NCBI GenBank assembly: GCA_029582155.1
Contig: CM055896.1
Span: 7,332,624 to 7,396,623, forward strand
Source of the DNA: Panopea generosa
Lineage: Eukaryota; Mollusca; Bivalvia; Adapedonta; Hiatellidae
Direction: 5' to 3'
DNA length: 64,000 nucleotides
Below, piece by piece: positions 1 to 64,000 of the stretch; the stretch's first letter is position 1; each line of letters opens with the position of its first letter. The notes beneath the pieces were generated by a model, which was given only the letters and a program-made list of their open reading frames with translations, made no database searches and had not been told where the DNA came from. The position numbers and the translations under genes were made by a program.

Positions 1-714
1 ATTCATTATTTTATCAATATAAATCACCGTTTTAAGGAATTAACGATTGTTTACGCAGTAATTGCCTTCGAAAAAGACGTATGTATGTGGTCTAATTTTC
101 CACTTGGTTTTGTTCGGATGGAAATGAGACGTAAAGGGGCTTGTCTCACCCCTATTACGGCGATTAAATGAGACTATAAAACTGCATATTTATACCAAAC
201 ATCGTATATTATGATTATTCTGTATTTTGTCCCTGTAGTGTAAAAGTATTTAATTTTGTTAACCATACTAAAGCGCGACCCGACAAGGTACAATCTAACC
301 TCTTTTTAAACTGAATCCTCTATCAATTGATATCTTTCTTATTAAGGCAGTATGGACCTAGTTAAAATCAGTAGTTCACATGATGTGAACAAATGAAGTT
401 TTACCAACCAGAATCCCAGGAGTGAGCGTGGTCACGTGACACGAGAATATCAGAACGAGGTTTCTAGTGTTTACGAAATTTCAGAGAAAATTATTACGAG
501 AGAAAAATAAAAATATTTACTGATTTTGTGATTAAAAATTAAAGTTATATACCGGATATTGTGGATAAACAGTTATTAAACCACTACCTAGCTTCATCTA
601 ATGTTGATGGCTCTGTTTAGTGAAGATAATTACGGAAGTTATTCGGCTATTGGGGAGTAACGTATTGCAAATAATGCGATATGCGCCCCGTTAAGTTTTG
701 TAGGCAAACCAGGT
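1..714. other. Upstream region of the B-box/HSPA12-like gene
   Basis: No ORF of note, RNA gene or repeat was recognised. The stretch presumably holds the 5'UTR and promoter of the gene starting at 715. I see an in-frame TAA at 658-660 but no convincing TATA box or initiator. Confidence 0.4.
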
Positions 715-1226
715 ATGGAAACCACTGAAAGGACGATAGATCATGGCGAGCCTCCTTTCCAGGCTTGGTCAGAAGAAATACCTGACTTTATATGCTCCGT
801 GTGTGAAAAAGATGGTGAAACGTATGAAGCGGTCACATATTGTACGATATGTTGCGAGTTCATGTGCACTAGAAGTCTAAAGGACCACAACAAATTTTCT
901 CCTAATAAGTCGCACAGATTGTTAGGTAAATCTGAGATGAGAGCACAAGGGAAAAGTCTGACGTTATCGATACGGCATGGCTCGGACGACATAAGCAACA
1001 GCCTTTCGGGGAAAAGTCTGATGTTATCGATACGGCATGGCTCGGACGACATAAGCAACAGCCTTTCGCACTCGATTCGGCATGGATCTGACACCATGGA
1101 CGTCAGTCTTTCACAGTCAATATTACGCGGATCAGACGCCATGGCTTCCAGCTTTTCAGATTCAAGTCAGCAAGGAATAGATGCCGTTTCCAACAGTTAT
1201 GAACAGTATCAAGAACTGGAAAGAAG
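715..1226 (+). CDS. Exon 1: B-box-like zinc finger and RHGSD repeats
   Basis: Residues 27-67 fit a B-box: C27-x2-C30, C43-x2-C46, C51, H58 and H67, in the context typical of molluscan TRIM-like B-boxes (CEFMC). The expected ligand three residues after C51 is Ser (codon AGT, one base from TGT), so one zinc site may be weakened. There is no RING upstream. From about residue 79 a Ser-rich repeat with core IRHGSD follows; two 60-bp units (951-1010 and 1011-1070) are nearly identical, then three more diverged units. The exon ends in phase 2 at AGAAG/GTAAGT, a strong donor. Confidence 0.8.
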
Positions 1227-2211
1227 GTAAGTTTATGTTTATTCATGTTATGTTTGACTGACCTCGCGTTATTAGATTTCTACCAATGAATAAGTTTAAA
1301 ATACCACAGTCAGTAGGTGTGTCTGTCGATCAAAATCGAAATTTCGATAAGTAACCACTGTTTTCCAAAATTTATGAAAAAAAAAAATTTTATTGTCAAA
1401 AGATGTGCATTTTGGAAGTATAATGAGGCTTTAAAGAATAAGTTAAAATAAATAAAAAAATCTCTAAATAGACTGGAGCCAATTTCACAAAAATTCGTAT
1501 AATAAATTTCACACGTAAACGTAAGATTTTTCTCGTAAACGTAAACGTAAGAAGATAATGCATTTCACAAAAAATCGTAAACGTAAGTTACGTCCTATAT
1601 TAATCGTAACTTTAAGAGCGCCCTTTAGCACTCGTAAGTTTATTATTTCACTCGTAAGTGTGAAAAATATGGCCGACATTTGGCTGCAGAGATGGGCTGC
1701 TCGTCGGCAAATACGGCGAGAACGGGTATTTCGCGATAGGGCGGAGATTTTAGACATCATGGACGATACAGACTTGATACGAAGATATAGATTTCCTCGT
1801 AGAGTTATATTAGAACTCTCTAACCTTGTTCGTGAAGAAGTAGAGCGCCCAACACAGCGTTCTCATTCGCTGCCTGTTCATCTACAGGTTTGTTTACATA
1901 CATAGTTGAATATAGACCTTTACACATCTTAGTTAACACGGATTAGTCCACTTTTATATGGGTGCGTAAATAATCGGTTATCAATACTGTTAATTTATTC
2001 CAATAAAATGCTAATCAATAATGTATTAAAATCGTTTAAATGATTTTTAATATGTTTAACATGTATGCAATATGTTCATAACGATTATATATCGTATACG
2101 TGTACTTGTATGCAACTACTAATGGACTCTTTACATTAGAATGGTCTAGCCCATTGCCTCTTTATAGAAAGGGGTCCCACTAAGGGAATCAACGAACTGC
2201 ATGCTGATGCT

Positions 2212-2262
<51 letters not shown>

Positions 2263-5200
2263 AAAATTGTGACAGAAAGGGAATAGTACATAAATAATTT
2301 CTGCTGCCAATATAACAAGATAACAGAATGAATTTTTATATAGCTTTTATGAATTCATTGTTTTTATTTTAAAGGGACACCTCGTCTTATTAAGTATGTC
2401 TGTTGTATGTTACATAACACTTTTTGTTATTAGGTAATGGTTACACTTAGGTTCCTTGCAAAGGACAGTTACCTAAGTGAGACCGGAGACCTGCATGGTG
2501 TGTCCCAGTCATCTGCCCGTGGTGTGTCGAGGACGTCTGTACTTCCCTCAACAGGCGGTTGGACAATATAAAGTTTCCGGCGTCAGCTCAACAACTTAGA
2601 CAAGTTAAGGAATACTTTTACCAAATCTCAAACTTCCCAAACGTTACTGGTGCCATTGACGGGACTCTGATCCCAATACAGGGGATTTCGACAGATGAGC
2701 ATATTTATGTATGCAGGAAAGGCTTCCACACCCTCAACATCCAGGCTGTGGTATATGCAAATCAAAGGTAATGTTATGCAATTTACTTTTCAGTAAATCA
2801 AAGTAACTACTCTTTTAAATGTAAGACATTTCAAAATATAGGTACAGCTATACTTGACAAATGCATTTACAATAAAAAAAAAGTTGCTTGACAACAACAA
2901 AAAACAGAGACATTTTAATATACACAAGTTTATTTCATAAATAAAAAACACACATTTTTTTCCAATAGTATTAAAAGGACACAGGCAAGTGATTAAATCT
3001 ATTAACTTAAGCTCATGCATTTATGAAACTATATTTAAGTACTGCTTGATAGTTTTTTATAAAACCAGTAGTCTCACAATCTATTTCTGAAAACATTAGT
3101 AAAACTTCAAAATACAAATTTATATATCCTTGACTCTTTTCTCTCAAATATACAGATATTACTAATGCACTTCAATTTTTTTGTCATACTGTGAAATCAT
3201 TTATTTTCGTGGGTATTAAATTTCGTGGTTTCCACTTCAAAGACATATTCGTGGGGTCTTAAATTCGTTGAAAACAAATTTCAAAAAAAAATAAAGTTTA
3301 CACTTTCGGCATCGCATAGTGCAATCCAGTAATTAACCTCTGCTGTAATGCACACATCGCTCGTAAGGGTTTATCGCACCCCGCTGTGCCAATAAGAGTT
3401 GACACATGCCAGTTAGTACCCTAATATACAAGTACGATATTGAACTAATTGTTATGCAAACCAGAGCAGAGGAAAGGAGAAGTACGAGATCTAATCCAGA
3501 AAGGGTTTCAGAAGTCAGGCCTGCAGTAAATAACAACAGTACGTGCCACATCACGTGACTGTGATGATAAACAGTAAATGAATGTGCTACGACTTTTAAG
3601 AGATTTGTTTGTTTTATTAAAAATGATCATAAAGAGAAACAATAGAATTAAATAAAAAATACCACGTAATGAAAGGTATTACTTCACTAGAAACTTGTGT
3701 TTAACTTTTCTTTGTACGCACGCATACTGTCCCTTTACAATGTTTTACATTTTTTACAATGTTTACCGTAGGTCTATACGTCACATTGTTTGAAACTGTT
3801 TCAACTCGATAGCAATTAGTTACAAGGTGACGGTCTATTTTTAGTACCTCTGATATTTGACTGAAGTATACACGCGTAGTGGGGTAAATTACAACACACC
3901 TCGCTACACACACACACGTCTATCAGCTGATGGACGTAGAATTAAAGATGATATGAGTATAAAATAGATTCGCGGACAAAAGCCCCCCCGGACAAAAGCC
4001 CCCCCCCCCCCCGGACATAAGCCCCCTCAAACCGGTAGGGCGGACATAAGCCCCCTCGATGTTTTTGCAAGGTGGACATGAGCCCCCTCGTCTAATTTTT
4101 TGGGGCGGACAAAAGCCCCCTCGACTATTTAAGCAGGGCGGACAAAAGCCCCCTTACCTAGAGTAATATAGTTGATAAACCCCCCTTCACCTTTGTTTTT
4201 GGTCATAGGTCTGCTCAAATGTTTATCTTCTTTACAATTTCCGAATCAATAATGGTTAAACATGTCTTAAAAAAAAGAATAGCGTATTTGGTTTAAAGCA
4301 AGGGAGAGTACTCGTTATAACTCTCAATGCGCAACGTCATTTATTGACGACATACCTAATGCACACTCTGTTTTTATCATTAAACTTAACCCTACTCGGC
4401 GCCTTTTCCTATTATTTTTTTTTATGTCTGGCGACTTATTATTGTATGAACACCATAATTGATAATTAGATAAGGAGATGTTTGTTGTTGACGGTTAATG
4501 CAAACTGTCACGTTATTATAATTAAATATAATTTTAAAGAAGAGAGACTGGGTCGCGTATTCACAGTTTGTTTTAAACGAAAATGTGGATTACTTATTAA
4601 AGAGCACCCGGTATGCTAATTACTATCTAACAGGTAGCTGGCACTCATTACTCTAATTGCAAACTGATAACATACCTTTGCCGTATGTATATATATACGC
4701 ATGAAAATGACCATAAATCATATCACAATCCACTGAAACAATGGAGTTTATCAAGAGCAACAAAGGTTCCAGCAAGTTGTGCTACGAAGGCCATACGTAT
4801 ACTAAGAAGAAAGAGAACAAAGTCACAGTTGCCTGGGAATGTTCGAAAAGACGCTCGAAAAAGGGGGCTTATGTCCGCCCTATATTTTTTGGGATCGAGG
4901 GGGCTTTTGTCCGCCCTGCTAAAATGGTCGAGGGGGCTTATGTCCGCCCCTTGAGATTAGCCGAGGGGGCTTATGTCCGCCTTGCAAAAACATAGAGGGG
5001 GCTTATGTCCGCCCTACCTGTTGGAGGGGGCTTATGTCCGGGGGGGGGGGAGGGGGGGGGGCTTATGACCGGGGGGGGGGGGGCTTTTGTCCGTATACCA
5101 TAAAATATCATACACTGTTTACAAAAGTATCAATGTAAATAGTGATGCGATATGACAAAAGAAAATATATAAAATAAATGATGGATTGTTTACCACAATG

Positions 5201-8200
5201 CATGCACGTAGGCATATGAACACAGAGGTAATTTATATGTTGACAACATTACATAGCGTAAACTAAGTTCGTGGGTATTTGATTTCGTTGTCTAGGCTCC
5301 CCACGAAATTCACGAAAATTAGTACCCAACGAAAATTAATGATCTCGCAGTATATCACCACAAAAAAATAGTTTGATTATATCATTTTCAGAAACAGAGT
5401 TAATTAAATATTACAAATTGCAATGTGTCCCTTTAATAATTTATGAATGATAAAACAAGCAATTTTAAAAAAACACACAGCACTTACACTTGATACAAAT
5501 AAAAGTCAAAATGTTAAGTAATTTATAAACACTGGTCTTGACAAATGAAGTTCAAATTTAATGACTACCAAAATCTAATGCATTAATGCTATTAATTATT
5601 ATATCTTTCTCCCAACAGCAACAATATAGCATTAATATTCTTACTTTGTACATGTTTTTGTAAATATTATTGTTGAATGTTAATATTCATTCCCTTATAT
5701 ATCTCATTGAAGGTTCATCAACCTAGTATGCCGATATCCGGGTTCTACGCACGATTCTTTTGTTTTAAACAACTCTGGTCTTCCAGAATTAATGGCAAAT
5801 AACCCCGAGGGAGGATGGCTCTTTGGAGACTCTTGTTTGATTAATTTTATATAGAAAATGTTATCGTCTTCCATAAATAACAAGAGGTCCAGCTAGTAAT
5901 CCTATGTAGTTTGTAAAAAACTAAGATTTTCATTTGAACACACTTGAAACCTCTGCTAAAAAAAACCTTTATACTAAATATGAACAAACGTAAATGTTTG
6001 AAAGCTATCATAACATAAATATATATACAATATATATATTTGTTTGAAATGGCAAGATAAAAATTGTTGAAGTAAAGATATCTTTTATTATGTGGCATAC
6101 ATTGCAGATTGTTGGTTTTAAATAATATTTTACATTTTTATGCCATTAAGCTAACCGACGATCAGTTAACATAACCACTGTTTCTTGGGATCCTGAAAGG
6201 TTAACCATAACTCGAGCACACCACATCTCCGCAAATAACTGATAACTTTCCCACTTGAATCAGCAGTGAGAGATGAATGATAAGACATAATGTTGTATAT
6301 TAATCATCTCGGAGACTGTTGCTGCCAGGGATTCAAACTAGGGACCCCTGGATTGATAGCCAGATGGGTAACTGACTGAGCTAATCAGGCATGACATAAA
6401 CAATATAGTTAAAACACTGATTCAAAAACTTGAAACATTCAAAGCTTTTTCTATATTGCTTTCAAATAATATTATATTATATAAAAATAATAGTTTTGTT
6501 CCTTTTTAGATGTATTCATAAGACCGGAGGTAGTTTACCATACAAACCTACTAAATGTGCTAAAATAACTGAGACAGCATTTCGACTGAAAGCCCTGGAT
6601 GAATGCAGTCCTTTGCCACAAGGCGGTCAAATTGTAATGGCACAAAACAATGACATTAACAATCAACAAAACAACGTAGCAGCCAACATCAGACGACGAC
6701 TAATAAACAGATTTTAATGTCATCACATGTTTACTAGTATAGTATTATTAGACTCATCTTGAGAAAAATGTTTGATTATTAATATTTCTCATCTGTTAAT
6801 TAAAATTCAAGTTCTGTATTTTTTTTATCTTTCAAAATTGTTACTCTTTGTGTGCGTGTGTGTTTGTTTGTTTGTTTGTATACATGTGTTGTGAGTGTGT
6901 GCTGCATTTGTGTGTGATCTGTGTGTGTGGCATATGTGCTCTGTGTGTGTGTGTGTGTGTGTGTGTTATAATTATATTTAACTGTACAAAGAATTAAAGT
7001 TCCCATTTTACATATCTTATCACAACCGTTATATTCTATCAGGTCATTACTTTTTCATTTCTATTTAATAAACTGCCTGCCTGATAAACATAAGTTTATC
7101 GCCTGATAAACATAAGTTTATCATGTCAATGCAAGTTTACCAGGCACATGATGTCATTATATATAATTACACCTTGTGAGGGAATCTCTACAGAAGTTTA
7201 ATGCTGATTTTCAATTACATTTAAAAACGAATTAGAAACATTGACCAGATAAAGAGATTACCATGTTAGTGTCTAATACTATCAACTTTATCAGGTTGGG
7301 CACAAAAAAACACAAATACTTTGCAGAGCCTCATCTGTGTTTTTAAGCCTCTAGGCTCACCTGATAATATTAGACACTAACATGGTATTCTCTATATATC
7401 ATGTCAATGCATTCATTTCTGTTGATAAACTGCCTGTCTGATAAATATAGGTTTATCACATCAATGCAAGTTTATCAGGTAAATGATGTTATTACGTCTA
7501 ATTATACATTTGGACAGCATCTCCACAGGTTGAAACAAAAGACACTGCAAGTTAAACATTGCAATTTCCCCAAATAACACAACAGTAATCTAAATGGGGT
7601 AAAATGTAACATTAAAAAACAATTTGCGCGTTTAAATAATTTAGGAAATGTATTGGTGTCTAAACTACTGTTAAATATCTTTGTTAGTATTGGAGCTATA
7701 ACAGACGCTGACATTTTAAAAAACTTGGCACCCAGGCTGTCTGATCCTGTAGATTTTACTATGACCACACTAACATGTTATTCTCTATTAACATGTTAAT
7801 GCATTCATTTCTGTTGATAAACTGCCTGCCCTATATGAATAAATGATATTGATAAAAAATGATGGTGTTAAGAGTGCACACAATGTCAAATAGTGATTTT
7901 TTCATGTGTAAAGGCCATGACATTAAATATCAAGTTTTGCTAGTGCAAGAACTTGTCTGAGATATTACGGTTATATAAGCTCTACTATGTAAGTTTGGTG
8001 AAGATCCAATAAAAAATGCAGGTGCTAGAGTGCACACAACAAAAAAGTTAACGGACAGACGACGGACAATAAGCAATAAGAATAGCTCACATTGAGCTTT
8101 GCTCAGCTGAGCTAATAATTACAAAGTCAAAAAAGCTCCACCCTTCAAATTATCGCGAATTTCTTCAAGCGCCTCAGTCTGTCGTAGAAGTAATTTTAAT

Positions 8201-11200
8201 TTTTCTGTTCTGTAATCCATTTTTTCTTTTCCAATGATAAGTAATTGTTCCTGAAAACTGTCGGTTTCTGCACCTATATACAACACAAAATAACATTTAT
8301 TTCAATGAACACAAGTTTGGATAATTACATTTTTATACATCATTTTGCGAGATATTGTAAGAAATTACATTTATAATTTAAAAAAGTATATCTATGGAAG
8401 GATGGTATTTTGTCTTAAATAGATATACTTTTTTAATAAAGCTCATTTATTAAAATCATATATGTCTAATATCTGAGATATGAACACATAACCTGATAGG
8501 TGTGCCAATAACTAACTTAAGGCACACCACTACAAATAATAACCCTATATATTATGATTAAGATAACAATATAAGTTGGTCGAACATATTGATCAAGAAA
8601 TACTAATTAAAGGGTACCGCACGTCAGAATATAAATGGCTATTTATCGTTAAATAGACATGTAAATAACACAAAAATCAACAAATTTTAATTGTACGAAA
8701 TTTATCAAATGAGAAAAATGACATTAAATATCATGATTTCAAGCGTTTCCTAAATGCTATGGGCGCCGCCATTTTGTAGCTCTTTTGTGATGGAGGTATT
8801 CGGTGACGTCATAACTGCACTTCCGTTCTAGTTATCGCGCAAATTGTATTGTGTCTTTAGTGACTGCTCTCTACTGAAACTCTTATGTATATACACTAAT
8901 ATACGTAATCAGTTTATATACAGATATACAGTGCATTAGTGAACATCGAAGGTAGACAATTAAACGCTAAAACGATTCTGAATTGAAGGACTTAACCCAT
9001 TAAACATTGTTTTCTCCAGCGGAATAAGAGGGTGGAGTAATGCGATATGTTTTGTGGGCAGCATTGTTTTTTGTTTTCCTAATATGTGATTTCACATTGC
9101 CTCAGTGTCAAGCTTCTGGTGACATCACGCGCAAAACGCCTTTATACTTTGGGGTAGGACTTAAGATTGCAGAATGAAGCGTACCAATGCCTTGGCGTAC
9201 TACTATCCAAGCTGCAATTTCTGATGATTTCAGTACGAAGATGACCATATGCGACATACATATAGACTAAGTGTATATTATCCAGTGGGAAGCTCTTAAA
9301 AATGTGCTAATAACATATAGCTCAACTGATTTCTGAAATTTAATTTGTAATTTTATATACTCTTCCAAAATATTGCGAAATTGATATAGCAAACTTTCAC
9401 AATCTTATAATTGCAGGCTGTTTGAACAGGTGTAATAAACCAATTAACAATAAAAACAAGAGGTTAATGCCAAAACATAAGGTGTGAAAACGACATGGTA
9501 TCTAAAAGTTATTATTAAAATACAAATTAAGGCTAATTAATTGTGACAGGCCCGATTAGCTCAGTCAGTTAAGTGTCTAACAATCAATCCAGGTGTCTCG
9601 AGTTTGAATCCCCACCCGGCGACAGTCTCTGTGATGATTGACATACAAAATTGTGTCTCAATATCATTTGTCTCTCACTGCTGATTCGAGTGGGAAAATT
9701 ATCAGTTACTTGCGGTTGTTGGGTGTGCTCGAGTACTGGTTAACTTTTCAGGAAACAGTGGTTAGGTTAACTGAACATCTGTACAGTAAGCCCTCGATGG
9801 CAAAAAATGATGCTTAATATTCAGTCAACATTTAATTGGTCATAAAATCATTTTATTAATTTTATAATTAATAGGCAATTTAGTTTATTGATATATGGCT
9901 TTTTCACAGTCAACAAGGTCATTATTCGTGAATAGACATTTGAACTACCTCTACTTCGTAATGAAAAAAGATAAAGTAAAACCTTTGTTCCTTTATTTAT
10001 TCAAAAATTCATGAAATTTTTTTTTTTACTGTTAAAAAAGTGTTCTGGTATACAATTTATGAAAAATATTCATAAAATCATATAACATAATTTTATTACT
10101 TGTAAGTTTGCATTGATATTGAAACCCTAATTAACTGAAAATGTTTTAATCGGTAGTAAGGCATAATACTATGTGATATAACATCCTGTCATAAACCCTG
10201 GGGTCATTAAACCTGGGGTGATTACGCTTATTAGGGTACAATATGCACACTGTGGCAGGGTATTTCTCATTACCACATGGTGTGAATGTGGTGTTGGTGA
10301 ATTATGAAAGCTCAGCAGGGTGCCAGTAGCTGGACAGTAACATACACTTTGTGCAATATGCCTGTAGACATTATATTCCATATGACACTCCCTATAAGGA
10401 ACAACATTCATACATGTTCAGGGAACTGGTGGAATAGATAATCACCATATATCAAATTGGGTAGTAACACCATTTGAATAACCAAAAGACAGTGCCAGTT
10501 ATGTGAAACAACAAAAAAAACACAAAAAAAACTCATTCATGCTTCATGTAAATTTACCAAAATGGGTATGAAATAAAAAAATTATCGGCCATTTCTCAGT
10601 ACGAAACAATGGCCGCACCAGCTAAACACGATAAGAAAAGAGATATAATATTATTTTTCTTTATTCTCTCTTAGACAGGTAAATATATGTAACAAAACAT
10701 TTTCCCTTAAATTCGATTCCTGGTCTAAATAGGTTTTGTTTTTTTTATAATGTATTGACTGAGTAGCAAACAGTATATACCCTGATAGTACAGTATGAAT
10801 GTGCAGGCTCGCCTGGATCTACATCAACACTGACGGCAATAATTAAATTTTTATCAAGCTATGGGTAATTTTACTATTTTGAAAAATTCAATCATCAATG
10901 TCAGGCTACATGATAAGATGTCAGAGTCGTGATTGATGGGTTTCGGGTTTGATCTCTGGTTCATGATCGGTGTGACTGTTTAACAGTTATCATCTTTTTG
11001 GGTGAAACCTTCATAAAACATTGCTGTATTATTTCTGTGATACATTCTAAATCTACTAAATTTCCAATAGTATGGTCATTGCATCTGCAGCACGTATTTT
11101 CGTCAGACGAAAGCAGCATTACACAGTTTCCGCAGCTGCAAAAATCTTTCACATGTGTGAACAACTGTGCCGTCTCACTATTTCACTCGTTTTCTAATTC

Positions 11201-14200
11201 ATTTAACTCTGCTTTTGAAAATTCTGGTTCAAAGTTGTAGGCCACAGGTCCTTCTCCGTTACTAAAATTCATTTTATTATTTTTGCGAGTACCTTTGCCG
11301 GTGACTATAATTGCACGTTTCTATATCTGCTGTAGCGTATAAATCAATTATGTTTTAAACCGGAAGTGCAGTTATGACGTCACGCAGGTATCCAATATGG
11401 CGACTTCCACCACAAAGTCGATGTGCGAAAATAACCGTTACAAAACGAGCTGATATATCTTTATAGACTCGAATTTAGGCATAATAATACTTTTAATAGA
11501 AAGCTGAACTCATAGCTATTCATATTATCCTGTTTTATATACAGGGTTGCGTTCCCCTTTAAACTATTTCTGAAATTTCACAATATTTGCCCTCTTTTGG
11601 GGCTCTCTTTATGACTTATGGATAAATAACCCCACCACACCTGTACTGAACAAAAACTTAATTGCAATGAAAAGGAAACCCTTTAAATTCCTATACCATT
11701 CATCTGTAAAACAAAGAAAGTCCTTGTACAGAACCCCTTATACAATTCAGCCCCTTGATTTGGCAGAACTTCAACAATTATCCACTGTTAGGAATTTGTT
11801 ACGAGCAGAAATGCTTTAGATTGTAATAAGAAGTTTGTTGTACATAAAGATGCGAAAATGAAAAAAAAATCAGTTTTCCCTATAATATTCCTATGTAAAC
11901 AATAGGGCCAAGATGGCCCTATATCGCTCACCTGACTAACATTGAGTCACCTATCTTAAGTAGATTATATAAAACATGTACACTCAAAATTCCCACCCCC
12001 TGGCCGCCATGTTTTTTTGACAAATCAAAATGGCTTGAACAAACTTGGTAGAAGGTCACCCAAGGAACATTTTTGTGAAATTATTTTAAAATCTAGCCAG
12101 TAGTTTCTGACAACAGGATTTTTTAATGTTTTTACTATAGCTTATATAGTAAACTAACCCCACCCCCTGGCCGCCATGTATTTTGGCCTAGTGGTTTCAG
12201 AGAAAGTGCTGTTAAAGGACGACAGACGACGCGCCATCGCATAAGCCTTTCTGGCTTGGCCTGTAGAGCTAAAAACTATAAACACACATGTACATTTTTA
12301 ATTACCGGTATGTTTATAATTTTACATGTAACTTACTTGATAGTTTTAGCCTCTTGGAAGACTTTTGTGGCATATGGTTTACATCTGTCAAACAAATGAG
12401 ACATGAATAGGGGTTAAATTTAGAACAGTATCATAATAATTAAATGTAATGAGCCAGTGACATACTTTATTAAATGATTAAAAGGACAATTTTGAGTATT
12501 CATTGAGTAATGGATAAAAAATTAGGTTTGTTTGATATTCAGCTACATTAAACTTGACTAACGTTTTTCTGTTTAATAAATCATGTCATTAAGAACATAA
12601 CAGTTTCACAGTTTACTTCGCTTGTTCATCCAGTAACAGATACGAATTTACATAAAATAACAAATTCATGTAGTTTGATCCAAACTGCATTGGAAAGTTT
12701 GAGTTCTTAGATTTATATCTTGAAATAAAGATACCATCCCAAGAAGATGCTGTTAAATTATTAAATATTCCATATCATTAGATCCACTTTCACAATAAAT
12801 AATCTGGATACTATATATATACATATTTTTATGAAAACAACTTTTCATTATGAATGGGAAATTTTCATGAATTTCCAAATATTTACACAGGCCTGTGTGA
12901 GTAATGTTTGTATTTTGAAGTAAAATTAAACATACCCCGATCTGGTTCTGTGGGTTCCACAAGCACAACAGTTTCTGTAATATTTCAGGAAACACATTAT
13001 ATTCAACATAAAATATATTTAATGCAGTGCTTTTATTTATTTGTTCTGTCAAGAATTGAAAATATGCAGTGCAATTAGATTATATAACAAGAGTTGTCAG
13101 AATGATAGTGCACTCAACTATTCGAAAGTTTATCACAGAAGTACAAAATTGATTGTGACTGTCACTGATGTTAAATCCAAGCCAGTAAGAGTTATCCAAC
13201 TTACAAAATTGAGTAGATCTTATAAATGCAATACCGTGTATGTAGTTCAATCCAATACATGCAGTGACTGCTGAATTATACAATTTCTATGTCAAACAAA
13301 GGCCATAATTTGCAAAATTATTTGGCAAGTTATCACACTTGATTAATTTAGTTGGTTTTATGACAACCAGCCAGATGTAAATACATTGGGTTGTTGTTGT
13401 GATATGGACTTGACCGAATTTGCATGCACAAATTTAACCAAAAATTCTAAGACAAACAAGAGCGATATTTTGTATTATATTCATGCAATAGTTATCTAAC
13501 TTAAATCATTGTAGTAAAGTAGATGACAGGGAATGCTTGTGTAAAGTTTCCATCAAAATATAAATATTGTATGTTTAATACAATCAATAACAAATAACAC
13601 TTAAAACAACTAATTACCAGAAACCATAGGCATAGAGCATCCTGCTTCCTCCAATGGCAATCCTGCCTCCTCCAGTGGCATGGCTTGACTACCTGTAAAA
13701 ATAACAACTATAAATAACTATATAGATATAATAGCAAATAGTAATGGTAAGTTTAAAAGAGTTCCTTAGTAAAATAGTGGATCAGATTTATGTATGTTAA
13801 ATAATAAAAAGAACAATTGTATAGTTTGATCTAATGTCAACTCATTTATCAATTTACTCTATCAACTAAGCGCTGAAAAGGTATGTTCATGATTCAGAGT
13901 GGTGAAACCCATAATCTTTATCTATCAAATTCTATTTTGATATATCAAAAAAATCATCTATAATTGAAATTAACAAACACTTTAACAGTGATATAACTAC
14001 TAACATAAAGCAGGAAACTATAATATATCCTCAGTATTTCAGTGTCAGTCTTAATCTACGGAATATAATAAACAGCATGAGAATTGAAATAATGTTTCGT
14101 TTCAACTATTGAATCGGTAACCAGATGAGATCGGTTTTGACAGAATAAGTCAATAGTTTATTTTTAAAGAAATAAGTGGTCAATAGTTCATTTTATTTGA

Positions 14201-17200
14201 CAAGAGTTGTTTAGTTATCAAACAATGAAATTGGAGAATTCATAATGATTTAAAATAAATATATATAATAAAAATTTTGCTTACCGTTTGCTTTTGCCGC
14301 TGTGTCCACTCCTCCCTCTAACCCAGTTACTGCTGTTACTGGCAATGTATCACGTATCTAACAGAAAAAAATAGGAAAGCAATGTTAAAAAATATGGTAC
14401 ACAATTTTTCGAATCACATTTATATAATTCATATAATATGAAACAGAGCCACATTTTTATTTTTAACTAGAAGTGGTTTCAAATGATTTTCATTCTCAAT
14501 TAATATCAATATGCTTCATATGTATGTTATTGACAGGGTAGGATTTAGAAAAAAGTGCAACAACTTTTACAAGAAAGACAACAAAATAAAAATATGTTAA
14601 TATTGAAAAAAAATCAACGCATGAACTGAAGTTCTTTACACATATCACTGAATAAAGCACTTTGATTGGTTATGGATGTATACTTAGGTTTCAAATGGTT
14701 GTGTTGTTGTCTTACCACTTTTTCCCAATTTTTCAAACTTGGAGGAGGGGGGCCCCCACCAGTTTGACCTCTACACCTGGCTTCCTCTGCTGCCTTTTTT
14801 TTAAATCAAACTCTGCAGATCCTGCCACTTTTTCTTCACATCCAAAGTGGACCTCTTAATTTCAGAGTTGGCATTGATGCTAAAAAATATGTTATAATCT
14901 ATCAAGTAATTAAGAAACTATACATGTTATATTTTGTACAGGAGAATCACAATATCTGACCCTGAATAACCTGACTAAGCTCTCACAACTTAGGTTGCTT
15001 ATGATACTTTAATGTAATGGACAAAATTGCTTTACTATATCTACATTATTTTGTAAGTTCAGTAAATTTGCAAAATGTAGTTCATTTAGTTGAAAGGGAA
15101 TGTTTAGAGAACTTGTGGCCAGACCACAAATTGTATTTGACTTATATGTATGATATATATTGTAATATGGGTTTACATGGCAATAGGATATGTTTAAATT
15201 AAACTAGTTCAGTAAAGACATTTTAATATAATACCCGTAATGTAACACATCAATACACCCTAACAATTTACACAAATAAAATTTACGGTTATCGAGATAA
15301 AAATTTAGAATTATGTACATCGTAAACATGCAATGGGTGTAGATATACAACATAAAATAAGAATTAACTTCCCAAATACATCCTCCAGGATAATATCATC
15401 GAGAACAGCTTGAGAATTGTCAACACTCATGTTCACGAAACATTTATATGCCGTGTGTAAAAGTCGTGTACAAGCCACACCTTATTTTATTTTGACAGTT
15501 GTGGGGGCGCTTACGGGATTTTATATAATGCGCATGCAACGTATCATTACCTCTTCTCTTTCTTTTTCTATCTTAATACGAAGACAATTATGTAATTAGC
15601 AGTTTTATACATTTACCTTCATTAATTACATAAAAAAAATATATTTTTTTTTGTTATTGTAAACAAAGAAGAGTTACCTGTCTGTCATCATCTCCCACAG
15701 CTTGTTTTTTTATTCATTTGTGACACTGGAACTAAACTTAGCTCTTACAGCATGAATGTTGGCTGAAACCAGCTCAGCCAAACATTCATGCTCCGATAAA
15801 GTCCAGCTCGGTTTTCTTTTTTTTATATTAGGAATTACACAGTCCATACCTTTTGTTGTTGTTGTTGTTGTAGCAGACGAATAAAACGAAACCGAAAGCG
15901 TTTAAACGCATGCGCGAAACCGGCGGATGTTGTCAACATTTCCCGACTGTTTTCATTTTTGGAGATTTACGAGTCACAGACATTAAACGTAAACTTACGT
16001 TTAAGGTTTTCCAGTTACGTTTACGATTTTGCTTAAGAGTGGTTTTGTGAAATAGACGTAAATAAAATCTAAAGATAATCTTAACTTTTATCGTAAACGT
16101 AAAACTTACGAATTTTTGTGAGACTATATTGCAATTATAGCTGAATTACTGCCGATTGCAACATTGATTGTCACGTTGATATACGATGTCTACGTATGTT
16201 CGAGTTGTAGCGCTTCATTTATCAAACAACTTCTTGTTATCACAATAATTTAAAACATGCATATAGTCGCTTCATTTCTTTGGAAATAGTACATGTATAT
16301 AACATCATGGGTCAAGTTTTACTTTATTAAATTTAACTACAAAAACCTAGAATATTGACCTTAAGTAAATTGTTTAAATGCAACTGCATGATTTGTCGTA
16401 TGCATGGCTGTTTCACTTTTCATTCGGTGTCAACTAACAAACTACACTCAATAGATGTGAAAACGCAACACATGGTTTAGAGTGGACTTGCTTGCAAATG
16501 AGAACAGTGACACTAGTGCAGAAGATACCGTCTAAGTTAGTATCTCGAGCAAACAATTACTTCAGACGATAATAATAACTGTAGGATATGGATATATACA
16601 CTTATATATGTTGCGTTTTCATATTTCTTGAGTGTAATACTAAATCAAATGATTATAACTAGTAATCAAAATGAAATGTAACTATATTTAAATGCATTCA
16701 TACACTTTGGTTGTTTTAAAATTAGAATAATTTTAACAAAACAACCAGATGAACCATCAACTTTGATGTACAGTTTTTCTCTTTTTAATAAAACTTACAC
16801 AGGTTAGAGGAATGTCAAAACGAATTGCACCAGAAGAAAACTGAATTGGATAACCAACGCCGTGAGTATGAGTATTCGACACAAAGATGTGCCGATCTTA
16901 TTGTGGATATGACCGACATGAAGACATGTAAGGATGATTTACAGAAGAAGCTTGAACAATCACAGGATAGAGCAGATACACAAGCAAAGGAAGACAAAGA
17001 GAGATATGACAAACTTGAAAGCGAGCATAAAGAAATAAAACACAGGTTAACTGTTTTTACATGCTTGAATAAATTACATTAGTGATATTATTCGTTCATT
17101 GAATCTACGGTTTTGAAAACAATACATCATGTATTAAAAGTTATTAAACGCGTATGACCTTTATCATGGAAACGTCATCATTTTATTTAAGTAGGAACTA

Positions 17201-18550
17201 TATAATAATAATTATTTCTTCCGTTTCAATCCTCTTTACTATGTATGTTGTGGAATTCGTTTTACATAACCTATGAACAAAATACGTTTAAATCAAATAT
17301 ACTATATATTTATGATGAAAAACTTTGTTTAAAACATTGCCTATGAAACCTTTTATTGATGAGATTTTTATTGACACAAACTCAGTTTTACATGCCACGT
17401 ACTTCAACTGATTTTTATTATTCTTTCTGATTCCTCGGATTCATCCTTGTTTGAAATTAGAATACTGTCGGAAAATAGGCTACGCAACAAACCAGTGTTA
17501 GGGGCGTAATAGTTGGTATATATTTGTTTACCCCTTATGAGCAGAATTAGTAAGCCCGAGTCCGTTATTGTTTGCATGATGAGCTTTCAAAGGATTTTAT
17601 TTCAGAAATTGGCAACGAACATAGCACAATAATTGAATGACATTATAACTATCGCAGGGAAAACACATTGTGAATATTGTTGTCAACTGATTTAATACAT
17701 ATTTTGAATTGAAGTCTGTGGATGTCTACGTTTCTTTTTACCTTAAATACGATAAAATTATATTGCAGGTTACATGCTATGTCTACAGAGTTAGATATTC
17801 AGTGCCGCGTAAAGGATGGGTTTAAAATGAAACGAGACCTTGTTGAAAAGCAATGTGTTGAACTTGAACAAAAGGTGAAGGACATTACAAGGCATAAAGA
17901 AGAATTACAGACATATCTTAAAGATGAAAAAGACGGACGAGTGAAAGTAAACAACAGGTAATTTAAATAAAACTTCTTTTTCAGAGATAATTACTATTTT
18001 TATATCACAAAACGTGTAACATTTGGCTCTACATATCATATAGTTCATTTAGTAGTTTGTTATTCCACTATTAAAATGTTTACATTTTCACATTTCATTG
18101 TAACATGTGCTAATTGTCAGGAAAAGTATTGTATGTAACATTAAAATGACTCTGAAAGAACATATTTAAATGTTTACCTTGTTAAATTCATAATTCACCA
18201 TTGTATATTTAACTAACATTTAAAATCATTCCATTAGTGAACTTGTTTTAATAAAGAAATAGATTTTAATGTGACCGTTTAGGATTTTTATGCGATGAAA
18301 ACATTCACAGTTTATGAGAGACTACTGTATTATGATTAAAGCAAACAAACATGTATGCATAACTGGAGATATTCAAAGAAAGCAGCCAACATAATATCAA
18401 CAATACCATACACAATATCCATACAAATCCTACCTACCTACCTACCCACCCACCCACCTATACAAAAATAATACCACAAACATATACACCCACACTCATA
18501 CACCCAACCACATACATACATACATACATACACGCACGCGCGCGCGCGCG

Positions 18551-18603
<53 letters not shown>

Positions 18604-21600
18604 TTCAGTTTTCTTTATTTCATATATATAGGTTAAATGAAGTCCAAGCGGATTTGGAAAAGAAAGAAACTGAAATTAAGAGTTTACTAAAAGATATTGA
18701 GGACATGAAGCAATTAAAACAAAGCGCCGATATGAATCATGCAGAACTTGTTGCTCAGCTTGGTGACGAGAAAAAGACGAACCTGAAGTTGGAGAAAACA
18801 ATACAGGAAAATACGAAAGAATTCAAAAACCTTAAAGAGAAATTAACTGAAAGTGAAAATAGGTAAACCGATTATTTGTTGTGGCCGATCTAATTTTTTT
18901 TTCATAAATTCATGATCTCTTCAAATCTCAGATTTACTTTTTAATATGAAACATATACCGTAAGCACGACTGAAAATTGTAGCACCCAAGCCACTGCACA
19001 CAAATATAATACATACGTATATTGCCTGGAATGAGCATATAGTGTACATGTAACTATTTAAGGACCAATTTTTCGCTTCATTTTTTTTATATTGTCGCAA
19101 CAATTTGTATTAAAATTCCGCTCATCCACAAGCGTTACGTATCTTGGAAGCAACTTCGTCGTTTTTGTTTCATATTAAGAACTTCACTAAACCATTGGCA
19201 CGAGAAAAAAATCAGATTGGGTTAAAATATAATGTTGAAGAGGGCGTTGATTCTAACAGAAAATGATATCACAAGTTATAGTTTTCGCAATTTAAAACGC
19301 GATTCGACGCGGTGATAGCAGTAAATAAAACATAAGCACCGTATTAACGGCGTTGACATTGGACAAGGTGAATATATTTTTATTTTGCAAATTTAGATAT
19401 ATCGTGCATTTTTTCGTGTTTTTTTTAATAAATATATCTAAATTTGCAAAAGAAAATGTATTATGTGAGTAAAATCTATCACTATTACTATCCTATTTGT
19501 TGGTTTTAGGTTAGAATTGAAAAGTCCCAATATCCACCTGGACAAACAACAACAAACACAACATGATGCAAGAGGACAAAGGAAATCACCACATGTCCAA
19601 ATAAAACGTCAAATTAAATCATCGGATATTTGTTTGCAGCGTTTCTCTGAAAACGAATATCTGCAGTTACAAAGGTAACTGGTGAATAATGAATAGTTTA
19701 TAATCTGCATTAATGATAAAATGCCCATCGTTTGAAAGATTGTTATTTTTAAAATGATAAACACATGCATTTACAAATATGGACCTCTCAGCTGTTGAAT
19801 GTGATATGTTCCTGAAAAATGTATATAGACCGAGGCGACACTTTTTGATGCATATCACATCATAAAATCCATACTTGTTTTATTATATGATCCACCACTA
19901 ATATTTCCTAGATCTATTTTAGTAACGAAAACAATGTGGTTATCTCAAACAAAGGTTGATATAAATAAGTGATTAAAAAAAGTTTATATTATATAAATAT
20001 GTTAATTTCATCGACTAAATTGAAAGCAAACAATTATTATTTTTACACTCAAGAGGTGAATGAACTACTGAGATTTGTTTATTTTTATAGTATACAATAA
20101 ATCAAACTGTTAAAATATCAACATAAGCAACACGCAATTTAAACAAATTACTACAGGTGATTGATGGTCATATTCTTCCCAATGTTTTCATTACAGTTTC
20201 GACCAAATATGTCCAAGTAATCATCATCAACGTGTAAGTATATTTTGACTTAACTTAAATTAAGCTTGATCAATTTCATTTATTTATAAAATGTCCTTAT
20301 ATCATCGTTGAGCTCGCTTGTGGTAAGCTCGATATGATCGTCACAATAGCGGTACGGTGTATGTACATGCGTGCGTCCGTCCGTCCGATCTTAAACGGGC
20401 TATTACTTTCTCATGCGTAAAGGGAGTTTGAAATAATTTGATTAACATATTTAATAACAAAACGATTTTCCGCGCGTAAGACTAGTGTCTATAGTTCAAA
20501 GATCAAGGTGTCACGTAGAGGTTCAATGACAAAAATAGGTAAAACATGTATTGTTCGCTCCACATCTTGTAAAGCACTGGTCAGATTTTGAAATAACTTG
20601 GCACACAATTCAACATAATGAGATAAAATATCACTCAAAAGACCCAGATCCCTATCTCAAAGTTCAAGGTCACGCTTAGAGGTTAAATTTCAGAAAGAGG
20701 TAAACCATTTCATATCCGCTTCTTATATTGTAAGCCACTGGATAGATTTTAAAATAACATGGCAGAAATGTTTACCCTAATCAGTCTCAGACGACATATC
20801 TGGAGCAAGAGCCTGATCCTAGCTCAAAGGAGAAGGTCAGAAATAGGTACACTCTTTCATGTCATCTTCATATCTTGTAAACCACTTGGCAGATTTTGAA
20901 ATATCAAGCAATCACTATAATCATATAACTTGCACGTACACAACCTGGGGTCATTGCCCAAAGTTCAAAGCCATACTTTAATGTCATAAATAGGTTCAAT
21001 ATGTCACGTTGACTTCATGTTCTTCCAACCTACGAGTCAAATTTGAAATGAGACGATGTATCGCACGCAAGATCCGTCAAAGGTCAAATTTATACTTATT
21101 TGGTTTTCATTTCATATTTCGCAAACCACTTGACATATTTTGAAATAACGCGCCATAAATGTTCATAATACTATAACAATGTTCGACCATAGGGCTGTAC
21201 TGACGGGACCGACATTATAGCCTTTGGGTATCTAGTTTTGAAATCATGTTACTACATTTTATTAATTGAATGATACATTTCCTTATACATGTTCGAGAAT
21301 AAGATTTCTCTATGAAGAAGAGTGCATAAATATGTAAAGAATTAGTTGAGACATAAAGTTTATATTGAGACATGTAGTTTGATTATGTAAAACATTGAAA
21401 CACACACATTTAGTTGATTGAAATTTAACCACAGTTTTTACCTAACCTATTTTGCTTTTTACAAAGTCTCAAAGTGATAATTTAATGTCACTGTAGAACC
21501 AAATACTGAAATGTTAAGAAGGAGTATGGAAAGTTGCAGAATGAATATGTAAAGAAGATGTACGTACGTAAGATCTAGTTTGAAGAGTATTGTATCAATA

Positions 21601-24600
21601 CTGGGAATTTGAATTGGAGACGCAGAGTGCACTTAAAAAGAGCTGTCAAAATATTTCTCAAAACGTTACATATTTCATGAATGATAACGTTTGATGATTA
21701 AAGGATCGTCCATTACAGACTATACCTAGAATATGTTACCTTATTATTGCATATAGTGCAGTAACAATTAAAAACTAGACATAACTTATCAAGAGAGAGC
21801 TACTTATGTAAATGTTTAACCTTCTCATCTATATATTATTCATACATAAAATGTATTTTACCCTTTAGTTACAGCTATATCCGAGAATCATGTCGCTGTC
21901 GATCTCTTTTGGGGCCTCAAAATCTTGTTGTGCCTTTTCGTTTAAACCAGGTAAAATAGTTTGCATACGACATGGATTAAAAAAGAGTAGAAAAGTTATT
22001 GTTAACTTATTTGTTTAAATTGTTTAAATAATAAATCATTGAATCCTTTATTAAATGTAAGGTTACTGAAACATGTTTTACAACCTACTAGTATGTACAA
22101 TATTTCATTACGTTACATATTACTGGATATTTTGGGAAACATGCTAACAGACAGTACGTGCCATAAATGGAAATTATAATAATCAAACTCTTGCACAAGC
22201 ACTTATGTGCGAGGTTTGGTACAGTTGTTAAGCAATATTTAAGCCCCCCCACAACACACACACAATTGTGTCCTTTTCTACTGACAGTTTATAGACGGCG
22301 AACCATAAATGTTTTTACTTCTTCTTTATGTATTGTACTTGTTATAGTTATTCTGACTGCATGTTGATTGTGTTATTGTTATTTTGGTGATTATATATAT
22401 TTTCTTATTTCAAAGAAATACAATGTTCATCATAAAACATTCGTTCGTGTAAGAGTCTTTTTATTAAAACTATGAGCTTTCTTTTTCATAGATAGCCACA
22501 TAATTCGTTATATTGATTTGGACAGAAGTAAATACAGAACAGGTGAGTCTGCCATTTTCACGTGTATCTGGCAGAAGATACATATATGTTGATTTTGGAT
22601 ATTGTAAGACGAAACATAATGAACTACCAATATTTCGCCACTAATTGGTAAATGCAAATGTGGGTTGAATGCGTGTCTGCGGGCTATTTTCAATCATTTG
22701 TCTTATTCAAAAAGACAAAAGATACTGTGATCGAGAGAGTCACACCGAACAATCACTCTGGTGGCTAGTGGCACCGTAATGCAATAGTTGCATGCCTCTG
22801 TTTGCGTGTAAATATGGAATGCCTTTCGGCATCCCATTGCCGTCAAATCACCATGTACTATAACTGCTGGTGTATTCACACGGAATGAGTTTTCTTATTT
22901 GCCTGTAGGACTCACTCCGTTATCTTCTTTGAATACTCCGGACCTACATATAAAGGATGTGGAAATAAAACCTTTGCCCTTTTTTCTTTATTTTTCAGAG
23001 TTTTGTATTGCAGTGATTATTTCTCTTACCATGTGTTAAATGGTCAGTATTTATAGAAATCACCTCTGAATATTTGATACCGATTAATATTTCTAGGCAA
23101 TTCTGTGTCACTTTAGAAGTGTTGGTGCAAACTGCACTGTGGGCAAATAATTGAAATATTATAACTCTGGAAATTGATAGGTATCACAAAACCATGGAAT
23201 TTAGATAAAAACCTGGTCACAGTATGATTCTTTTGTTTATGATTAGAAATCTTGAACCAGTGAAGAATTTGAGCCCAGACACGTGCTGCAGATTTGTTTT
23301 CACTGTGTTTTGGACATAAATGTTACAAACGGGCCCTATGGAAAATGTAATTATGGTGTGAGAATTGTAGACTCTAGCTCTCACATCATTGTAGCATAGT
23401 TTTAATCTATATTCGTCGGTAAATACTATTTCTTTAGTCGAACCGGCTCGTTTGTTTAAATCGAATATGACTTCGAACCCATCTGAGACATTGGCGTCGG
23501 GCATGTTATGTTAGAATAATTCTATTAAAAAACTTTCTTGAAAGATTGTCTGGCTCTTCAACAAATGACATATGCACAACCACTTACAGAACAACCATGA
23601 ACATCAACCGTGACTCTTGTAACGTCTGAAGCCATCAGCGCCGGTTGTATAGGTGTGAAATAGTAATATGGCGATTTTGACATACCCTCTCAGTCGTCTT
23701 TGGCTGTCATAGGCACAGTCTGTCGCTAACCTTTGCGATAAGCAAGCTCATTGACTGTTTGTGCATGCCAATGGCTTTGATACAGATTTTGAAAGTTAAC
23801 AATTTTAAAAAATCGCCTTGTCTCAATAATCTGTTCATCGTAAACATCTATTTTTTAAACGACTTTTTTTACAGAAACAACTGGTTAGAGTTTGTTTAAA
23901 TAGTTATAAAATCATTATTTTATCAATTGGATTCAGATCCAGATTTTTTCATATGATGGGACAGGTAAAAATTCATTGCATAAGATCAGTGAAAAAAGAG
24001 ATAAAGGACATTCCTGTAAATAAGTGTTTTTTTATATTTATATTAGCTACATTTAGGAAAAATACATGTTATAAATATATTGTTAACAATGATTTGTGTT
24101 TATAAGCGCCTACATATGTACTGATACAACCAGATGGGAAAACGTTACATTCCTTTGGTTCAGACGCATTGTGTAAATACGAAGAATTGGTGGAGGAAGG
24201 TAGTTACAAGGATTGGTATTTCTTCAAAGGTTTCAATCCTTTACTTTTCAGTCAGTCGGTGAGTATTACATATGATGGTATTCAAAGAACATAATTCTAA
24301 ATAGTAATTTACGACTATTGAACTCGGTAATAATATAGTACTAGAACAGGCATAACAATAGACCTGGAAAATATATCAGTTAACTATGTAGTGTATGGTT
24401 CCTGATGACTGAAACAAAAAGAAATATCATCTATAGCAGTTAAATTTCGATAATTAGAGATCAACCGGAAATGACTCAGTATCCCGAGTTTCTGAAGTTT
24501 TCAGAATGTCTCAAATATAAACATTATTTTATCAATGCATCGACGGCTTTGTATTGATCGGTTTCGCGGCATAAGCCAATAACCCACTTAGGGTGTACTG

Positions 24601-27600
24601 TAATATAAATATTTCCGTTAAAATGCACTGATACACAGGAGCTAAAATCTGGGCAAGTGGTATTTAAAGCGGCATAACCAGTATCGAGAGATATTTCTTT
24701 TATACAGAAACCAACACCGAACTACGGAACATAAACCTTTGTAAAATGAAAAAAAAAATCTCACCAGCCACCACATTTCTGGTATAATTCCAAACGTTAA
24801 CAGAGAAACAACACATGTAGGTCGTTCTAGCCCGAAACAACGAGCAGTGGAAATATGTGAATCAAGTCCCATCTACAAGTCCCACTCTTTATTACAACCG
24901 TATAATCTAAAACAACGAGCAGTGGAAATATGTGAATCAAGTCCCAGCTACAAGTCCCAATCTTTATTACAACCGTTAAATCTGAAACAACGAGCAGTGG
25001 AAATATCTCGACCCAGTCCCAAGGCCCAGTCACAATCTTTATTACAACCGTGTAAGCCAAATAAGCCCAGTTTAAACACGTTAACGTCCAAGTCAAAACA
25101 ACAAGCTAGAAATCCATCTACAACGCGGCCTACTTTTACAGACAAAGTAAAACACATAAAAGCACGTGAGAAGTCAATGTCCATTGACAGGTCAAATAGT
25201 ACAGGCAAATCACGTGGTCGACCCAAGAATAACAGCCAACCAGGAACGAGGACGGGCTCGGAGCTAGAGAAGTGTTTTAGATTGTTCGTTTTCAGAGCTA
25301 ATCACAAATGGGCCACGCTGCAACGTTATAAATCGTCACCGAAACTGTGTAAAATATCACGTAGTAATAGTTATACGACACGAAGCGGGAGGGAACAGTT
25401 GGTAAATGAGCAGAGTATATAAATGGCAGTCGATTTGCATTAGGACAATGAACAGGAGAGAGTTTTACAAAATGATATAGACTATACACACATTCATTTT
25501 GCAGTTATAAGCATTCACTGATTGATTACTAAGAGAGTAAATAAACTACAATCTAAAGAAATGATAAACATTTTTAAAAATAACGCCATTATATGTTTAA
25601 ATGAAAGACACGATTTTGATTTCGAACTCAAAGGACAAAAACATAAATAGAGCTCCAGTGGAATTTTATTATATATAAAAATGTGTATATGACAAATGAA
25701 ACCTTTATTTTAAATTATGATGATTCTCGTTTGTGGGTACAGTTAGATGGCATTTTAAATTTGAATATGATATATATTTATGCCTTTGCCACACGGTACC
25801 AACTAACTCGAGCAGAAATGCTTTAATTGAGACAAATGTTTAAATATTCTTCTCGAAATTATTATTCATATACATAATACATTATAATTCCAGAATAAGT
25901 GAGCAGTGCCATTATGTTGGCACTGACAACAATTTTCATGGTGATCAACTCCCATATGAATATGTAATTGATATAAAATTGCCATGTAAATCATTGGATA
26001 AAAGTGTAAATTCAAATGGGCAATTATTGCTTGATTTTCTTAAACAAACGTGTCTTAGGGAAACAAATTGGAAGGTATTTGAGGACTATTTGTATTCATG
26101 GACCTTATATCCAAAGTGATCATTGTTTAATTACATTTTCTTTGGCGAGCTCGTTTAACCCAACCGATAATTATAATTTAAACAAATCCTTCGCACAAGA
26201 GAGAGCACCGGATAGATGCAAAACAGTTTATAAAATAGGAATATTTATATAAACATAAGAATATAAAGAAATATTTATATAAACATTAGCTGTCGTCTCA
26301 GAAATTTGAAACTAGCATTTATTTTTTAAGTAATATTTTAGATAATATTCATTCTAAAAACGATATTGATACATCAATATCGAATTGTATAAACAATATC
26401 GATGAAATGTGTACACCCTTTTTTGAAAAGAGATCATGGTCAGATAATATAAATAGACAATGTATGCAGTCAAAGGGAAGCAACTCATTTTTAAATAACG
26501 AGTGTCATACACTAAGAAAATCATTTTACAAGTTTTCAAACGAATATCGTACAGAAAAATCAAATGAAACAGAATCAACATGGTCAATGCCCAATCGTTA
26601 TATAAGAAAAGCGTCCGAAGTTTTCATTTTCAAAATGATAAGTTAAAAACTTTAAAACTGTTAATCTCTAAAGTAAAAAATGTTAAACACTATTGGAAAT
26701 TACTGAAAGAATAAACGATTTCTAATTATCCTCAAAATATCAGCTCTGAAACATTTGAAGAATATTTCAAGGCCATTAATATCCGAATAGACCCATTTGT
26801 CAAGCGAACATGGACGTTGTATATTTTAACGAAACTGTTTTGTTCTTCGAAATACAAATAAAGTTTGATGAACTGAATATTCCTATAGCTGAATCAGAAG
26901 TGAGATTAGCAGTCTTTGAATTATGTCATGGTCGCATTGGAGGCCCAGATATGGTCCTAAATGAATTTTTATTCATGGAGTGAATTATTTAGCTCAATAT
27001 ATTTCTATTTTTTTTAATGAAATCCTTGACCACAGTTATTTCCCGGATAGCTGGAGTGATGTTTATATTATTTCTATCCATAAAAAGCGTATTTTAAGCG
27101 AGGTTGGAAATCAGAGGTATCACTTTACTTAGTACCGTAGGAAAATTGTTCACTAGGATCCCTAATAACCGATTTACTAGGCGAGTAAAGGCACATTACA
27201 TTTATGTTGAATCACAAGCTGGATTTAGGTAAAAATGGGAACAACAGACAATATCTTGATCTTTTCACGGTATTTTAGTTATATGTTAAATAATGGTCAG
27301 AACTTATTTTGTGCACGGTAGATTTTTTCTAAAGCTTTTGATTATGTTGTAAGAGAAAATATTTGGTATAAACTAATTAAGTTAGGTGTTAGAGGAAAGA
27401 TTTTGAATATCATCAAATCAATGTAAATAAATGTAAGGCGAAGGGTAAAATTTAATAACACTTTAAGTGATACTTTTGAATGTTATCTAGGGGTTAGGCA
27501 AGGTGAATGCATGTCACCATTCCTATTTTTACTGTACCTAAATGACTTAGAAGTGGATATTTTTCTAATAGCAAGAGCCGGGGTAGATTGTTGACTACAA

Positions 27601-30600
27601 AAAGTATTCTTATGTTTGTATGCGGGTGGTATTATAATCTTCCCTCCAAATGCTGAAGAGATACAAAAAAGTATAATATTCTAAATGAATATTGCGATAG
27701 ATGGAAACTTAAACTTAACACAGTAAAAAAACAAGGTTATGCTCTTTAGAAAAGGAGGCACTGTATCGAGAAGTATGGGGTTTTATTTTAATGATTTAAA
27801 ACTGGACATAATCAGTAAATTCTTGTACTGAGGCATTGTTTTCACTACGGGTGGATCATTTAGCGAAGCTCAAAAATCTTTGGCCGACTAATCCAAAATG
27901 CTATATTTAAGTTAAAAAAAATAATTACATAAATGTGTTAATATATCGCCAAAACATGTTTTGGAGTTATCTTGTAAACTAGTCACTCCTATATTGAATT
28001 ATGCAATGAAAGTGTGGGGGGTTATTCAAGCGCATCAAAAAGAGCGGGTACATTTACAATTTTGCAAATCGATATTAGGTGTAAACTTATCGACACAAAA
28101 TGACATTATCTACAGCAAGTAAGATAGAAAAAAATACTATGCAAAGCGAGTATAAATAATTATAAATACTGGTTCAAAGTTTTGAACAGCAATAATCGAA
28201 AATATATTCACCATGTTGACTTAATGATGTTAAAAGATATAGAAAATATCACCAACTATTACTAATTGGGCCACGCTTGTCAGAGATACATTATGCAGAT
28301 TAGGATTTTATTATAAGTGGTTAGAACAAGGAGTGGGTGATATATATATATTTCTTTCAATATTCAAACAAAGACTACGAGATAATTATATTCAAAATTC
28401 GAATGAACATTTAAATAACTCTTCACGGGCAACATTTTACTGATCTTTTTCTACTTTTAATGTTCAGTCATATTTAGAAATAGTTCACATCCCAAAATTA
28501 AGAAAAGCATTAACAAGATTAAGAGTAGGTTAGAACTAAAAACAGGATGATGCAAAAACAATTAAAACTCCTAGAGAAAACAGAAAATGCAGAATATGTA
28601 TCTTGGAGGACGAATTTTATTTTTTATTTGAATGCAGTGTATATAATAACATAAAATGTCAGTACTTTTAGCCTTATTGTTTTCAGAAACTGCAGCATGT
28701 ATAAGACCGTCGAATTATTACAATCTGGTAACAAAGATAAAAAAACTTAGCAACATATATATTCAAAGCTTTTGACATCAGAAATAGATTTATTTTGAAA
28801 AATTACAATACTCTCCTGTTATGAAAGTTACATAACGGTATGTGTTGGTTTAAAGTTGAACAGCAATCCAAACTTAAGCATATGACAAAAAAGTATTATT
28901 TTTATTTGTTTAACGAATAAGTTTAAAGTATAACTTATAATAGTATTTGGGGAAATGTTTCTTTATACAGGAATAGGTTTAAATATAAAGGTAGATTAAG
29001 ATATTTCATACGATACGCGTGTCATTAAATACACACATGTTTGTATTATTGTTATAATGTTATCTGTTTGCTCGTGGTCATTGGTGACTAATGTATAAAT
29101 TTATATGGAACTTTGTACGATTAATTGGGGATGGCCTCGACCCGCAATAAACCCATGATAACGAAACTCTTATTCTGTATCAAATTGTTAATGGATGGCA
29201 AACGTTGTCGTAAATTGTCGTTGTCATGGCCTTCGGTGCATTTATAACAACCGATACACCTCATAAACGTGAATAAATTGTGTTTGATATCTCAATGTAC
29301 TGATCAGTAATTCTTATATGAAAATAAGCTGCTTCGCTGGTGGAAATTATCCTAAAACCTCCGATTGAATACATTCGGCAAATTCCGTCATCTTTCAGCA
29401 TTAGAACCGTCGCTAAGTTATAAATGCATATATGAACAAATATTTTATTTCCATTTTGTTGGAACCTATTTCTATTAGAAGACGATTATGAGAACCATTG
29501 GAAAAAAAGTGTTGCAAGAGAAATGAACAAAACTATAGTTATTTTACGGAATGCGAAATCGGATCTACCGATCGACAATCCGCAGATATAACCACTTTAC
29601 CATGGAGGAATATATCGATATCAGCGACATTAATCCAAATTTCCGGACGTTTACGTATGTAACTACTAGCTTATGTACGTTATTCGATAGGTCAGGTCTA
29701 ATGCAAATATCGCCGATAATAGCGAAGGCCACAATTTATACAATATATTAATGTATATTATACAATTATATCACGTTTTTTTTCTTGATTTGAAATGACA
29801 TAATTCAATACATTTTTTAGTTCAATGTATTGTATTTAATTTAATTGAATGTATAGAAATGACATCAATACTGGTTGTGAAGCTTTAATTTAAAGATATG
29901 CAGACTAAAAAAAGTCCCACGCAATTTAAAGTTCAATAAAATCCAATCAAAATTGAGAGGTATGAAAAACAGATACGGTAAAAATGAACAGTTCTTTTAA
30001 TTTTCTGTTTTTGAGCATACTTATCAATTTGTGAAATACCTTCAAATAGTATTTTCGCCACAGAACATGAAAATGTCATTTTGTGTTTGGAAAACAATAA
30101 TAAGAAAAATAACTAATTTGCAAACAAGTGATGTATTCAAAGGAAGGCTAATGACAAAAGTCTAGGTCAAAAATAGACAAAACATTAGCCATATTTGCAT
30201 AACTGTACCCCATTTGTATAGATTTTATATACACGTCATACTTGAAGCTAAAGGTTTCAAATACTTATACTCACCTATAGCATCAGAACTCCCATGAATG
30301 TTTTGCTACAGACCGAAATATAAACCTACCTGATTTTCATGAAGAAAATGTCACTGAAATATTCATTGCCAGAGCTGTTACCCGTGATAAGACTTCTATT
30401 CTAAAAATGTGAGAATTTCTGTTAAAATGTAAATTTTATCCGTCTGTGAATTCCAAAAGAAAATTCAGAGTCAGGAATGTTTTACTTTGCATTTATGTCT
30501 CCGGGGCCTATTTCCGAATATTCCAAACTCGTGATTGCTACCTGCAACTAAAATCCTTTTTTTTATATAGGACATTGGACCAACTACATTGGTAAAGGAT

Positions 30601-33600
30601 ATCAACGGAAGGGAATATCCTTTAGGCAGGGTAATATCACTGTGCATAACTTACTTGCAAAATTACATATGCAAGTTGATTGAGCGTCAGGAGGCTTACT
30701 TAAACATTTTTGAGGACATTCACTGGGTATTGGTTATACCGGACATCTGTTCTACAGAAATGGCACAGGTCATCGTGAATGCTGCAGAAGTAAGGATGCA
30801 TGTTTTATTTTTCTTTGTTTAACTACTATCGAATGCAATAGAAAGCATCACAGTTTAATCTGTTTATACACATGCCTCCTTTTCAAACAGAGAGAGTGAA
30901 TGCTGAAACATCAGAACGTGTTAGTAACATGTATCATAACACAACCATTTTATGAATTATTTTCTTTTGCTAAGTGTATATCTGTAATAAAACAGGACTT
31001 TATTGGTAGAAATATAGAATAAGTACAAATATTGGACAGTTTTTTTTTATATATAAATTATTTAATGACCCCTTTTGGTGGCATTAGCAAAACTATTGTG
31101 TTCTATGTATCAGTATATGTATTTCTTTAAAATGTATAAAATATCTTTAAAAAACATCTCTAAGAATAGTTTAGTTGGTATTCATGAATTCGTACATTCG
31201 TAAATTCCAGGAGAACATAACATTCTCAGTAATGGTCAAATTTGATTGAATTAAAAACCAGACCCTGTGTCACTAACATTTGCCAATTTACAAACTGCTT
31301 AAGCGTAAGATTTAACTTTGCTCAGGAAATCACGAAATTCGTTATGGGTTCCACCGACATCCTCATAAAAAATACATACATGATACATACACACGTACGT
31401 CACATTTTAAGAATTACGAAGTTTCGTAAAACGAGCCGTTGGCGAGTTCGATTTATGATAGGGAATACTCCAGTGTGACGGCGCTCAGAATACTGCCTCG
31501 AATAGACATTGTCACCATATAACTGAAAAATTGTTGAAAGCGACGGTAAATACCATACAACAACAGCAACAACAACAACAACAACAACAAAATACAATAT
31601 GCTATGCTTGTAAAAAGAGTAAATATCAGATCTGTGTTATTAGTACGTCCAATTCCAAAACTTGTTAAGCAGTATGCTATTTTTCCGATCTATTATTAAT
31701 TATCAATTCCAATAATATATTTCAACAAAGCCAATACTCGCTAAATGCTCAATGTGTGCTAGTCTGCTCACCCTTAGTCCGACGTCTGTCCATCTTCTAA
31801 TTTTAAAGTTGTGTGTACTTAAGCACCTACATTTATCATTTCATCTTTTCCAAATATAAACAGTAGTTATATAACAATAGTAACAGTTCTTGAATTGATA
31901 AACTTTGATAGCTGACGTAATATTTATGTCGCACATCAATACAACAAAAACTGTCGTATTTGGCATTTTGTGCTCTTTAGGACCCACATCCTTCAACAAG
32001 ACTTCACCATAACTTACATAGTAGTTATATTAACACAATAACCGGGACAATTTTTTTCGAACTGGTAAATTCGTATAATTTATGTCCAAAAGACGGACCT
32101 CAAGACACCAAACATGGATTATTTGGCCGTGTGTTCACTCTTACACCTAGGAATATAATTTGATTTGCATCGAACTATTAAACCGTTTTATAACGTTAAT
32201 ATCGTACACGAGTTTTACACTGGTAAACTCGAATATTTAATGTGTGCCGAGTTATGGTCTTTGTATGATGTAAACTGATAGTGTTACCTTGTGTGCTCTG
32301 TAGCACCAGAATGTATCATTGGATCTTGACCGAACGTACACAGCAGCTGGACAACAAAATCTGGGATATACTGCTGGTAGGCTTGTTTGACATTCAATTG
32401 TGGCCGTTTAATTACTTGTAATGGGCCTTATTGGAATCAGTTTGGCCCTCGTACATATATCCTACAGAGTACGGTAAACAGAAGTTGTTATATAAAGAGG
32501 TGTTTGCTTATTTACTCTGGAGGGTTTAATATACTCTTGCTTGTGAACAGGAATGTTTTCACGGATGTATGGTGACTAGAATAAACGAAGCGGAGGCATC
32601 ATTACTCTACTGTTATATCGAACCGATGGACAAATGTGAGTTTTCACTACAAGATGCTGACATAGGAACGAAATACATCGTTTTTAAAGTAGAAGGTATA
32701 TCATATTATATCAAAGTTGTTAAACTAATTAGTTTCTCTGGCCTTAAGTAACATTAACTTAATAGTATACGATAATGGGCTGAAATGAATCATGCTATTT
32801 AACCGCTGACACATATTTGACATCATATAGGTAATACAAATACTAGTAAACTTCAATTTTACAGTAGGTGTTTCTTATGTGATTGGACAAAACTGGACAA
32901 CAAATATTTGCCCAATTTAAATGAATGCTTTGTTGTTGGTACTGTTTATTTTTTTATGCTAATTATACATTCATGCTTACAGTAATTGAGTTGGTCACAT
33001 GTGCCCTGCTTTCAATGGAAGTTCGGCATAGAAACGACATGCAGCGTTTCGCAGTGTTTACACGAATGAGTGCAGATTGCTGGAGTGAGCACTTTTGTGA
33101 ACAAGAAGAAGTGTGAATCAGGATTATGTAATTTCAGGTTTATATTCATGCAATTAGTTCTAAATCATCCAATAACATTTATCGAGATATATCTTATCAT
33201 CATAGCAATATTATTTATTATATTTGAAGACGAACTAGCTATCTGCTCTGTACACGAAGTCATGCCACGACAAGTAATAAGGAGGACAGGAACCGGATGC
33301 GTTATGCTGGACATTGACAATGTAGTTAAGGAATTCTTCGACAATTTATTTGGTATGTATTTAAAAGCATTTTCTGTTTTATGTCATTGTAATAACATTT
33401 ACCTTGGGTTCTCTAGACTTCTCAAAATGTATATTTAAAGGGAGAATATTGGCATTTAACTCTTAATATGGTGTCATAAACCAATATTACAAATTCATTT
33501 TTTGAATGCAAGTAATATGAATATATATTTCCACTTTATTATATGCATCGGTGTTCAGAAGCTAAATTATTTGATTTGTTTACCTTTCCACTTTGAACAT

Positions 33601-35619
33601 ACTGACTTCGGAATTCCGATTTACCACCGTAAGCCGTGATGGTGTAAATAAATGTGAACAAATGCATAGTTTGACTGATTTAACAATACGCTCTGGAAAT
33701 GGTCAAACGTTTTGAAATAATTTACCAAAATATAATTGCAGTAAAGGGGTAAGGTAGCTAATGTATCACGGAGAAATTATCAACAACAGAACGATCACGA
33801 ATATAACGATTCGAAACTTTTCAGTTGTGTGCACACATTACATACATTGTACTACCATTAAATCGTAGTCCTTTCATTATTACGTATTTCATCATTGCTA
33901 CAGTTTTATGTTTTAAAAAAAATACTATCGTGTCAAAACCTAGTTCTTTCTTTATTTCTATATAAGTATTGACATGATATCCAATTTCCGCACACAACAT
34001 ATACCTAATAAATTATTTTACAAGTCCATTCCTTTATTATGGGTTGTGACAATTGCCTTTGCATATGCTTTAAAAAATAATCAACCATTAGGTGCGTGCA
34101 CGGATATTTTCGAAAATGCAAAGCTATGCTCGGAATGTATACGGAGATAAATGTAAATATTGACAATAATTTTTCGCAATAAACTTTTGTCAATATTTTG
34201 ATTTAATAACTCTTAGGTTAGTTATTGCGTTGAATCGGTATACACGCACTATTTTATGTGCGTAACATATAGAGAAAATCTCCATTTGCATCTTTATGTG
34301 TTATTTTCCAATATGATCGCTTGAAACTGTGATACATAGTTGATTAATTTCAACTCTTCCAGATGATATGTTACATTTTTATTTAAACACTGAGAGAATA
34401 AACATAATATATATTATGTTAAATAATTGTGAGTTGATGTTGTTTACTAAAAAATGGTCGTCTCTTTCCAATAAACATTTTCGGTTGAAACGGGGAGTCA
34501 CTTCGGTCAGTAATTTATGCGCAGTATATGTAATTCAAATTATAGGGGATGCGTTTAGAAATGGAGTCACTTGCGGCTAGGTAATATTTAAATGCATCCC
34601 CTTTATTCTACTCAGTGTATTATTGACTGGAAGCCACGCGCTGATTTATTGTACGAATGCCGCGAATCGTTCGTATAAAAATAAAATCATTTTAATAACT
34701 GTACCAAACGAAATAAAACGAAGTCTCTCAGTATTGACAGCGAAAAATAATTCGCTACGCATCAGCGCACGGGACAGAATCAAACAAATGTGTATATGCA
34801 ACAATGGATCCTAAGCAAAATGAGCATACGTAATGGGAAGGTTAAAATTGTATGCTAAAACGTATCTCAAACCTACCGCATATCACGAAATCGTACCGCC
34901 AAATAAAAATTTTTTAGCCGGGCCCGATTAGCTCAGTCGGTTACGCGTCTGACTATCAATCCAGGTGTCGTGAGTTCGAATCCCCCGCCCGGCAACAGTC
35001 TCCGCGATGATTGATATATGACATTGTGTCTCATTATCATTCGTCTCTCACCACTGATTCAAGTGGGAAAGTTATCAGTTACTTGCGGAGATGGGGTGTG
35101 CTTGAGTACTGGTTAATCCCAGGAAACAGTGGTTAGGTTAACTGATCTTCTGTTAGCCCCCGATGGCATAAAATGACGTTAAATATTCAATCAATCAATC
35201 AATCAATTTCTTTATGGAAAAAAGTTCCCGGACTAAACAAATATTGAGCCTTCGGTGCTCATTGTTTTCTTCAGTGCGTGTAAATAACATATACTGACTA
35301 CAACCGTGTACATGATAAAGTTCCATCGCAGACATCAGTATGTATTTTTAGTTTAAAAATAAAAAAAACAATAACGATGCATCAAGTTATATATCTCCCC
35401 CTCAATATTTAAGAAAAAAAACAACAACATAATTTATGTTATCTTTCGTATCAATATAATGATAATTACCTTTGACTCAATGGTCTTAAGCTGCCTACGA
35501 CTACCTGGCTTTAACTTAATTCTAAACGATTTTGCCTGAACCGTATAACACAAATGTCAACAGTGAGTGAAAGTGTCTGATGTTCTACGGAAAGAAATGA
35601 TACAGAAATGATATGCATA

Positions 35620-35660
<41 letters not shown>

Positions 35661-38514
35661 CTTTATTTTTCTTTGCCGAATATAGACCTCGAGATTGTGC
35701 GCATCACAATACGTGTATTGGTTCGTGCACTTCCCATGATTGGTAGAGAATTCGGAAAACAGTACGAATGCAAATTGAAAGCAAACGGCTTAAAAGAACC
35801 GTCCGCTCATTTAGTATTACACGTCTCAATTGAAGTCCTTTATTTTGTAAAGAAAAAACATCCAAAAGGTTGTTTTTTGTCTTTAGAAATATAACTACAA
35901 GTTAATAGCATACTATCAAAACCTCTTAAGCCACCATTACTTATATACTGCCACCACCTATCCTACCATTGGTTTGTGACCTACCACATTACCACCACCT
36001 ACCATTAGTACTTACTATACCGTCGCCAACTTCCAAGCAATCGTCATTTACAATACAAACATCATCTAGCATACGGCGATAATCTACCCTGTCATCAACA
36101 TTTACTGTATCATCACTCCTCAAAATACAGTCTCAACCAATATTTCTGCCACTACCTACCTCAATATCTGAACCATCAACACATTCCAAGCAATCACTAC
36201 CAACAATACAATTCCCACTTTCCATACTACCACAATCTACCATACAAACAACACCAACTGTATCGTCACCACCCAGAATGTAATTACCAGATACCACTGT
36301 ATCACCATCTCCCACATAACTTCTATCTTACATGCTTCACTACATACCATATTGTCATTTATACCTTGGCATCACCGTACACAAGACCATAACTCTCTAT
36401 TGTTATAAACAAGTTCACTAACATTGCCATTGCTACCTACGTCATAGTCATATTTATTTTCAAGTGGTAGATAAAAATTATCACTATCAACTATTCACCA
36501 CATATATCTGAAACAGAATCGCCCGGTTCTAAAATGACTACCGTCTTTTCCAATATATGTTAACAAAGACAATGGTATATTGTCGATATATTCCAAGTCG
36601 CTTTGTTCTGGCTCCGTATATACTATAAACAACAATTGTTTCTTAGGTAATATACATTTCGCGGGTGACTTCACTATCGCTCAACTTACGGGAATAGCAT
36701 TTATATGTCTTGCTGTGTTCTGGTGTTAAAATGCCATTAAAGCTCGAATCAACATTTATATGAGTCAACTCAAAGAGTATACCCACGTATTTGCCTAACA
36801 AACTACTATCTACATAATTTATTATTTCACGAATAAAATATCTGCGGACACCTTTCTTCAATTTTTATACCACTCTATAGCATAAGTTCACGTGGATTTC
36901 ACACAGTGGTATGGATTTTAATTTGAAACATTTTGGAGCATTTGTCTTTGCAGCTCACGAAATGTTCAGTCGGCTTTTTTTACACCAAACATAACCCGTT
37001 CTATGTTTCATGAAATGGAACGTTCAATTTTAATCAAATGAGCGATTCCATTGGCTGAGAAAGTAGGACAACATCTAACAATTTTACGGCGTGCTTCGAG
37101 TAACCTTACCCAAGACTACTCCAACAATGATTATTTTACAACTGATTAACAACTGTAATTATTTCATTGTTGTTTTTTCTTATGCTTTAACTAAAATATG
37201 AATGAAGACAGTAAGGAATATTGAGAAAAACAGACAGTCTCTCAATAATATCCGACAAAAACGATACCTCGTATTTACTTTTGAATTGGTTAGATTTCTC
37301 TATAAGAAGTTATCTCTGTATACCAAGTCTCAAAATACAATCCATGTACAAGTATTACAAATTAGGATATCACTAATTCGAGTTGGAATAGTTTTGCGAT
37401 TTAAATATAGAATATTCAAATGAAATTAAGGTGCTAAATTAGAATTAAAAACAATTCTTCTTAAATCTAAACAGATTGCAAAACTACTCTCACTTTAGTC
37501 AGAATATGACAAATAATCTCTTTCTGAAATATAAATCAAAGAATGAATATTTTTGCCAGACAACGATTTCCGCGTATTTTACCGGGTACGGACTTTTCAT
37601 ACTTCACCACCAGCCCCAGCCCAAACGCGCTTATCATACCATTCGTCGCGCTATGACGTAACGCCATATGGCGTATTCAATCATAAATACCTCGTGCTAT
37701 GACTATTTTATTCATAAATGCCATGGTATCCTTGCTCTACTATGAAATTAGACCAGAACAAAAAAATGGCACAGTTTACGTATTTATCATGTTTTTTTTA
37801 GAGCAGGTGGAATATTCCATCCATCGGGATAACAGTTACTGTTTTGGCTGTAACTCGGCCTCATTATCACAAAAACTGTTATCCCATCGGAATGGAATAT
37901 TTCATCCGTAAATCAAACCCAAAGAACGATAATAATAGTATTACACTCGATTTAATTTTGTGATACTCTATATTGTAATGGTATTATTCATGTTTCTATC
38001 TTGATAAGGGTCCCAAGTTATGAAGTTATATCAAGAACAGCACCAGGATAAATACACCGAGGAAACATCTGACTTGAAGCAAAAACTAACTAAATATTGT
38101 TGTAAGGACGTATATGGGAAGAACAAGGACACGTTAACAATAAGTTCTATTGACGGACTTCAATGTTTTCTTTTTGACAACGGGTTGGAAACAGTTAAAC
38201 AAGCGATAGGAGAATCCATATACGCTGGTCAAGTTAATGTACGTAATCGCAAATTACGAGTGGACACAAACGTGTTTGTGGAATTATTTCAAACATATTA
38301 CATGAAACTTGCTGACATTGCTCAAGATCTTGTAGCACAAGACGTTTCAGCTATTTTTATGACAGGAAAACATTTTAAATGCGATATTGTGTTAGATATT
38401 ATGAGAAAAAGTTTTGAAAGTGCAAAAATAGTTTTTGGACCGGAGTATATCTTTACTGGAGCTACATTATACGGACATGTCAGCGGCGAAGCCACACTGG
38501 GGCAGAAGGAGTAG
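715..38514 (+). CDS. B-box / coiled-coil / HSPA12-like protein, 14-exon gene
   Basis: Seen: exons 715-1226, 16803-17045, 17769-17957, 18632-18862, 19510-19674, 20197-20233, 21869-21950, 22492-22542, 24107-24258, 30571-30789, 32551-32695, 33230-33352, 34363-34428, 38009-38514. All introns are GT-AG, phases agree at every junction and the sum is 2721 nt, giving 906 residues. Order: B-box-like zinc finger (about 27-67), Ser-rich repeats (about 79-150), coiled coil (about 170-400), linker, HSPA12-like region (about 460-906). Known of the family: HSPA12 proteins are divergent HSP70-fold ATPases, strongly expanded in bivalves; B-box plus coiled coil is typical of TRIM-like proteins. Inferred: a cytosolic oligomeric scaffold or sensor without normal ATPase activity, since all three nucleotide motifs are altered. 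An in-frame stop at 658-660 with no ATG between it and 715 supports the start, unless a 5' exon lies upstream. Exon 13 and the exon 2 donor (GTTAAC) are the weakest parts. Confidence 0.75.
1484..1640 (+). repeat. Left terminal/subterminal repeats of the Harbinger element
   Basis: Begins with TTTCACAAAAATTCGTA and contains several copies of CGTAAACGTAAG-like motifs, some in tandem (about 1513-1555, 1575-1590), plus a second TTTCACAAAAA copy at about 1562. Such subterminal motifs are plausible binding sites for the element's own Myb-like protein or transposase. Confidence 0.7.
2215..2261 (+). repeat. (GA)n microsatellite
   Basis: Uninterrupted GA dinucleotide run of about 23 units in an intron of the Harbinger transposase gene. 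Confidence 0.95.
3967..5099. mobile_element. MULE-like element with long, internally tandem TIRs and 8-bp TSD
   Basis: Seen: flanked by direct repeats ATAAAATA (3959-3966 and 5100-5107). The ends are inverted repeats made of tandem units of about 30-40 bp, each with CGGACAAAAGCCCCC or CGGACATAAGCCCCC (left, 3971 to about 4155) or the complement (right, about 4863-5093). Inside is an ORF with a FLYWCH-type motif. Known: Mutator-like elements make 8-11 bp duplications, often have long TIRs, and in animals often carry FLYWCH domains. No MULE transposase core is present, so this is a non-autonomous derivative. Confidence 0.8.
4741..4995 (+). pseudogene. FLYWCH-type zinc-finger fragment running into the TIR
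   Basis: The ORF starts MEFIKSNKGSSKLCYEGHTY and continues through TKKKENKVTVAWECSKR. It fits the FLYWCH pattern (F-x-x-S-x-x-G ... L-x-x-(D/E)-G-x-x-Y ... W-x-C). After about residue 38 it reads straight through the right TIR as repeats of GAYVRP, so the rest of the zinc finger is missing. It looks like the 5' coding tip of a parental transposase. Confidence 0.6.
6135..6395 (-). repeat. tRNA-derived SINE (family A), minus strand
   Basis: Reverse complement of the SINE seen at 34920-35215: tRNA-like head at the high-coordinate end (TTAGCTCAGTCAG-like A box, GTTTGAATCCC-like B box), body with ATTCAAGTGGGAAAGTTATC and AGGAAACAGTGGTTA. It lies in the gap where the catalytic-Glu exon of the Harbinger transposase is missing. 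Confidence 0.8.
6848..6967 (+). repeat. (TG)n-rich microsatellite
   Basis: Interrupted TG/TTTG runs just after the last Harbinger transposase exon. Confidence 0.9.
7030..7840. repeat. Repeated block with inverted arms
   Basis: Blocks sharing GATAAACTGCCTGCCTGATA and TCAATGCAAGTTTA recur near 7060, 7425 and 7815. Between the first two is an inverted pair, TACCATGTTAGTGTCTAATA (about 7259) and its complement ending near 7386. Probably one interspersed element broken by tandem duplication. Confidence 0.55.
7620..7770 (-). pseudogene. LINE reverse transcriptase fragment
   Basis: Minus-strand reading GSDSLGAKFFKMSASVIAPI then LTKIFNSSLDTNTFPKLFK matches the jockey/CR1-type block before the RT core (K-A-x-G-x-D-x-(I/L)-x-x-(K/R)-x-L-K). 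Only about 50 codons remain. Confidence 0.6.
7855..8116. repeat. Interspersed repeat with AGAGTGCACACAA motif
   Basis: Contains AGAGTGCACACAA twice (near 7870 and 8027) around a GTAAAGGCCATGAC block, then GGACAGACGACGGACAATAA. The pattern resembles short non-autonomous repeats of bivalves; family not assigned. Confidence 0.4.
8379..8440. repeat. AT-rich hairpin
   Basis: Inverted arms AAAAAAGTATATCTAT and ATAGATATACTTTTTT around a 22-base loop, in an intron of the Harbinger Myb-like gene. Confidence 0.7.
9549..9835 (+). repeat. tRNA-derived SINE (family A)
   Basis: Begins GGCCCGATTAGCTCAGTCAG (A box) with B box GAGTTTGAATCCCC, then the shared body (TTCGAGTGGGAAAATTATCA, AGGAAACAGTGGTTAGGTTA) and the AAAATGATGCTTAATATTCA end. 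Full length. Confidence 0.85.
10961..11260 (-). pseudogene. P2X7-ballast-like Cys-rich fragment in the TTAA element
   Basis: Minus reading: FEPEFSKAELNELENE, one stop, then HVKDFCSCGNCVMLLSSDEN, TCCRCND and LECITEIIQQCFMKVS. The order C-x-C-x-x-C ... E-x-x-C-C ... C-I-T-x-x-x-x-F is the pattern of the zinc-binding C-terminal ballast domain of P2X7, also found in many proteins outside P2X receptors. No channel domain is near. Recognition is from memory and needs a profile search. A possible downstream part near 10170-10410 could not be confirmed. Confidence 0.5.
11905..12270. repeat. Short interspersed DNA repeat with inverted edges
   Basis: Starts GGGCCAAGATGGCCCTATAT then CGCTCACCTGA and ends near GGCTTGGCCTGTAGAGCT. 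Inside, CACCCCCTGGCCGCCATGT occurs twice (about 11995 and 12163). MITE-like; no coding content. Confidence 0.5.
13085..13545. repeat. Interspersed repeat (ACAAGAGTTGTCAGA family)
   Basis: Begins ACAAGAGTTGTCAGAATGAT and contains two similar GTTATC(C/T)AACTTA stretches (about 13190 and 13491). Resembles a short bivalve repeat family; no protein read from it. Confidence 0.35.
15960..16122 (-). repeat. Right terminal/subterminal repeats of the Harbinger element
   Basis: Inverted counterpart of the left end: ACGAATTTTTGTGA at the outer edge, with TTACGTTTACG and GTAAACGTAAA motifs inside. It pairs with the left end over the terminal 15 bases. Confidence 0.7.
16123..16802. other. Intron 1 tail
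   Basis: Between the Harbinger right end and exon 2. AT-rich; no ORF, repeat or RNA gene recognised. Confidence 0.5.
16803..17045 (+). CDS. Exon 2: coiled-coil segment
   Basis: The reading frame (phase 2 in, phase 2 out, 80 complete codons) continues from exon 1 and reads as charged, heptad-like helix rich in E, K, Q and D, beginning RLEECQNELHQKKTELDNQ. No stop in frame. The acceptor TTACACAG is good; the donor GTTAAC is weak. This is the first exon after the transposon-filled intron 1. It extends the coiled coil that usually follows a B-box. Confidence 0.75.
17046..18410. other. Introns 2 and 3 (apart from exon 3)
   Basis: The sequence around exon 3 (17769-17957) shows no mobile element or RNA gene that I can recognise. 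Confidence 0.4.
17769..17957 (+). CDS. Exon 3: coiled-coil segment
   Basis: Open in the required frame (phase 2 in and out, 62 codons plus split codons). It starts RLHAMSTELDIQC and reads as E/K/D-rich helix with regular hydrophobic spacing. Acceptor TATTGCAG and donor GTAATT flank it. Like exons 2, 4 and 5 it begins with the split codon AG/G followed by Leu, a repeated exon design suggesting that the stalk grew by exon duplication. Confidence 0.78.
18420..18601 (+). repeat. Compound microsatellite: CCTA, CATA, (CG)n, (CA)n
   Basis: CCTACCTA/CCCACC units, then CATA units (about 18508-18532), a CG run (about 18536-18559) and a CA run (about 18560-18600), ending 30 bases before exon 4. The alternating CG/CA tract is a classic Z-DNA-prone sequence. 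Confidence 0.9.
18632..18862 (+). CDS. Exon 4: coiled-coil segment
   Basis: 76 codons plus split codons in the same phase as its neighbours. It starts RLNEVQADLEKKETEIKS and is a clear amphipathic coiled coil. Acceptor ATATATAG lies directly after the CA/CG microsatellite block; donor AG/GTAAAC. No stops in frame. Confidence 0.78.
19377..19465. repeat. Hairpin in intron 4
   Basis: Arms ATTTTGCAAATTTAGATATAT and its complement ATATATCTAAATTTGCAAAA, about 24 bases each, separated by a T-rich loop of about 30 bases. Could be a tiny foldback element. Confidence 0.75.
19510..19674 (+). CDS. Exon 5: end of coiled coil, basic Gln/His-rich linker
   Basis: 54 codons plus split codons in phase. The start (RLELKSPNIHLDKQQQTQ) keeps the repeated RL start, then the sequence becomes basic and polar (RGQRKSPHVQIKRQIKSSD) and is probably disordered. 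Acceptor TGGTTTTAG; donor AAAG/GTAACT. It links the stalk to the C-terminal domain. Confidence 0.72.
20197..20233 (+). CDS. Exon 6: short linker exon
   Basis: A 37-nt exon (acceptor TTCATTACAG, donor CGT/GTAAGT) that turns phase 2 into phase 0 and reads SFDQICPSNHHQR. It is needed to keep the frame between exons 5 and 7 and both splice sites are strong. No function is recognisable. Confidence 0.65.
20290..21240. repeat. Interspersed element with tandem units of roughly 150-190 bp
   Basis: Four to five diverged units each carry a block like CCACTTGGCAGATTTTGAAA, then AATAACTTGGCA, and an AAAGTTCAAGGTCACGCTTA block. Framed by GAGCTCGCTTGTGGTAAGCT and GTGCGTCCGTCCGTCCG on the left and a GGGACCGACATTATAGCC block on the right. 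No coding capacity seen. It lies in intron 6 of the host gene. Confidence 0.65.
21869..21950 (+). CDS. Exon 7: HSPA12-like start with altered phosphate-1 loop
   Basis: 82 nt, phase 0 in and 1 out. It encodes IMSLSISFGASKSCCAFSF, which aligns with the phosphate-1 loop that opens HSPA12/HSP70 proteins (I-D-F-G-T-T ... G-Y-A). Here the catalytic Asp is Ser472 and the two Thr are Ala475 and Ser476. The minus-strand exon 50668-50749 has the same length, phases and motif, so this is a real and duplicated exon. Confidence 0.8.
22492..22542 (+). CDS. Exon 8: short HSPA12-like exon
   Basis: 51 nt, phase 1 in and out; acceptor TTTTTCATAG and donor ACAG/GTGAGT. It reads DSHIIRYIDLDRSKYRT, matching the position of the linker between the first two subdomain IA strands in HSPA12. 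No counterpart exon was found in the minus-strand copy; skipping it would stay in frame. Confidence 0.72.
22543..24106. other. Intron 8
   Basis: No recognisable element. Holds a short palindrome GAATGCCTTTCGGCATCCC (about 22819), and no ORF with a convincing family match. Confidence 0.4.
24107..24258 (+). CDS. Exon 9: HSPA12-like subdomain I
   Basis: 152 nt. It reads APTYVLIQPDGKTLHSFG followed by a DWYFFKGFNPLLF block. This is the HSPA12 signature in which a (K/A)-P-T segment is followed by HSFG and a conserved W-x-x-F/Y-F-K block. The minus-strand copy at 47974-48125 is identical in length and about four-fifths identical in sequence by eye. Strong donor TCG/GTGAGT. Confidence 0.85.
24835..25422 (+). 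CDS. Basic Ser-rich ORF with three 75-bp repeats and an AT-hook-like motif
   Basis: Open frame ending in TAA at about 25422, readable from about 24765; no certain start. Three in-frame 25-codon repeats (24835, 24910, 24985 onward; each about KQRAVEICESSP ... SLLQP) are followed by a basic Ser/Thr-rich tail with TGKSRGRPKNNSQ, whose RGRP core is AT-hook-like. It ends about 100 bp before the endonuclease-like part of the LINE at 25.5 kb on the same strand, so it may be that LINE's ORF1 or a captured 5' segment. It is not an exon of the host gene, since the frame ends in a stop. Function unknown. Confidence 0.4.
   Translation, partial: KQRAVEICESSPIYKSHSLLQPYNLKQRAVEICESSPSYKSQSLLQPLNLKQRAVEISRPSPKAQSQSLLQPCKPNKPSLNTLTSKSKQQARNPSTTRPTFTDKVKHIKAREKSMSIDRSNSTGKSRGRPKNNSQPGTRTGSELEKCFRLFVFRANHKWATLQRYKSSPKLCKISRSNSYTTRSGREQLVNEQSI
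25500..29110 (+). mobile_element. Degenerate LINE (endonuclease + reverse transcriptase)
   Basis: Reads, with many stops and frameshifts: an endonuclease part (IICLNERHDFDFELKGQ near 25590; GQLLLDFLKQTCLRET near 26018; SDHCLITFSLAS near 26118); an RT part (ELCHGRIGGPDMVLNEF near 26920; SQAGFR near 27212; VRQGECMSPFLFLLYLNDLE near 27495); and a C-terminal RKCRICILEDEFYFLFECSV near 28583, a Cys/His knuckle region. The catalytic YADD box reads YAGG near 27616. Probably a jockey-superfamily element; clade not assigned. Inserted sense in intron 9 of the host gene. Confidence 0.8.
29200..29740 (+). repeat. Diverged repeat, copy 1
   Basis: Shares an ordered series of blocks with 47265-47610 in the same orientation: TCATGGCCTTCG(G/A)TGCA, AAACGTGAA, GTAATTCTTATAT, TTCCGTC(A/C)TCTTTCAG then (C/T)ATTAGAAC, and GATAATAGCGA. 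Family unknown. Confidence 0.6.
29741..30570. other. Intron 9 tail
   Basis: AT-rich sequence with no recognised element before exon 10. Confidence 0.4.
30571..30789 (+). CDS. Exon 10: HSPA12-like, helical region and VIP motif
   Basis: 219 nt, phase 0. It encodes a long helix with YLQNYICKLIE, then DIHWVLVIPDICSTEMAQV ending NAAE, matching the HSPA12 segment (V-R-W-V-x-T-V-P-A-I-W ... A-A) before the second phosphate loop. The usual P-A-I-W is P-D-I-C here. Acceptor TTTTATATAG, donor GAA/GTAAGG. A degenerate LINE lies in the preceding 6.3-kb intron. Confidence 0.82.
30790..32550. other. Intron 10
   Basis: No element recognised except a CAA-triplet microsatellite at about 31558-31590. The spliceable-looking segment at 32305-32375 is not needed by the model. 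Confidence 0.45.
32551..32695 (+). CDS. Exon 11: HSPA12-like, EAEAS block
   Basis: 145 nt, phase 0 in and 1 out. INEAEASLLYCYIEPMDKC matches the HSPA12 block normally written A-L-E-P-E-A-A-S-x-Y-C; GTKYIVFKVE follows, where HSPA12 has GTKY-(I/L)-V-x-D before the Gly-rich phosphate-2 loop. The loop itself would start at the junction with exon 12 and is absent. Confidence 0.83.
33230..33352 (+). CDS. Exon 12: HSPA12-like, phosphate-2 loop lost
   Basis: 123 nt. DELAICSVHEVMPRQVIRRT aligns with the family pattern T-V-D-(I/L)-T-V-H-E-V; the ending VVKEFFDNLFG matches the family's D-x-x-F-x-x-F-L-x-x-(I/L)-F-G. The Gly-Gly-Gly-Thr residues that bind phosphate are replaced by acidic and hydrophobic residues, although the flanking strand and VHEV are kept. 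That makes random decay of the whole exon unlikely. Confidence 0.82.
34363..34428 (+). CDS. Exon 13: short HSPA12-like exon (probable)
   Basis: 66 nt between acceptor ACTCTTCCAG and the consensus donor T/GTGAGT, phase 1 on both sides, which is exactly what exons 12 and 14 require. It reads DDMLHFYLNTERINIIYIMLNN (22 residues, split here as DDMLHFYLNTE then RINIIYIMLNN), in the place where HSPA12 has a helical segment. Similarity is weak, so the exon rests mainly on phase, splice sites and position. Confidence 0.55.
34920..35215 (+). repeat. tRNA-derived SINE (family A), best-preserved copy
   Basis: Starts GGCCCGATTAGCTCAGTCGG (A box), B box GAGTTCGAATCCCCC, tRNA-like acceptor complement CCGCCCGGC, then the SINE body (GATTCAAGTGGGAAAGTTAT, AGGAAACAGTGGTTAGGTTA) and an AATC-repeat tail. 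Lies in intron 13 of the host gene. Known: RNA polymerase III uses A and B boxes of this type. Confidence 0.9.
35623..35657 (+). repeat. (TC)n microsatellite
   Basis: Uninterrupted TC run about 17 units long. Confidence 0.95.
35688..35894 (+). other. Unassigned short ORF
   Basis: Open frame after an acceptor-like AATATAG, with VRITIRVLVRALPMIGREF and GKQYECKLKANGLKEPSAHL. The composition looks protein-like, but I recognise no family and its phase does not fit the host gene. It may be an exon of a nested gene or a transposon remnant. Confidence 0.25.
35925..36420. repeat. Degenerate ACC/CCA-rich tandem tract
   Basis: Strongly strand-asymmetric, C/A/T-rich and G-poor sequence with loosely repeated ACCATTACCACCACCTACC-like units. 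A degenerate minisatellite; the minus-strand Gly/Val/Asp-rich ORF here is a by-product. Confidence 0.6.
37805..37915. repeat. Inverted repeat / hairpin in intron 13
   Basis: Arms GGAATATTCCATCCATCGGG then ATAACAGTT, and AACTGTTATCCCATCGGAAT then GGAATATTTCATCC, about 32 bases each with a 38-base loop. Could be a short foldback element or an end of an unrecognised transposon. Confidence 0.7.
38009..38514 (+). CDS. Exon 14: HSPA12-like C-terminus and stop
   Basis: 506 nt ending in TAG at 38512-38514. It has the C-terminal HSPA12 layout: the YAGQVNVRNRKLRVDTNVFV block (family L-x-(V/I)-D-x-x-(L/V)-(F/M)-x-x-(L/F)-F), then AIFMTGKHFKC where the family has (M/F)-L-V-G-G-F-x-x-S, and a final FTGATLYG matching K-G-A-V-x-x-G. 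The adenosine-contact GG is TG and the Ser is replaced. It lies about 790 bp before the satellite array. The first AATAAA seen downstream is near 39060. Confidence 0.82.
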
Positions 38515-39300
38515 ACAGCATTAAACTTGTCACGTTGTGAGAACATTTCAAACAAAATAATATTCCTGAAGACTTTAAATTAACTTATTTATAACTTGTA
38601 GTCAGTCTTCATATTGTCCATAGCTCTCTTATGTAACCATATGTCTACTGTACTCTTATTGGTATCGTTTTTGCACAAAACACAAAAAGACGACATCAAA
38701 GTGGAAAATTTAGAATGATCTGAAACACCACGAAAAGACAGGATATGCTTATAAGGGCATAAACTTTTCCTGGGGTGGGGTAGAGGCATGGCCACAGCTC
38801 AGGGATATGACCTCCCTGATTTTGAAAGTCTGGCTACGGCATGTTAATTTTATAGGATCTCGTCTTATACAAAACCTTAACAAATGCACGTACACAAGTG
38901 GACATGGCTATATACTTGGAGATTATAGAACAAGTATGAGTTATGAAGAAAGGTATATTGTTGGAGATTATTAAAAAAAGGATTATATATAGTATGTTGT
39001 GCGAGTTATTAATATAGTTTGTTGTAGAATGGTTTGTGTTTTACATAGAAAAAGAAAACATAATAAACATGTTTTCTTTCTAGCAAACATTTAAGGCATC
39101 GCGTGGTATAATGGTAGAACATCGGAATCAGGGTAGAAAAAAGAAATTGATTCTAAGCTTAGCTATTTGTTGTGATATTGGGCAAGATACTTTATGAGGC
39201 TTGTGAGGACTGATAATATACAGATAATTATCGAGAGAAATTGGTAAAAGTTGTAAATATTTTTTAACAATGTATGTAAAAGAAATATGCTCATACTTAA
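38515..39300. other. 3' flank of the host gene with a tRNA-like remnant
   Basis: AATAAA at about 39060. At 39098-39165, GCATCGCGTGGTATAATGGT then AGAAC resembles a tRNA A-box arm (Gly/Glu/Asp type); the B box is degenerate and no cloverleaf forms, so it is a pseudo-tRNA or SINE head. Otherwise nothing recognised. Confidence 0.4.
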
Positions 39301-39304
39301 CAAG

Positions 39305-42300
39305 CATTTATATATCATTGACTGATATGGTGTTATGATTATTTTATTGAATTAATTTCAAAACCATGATTGGTGAGAAAGATATATCAGTGACTGATAT
39401 GGTGTTATGATTATTTACTTGAATCATCTAAAAAAATTATTATTGATCAGAAATATATATCAGTGACTGATATGGTGTTATGATTATTTTATTGAATCAT
39501 CTAAAAAACCATTATTGATCAGAAATATATATCAGTGACAGATATGATGTTGATGATTATTTTATTGAATCAACGTCAAAACCATGATTGATCAGAAAAA
39601 TATACCAGTGACATATATAGTGTTAATGATTATTTTATCGAGTCAACGTCAAAACCATTATTGATAAGAAATATATATCAGTGACAGATATGGTGTTGAT
39701 GATTATTTTATTGAATCAACATCGAAACCATTATTAAAAAGTAATATATCCCAGTGAGAGATATGGTGTTAATGATTATTTTATTGAATCAACTTCAAAA
39801 CCATTAATGGTAAGAAATATATACGAGTGACAGATATGGTGTTGGTGATTATTTTATTGAATCAACGTCAAAACCATTATTGGTGAGAAATATATACCAG
39901 TGACAGATATGGTGTTGATGATTATTTTATTGAATCAACGTCAAAACCATTATTGATCAGAAATATATCAGTGACAGATATGGTGTTGATGATTATTTTA
40001 TTGAATCAACGTCAAAACCATAATTGATCAGAAATATATATTAGTGAGAGATATGGTGTTGATGATTATTTTATTGCATCAACTTCTAAACCATTATTGG
40101 TAAAAATATACGCCAGTTTCAGATGTGGTGTTTATGATTATTTTATTGAATCAACTTCAAAACCATTATTGGTAAGAAATGTTTTTGGTGTTTATGATTA
40201 TATTATTGAATCAACTTCAAAACCATTATTGGTAAGAAATATATACCAGTGACAGATATGGTGTTAATGATTTTTTATTGAAACAACTTCAAAACCATTA
40301 TTGATCAGAAATATATACAAGTAACAGATATGGTGTTGATGATTATTTTATTGAATCAAATTCAAAACCATTATTGATAAGAAATATATACTAGTGACAG
40401 ATATGGTGTTGATGATTATTTTATTGAATCAACTTCAAAACCATTAATGGTAAGAAATATATACAAGTGACAGATATGGTGTTGATGATTATTTTATTGA
40501 ATCAACTTCAAAACCATTATTGATCAGAAAAATATACCAGTGACAGATATGGCGTTGATGATTATTTTGTTAAATCAACTTCAAACCCATTATTGGTAAG
40601 AAATATATACCAATTACAAATTTGGTGTTGATGATTATTTTAATTGATTAAATTCAAAACCATTATTGAATAGAAATATATTGCAGTGACAGATATGATG
40701 TTTATGATTATTTTATTGAATCAACTTTAAAACCATAATTTGTAAGAAATATATATCAGTGACATATATGGTGTTTATGATTATTTTATTGAATTAATTT
40801 CAAAACCATAATTGAAAAGAAATTGATAACAGTAACAGATATGTTATTTATGATTATTCTATTAAATCAACTTCAAAACCATTATTGATCAGAAATATAT
40901 ACCAGTGACAGATATGGTATTAATGATTATTTTATTGAATCAATTTCAAAACCATTAATGATCAGAAATATATATCAGTGACAGATATGGTGTTTATGAT
41001 TATTTTATTGAATCAACTTCAAAATCATTATTAGTAAGACATATATACCAGTGACAGATATGGTGTTGATGATTATTTTATTGAATCAACTTCAAAACCA
41101 TTAATGATCAGAAATATATACCAGTGACAGACATGGTGTTTATGATTATTTTATTTAATTAATTTCAAAACCATTATTGATAAGAAATATATACCAGTGA
41201 CAGATATGGTGTTGATGATTATTTTATTGAATCAACTTCAAACCCATTATTGGTGAGAAATATGAACCAGTTACAAATATGGTATTTGTGATTATTTTAT
41301 TTAATCAACTTAAAAGCGTTATTGGTAAAAAATATATATCTTTGACAGATATGGTGTTTATGATAATTTTATTGAATCAACTTGAAAACAATTATTGGTA
41401 AGAAATATATATCAGTGACAGATATGGTGTTGATGATTATTTTATTGAATTAATTTTAAAACCATTATTGAAATGAAATATATACCAGTGACAGATATGG
41501 TGTTTATGATAATTTTATTGAATCAACTTGAAAACAATTATTGGTAAGAAATATATATCAGTGACAGATATGGTGTTATGATTATTTTATAACATCTACT
41601 TCAAAACCATTATTTATCAGAAATATATACCAGTGACAGATATGGTGTTTATGATTATTTTATTAAATCTACTTCAAAACTGTTATTTATCAGAAATATA
41701 TACCAGTGACAGATATGGTGTTTATGATTATTTTATTGAATAATTTTCAAAACTATTATTGGTAAGAAATATATACCAGTGACAGATATGGTGTTAATAA
41801 TTATTTGATTGAGTCAACTTCAAAAACATTATTGATCAGAAATATATACCAGTGACAGTTATGGTGTTGATGATTATTTTGTTAAATCAACTTCAAACCC
41901 ATTATTGGTAAGAAATATATACCAATGACAAATTTGGTGTTGATGATTATTTTAATGGATTAAATTCAAAACCATTATTGAATAGAAATATATTGCAGTG
42001 AGAGATATGATGTTTATGATTATTTTATTGAATCAACTTTAAAACCATAATTTGTAAGAAATATATATCAGTGACATATATGGTGTTTATGATTATTTTA
42101 TTGAATTAATTTCAAAACCATAATTGAAAAGAAATTGATAACAGTAACAGATATGTTATTTATGATTATTCTATTAAATCAACTTCAAAACCATTATTGA
42201 TAATAAATATATACCAGTAACAGATATGGTGTTAATGATTATTTTATTGAATTAATTTCAAAACCATTATTGATCAGAAATATATATCAGTGACAGATAT

Positions 42301-42715
42301 GGTGTTAATGATTATTTTATTGAATTAATTTCAAAACCATTGTTGATAAGAATATACATCAGTGACTGATATGGTGTTAATGATAATTTATTGAATTAAT
42401 TTCAAAACCATTATTGATAAGAAAAATATATCATTGACTGATATGGTATTGATGATTATTTTATTGAATTAATTTCAAAACAATTATTGATAAGAAATAT
42501 ATATCAGTGACAGATATGATGTTTATGATTATTTTATTGAATCAACTTCAAAACCATTATTGATAAAAGATATGTAACAGTGACGAATATGGTGTTTATG
42601 ATTCTTTTAATGAATTAATTTCAAAACCATTATAGATAAGAGATATATATCAGTGACAGATATGGTGTTATGATTATTTTATTGAAACTTCAAATCAATT
42701 ATTGATAAGAAATTT
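39305..42715 (+). repeat. Satellite array, about 73-bp units, about 46 copies
   Basis: Head-to-tail units of about 73 bp with core TGACAGATATGGTGTTGATG, then ATTATTTTATTGAATCAACT, then TCAAAACCATTATTGATAAG. Units differ by a few substitutions and 1-3-bp indels. A long segment beginning at 40561 is repeated from 41873, exactly 1312 bp later, with the rare variant GATAACAGTAACAGATATGT at 40824 and 42136 at the same offset, so at least about 330 bp is a higher-order duplication with a period of 18 units. Confidence 0.95.
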
Positions 42716-45700
42716 CCTCTGGTGATTATTCTCTTAAAATTTTAGAAATAATGTTAATATCTTGATAATTAAAACTAGTGGCATGCTTTCAACACAGTAT
42801 ATTTCTTGTAAAATTTATTCTCTTGCATTTAAAATTGATCAATGAACAAATAACATAAGCATTATGTGTTTAATAAAACAACAGCAAATAAGCCCAGCAC
42901 GTACCGGCAGTCCTATGTGTTTTGGATTACTTTCGAAGTTTACTTCAGTAATCATTTGTTGTAGGTTTTCATTTGTATTCAAAATTGTCATACCATTGCA
43001 ACAGTTATTGACTTTGGTCAATCAACCTTTTTATTATTTTATTTATAACACACGCACAAGTAAAATAAAGAAAGTTTCGCAAATACCAAACATGCGTTAA
43101 TAACACTTGCTTGGGGGCAACATACAATGTTTTTCATATAATTATGTACGAGTACATTACATATTCAAGTATTGAAATAAACGACTGAAATAAATTTCAA
43201 TTGTATTTTTATTTTATGCCTGAATGGAAATGAATGATATGATAAAATTTTATGTTACTCACCACAAACAACTTATAAACAATAAGTATTACCATTTTTA
43301 GGTTTCGAATGTTCGAATAGTGTACCACAAGTTTATGTTAATTGTTCATACACATATATTTATTTTGAATCTATTTAATACTGCTATTAAATTCCATAAA
43401 TTGAATCAAGTGGTAAAAAATAAAGTAACAACTTAGTACCATGTCCTTGATATTATACAATAATACAGAACTCATGTTTCGGCACAAAAACAGCACCACG
43501 CTCAATGTTGTTCAGTTCATTGGTTGCGCCATGAACTGGGCAGATGCCAAATGCATTCAGCTAAGCAGTATTTGGATACAGTGCGATGAATGTAAGATAT
43601 TCATCTAAGACAAATATACATGTATATAATCTGTAAACCCTGTTAAAAAACATTCAAAAGTAAAATCCGTAATGTAGTTACAGATGCAAAACGAAAACTG
43701 AAGTAACAAAGTGTTGCTGGTTTACCAGTAAACCATGATCATAGAGGGGTGACAGAAGATTTAGAGGAATATTCGACAGTAGATTTACCGGATGACGTCA
43801 CGTTGAACAAAGAAGGAAATATGAAAAAGAACCTTTTATGCTGACGCTAAAAGCACCAAAAGGCACGGGCAAAGCAACCTCATTATGATAATATGCATGA
43901 TGAACATTTTTCAAAACACTAACTGAGGTTGTTAAAAATAAAAAAAGTGCCGTGTGTTGAAACAATCACTATGAACATCAAGATACTGGTAAAAACTTTA
44001 AAAACTTTCGTTTTTCTACGCCAATAGATCGCGTTGGTAATCTAGATCATTTTGTATCTGTAATTTTGATCTGCAATTAATTATACTTAACGGAAAGTAA
44101 AGCTTACGGAATATCTCGATGTCTCTCGTTGAACAATAGTTTGTTAAGCACGTTAGTTATGCAAACGCCTCAACGTGAACAAGAGACGCAGTGTGGAATT
44201 TTAGCATAAAATACAGGTATTTTGTGAAAAATTAATAATTGTATAGGTACGAGTATATTGCTATTTTATAGAGAGTACATGTAATTGTTAGTTTGCCTGA
44301 AATTTATATTTCATTTCATCAAGCGAGAACTGAAGTAATGAATTGCGAAGCAACAAATGAGCATATCAGTTGAAGGAGTGAACTCGAACCTACGACCTTT
44401 GTGGTGAGAGGTAAATGATCTTGAGACGGCGTCTTAGGCCACTCGGTCACCGTTAAATCCAACTATTTTTATGTTTATGAAAAATAAAATGGTGAAATTA
44501 TCATAGTTTACAATGATATATTACTAATAATGATTTAATTATTACAAAATTGTATATAGTATATTGAATAATTATGTTGTAAATATTTTGCCAATAATTG
44601 CTGGTTACAAACTCTTCCCGGTCAGCCAATATTGTTATCATGAAATATTTACTTATTGTGTCAAACTTCTAGTAATATCAAAGAGTGGCATTCCTTCTTG
44701 TTTAAGTAGTCACCATGAAACTCAGCTTGAGCAATAATCGGTTAGCGGATGCTATCAGTTGCTCCACCCCAATTAAGGGAAAACATGCGAAATGTCAACT
44801 GTCATTGGGGTGAGACGGGACGTGCGCACCCGATTATAAGTGTACGCGAGATTTGGTACCAGTGTCTAGTGACATTTAATTCTGCATCCTCAAATATGAC
44901 ACTCGTGAATCAAAAGAAAAGGGGAGAAATGCAATAAGTCTCCAGTAATCTATTATAATGATTTGGTAACGACTCATTTTTTTGTTTTATCTGAACTCAG
45001 AGCAAAAATAAAATTTAAAGCTCCTTAGCATTAAAACATTTATTCGCCAATTAGTTAAACACGGTATTTGACGCTAGTTTGATTTATTTTCACTTTAATA
45101 ATTGTGTGATATTTTTACGAAATTCTCTTTTTTTATCACTTTTGTATAAATGTATACTTATGGGTTATTTTGAGGAGCTCAGCTGTTGAACTATATTTAG
45201 CATCTTGGTGGTAGCATTTCATTGATGTTCTTCGGTTTGTGAAAGTTGTTACTATTTATAGAACATATATTCTACGAAGCTTCGGAATGTGACTTCTAAA
45301 CCTAGATAAGATTGCCAAAGTAAAAATGGAAAAGAGGTCAAGAATGTAAAATAAACGTATTTTCCAGTTTTACCTGGGCAATGTTAGGTTTAGTCGTCAC
45401 ATTCCACATCAATGTTTTTGGACATAATATTGTTTTATATATGTACCGTTTGATTATGCTTGAATAAATTCATGATTTCGCATTGTGACACATTGTAACC
45501 ATACATCCGCGCAAACACTCCTGTAAACGAACAAGAGTTAATCAGACTGATATAGAGCAAATGTACACAAACATCGGCGCAAGAATTCCTGAAGATTAAG
45601 ACATGTGTTAAGAAGATTGATGGATTGAATAATGACTCCAAATTGCTCACATGTTGTATTAAAGGACCCGTGCCAAATAATTTAACAGCCACAACATAAA

Positions 45701-47260
45701 ACATTACACATTTTTTATGAAATAAGAACAGAGCAGATTTATCGTGATACAAATAAATAAATGAAAATAGAATAAATTAATAATAAATAAACAACATTTG
45801 TGATCATGCCAGTGGTATTCAGACATCAGACATTAGTAATTCGAGTATCGAATATATCTAACATGCTATGGTTATAAAACATCTCTCTATGAATGACAAG
45901 CATTCAAACATTTTATTTGCTACAAAAAAGAACAAACGTGCAAATGTGATAATTGAAGGTATACGTTTACCAGTTCAAAACATAGTTAGATATGTTGTGT
46001 TTATATAACAAGTGTGCAAGTTTTGAAGAGTATCCACTGAAAGCTTCAGTCCTGGAGTGCACAAAACATCAAATATTCCAATATAATTCCAGGGCCATAA
46101 ACATCACGTAATCTATCGTATTTGACCAACATATCCAAGCTATTATTAATATATCAATATTGTTTAATTAAATCAACCATTTTCTAGTTCAAGGATTCCA
46201 ACAAATATACATTTTGTATTATTAGAGGTGCATGTTTAACTTGATTTATTAGGTGTTTTATATAAACTCTGTACAAATACATATATTGATAATAAAACAG
46301 CTCAGTTAATGTCACCGACAATAAAAATTATAACATTTTACCCATCAAAAAGTGACAATCTATATTAAAAAAATGGTACCACATGCCAAATATTTCTTGT
46401 GTTGAATTGAATATATTCACCAGCTTTATAAAGAAACAGAATCAACCGTGAATATGAAAAGAAATACGTTTTCGGCATTTCCTAACAATCCACATCTGTT
46501 TTCTAACCCAATAACGCTAACAATACTGTAAACCACTTTCCATTTGCGAAAACTCTATTTTCGCTACGATTCACCCCTCGCCTTTTCAAAGATTTGGCTA
46601 AAATTACAATTATTTTAACTGTCCGAATGTTTACAATATCCGAATAATAAATACATATCCGTTGGTTTTTGGTAGTTCTTGGAAAAAAAATACATAAGAT
46701 GGTCTTTCTTCTGCATGACTGCAAATAACATTTGTTTAAACTTCTGAGTTTGTAACCCATTCAGTCAGTTTTCAAAACGAGGTATGCATCTGGCAGAATG
46801 ATACTTAAAGCAATATGCTTCAATTTATACGTAATAAGATAAAAAGGTAACAAACTAAATTATGTATCCTTACCGCTGCAGTATTTACGATGAACTGCGA
46901 AAACGATGAGTTACAGATGGCCGATATTACCAATACCTAGAGAACGACTTCAGACATTTTTAAACTGCATTCCAATGTACTTAATCTCTTTTGGCAGTCA
47001 TTCTTCAAGAACTTCATACACATAGATATTACCCTATTTACAGTGTATTTCTTTCCATTGGTATCCTCTACCATTGTAGTTGGTTCTGCGCCCTTTATCG
47101 ATACAGAAAGTTTGTTTATAAGATTAATATATTTATAACCTGTTTATCGTTTAAGTTAAAATATACACATTTGATACTACTAGAAATATTAACACTGAAA
47201 CGCTTAAAGCAGTATAACCAGTATCTGAAGAAAGAAACATTTTGTTTATGAATTACAAAC
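42716..47260. other. Mostly unassigned intergenic sequence
   Basis: No gene recognised apart from a SINE at 44370-44460. Near 43475-43600 a frame reads HKNSTTLNVVQFIGCAMNW then ADAKCIQLSSIW, and near 43745-43830 another reads VTEDLEEYSTVDLPDDVTLN. These look coding-derived, possibly a decayed transposon. No further exons of the minus-strand HSPA12-like copy were found here. Confidence 0.35.
44370..44460 (-). repeat. tRNA-derived SINE (family B), minus strand
   Basis: On the minus strand: GGTGACCGAGTGGCCTAAGA, CGCCGTCTCAAGATCATTTA, then GTAGGTTCGAGTTC. The A box GTGACCGAGTGG, a long variable region and the B box resemble a Leu/Ser-type tRNA head. A second copy is at 51098-51192. Confidence 0.7.
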
Positions 47261-47264
47261 ATGT

Positions 47265-47333
47265 TCATGAATTCTCATGGCCTTCGATGCAAACATAAAT
47301 GCCGATGTCTCTCTCAAACGTGAAAAAAACGTG

Positions 47334-47372
<39 letters not shown>

Positions 47373-47610
47373 CTGATAAGTAATTCTTATATTCAAATAA
47401 GCTACTCCGATGACGGTTACTATCGTAAAATGTTCTTGACAATCATATATACTCTGCCAATTCCGTCCTCTTTCAGTATTAGAACGATCGCTACATTTTT
47501 TTCCAGATTGTTGGAACATAATCATTTGATTATAAGACGCCGTTTATAGAACATTTATGTTATTTCAAGGATAATGTATAATACAAATAAAGGCGATAAT
47601 AGCGAGTTTA
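47265..47610 (+). repeat. Diverged repeat, copy 2, with (TA)n
   Basis: Partner of 29200-29740 in direct orientation (shared blocks listed there). A TA-dinucleotide run at about 47335-47370 is inserted within it. Confidence 0.6.
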
Positions 47611-47973
47611 AATACATGTTTTGACGATAAATAACGGTAATTTACATCAGGTATGGTCCAGAGAGAAAGCCCAAATGTATACTTAATATCACAATAATAC
47701 TATTATTCTATCAAATTAAAACGATAGAAGTTACTGGTTATGCCTTCTTTTTAGAGACAAAGAAAAATATAGTAAAGTATCGCCTAATAAAAAAAATGTA
47801 GTTCGTCGAGCATTAAGGTGATTTTATGATAAGTATACAAACGTCTTGCGATACCTGGTTAGATGTATTTCATTAATGTCTATCTCCAAATCTGTTTTTT
47901 CTCTTTCTCGTATTATGTTTTACCGAGATTGATATTTGTAAAATAAAGTCATAAAGATTATTTAGATACTCAC

Positions 47974-48125
47974 AGACTGACTGAAAAGTAACGGGTCGAA
48001 ACCTTTGAAGAAATACCAGTCCTTGCAAATGCCCTCTACCGACAGTTCTTCGTATTTCTTCAATGCGTCGTAACCAAACGAATGCAGTGTTTCCCCATCT
48101 GGTTGTATCAATGCGTATGTAGGTT
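47974..48125 (-). CDS. HSPA12-like paralogue, exon equivalent to exon 9
   Basis: 152 nt on the minus strand with acceptor TTTTAG and donor TCT/GTGAGT, the same length and phase as 24107-24258. It reads EPTYALIQPDGETLHSFGYD followed by KDWYFFKGFDPLLFSQSV. The frame is intact and most differences from the + copy are substitutions that keep the protein similar, so it may belong to a working gene. Exons 10-14 were not found downstream (towards lower coordinates). Confidence 0.8.
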
Positions 48126-48930
48126 CTAAAAACAACTGCGTTTTATCAGTATGATAGTTCATATGTATCGTTTGGACAAGAAATTATTCATTATTATGTC
48201 ATGATTTAGATGTTGAATTCACGAGATGGTTTGAAATATTTTTACAAAATTCAAAATTATTAGGCCGTTCTCGCTTTAAATTCGATCACAGATCAACGAC
48301 CTTTACATATATACTTCAACTTAAAATGCATTTGTTTGTGTAAGTGTTGGGTACTTGTTAAAACTGTGAGAATTCCGATAGCTTCATGGTATATTTTATA
48401 AACGTTGACTCAAATAAATAAAAGATAATAACATGATATACATACTTCAACATGTTGAGTTTCCCGCCATTTTGAAAGATTGCAGCGTGCTCAAAACCAT
48501 TACACTGACACATATACAATACTAATAATGATAATATGTAATATGTTGGCTCTACAAATTAGCGTTATTTATCTTTCTAGGTGATAGATAACGCGTGTTA
48601 CAACACTCAACATTGAATAAGTATGGAATAATATCGGCCAATTCAAGACTCAACTTGCCTTTCAATTTTCAATTCTTTTCCATCGCAAACATCTAAAACA
48701 TCTATAAAAACATAGTTTCATTTTATAGTTTTTAAACTAATAACTTATTCTAACCAGTATCTTAATTTCAAAGAATATATAATATTATTGTTTACATATC
48801 TTTAACAACTTTATATTCCTACATCATTAATAATAAATAAATAAGCAACATATGTATAGCTGAATACATGTTTTGTTATTGACCTAAGTAGAATATCAAA
48901 CAAATAACTTAATTTTTGTATTTGACAAGA
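48126..48930. other. Intron of the paralogue, lower part
   Basis: No exon equivalent to exon 8 was recognised here and no repeat stands out. Confidence 0.35.
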
Positions 48931-50042
48931 TGGTCCTGCGACGATAGGCCTTAATTTTAAATCAGAAACATTTTTCAATTCAACTACGTTTGTAGTTGAT
49001 TGACTACATGCAGTGGTCTAGCGCTTGTGTACTTTAGGTAGGTCATAACAATTTCTCCGTTTAACCTCAAATTTCTATAAATAATCAAATTATTTCTTAG
49101 TAAAGCAAATTTCAAATTCTCGAAACAATTAATTGTATTTTTAATTTGTCAATTCTTCTTGGATCTTGCGGTAAACGTTCGTTATATTCTGTATCACCTA
49201 TAGTTGTAGTTATCATGCCCCTATAATGATTTGCATCCATTGTTACTGTTGTGACACCTTTGTCGGCTTATTTAATTATAATTGATTGATCACTTGCTAA
49301 TTCGTTGATAGCCTTTTTTTTTTGTTGTGTTAATATGTTTCACATTCTTCTTACTTTGACTACATGGATGGCTGTTTACGTTGGTGACAAAATCCTTTAG
49401 AGCTTAGTTTCTACTTTTTGGTGGAACAAAGTCGCAGTTATTCTTACTAATGATATGCTGGTATAACCTTCACTATAAAATATTCCTCAAGACGGAGTTT
49501 TGGTATAAATGATTGAATGTCGCTTTTTAATTCATGAGGATTGGTCTTTTCGGAAGTTGAGATAAATTTTAATCCTATAATGATCAATGTTTAATTGTTT
49601 AGATTAAACCTTTATAAATCTTATATTAGTTTGGTCTGTCGTGCTTGGGTTTGTTGGTATTGTCTATTGTTGTTAAACGGTAGTGTTAAAAAAAAGAATT
49701 TTGGTAATTTTCATCAGTTTGGTTTTGAGAATTGTTCAGCACATTTCTGTTACTGTAATTTGTTGTGTACCTAGGTTGTTTTGGTATTCTGTTATATTGG
49801 TTGTTGTATCGCTAATTTCTTGTTGAATTATACGGACGCTTTGCGAAACTTTACCCTATGTAAGTTGTATTGTTGATTGTTTCCTGTTATTTATTTAGTT
49901 GGTATGTATTTGTTCTATCTATATTCATTCACTGACTTTGGTCTCTCTTTTGTTACTTCTGCTAATGTCATTTGTGTACGGGCAGAACTAACAAGAGAGA
50001 GACCGAATACAGTGAACGAATATAGAACAAATACATACCAAA
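48930..50042 (-). mobile_element. Penelope-like element fragment with terminal hairpin
   Basis: Minus-strand reading, with frameshifts and stops: LKFISTSEKTNPHELKSDIQ, SFIPKLRLEEYF, then KAINELASDQSIIIKxADKG with VTTVTMDANHYRGMITTT. The ADKG block with the preceding IIIK and following V-T-(V/I)-M-D is the mark of Penelope-like reverse transcriptase N-terminal regions. The RT core and GIY-YIG endonuclease are not found, so the copy is truncated. Its upstream end carries the inverted repeat at 49901-50039. It is inserted in the intron of the minus-strand HSPA12-like copy, same orientation. Confidence 0.7.
49901..50039. repeat. Large hairpin, arms about 58-62 bp
   Basis: Left arm 49901-49962 (GGTATGTATTTGTTCTATCT ... 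ACTTCTGC), right arm 49982-50039 (GCAGAACTAACAAGAGAGAG ... CATACC), loop about 19 bases, few mismatches. It sits at the upstream edge of the Penelope-like fragment. Confidence 0.85.
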
Positions 50043-50667
50043 ACATTATGAGCTAAGACCCATCTACTCTTATAACGATATTTTTGACAATACATATATA
50101 AACAGACAATAAAATAAAAGTTGCTCTTCTTGGATTAAGGTGTTTTTACGAATGAAGGCGAGTAAAAATGTTTATTCCCTATATAATTAAAAAGGACACT
50201 CAATTAATGGTAGTTAACACATTGAAGTTTAATTTAGCAGAAAGCAAATTGTAGGCAAAAGTTAAATAGCTAAATTGGATAAAACTAGGAAGAATACATT
50301 CAAAATAAAATAAACACATTCGCAGACTGTTGACTGTTTGATGTTTGTCAACGTCGGTAATATTTAGGATTTATGGGCCTTTTTCGACTTATCGTTTGGT
50401 AAAAGCTGTAGTGATTATCTCGGAATAAGAAACAACTGCATTTCCTTTAGGTTCAGCTAGAGAATAAGTGCAACATCTCTGAAATGTTATGAAAATCAAA
50501 CTTAAGGATAAGTCATGTGAAACAAATTGTAACTGACGGACGGATAGATGCCGGTCGATGCAACACACATATAATCTTCTGGTCTTTGATCAATAGAGAT
50601 GAAATAAAACAATTCACTGTCGTTTTAATTTTCAATATTAATAAGTGATACATGTAAAAGTTTTTAC

Positions 50668-50749
50668 CATGCATAAACGAAATAGCGTAGCCAGACTTTA
50701 TGGCACCGAAGAAAATTGAAACCGACATCATGTTCTCCGTTGTTTGTTT
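50668..50749 (-). CDS. HSPA12-like paralogue, exon equivalent to exon 7
   Basis: 82 nt on the minus strand, acceptor TTTATAG, donor CATG/GTAAAA; identical in length and phase to 21869-21950. It reads ENMMSVSIFFGAIKSGYAIS. The phosphate-1 Asp is Phe here (I-F-F-G), so both copies lack it, while GYA is kept. No upstream coiled-coil or B-box exons are visible between here and the window end. Joining directly to 48125-47974 keeps the frame. Confidence 0.75.
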
Positions 50750-51097
50750 CTATAAATAAAGTTAAAAACGTCTACTTTACTTAAACATATTTCATCGCTT
50801 TTTGTATACATAATATAGCAAAATTGTTGGGCCATAATTTATTTAACATTAAATTCGGCCTTTCCTATTAACACATTATATTCATAAAACAATCAAGATG
50901 CTTACTAAAATTGTATTTAGATTAAAATCAACCAACCACTGTTTTGATATTTTTTAATGGTGTTTAACGCCATTTTCAACACATTTAAGGTTATATAAGG
51001 CATATATATATATATACATAGACCACAGACTGAGTCAGACTAGGTAGAACAACCGTCTTTCCGCAAGTAACTGGCAAACTTCTTCACATAAAATGTT

Positions 51098-51192
51098 TGG
51101 AGCGAGCGGCATTCGAACCTACGATCTTAGCGGTGAGAGGCAAGTGATTTTGAGACGACGCTTTAGACTACTCGGTCACGGAGGACCCCTGG
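51098..51192 (-). repeat. tRNA-derived SINE (family B), minus strand
   Basis: Minus reading GTCCTCCGTGACCGAGTAGT, CTAAAGCGTCGTCTCAAAAT, then GATCGTAGGTTCGAATGCC. Same family as 44370-44460, with recognisable A and B boxes. Confidence 0.75.
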
Positions 51193-51749
51193 TGTTTTGA
51201 TCTAAAATAATATTTACACCGTGATTTGAAATTTCTTAAATAAATGTTATATAAGGTGCAGTGAATGCAAGGGTTTATCATCGGCAAATATTCCAGAAAC
51301 ACTTACTGAATGTTCGGATGTATCATTAATTTAATTTATATTTAAACATCTATTATATAGTTCCGTGTAGCACAAAAAGTAAAGGGTTATAACGGCAAAT
51401 CGTTTTCATTAAACTTTATTTATATCAATATGATGTCATTTATCAGAGGACACAAAGTCGTTATAGGATAATTTGAGAAATACGATTTATTTCAATGTCC
51501 ATTGTCCAATGTTATTAGTTCTCCATGTTCGTTTGAGAAACGGATGAAGCCATCTTAAGTTTGATACTTTCTTAAATTATTTAACACTTCAAGCAATATG
51601 TGACGGATGTGGTAATGAAAAAAGAAGACATCAAGCACTTCATGCAATTCCCTATATATACACTAATGAGCGACTTTGTTGTTTTCGCTCTGCACGACTT
51701 TTTAATTCCTTAAGTACACGTGCGCTTGGTAAGAATACATATACCAGTA

Positions 51750-51835
51750 AGTGAGCCAGCCTCAGGTATCAAACTCTCAACCCTGAACTAGAAGTATCGT
51801 GCTCTACCGACTGAGCTTATCGGTCTGGCTAAAAA
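51750..51835 (-). repeat. tRNA-derived SINE (family C), minus strand
   Basis: Minus reading GCCAGACCGATAAGCTCAGT, CGGTAGAGCACGATACTTC, then GGGTTGAGAGTTTGATACC. Good A box (AAGCTCAGTCGG) and a weaker B box. No matched acceptor stem, so not a tRNA gene. Confidence 0.65.
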
Positions 51836-52024
51836 CCCAACAATGTACTTTATAAAACAGCACAATATATGGGTATAGTTTGACATCTCAAGGGCTATAA
51901 CTGAGCAGCATTTCCTGTTATGATATGTATGTTCAAAACAATGAACAAAATCTTATGATTATAAATTTGCGTGTATGGGGACATTTTTTACTGAATGAAA
52001 CTGTTATGCTATATAACAAGCAGT

Positions 52025-52190
52025 TAAGGGGTTGCAAGCTCAAATCCCCACTTGGCCAGTCTCTGTGATGATTTAAATATATGCAAATTCCAACATTGTG
52101 TCTCATGTTCATTCATCTTTAATCACTGATTCAAGTGGGAAAGTTGTCAGTTACTTGCACGGATATTGGGTGTGCCAAGCAGGTAGTCAC
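52025..52190 (+). repeat. SINE family A, truncated copy
   Basis: Starts within the B-box region (GCAAGCTCAAATCCCCACTT) and carries the body ATTCAAGTGGGAAAGTTGTC, then breaks off at GGTGTGCC. Confidence 0.75.
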
Positions 52191-52597
52191 AGGTTTGATC
52201 CCCCTCAGATCTTCTGTTGTACTCATGATTATTTTGTTGTATTCCATAGTAGAAATAAGTTGAAAAGGTTAAACTACATTAATAATTAACATTAGCCCCT
52301 TTTGATAATTGTCGCTCCTTCATTTAATGCTTCTGTACACATTGTGTATGTCACGATATTGATTGGCCTTGAAACTTTATTTTCATGTCTCTTTACAGTT
52401 TATGAAACCACTACAGGTATTTCAAGCACCAACATCTCAATCCATCTGTAACCTGAGCTTCTGTTTAGCATTCATGAAATGTGTTGAATAGTTTCTTATT
52501 TTCATAATTCATGTAACAATTTTCTGTTAAACAGGAAATACAGAACTTGACGGAGTATAAATGTATTTTTAACATTTACTCAATGTAAGAATACTGT

Positions 52598-52822
52598 TCG
52601 AATACCCGCCCGGCAGCAGTGTCTAGGATGATATATATATGACATTATGTCTCTTTGCCAATCGTCTCTCACCGCTGATTCAAGTGGGAAAGTTATCAGT
52701 TACTTGCGGAGATTGGGTGTGCTCGAATACTGGTTAATCCCAGGAAACAGTGGTTAGGTGATCGTTAGTTAGCCCTCGAGGGCATGAAAAAGACGCTTAA
52801 TATACAATCAATCAATCACTTT
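52598..52822 (+). repeat. SINE family A, 5'-truncated copy
   Basis: From the B box (TTCGAATACCCGCCCGGC) through GATTCAAGTGGGAAAGTTAT and AGGAAACAGTGGTTAGGTGA to an AATC-type tail. The A-box half is missing. Confidence 0.8.
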
Positions 52823-54119
52823 TTATAATTGTTCATCTCAAGAAATCATTTTATGTGATACATCGATATTATTGATCAATGAGTTATGATAAAGCATCAA
52901 TTTACCTTATTCTCAATTGCTTTGTATTGCTGCCAAATGTTATTGGGCTTTTCCTGTTTAACCGATGTGTTTTGTTTGTTTCCACTGTTCTTATATTTCC
53001 ACATATACAGTTTATGTATAACATTGACCCATATAATTGTCTTCCATAATGTCCTTCAATACCAAACTTTTACATGCTACATGCATCATATCAGCTAAAT
53101 GTCAAAATTCAAGATTTATTCTTCCTTGTCTTCATTCTGGTATGAAAAATATTGTTTCAGATAAATTCATTATGTATTCGGCGCTTTGGAACAAATTCAC
53201 GAATGATTCATATCCGAAAATGAGGTATCCGAAATGTTACCACTATTATATTTACCAGTATTGATTATATTTTCGTAGTTTTTTCTTCGACTTAGTTATG
53301 TACAAGCACTTCTGGTGGTTTAATACGAAAAAACAATATACTCTTCCATGCTTGTCGATGGCTTCCTTGACAAAAACCTGTCTAATTTACATTTCTGACA
53401 TTTCGAAATGGAAATTTTCCGCTTTGTAAATATTCTAATGCGACTCGACTTTTAATTAACCAAACGGCGAAATTAGACCCTGAAACTGAAAGTTACAGAA
53501 AGGAACTATGGGCGTGGCGATGCGCAGTAACAAACCGCAGAAATGTCTTTAAAAATAGTATCTTATTAGAACAGGAATACCAAGAAATAATAAAAAAAAG
53601 TAAAGAGTAGAAAAAGTCGATATAAATAAAAATGCTAATCCAAACATCTTATGGGAACTGGAAAAAGGAACTCTAAGAAACGAAACTATTAAATATACCA
53701 CAACAAAAAAAATAAAATTCAAAACAAAAAAAGAAAAACAATTAACATCTGAAATTTACAGTTTAGAAAAAGATATTGAATCATTATCAAATAACGCATC
53801 TATTGAAATAGGTTGAAAATCATGAAAAAATACAAAATATTTTTTTAGTTTAGAAAAAACGACAAGAGATAAAGGTTATTTCCCAGTTAAATTTTGATAA
53901 TTGTATTTTAAATCATTCGCAACACTGATTTATGTTTTAAAAAAATTTAGCTTCATTTCCGGTCTAAAATTAAACACAGCAAACTGCACAGTATTGCGAG
54001 CAGGTTTACTAAAACTGTCCAATATAATTATATGTGAAAATAGAAAAAGTTTATTTGGAGTTCTGATCAAGCAAAAAACACTATGAATTGTATACAACAA
54101 TAAAAATAACAACATGTTA

Positions 54120-57100
54120 AATATTTTATTTTTTTTACATTTTTTGGACTTCGATATTATTTGTTTTTACAGAATCTCATTTAACGACCGATAATAATGG
54201 AATTGATTTAGACGGATACTCTGAACCATTTCGTAGATAACACTTCACTCTAGTGGACTTCTAAGTTATATATCTACTAAGCTTATGTCGAAACAAAAGT
54301 TAATTTTAGAATGTCCCTTTGTTGATAGTACATGGGTAGAGGTGAACTAACTACGGGCGGGAAAGCTTTTTACTTTGTAATGTGTATCGTCCTCCAAATA
54401 CGCCTGTTTCATTTTGGAACTATTTCAGTATTAATATAGAAAAAAGCACTTGATCTATCCAAAAATATTGTCATCGTCGGCGACATAAATGAAGATCAAT
54501 TTAATATAAATAATTATCACTTAAAGAATGTCATGCTTATCAATAGTTTAACTAATGTTATAACTGAACCCACCAGAACAACGCGTACCTCATCAGCTCT
54601 TATTGACCCAATTATAATCTCAGACACATATACCAGTTTGAATTCTGGTACTTTAGATGTCCCAAACGAAATAAGTGATCATCAAGCTACATATGTTTTA
54701 ATCCCCTTTGTAATATTTTACCCACTATTGTTACTCGACAGGTTTCGTTTTATAATCGGGGTGATTATGAGAAAATGAACGAATTGATAATCAATTTTAA
54801 CTGGGATTTTTTTAACACATGTTCTGTAGAATTGGCCTGTGAGTGTTTTACTGAATCTATTTTTAGTTTTTATGCAATCTTGTATTCGTTCTAAAGAAGT
54901 ACAAATTCGACCAAATGACAAACCATGGTATGACTCAGAAATAAGACGACATTCAAGACAACGTGACAGACAAAAGACAAAGGCCGTAAGGACTCAACAG
55001 ACAGAAGCATGGACAAAATACAAACAATTAAGGAACAAAGTTAATAATTTGAAAACACATGCTTAAGAACAATATTTTAATAAAATGGAAAACACTGTTT
55101 TAGATGCGAATGTGTCAAATTCTAAATTATAATGGAAACTACTTAAACAGTTTATTAAATCTAACAAAAACTCCACTTTAATTCCTCCACTGAAATATAC
55201 ATCTGTTAATGGTGAGGATTCAGTCTATTTTAATGATGAAGATAAAGCTAACTGCTTAAACGACTATTTCGTCTCCATCTCACCAATAGATGAAAATATA
55301 AACAATAATACTCTACTTTCAGAGTGTATCTTTAAAACGAATACTACCATTGCAAACATGATCATTAATTTACTGAATCAGACATAATTGATATCATCGG
55401 TAATTTAGACCCAAATAAAGCTGTCGGAGAAGACAAAATTAGTCACAGAATTTTACAGTTTACAAAACACACTATATCTAAACCCCTGTCTATGTTATTT
55501 AATAAATCCTTACTTGAATGTAAATTTCCAGAGTCATGGAAGTCAGCTACTGTAATGCCTCTTTTTAAGAAGGGTCAAACAAACGTGTCATCTAATTATC
55601 GGCCAATATCTTTATTAAGCTGTGTTGGTAAACTTATGGAAAGAGTTGTCTACAAACATATTTATAATTTTCTGAATGAAAATAAACTAATATACAAATT
55701 GCAATCCGGATTTCTTAAGGGACATTCGACAGTTTACCAACTCATAGACATCTATAACCAAATTGCTCAAGGATTGAATTCCAGACAATATACTTGTATG
55801 ATCTTTTGTGATGTATCAAAGGCATTTGACCGAGTTTGGATCAAAGGTCTATTATTCAAGTTAAGGCAAAATGGAATAAGAGGAGATATATTGAAATGGA
55901 TAGAAAGTTATTTTGTGAAACGGAAACAAAAGGTTTTTATTGGTTCAAGTGTGTCAAATATTAAGAAAACATCTGCTGGTGTTCCAAAGGGTTCGGTCTT
56001 AGGTCCTTTATTTTTTCTTGTGTACATTAACGATATTGCCGAACATCTCTTAAGCATAACTCGTATTTTTGCAGACGATACATCGCTTGCATCTACAGCT
56101 TCTAACTTACCAGATTTAGAAGGTATTCTTAATCACTATCTTACTGTCATATCGCAGTTGTCCAAGAAGTGGTTAGTAAATTTTAACCCTAACGAAACAG
56201 AAGCAATTATGTTCACACTAAATAAAAATGTTTCTTGTCCATTTTTTAATTTTTGATAATGTCCCAGTAAAATTTGTTGATCACCACAAACATTTAGGCA
56301 TAACTTTTAGTCATAATGCAAAGTGGCACCATCATACAGATAACATTGTAAATTCGGCTTGTAAGATTTTGGGAATGATGCGTAAAGTTAAATTCCTGTT
56401 AAATTGAAAATCACTCAACCAAATATACATTTCATTTCTCAGACCCACTCTAGAGTATGCATCAGTTGTTTGGGATGGTTGCACTCATTACGAAAAGGAC
56501 AAATTGGAGAAAGTACACAATGAAGCAGCGCGTATTGTTATAGGATTTACTCGTTCTGTGTCTATTTAAAAATTGTATACCGAAATCGGATGGCTGTCTT
56601 TGTCAGATAGAAGAAAATATCAAAAATTAATTAAGGCATATCAAATTTAAACTGGTTTATTACCGGACTATCTTAATAATTTATTTCCTGAAACAATAGG
56701 TGTTAATATACCATACAACCTTAGAAATGCATCCGATTACATAGTTCCAAATATGAGAACACAATTATATGCAAATTCATTTATTCCCTCGTATATTTCT
56801 TATTGGAACACCCTTCCTCTACACATACGTTGCTCAGAATCATTAATGTCCTTCAAACGTATTTTAGTCACCAATTTCTTTAACGTACAACCAATGCCTC
56901 AGTATTATCTTACTGCATTAGAAATGGGTGTAGTAATTTAGGTTTTAATAAATTTACAAATCGACTAAACACAGATTCTAGATGCCGGATTGTGGTAACG
57001 AAAAAGAAGACGTCGAACATTATTTTATGAAATGTATCATATTCTCAAATAAACGAATCCGGCTTTTTAGAGCCACACGTCGATTTCATCCACTCAGTCA

Positions 57101-57503
57101 TCATACTTTACTGTTCGGTAAAGGCACTTATACTGACGATGAAAACTCATTTATATTCACATCTGTGCAGCAATTTATCAAAAACTCAAAACGATTTGAT
57201 ATTAATTAACTAAACAATATATGTGCATAAAAAGTCGGCCTGATGACGATTCTTCTAATTATAGGGTATATTTAGATTACCTTATTATTATATCATACAA
57301 CCATTATTTCCAATGTCCATTTTCTTTCTTTCTAAATCCTTTATCTCTATAATAGTTATCTAATATCTAAATCAAATTGTTTTATTTATAATATGTTGTT
57401 TATCTGCAATTGTCATTTTGAGTATTTGTAATTCATTTTGTGTAGGGAAGGGCCATAACTAATGTTGGTAGAACTTGTGGCCCAACCCTTTTGTTTATAT
57501 ATG

Positions 57504-57548
<45 letters not shown>

Positions 57549-57575
57549 TAAAAAGCAATAAAATAAGTTTAAACT
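54120..57575 (+). mobile_element. Jockey/CR1-like LINE, relatively well preserved
   Basis: Endonuclease part: TESHLTTDNNGIDLDGYSEP near 54175, IVIVGDINEDQFN near 54468, EISDHQATYVLIPF near 54670. Then RPNDKPWYDSEIRR near 54910 and a long intact RT frame 55435-56256 with NYRPISLLSCVGKLMERVVY, CDVSKAFDRVW, AGVPKGSVLGPLFFLVYIND and the catalytic FADDT. The C-terminal parts are FIPSYISYWNTLPLHIRCSE (about 56780) and CGNEKEDVEHYFMKC (about 56990). Few stops compared with the LINE at 25.5 kb. The 3' end has TATA/TG runs (57503-57549). Confidence 0.85.
55435..56256 (+). pseudogene. LINE reverse transcriptase domain (intact frame)
   Basis: Open frame covering RT motifs 0-7 including the two catalytic Asp of FADD, the Asp of CDVSKAFD and the GVPKGSVLGP motif. 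All catalytic residues are present. It ends at a TGA at 56254; the next segment (from about 56260, PVKFVDHHKHLGITF) continues in another frame, so one frameshift separates RT from thumb. The function would be target-primed reverse transcription of the element's own RNA; as read, the ORF2 protein is interrupted. Confidence 0.8.
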
Positions 57576-58520
57576 AAACTATTTTAAAATTCAATTTAAC
57601 TCCAAAAATAGAAGAATTCTGTAACTGTTTAAAACTATGGCAACATACGAAATTGTCGCTTCTTTGGACAATTACAGTGATCAAGAGTTATGCTTTACCC
57701 AAGCTTATCCATCCTCATACAATTCTACCAAATCCACCAGAAGATCAATTAGAATTAATAACCAATAGTATGTAAGCATTTGTATGGGATAAAAAAAACT
57801 GAAAATAATAAACGTAAAACAATAATTCAAAATTTTGAAAATGGTGGCCTCAAAATGATTGATATTTATGAATTTCTTAAATCAATATCATCAAACTGGA
57901 TAAAAAGACTTTTAGATACTACTTATGAGCTATGGAAACACTTTTATATAAACAAACCCGACAAACTCGGTGGAAAAATATTTTTAGAAAGTGACCTTAA
58001 TATAAAAGATCTTCAGCAATATTTTAATAAAAAAGATATTTTATTATCATGGTTTGAAATACATGGCCAAACCGAAAAAGATTGCATTAGTAAACAAAAC
58101 ATTTGGAATAATTAAAAAATAAAAACAGGAAACCGGCCAATATTTAATAAAACTTGGTATGATAGTGGTATAAAATATATAGAACATTTATATGATTATA
58201 GGAAAAGTGAGTTTTATAATTTCATTGACTTTGTTCAATTATATGAATTACCGGAGCATTCCTTTTTATTTTATGTTTTGATAAGTTTAAGTATTCCAAA
58301 GGAATGGAAAACACACATATTAATAGCGATATGTTAACAGTTTTATATTATAGATTTGCATAATTTCTACAAACAAACCTTAAATATATATATATATATT
58401 TTTTTTTTTTAGTATTGTTTTGTCATTGTAAATTTGTAATATGTATACGTTTGTTCATTGTTTTGTACATGTATATGTATGCTCTCCTTGTATGGAGGAA
58501 TAAAAGATTAAATCAAAATT

Positions 58521-59625
58521 ATGTCTTTCAACTGCTTACTGTGTATCGATAAACAGATAACAGAAAGACCATTGAACACTGCTTTATCAATATTAAAATA
58601 ACGTACACTGTTATAGGCATTTGACTGGTGAGTTTTTAATAAATCATGTATGTTTACTACTTCATACAAATGAAATACATAAAGAAATGGTAACAACTGC
58701 CATATGTCTCAAATATCTCAAAGTCATTAAAACGTTTTAGCACAATAACAAACTGTCATTGTATAAATCCCAAAAGTCATACCTTTAAAAATGTACTTAC
58801 CCTAATGTCAATGAGTGTGATCCTCTTTCTTTTGACATTTATGATAGTCCATTTAACTACTGTCTTTAAATCGAATGTCATAAGAATAATATAAAAATGT
58901 CCTATGGCGAAACAAAAGACTAAAGACACGAAGTGTTATTTCAACACAATACTCATCTTATAACTTTTGTCATTAAATACCTTGTCAAATCAATACTGAC
59001 AGGTCGGATTTAAATACCTGGGTTACGAGTTTTGTATATTAACAATCTGAATATACAAACCTGCACAAACCGCATTATTTAGTATAAATATCTATAAACC
59101 CGACGATGTGTTTTCATTTTTTTTTTAAAATGACATTAATTATTATGTTTTTGACATGCATGCGAAAGATAAGATATTCTTTAATTTAATTAGAAGTAGT
59201 ATGGATAGCTGAATTTCAATCTGCGCCTTTGATTTGAAAAAAACATGGTTGTTATTTAAGAAGGTTATAAAATCGACTTGATAAAGTTACATGACTATTA
59301 GCTCCATTTATACAGAAGTGTTTCGTTTATTACTGCCTAATATTAATTATTAAATTAATAACGCATCCCATGATATAGATACAACATGTCCGTATTAACC
59401 ATAGCATATAAATCATTATATATAAAAGTAATGACATTTTACTGCTGTGTAGAGAACAATGCAAACTGTAATTTTGTGCAGATTATTTATTTGCATGCCG
59501 ATGATCTCCCACAAGTCGTGTTGATCAATTGAGACAATTATGTTTAAGAAATGTATGACATAGTTACAAACTGAACACGAAATCTCACTAAGACTCAAAA
59601 AGTTGTCAAACAAACTCAAAGTGTG
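58521..59625. other. Unassigned sequence
   Basis: AT-rich; no ORF with a recognisable family and no clear repeat. Confidence 0.4.
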
Positions 59626-59790
59626 ACTTTGACCTTGACCTTTGTGGTACGGGTGTGGGACGGATGGACCTGCGATCACTATATGCCACCCCATTGTTTT
59701 GGTAGGGGTGGTGGTTAAAAGATTAAATGGAAACGAAACAATATCAAATCTTATTACATTCACATACTACCAAAAGTACCATCTTAAAAT
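59626..59790. repeat. Short interspersed repeat (TGACCTTGACC / ACCCCATTGTTTTGG)
   Basis: CTTTGACCTTGACCTTTGTG, GGGACGGATGGACCTGCGAT, then GCCACCCCATTGTTTTGGTA. Resembles short bivalve repeats; the two small ORFs on opposite strands here are not genes. Confidence 0.4.
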
Positions 59791-59989
59791 AAAATATCGC
59801 TGTCACAAAGAAACAAAATTGGCATATGAAAAATATCTTTAAAATAATATCAAAATTGATACCAACATGGAACAAAATAAACAAAGACCAAACAATAAAA
59901 CAACTATACTCATTCCCAAAACACTCAAAACAGAAATCAATTTACTGAGGCAAGATGGAAGTTATATCAAGCAAATATAGAGAGAGCAA

Positions 59990-61545
59990 TCATCATGAAT
60001 AAACAAGTTCAACTAGTTTTTAATTACAAACCTCCTTTATCATCTCAAATATCTGTTTCTCAAGAAATATCAAAATAGTGTTTATGTTAGGCATCAAGCC
60101 AGGACTACATACAGTAATCACAAGCAGATGCCTGTTGCCAGTGTTGCTCCTGTATACAATAAAAGTCCTTAACCAGATCCTGCAAATTATCGCCATATTT
60201 CTCTTACCTGTATTCTCTGTAAAACTCTTGTATACAGTTTTTTTTTTCAAATAGCTTGAAGCATTTCAAAAGTTAAGATTTATAACATGATCTCCAATAC
60301 GGCTTCAGAAAAAAATATGTGATTGTAATACCAAGTTCCTGATGCTCGTCGACGACTTACTGAAAACTGTAAATGCCAAGTGTTTACCCCATTCTTCTTG
60401 ATTTTAGCAGAGCGTTTGACATGGTAAACCATAACAATTAAACACTACTCTATAAACTTCATTTTTATGGCAAAAGAGGTAAGACCTTCTCTTCGATAAC
60501 AAATTTCCTAGACAACAGATCGCAAGCATCATCCCTAACGGATCCATGGCTGAGAATGTTCCTGTCTCCTCTGGTGTCCCAAACGGTACTGTGCTCGAGC
60601 TCCTATTTTTTCTTATCTATATTAATAATCTGTTCAAGAGTGTTTCATCTTCAAAAGAATATCTGTTCACAGATGACACAGAAATATGCGTACCTTTCAC
60701 TTACAGTAGCTACCAACTCAAAGTACCTCCAGCACGACTTCTAACAGCTGAAACAATGGGAACCCGAAGGGACATGAAATTTAACCCATCTTAATGCCAA
60801 GTTATTCACAGATCAAATAAATAACTAAAAAAACACCAAAAACACTCTTCATAACATTTTATAGCATATGTCTCTTCAGCTAAATATCTTGGAATCACCA
60901 TCAAATGATCTAACATGGAATAATCACATTGACAACATTACACACATAGCCCAAACTTAGGGTTTCTCAGACGAAACATCCAAGTACACTCTGGAAAACT
61001 GAAATCAACGGCACACATGACAGTAGTAAGACACATCATAGAGTATTGCTTATCTGTCTGGTCTCCGCACGCAAGTTCTTGTATTGGGCAAATTGAAAGT
61101 GATCTGACGGGCTGCTCAGTGGACGATGTGTGACTTTAGCGGCACTTTCAGTATCACAGATATGCTAAGCAAACTTAAGTGGTCTGAGACGCCTTGGCGT
61201 CCGTCGTATTGACCAGAGATGGGTTATGCTACAAAACATCTCTCATAACCAAGTTGCAATCCCACCTGAAAATGATCTTATCCAAATAAAATATCCCTTC
61301 GTTTATCTCACTCTATTGTATACCGTCAAATTCAGACTGGCTCAGATTTTTACAAATACCCATTCGCTCACGCACCATTGTACATTGGAAATCTCTTCCT
61401 GACAATATGGTGTTTGCCATCTAGACACCTGCTCTGTTTAACATTTTAATAAACTCTCAAATTCAAATGACTTCAATATGTCCGAGAAAAACCAATCTCT
61501 ATTTCGATCCGGAATTTCCACCATTGAAAAGTAGCTCTACCAAAA
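59990..61545 (+). mobile_element. 5'-truncated jockey-type LINE, degenerate
   Basis: Reads with stops and shifts: NYRHISLTCILCKTLVY near 60185, ILLDFSRAFDMVNHNN near 60395, SSGVPNGTVLELLFFLIYIN near 60570 (Q-G replaced by N-G), FTDDTEICVPF near 60664 (FADD as FTDD), KYLGITI near 60883, RIIEYCLSVWSPHASS near 61038, YRQIQTGSDFYKYPFAHAP near 61325. The domain order is that of a jockey-type ORF2 from mid-RT to the end. It is more decayed than 54120-57575 and a different family by sequence. Confidence 0.75.
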
Positions 61546-61744
61546 CATCATTATGATATAAGTGTTAGCGTTAGAGTTAGGGGTTTTGGCGTCTAATCTA
61601 AATTCGAATTGTTGTATTTCCCCGAAACTAGATTATATTTTGTAATGTTATTATTTTATTCTAGAGGTGTCCGATGGTAAGTCAAATGCTTCATTTAACA
61701 CCGGCCGACCGCTGTATGTATCATAATATGGACAACATAATTTA

Positions 61745-61975
61745 TCATATTATCTCAAGAATAAGAGATTATACTCTCTCTGTGTTTCGTCGTACTCTTA
61801 ATCCCATCTCAAGAACAAGAGATGAGCGTTTTTTTCTATTCTGAGCTTAAGATGTGACTTATCTCAAGAATATGAGCTTGTGTTCAGAACTGTTTTTTTA
61901 ATAAGTTAATCTCAAGAATAAAGTATTGAGATATTGTTTTTTTTAAAAGGTGAATACTCATTGTGTTCCATCGTA
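61745..61975 (+). repeat. Short minisatellite, about 53-bp period, 4 units
   Basis: ATCTCAAGAATAAGAGATTA-like cores recur at about 61752, 61805, 61861 and 61911. The core is itself partly palindromic (ATCTC ... GAGAT). Confidence 0.65.
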
Positions 61976-64000
61976 ATCTTAATAAATACTTGAAAGGGCT
62001 TCAGATTTCATACCAGGATGAAGTTATTATACTGTAGATTGTTTTTCTAAGGAGAAAAAATCTACCTACATGATGTTGGCCGTGTTATGTAATTTTTATA
62101 TATGTTTATATAAGTGGGTATGGTCTTGGATATAATACAAAAATAGACCAGACAAAGCTTATGAAACATGGGTTTTACCTTTCTGGTAATTTTGTGATTT
62201 CAAAATGTCAAAAGTTGTTTTCTTTTATAAATAGAGTAATTAACGATTCCAACCAAGTGTGTTTTGTGAACAGTATTACTTACTTTTAAATCAAGGTGAT
62301 ATTGTATGGTTCTATTAGAGGCTTAAAAACGAACTCACATTAAGTTGAATTAGTGTGGGATTATTTCATTTTAAAATATACTTGAGATCTCACGGTGGTT
62401 CAATATTTGATTTGCAAACCTTCCCCCAGATATGCCGTGGCAAGGGAGAATAATAACAAATAATAACACCAAGGGCGTTTCATTTGTAAAGAAATTCATC
62501 TTCGGAAGTTAACAGCAATAGTACAATGTAGTTAAAGTTATTGCACTATTAAACAATTTCAAACACAGTAAAACAAAAGCAATGGAATCAAAACAATATC
62601 TTACCGTAACGATATGAGATCATCGCACTTGTAATATATAATCAAACATGTTTGGTTTGTGGTTGATATTCAATATACGTGTTAAGCTGTTGTCAATCAT
62701 CGCACCGGTGCACGCATAAACGGGTTATACACCTTTGTTTACACATAAACTGCATATAGTCTAACAGCGCAATTATATAACTGGGGATTCGAAATCGAAA
62801 CTGAATAACGTGTTATTGAAAAGCAGCAACAACAGCAACATTTAATGCAGGACGATTATCAAATCACAAAGAGGAAGGTCCCATTCGAAGATGGTTGATC
62901 CCGCCGATTCTGAATTAGAAATTTTGCTATTGCGTTATTTTGCATCAAATTTACAGTTCCACGCAGCTGTCCAGTAATACTTTGTGTATTGTACATTAAG
63001 ATGTATCAAGATGGAATTAAAACACCATCTAGTTGGTCATTTATCAAATTGTGTAAATTTAAAGTTCACAATATTGTCATTAATCTTGGTGATCAACTTT
63101 ATCGAACATTGATTCAATGATTGACTTCCATTTGGTGCTTCATATATAATATGTAGTAAAAATGGTTTGCATTTAGTTTTTTTTATTTCTATACATATTG
63201 ATTCTATGTCATCACATTCTTATCGTAGCGTCTTCGATATGGAATATTTGTATAATGAAACACGTCTGATGATAGTCCGATAATTGATAGTTTTATTCAT
63301 CAAATTCCAAAAGGCTTTAAAGTCCATTGGGACAAGCTACATAATACAATATATGACAAACACATTTATTAAGGTACATTTACAGTATGATATAACGTTT
63401 TGACAGGAATTTGGAACCGGGTACTTAAATGCTATACATAACTGTTATTTTTGTAATAAATAATCGGTGTTTACTTAAAGTGATTCTTTCATTTTGAATA
63501 TTACAAATTACATGTATGATAAAAATAGGTATCAATTAGTATAACTAGCAACCTTTGAACTTCTTACTATTATCAACAAAAACTGAAAACAAGCTACATT
63601 GACATATTTGAAGATATATTACAAGGAAGTGGTTCGTAAAGTTAACAAATGGCCACCTATTGGGTAAATGAGTTCTATTATTTGAATAAGTGATTAAGTA
63701 TATTGATTATGAATTGAAAATCACTGGTTCATAAGTTAACGATATATGCATAATTAACTTGATTTCAACAAAATAATCAAATTTACACTATAAACATCAT
63801 GATTATGATTTTCAGTTGTAAAACTTACCAAAGCATGCATTATCATTATATTATTAACTTTGAGTCACTACATAACTAGAAAGCATGTTATCTAAAAATG
63901 TAAAAAAAGGTTGTCCATGTCACGTTAACTGTTTTGAAACGAAACACAAGGTCAACACATGATCACCTATTGACTTAATGATTATTCGAAAAAGTAATAA
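61976..64000. other. Unassigned sequence to window end
   Basis: AT-rich; no coding region, RNA gene or repeat recognised. Confidence 0.4.

Follow-up and report, generated by a model that had tools for sequence, protein, structure and literature searches.

A candidate Panopea generosa gene placing a degenerate HSPA12-type domain behind a B-box-like finger and a coiled coil

Does this locus hold one gene whose product joins a B-box-like zinc finger and a coiled coil to an HSPA12-like domain, and, if so, is that layout new? The window analyzed here is the whole stretch of 64 kb of Panopea generosa DNA (32% G+C, no N). The reading that we favor, to which we would give a probability of about one half, is a single bivalve gene whose product of 884 residues consists of a degenerate B-box-like finger, a stalk of ~220 residues that forms a coiled coil, and a pseudo-ATPase nucleotide-binding domain (NBD) of the HSPA12 type without the C-terminal part.

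The exon chain

On the plus strand, a chain of 13 exons has AG/GT at all internal borders, phases that all match, and 885 codons closed by a single terminal stop. Exon 1 (715–1226) supplies the start codon, which is the first ATG after an in-frame stop, and encodes the B-box-like finger (residues 27–67) followed by a serine-rich repeat region. Exons 2, 3, and 4 (16803–17045, 17769–17957, and 18632–18862), each running from phase 2 to phase 2, encode the coiled coil, an assignment drawn from their AG/GT borders, their phase, and the heptad test described below. Two linker exons come next: exon 5 (19510–19674, again phase 2 to 2), with a weaker heptad signal, and the 37-nt exon 6 (20197–20233, phase 2 to 0), which is without homology support. 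Exons 7–13 encode the HSPA12 half.

The original prediction counted 14 exons and 907 codons. That version can be rebuilt exactly, chain, borders, and phases included, by adding 34363–34428 to the 13 exons, with the last exon starting at 38009 (907 codons in 2721 nt, with a single stop at the end), and we infer that this 66-nt exon is the one meant in that count. It has good splice signals and would add 22 residues, at a point where 0 of 137 related domains has at least 15 residues (4 is the median among them and also the number in the 13-exon model, GSQV). Because the 66-nt exon lacks homology support, we prefer the model with 13 exons and 885 codons (884 residues) and treat 34363–34428 as a possible cassette exon that is probably outside the main product. 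An additional exon of 75 nt was also sought and was rejected, the 66-nt exon matching the 907-codon count instead, and a frameshift in exon 7 was dropped: the frame is open from the exon 7 acceptor, and the corresponding exon of a second copy (below) has the same length. The database searches, motif table, tree, and heptad test were based on an 881-residue version without GSQ, the final model having 884 residues.

Several introns hold other elements. Intron 1 contains a number of open stretches (1525–2768) that we take to resemble a HARBI1-like transposase; a Pfam scan of 1666–1896 gave nothing at E 0.01. Intron 9 contains a 225-residue ORF with a 75-nt tandem repeat (24745–25419), followed, up to ~28.4 kb, by stretches that, judged by eye, resemble decayed LINE reverse transcriptase. 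In intron 12, a tRNA-like stretch was seen by eye (34918–34995, perhaps a SINE); scans with Rfam (at the gathering threshold) and ARAGORN gave no match, this stretch included.

The HSPA12 half and the loss of its ATPase motifs

When the 422-residue C-terminal half was used alone as the query, only one of 1582 candidates matched at E up to 10: P0001, an HSPA12A-like protein of 601 residues from Mya arenaria (E 8.6e-34). The two are 29% identical over 428 alignment columns, with 96% coverage and no missing block across exons 7–13, and P0001 itself matches Pfam HSP70 (E 1.6e-12). The spliced protein as a whole gave nothing significant in Pfam or PDB sequence searches, and nothing at E 0.001 in the homologue search. 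The profile search that had been proposed as a check thus came out in part: HSP70 was unmatched at E up to 1, both in the spliced protein and in the HSPA12 half alone, and a B-box model (PF22586) was hit by exon 1 alone at E 0.0038, under its cut-off. On the strength of the alignment to P0001, we regard the original prediction of an HSPA12-like domain as confirmed and the C-terminal half as a genuine HSPA12-type NBD.

The individual exons bear this out to different degrees. Exon 7 (21869–21950), where the NBD starts with a degenerate phosphate-1 loop (SFGASKS), aligns to P0001 and was found by tblastn with P0036 (E 0.003). Exon 8 (22492–22542) is placed by its borders, its phase, and its alignment to P0001. 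Exon 9 (24107–24258) is the best conserved (tblastn with P0001, E 1.8e-15), and exon 10 (30571–30789) was found with P0071 (E 7.6e-09). In exon 11 (32551–32695) EAEAS replaces EPEAA, and in exon 12 (33230–33352) the phosphate-2 motif is lost, KVEDELAI replacing DAGGGTID. The last exon (38009–38514; exon 13 in the preferred model) carries the end of the NBD and the stop codon; with the acceptor at 38009 the G-S-Q-V spacing is regained, and the exon was found with P0035 (E 4.6e-08). The alignment to P0001 ends at GATLYGH/GAVMFGH, and the window protein stops 11 residues further on, so that the gene model is without the HSPA12 region C-terminal to the NBD.

We aligned this domain with 137 related NBDs, using the labels phosphate-1, phosphate-2, and adenosine motif as we presume they apply. 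The ATP-handling motifs are altered: at phosphate-1, VAAIDFGTTYS has become SLSISFGASKS; LEPEAAS has become NEAEASL; at phosphate-2, LDAGGGTID has become FKVEDELAI; GGAWGG has become GTGCVM; and VGGFSES has become TGKHFKC. Single positions that are nearly invariant among the relatives have changed as well: D40, G250, T252, D254, and G414, conserved in 132, 131, 130, 129, and 130 of the 137, have been replaced by S, D, L, I, and K, respectively. The text on Hsp70-12 in PMC12692333 gives DxGTT, EPxAA, and GGxT as the motifs of this group and describes it as the least conserved one; the window protein has SFGAS in place of the first and EAEAS in place of the second, and EDEL stands where GGGT would be expected. 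The degenerate HSP70 fold of the original prediction is therefore borne out as far as the motifs go, and the HSPA12 half, lacking the residues that normally bind and hydrolyze ATP, is by its sequence a pseudo-ATPase. Might it nevertheless bind nucleotide in some altered way and work as a switch? G42, G413, and both glutamates of EPEA are among the motif positions that are kept, but phosphate-1, phosphate-2, the GGxWGG stretch, and the adenosine motif have all changed together, and we consider such a switch very improbable.

Structure prediction did not carry the pseudo-ATPase assignment beyond the sequence. When an AlphaFold2 model of the last exon (28 homologues, pLDDT 72) was compared with the PDB by Foldseek, no match reached E 0.001; of the 514 matches with E up to 10, the 50 listed include some chains of the actin/Hsp70 superfamily (CorM, ParM, DnaK, and GRP78) among unrelated ones, which decides nothing. 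In a FastTree phylogeny, the window domain was paired with P0039d1 with a support of 0.59, leaving its placement unsupported.

A search of the window by tblastn with the fetched proteins revealed that the minus strand carries another HSPA12-like locus (45375–50749), which is an inverted and broken copy of the HSPA12 half. Its exons, with borders set by eye at AG/GT, lie at 50749–50668, 48125–47974, and 47092–46874; they match exons 7, 9, and 10 and are equal to them in length (82, 152, and 219 nt). The third contains an in-frame TAG, downstream of which the copy is decayed, with a decayed exon start at 45520, and no convincing counterpart of exon 8 was found in it. Between the main gene and this copy lies a tandem array of ~47 copies of a 73-nt unit (39309–42713).

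The copy provides a measure of constraint. Over exons 7, 9, and 10 together, dN is 0.31 and dS 0.92, giving a dN/dS of 0.34 (bootstrap 0.19–0.55, 500 draws), with values of 0.19, 0.13, and 0.59 for the three exons, respectively; the value for exon 10 counts against the reading that we favor. This points to purifying selection on at least the compared part of the HSPA12 half, and because the partner in the comparison is itself broken, the main gene itself probably has a ratio below 0.34. The phosphate-1 aspartate is absent from both loci (F in the copy, S in the main gene); since the copy also lacks it, its loss is unlikely to be a recent accident.

These figures bear on the possibility that the gene is decaying and that the motif loss in the HSPA12 half is a step on the way to a pseudogene. 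Its very long branch in the tree (2.15, vs a median terminal branch of 0.18), the disappearance of the ATP motifs, and the already broken state of the adjacent copy would all fit decay. Nevertheless, the chain retains 885 codons without stop or frameshift, dN/dS is 0.34 even against a broken copy, and neutral change rarely leaves sequences free of stops: among 500 simulated HSPA12 halves, 139, 19, 1, 0, and 0 were stop-free when 2, 5, 10, 20, and 30% of sites were redrawn. Given that ratio and the rarity of stop-free simulated sequences, the gene seems to have been retained, and we think decay unlikely. Our results instead suggest that the main HSPA12 half is a fast-evolving yet retained protein.

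The N-terminal half and its proposed connection to the HSPA12 half

The claim of a TRIM-style B-box held up in a weakened form. Exon 1 follows the pattern C-x2-C-x12-C-x2-C-x4-C-x2-S-x3-H-x8-H, in which 7 of 8 zinc-ligand positions are kept (C27, C30, C43, C46, C51, H58, and H67; the remaining position, normally C or H, is S54; positions counted by eye). Because the sixth ligand is a serine, the strict B-box motif fails, and the Pfam match of exon 1 alone, to the ANCHR-like B-box, reaches 17.7 bits, short of the cut-off of 27. A motif loosened to admit serine, written after exon 1 had been seen, occurred in 0 of 100000 shuffles. The best PDB match of exon 1 is TRIM28 (E 0.54), aligned so that most of the ligands line up, and an AlphaFold2 model of the exon alone was uninformative (pLDDT 36). 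Exon 1 is thus probably B-box-like but degenerate, and its putative zinc site is perhaps weakened. Pfam scans with E up to 1 found no RING finger, either in exon 1 or in the complete protein. Further along in exon 1, positions 949–1068 form a near-perfect in-frame tandem duplication of 60 nt (98% match), which suggests a recent change in the serine-rich region.

The coiled coil that had been proposed to follow the finger is much clearer. By a home-made measure of heptad coverage judged against shuffles, exons 2–4 (221 residues, with no proline) are 90% covered, a value reached by 0 of 200 shuffles, which confirms the coiled-coil pattern of this segment. The corresponding values are 46% for exons 5–6 (5 of 200 shuffles as high) and 28% for the HSPA12 half (50 of 200), and exon 1 is uncovered.

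Do these exons belong with the HSPA12 half? Because exons 1–6 have no significant relative (in the whole-protein homologue and PDB searches, in the comparison of exon 1 with the PDB, or against the Mytilus protein P0038 described below), it is phase that links them to exons 7–13, and at a single junction a phase match has a 1-in-3 chance of arising by accident. The locus could instead hold two adjacent genes, one encoding the B-box and coiled coil (exons 1–5 or 1–6) and the other the HSPA12-like pseudo-ATPase (exons 7–13), the latter starting at its own Met in exon 7 with a 5′ untranslated exon upstream. The two copies of exon 7 do share the position of an ATG, immediately ahead of the first strand of the NBD; upstream of this Met 1 of 7 residues is identical between the copies, and from it onward 12 of 20 are (counted by eye). 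AATAAA/ATTAAA signals are seen by eye between exons 5 and 6, so the first gene could end after exon 5, and reading on past the end of exon 5 leads straight into a stop.

The inverted copy also fits two genes in that no exons 1–6 are seen alongside it: we found no B-box or coiled-coil exons beside it, and tblastn with the model (E up to 5) was empty above 50.75 kb. The only nucleotide match beyond the copy is to 31 nt of exon 4 (plus strand, 53749–53779, E 2.2e-05), in a region of retroelement-looking ORFs; reverse-transcriptase-like retroelement ORFs, the largest of 295 residues, were seen by eye at 54440–56938. Several features argue against separate genes, however. Exon 7 is 82 nt long with a phase 0 start in both copies; the first AATAAA/ATTAAA after exon 6 is at 21697, and the absence of any for 1.46 kb is mildly against a gene end there; and other bivalve proteins (P0038 and P0108, below) carry a B-box or a coiled coil upstream of HSPA12. 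Two genes are thus a serious possibility but the less probable one, and we lean toward exons 1–6 and 7–13 forming one gene, whose single transcript would span both halves.

Related fusions and comparison with known systems

If exons 1–13 do form one gene, is its layout unprecedented, as the original prediction thought possible? In our search for fusions, P0001 was embedded in a longer query and only its part was scored, which restricted the candidates to proteins of at least about 815 residues; 7991 candidates sharing the most words were scored and 142 passed E 1e-5, and the figures given here rest on the 120 listed. Degenerate relatives share few words with P0001, so the search could miss them. 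The best-scoring named relatives among the matches listed come from Mya, Solemya, and Mercenaria, which points to a bivalve origin. B-box and HSP70 Pfam domains occur together in one chain in 1 of the 120 listed matches (of 142): P0038, a predicted 916-residue "heat shock 70 kDa protein 12A-like" of Mytilus trossulus (zf-B_box, E 1.5e-11; HSP70, E 1.4e-10), which is also the only one of these 120 to contain the loose B-box pattern. Between the two domains, P0038 is 63% heptad-covered (without a shuffle control). A second species therefore has the same order of B-box region, coiled-coil-like stretch, and HSPA12 domain, and the layout appears to be unusual, not unique. In contrast to the window protein, P0038 retains, by eye, its HSPA12 motifs and every ligand in each of its two B-boxes, and it has a full C-terminal region; its N-terminal half has no significant similarity to exons 1–6. 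Given that mismatch and the intact motifs, a shared origin of the two fusions is no more than a possibility.

Other bivalve proteins share parts of this arrangement. P0001, the closest HSPA12 relative that we found, differs in having no Pfam B-box, intact motifs, and 148 residues past the end of the alignment. P0108, annotated as "myosin-10-like" in Crassostrea virginica, resembles the window protein more in outline: a long coiled coil (83% heptad-covered) is followed by an HSPA12 NBD with the same end point, although there is no Pfam B-box and DFGTTYS and DLGGGT are intact. By coordinates, its variant P0109 likewise has a coiled coil and an NBD ending at the same point. In the precomputed Pfam column for the 120 listed matches, PF00619 (which we take to be CARD) appears in 11, PF18738 (HEPN_DZIP3) in 2, and PF08477/PF16095 (presumably Roc/COR) in 2. 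Several of the bivalve matches, P0002, P0003, and P0022 among them, have two HSPA12 domains per chain, and in P0022 the first of these has, by eye, a degenerate phosphate-1 motif.

What might a single protein of this kind do? B-boxes contribute to the assembly of TRIM proteins. We tentatively suggest a nucleotide-independent, oligomeric scaffold or sensor in stress or immunity, in which the stalk would oligomerize the chains, the zinc finger, if it binds zinc, would help to build higher-order assemblies or to bind a partner, in the manner of TRIM B-boxes, and the HSPA12 fold, with neither ATP cycling nor a C-terminal region, would act as a fixed head for a ligand or partner.

We found no description of a B-box/HSPA12 protein among the matches listed in the open-access literature, where the sole co-occurrence of "HSPA12" and "B-box" that we found concerns the B-box of HMGB1. 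In the portions of the literature that we found, bivalve HSPA12 genes are mostly treated as stress genes. The relevant part of one oyster study reports that hspa12a and hspa12b transcripts of larvae were altered in all bacterial treatments and consistently up with the pathogen RE22 (PMC7720132). The passages on DED/TRADD-N proteins of C. virginica in PMC8195603 (eLife 2021) describe a variable C-terminal region that holds HEPN, STAND, B-box, HSP70, and other domains. That list of B-box and HSP70 among shuffled domains, together with P0038, leaves the suggestion in the original prediction that the layout is unknown without support. The C. virginica proteins resemble the window gene in using B-box and HSP70 as interchangeable parts of bivalve immune-type proteins; those passages are silent on the two occurring in one chain, and the Pfam scan of the window protein found neither DED nor TRADD-N.

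Taken further, the comparison would make the bivalve HSPA12 NBD an interchangeable core of innate-immune receptors, fitted with CARD, HEPN, Roc/COR, or B-box/coiled-coil heads much as NACHT/STAND is in NLRs, and the window gene a branch with a pseudo-ATPase core on an oligomerizing stalk. We offer this as speculation and consider it rather improbable. The joining of HSPA12 to immune-type heads suggests that some bivalve HSPA12 proteins are receptors.

A further parallel is the TRIM (RBCC) layout, in which a B-box is followed by a coiled coil and then by a C-terminal globular domain. The window protein has the same order, with a B-box-like finger, a coiled coil, and a globular C-terminal domain, so the likeness to TRIM proteins that had been claimed stands as far as domain order goes; it is not a TRIM, however, in that no RING was found at E up to 1, its B-box is degenerate, and its C-terminal domain is of the HSPA12 type. 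If confirmed, it would represent an HSP70-type fold redeployed as a non-ATPase recognition or scaffold module within a TRIM-like frame.
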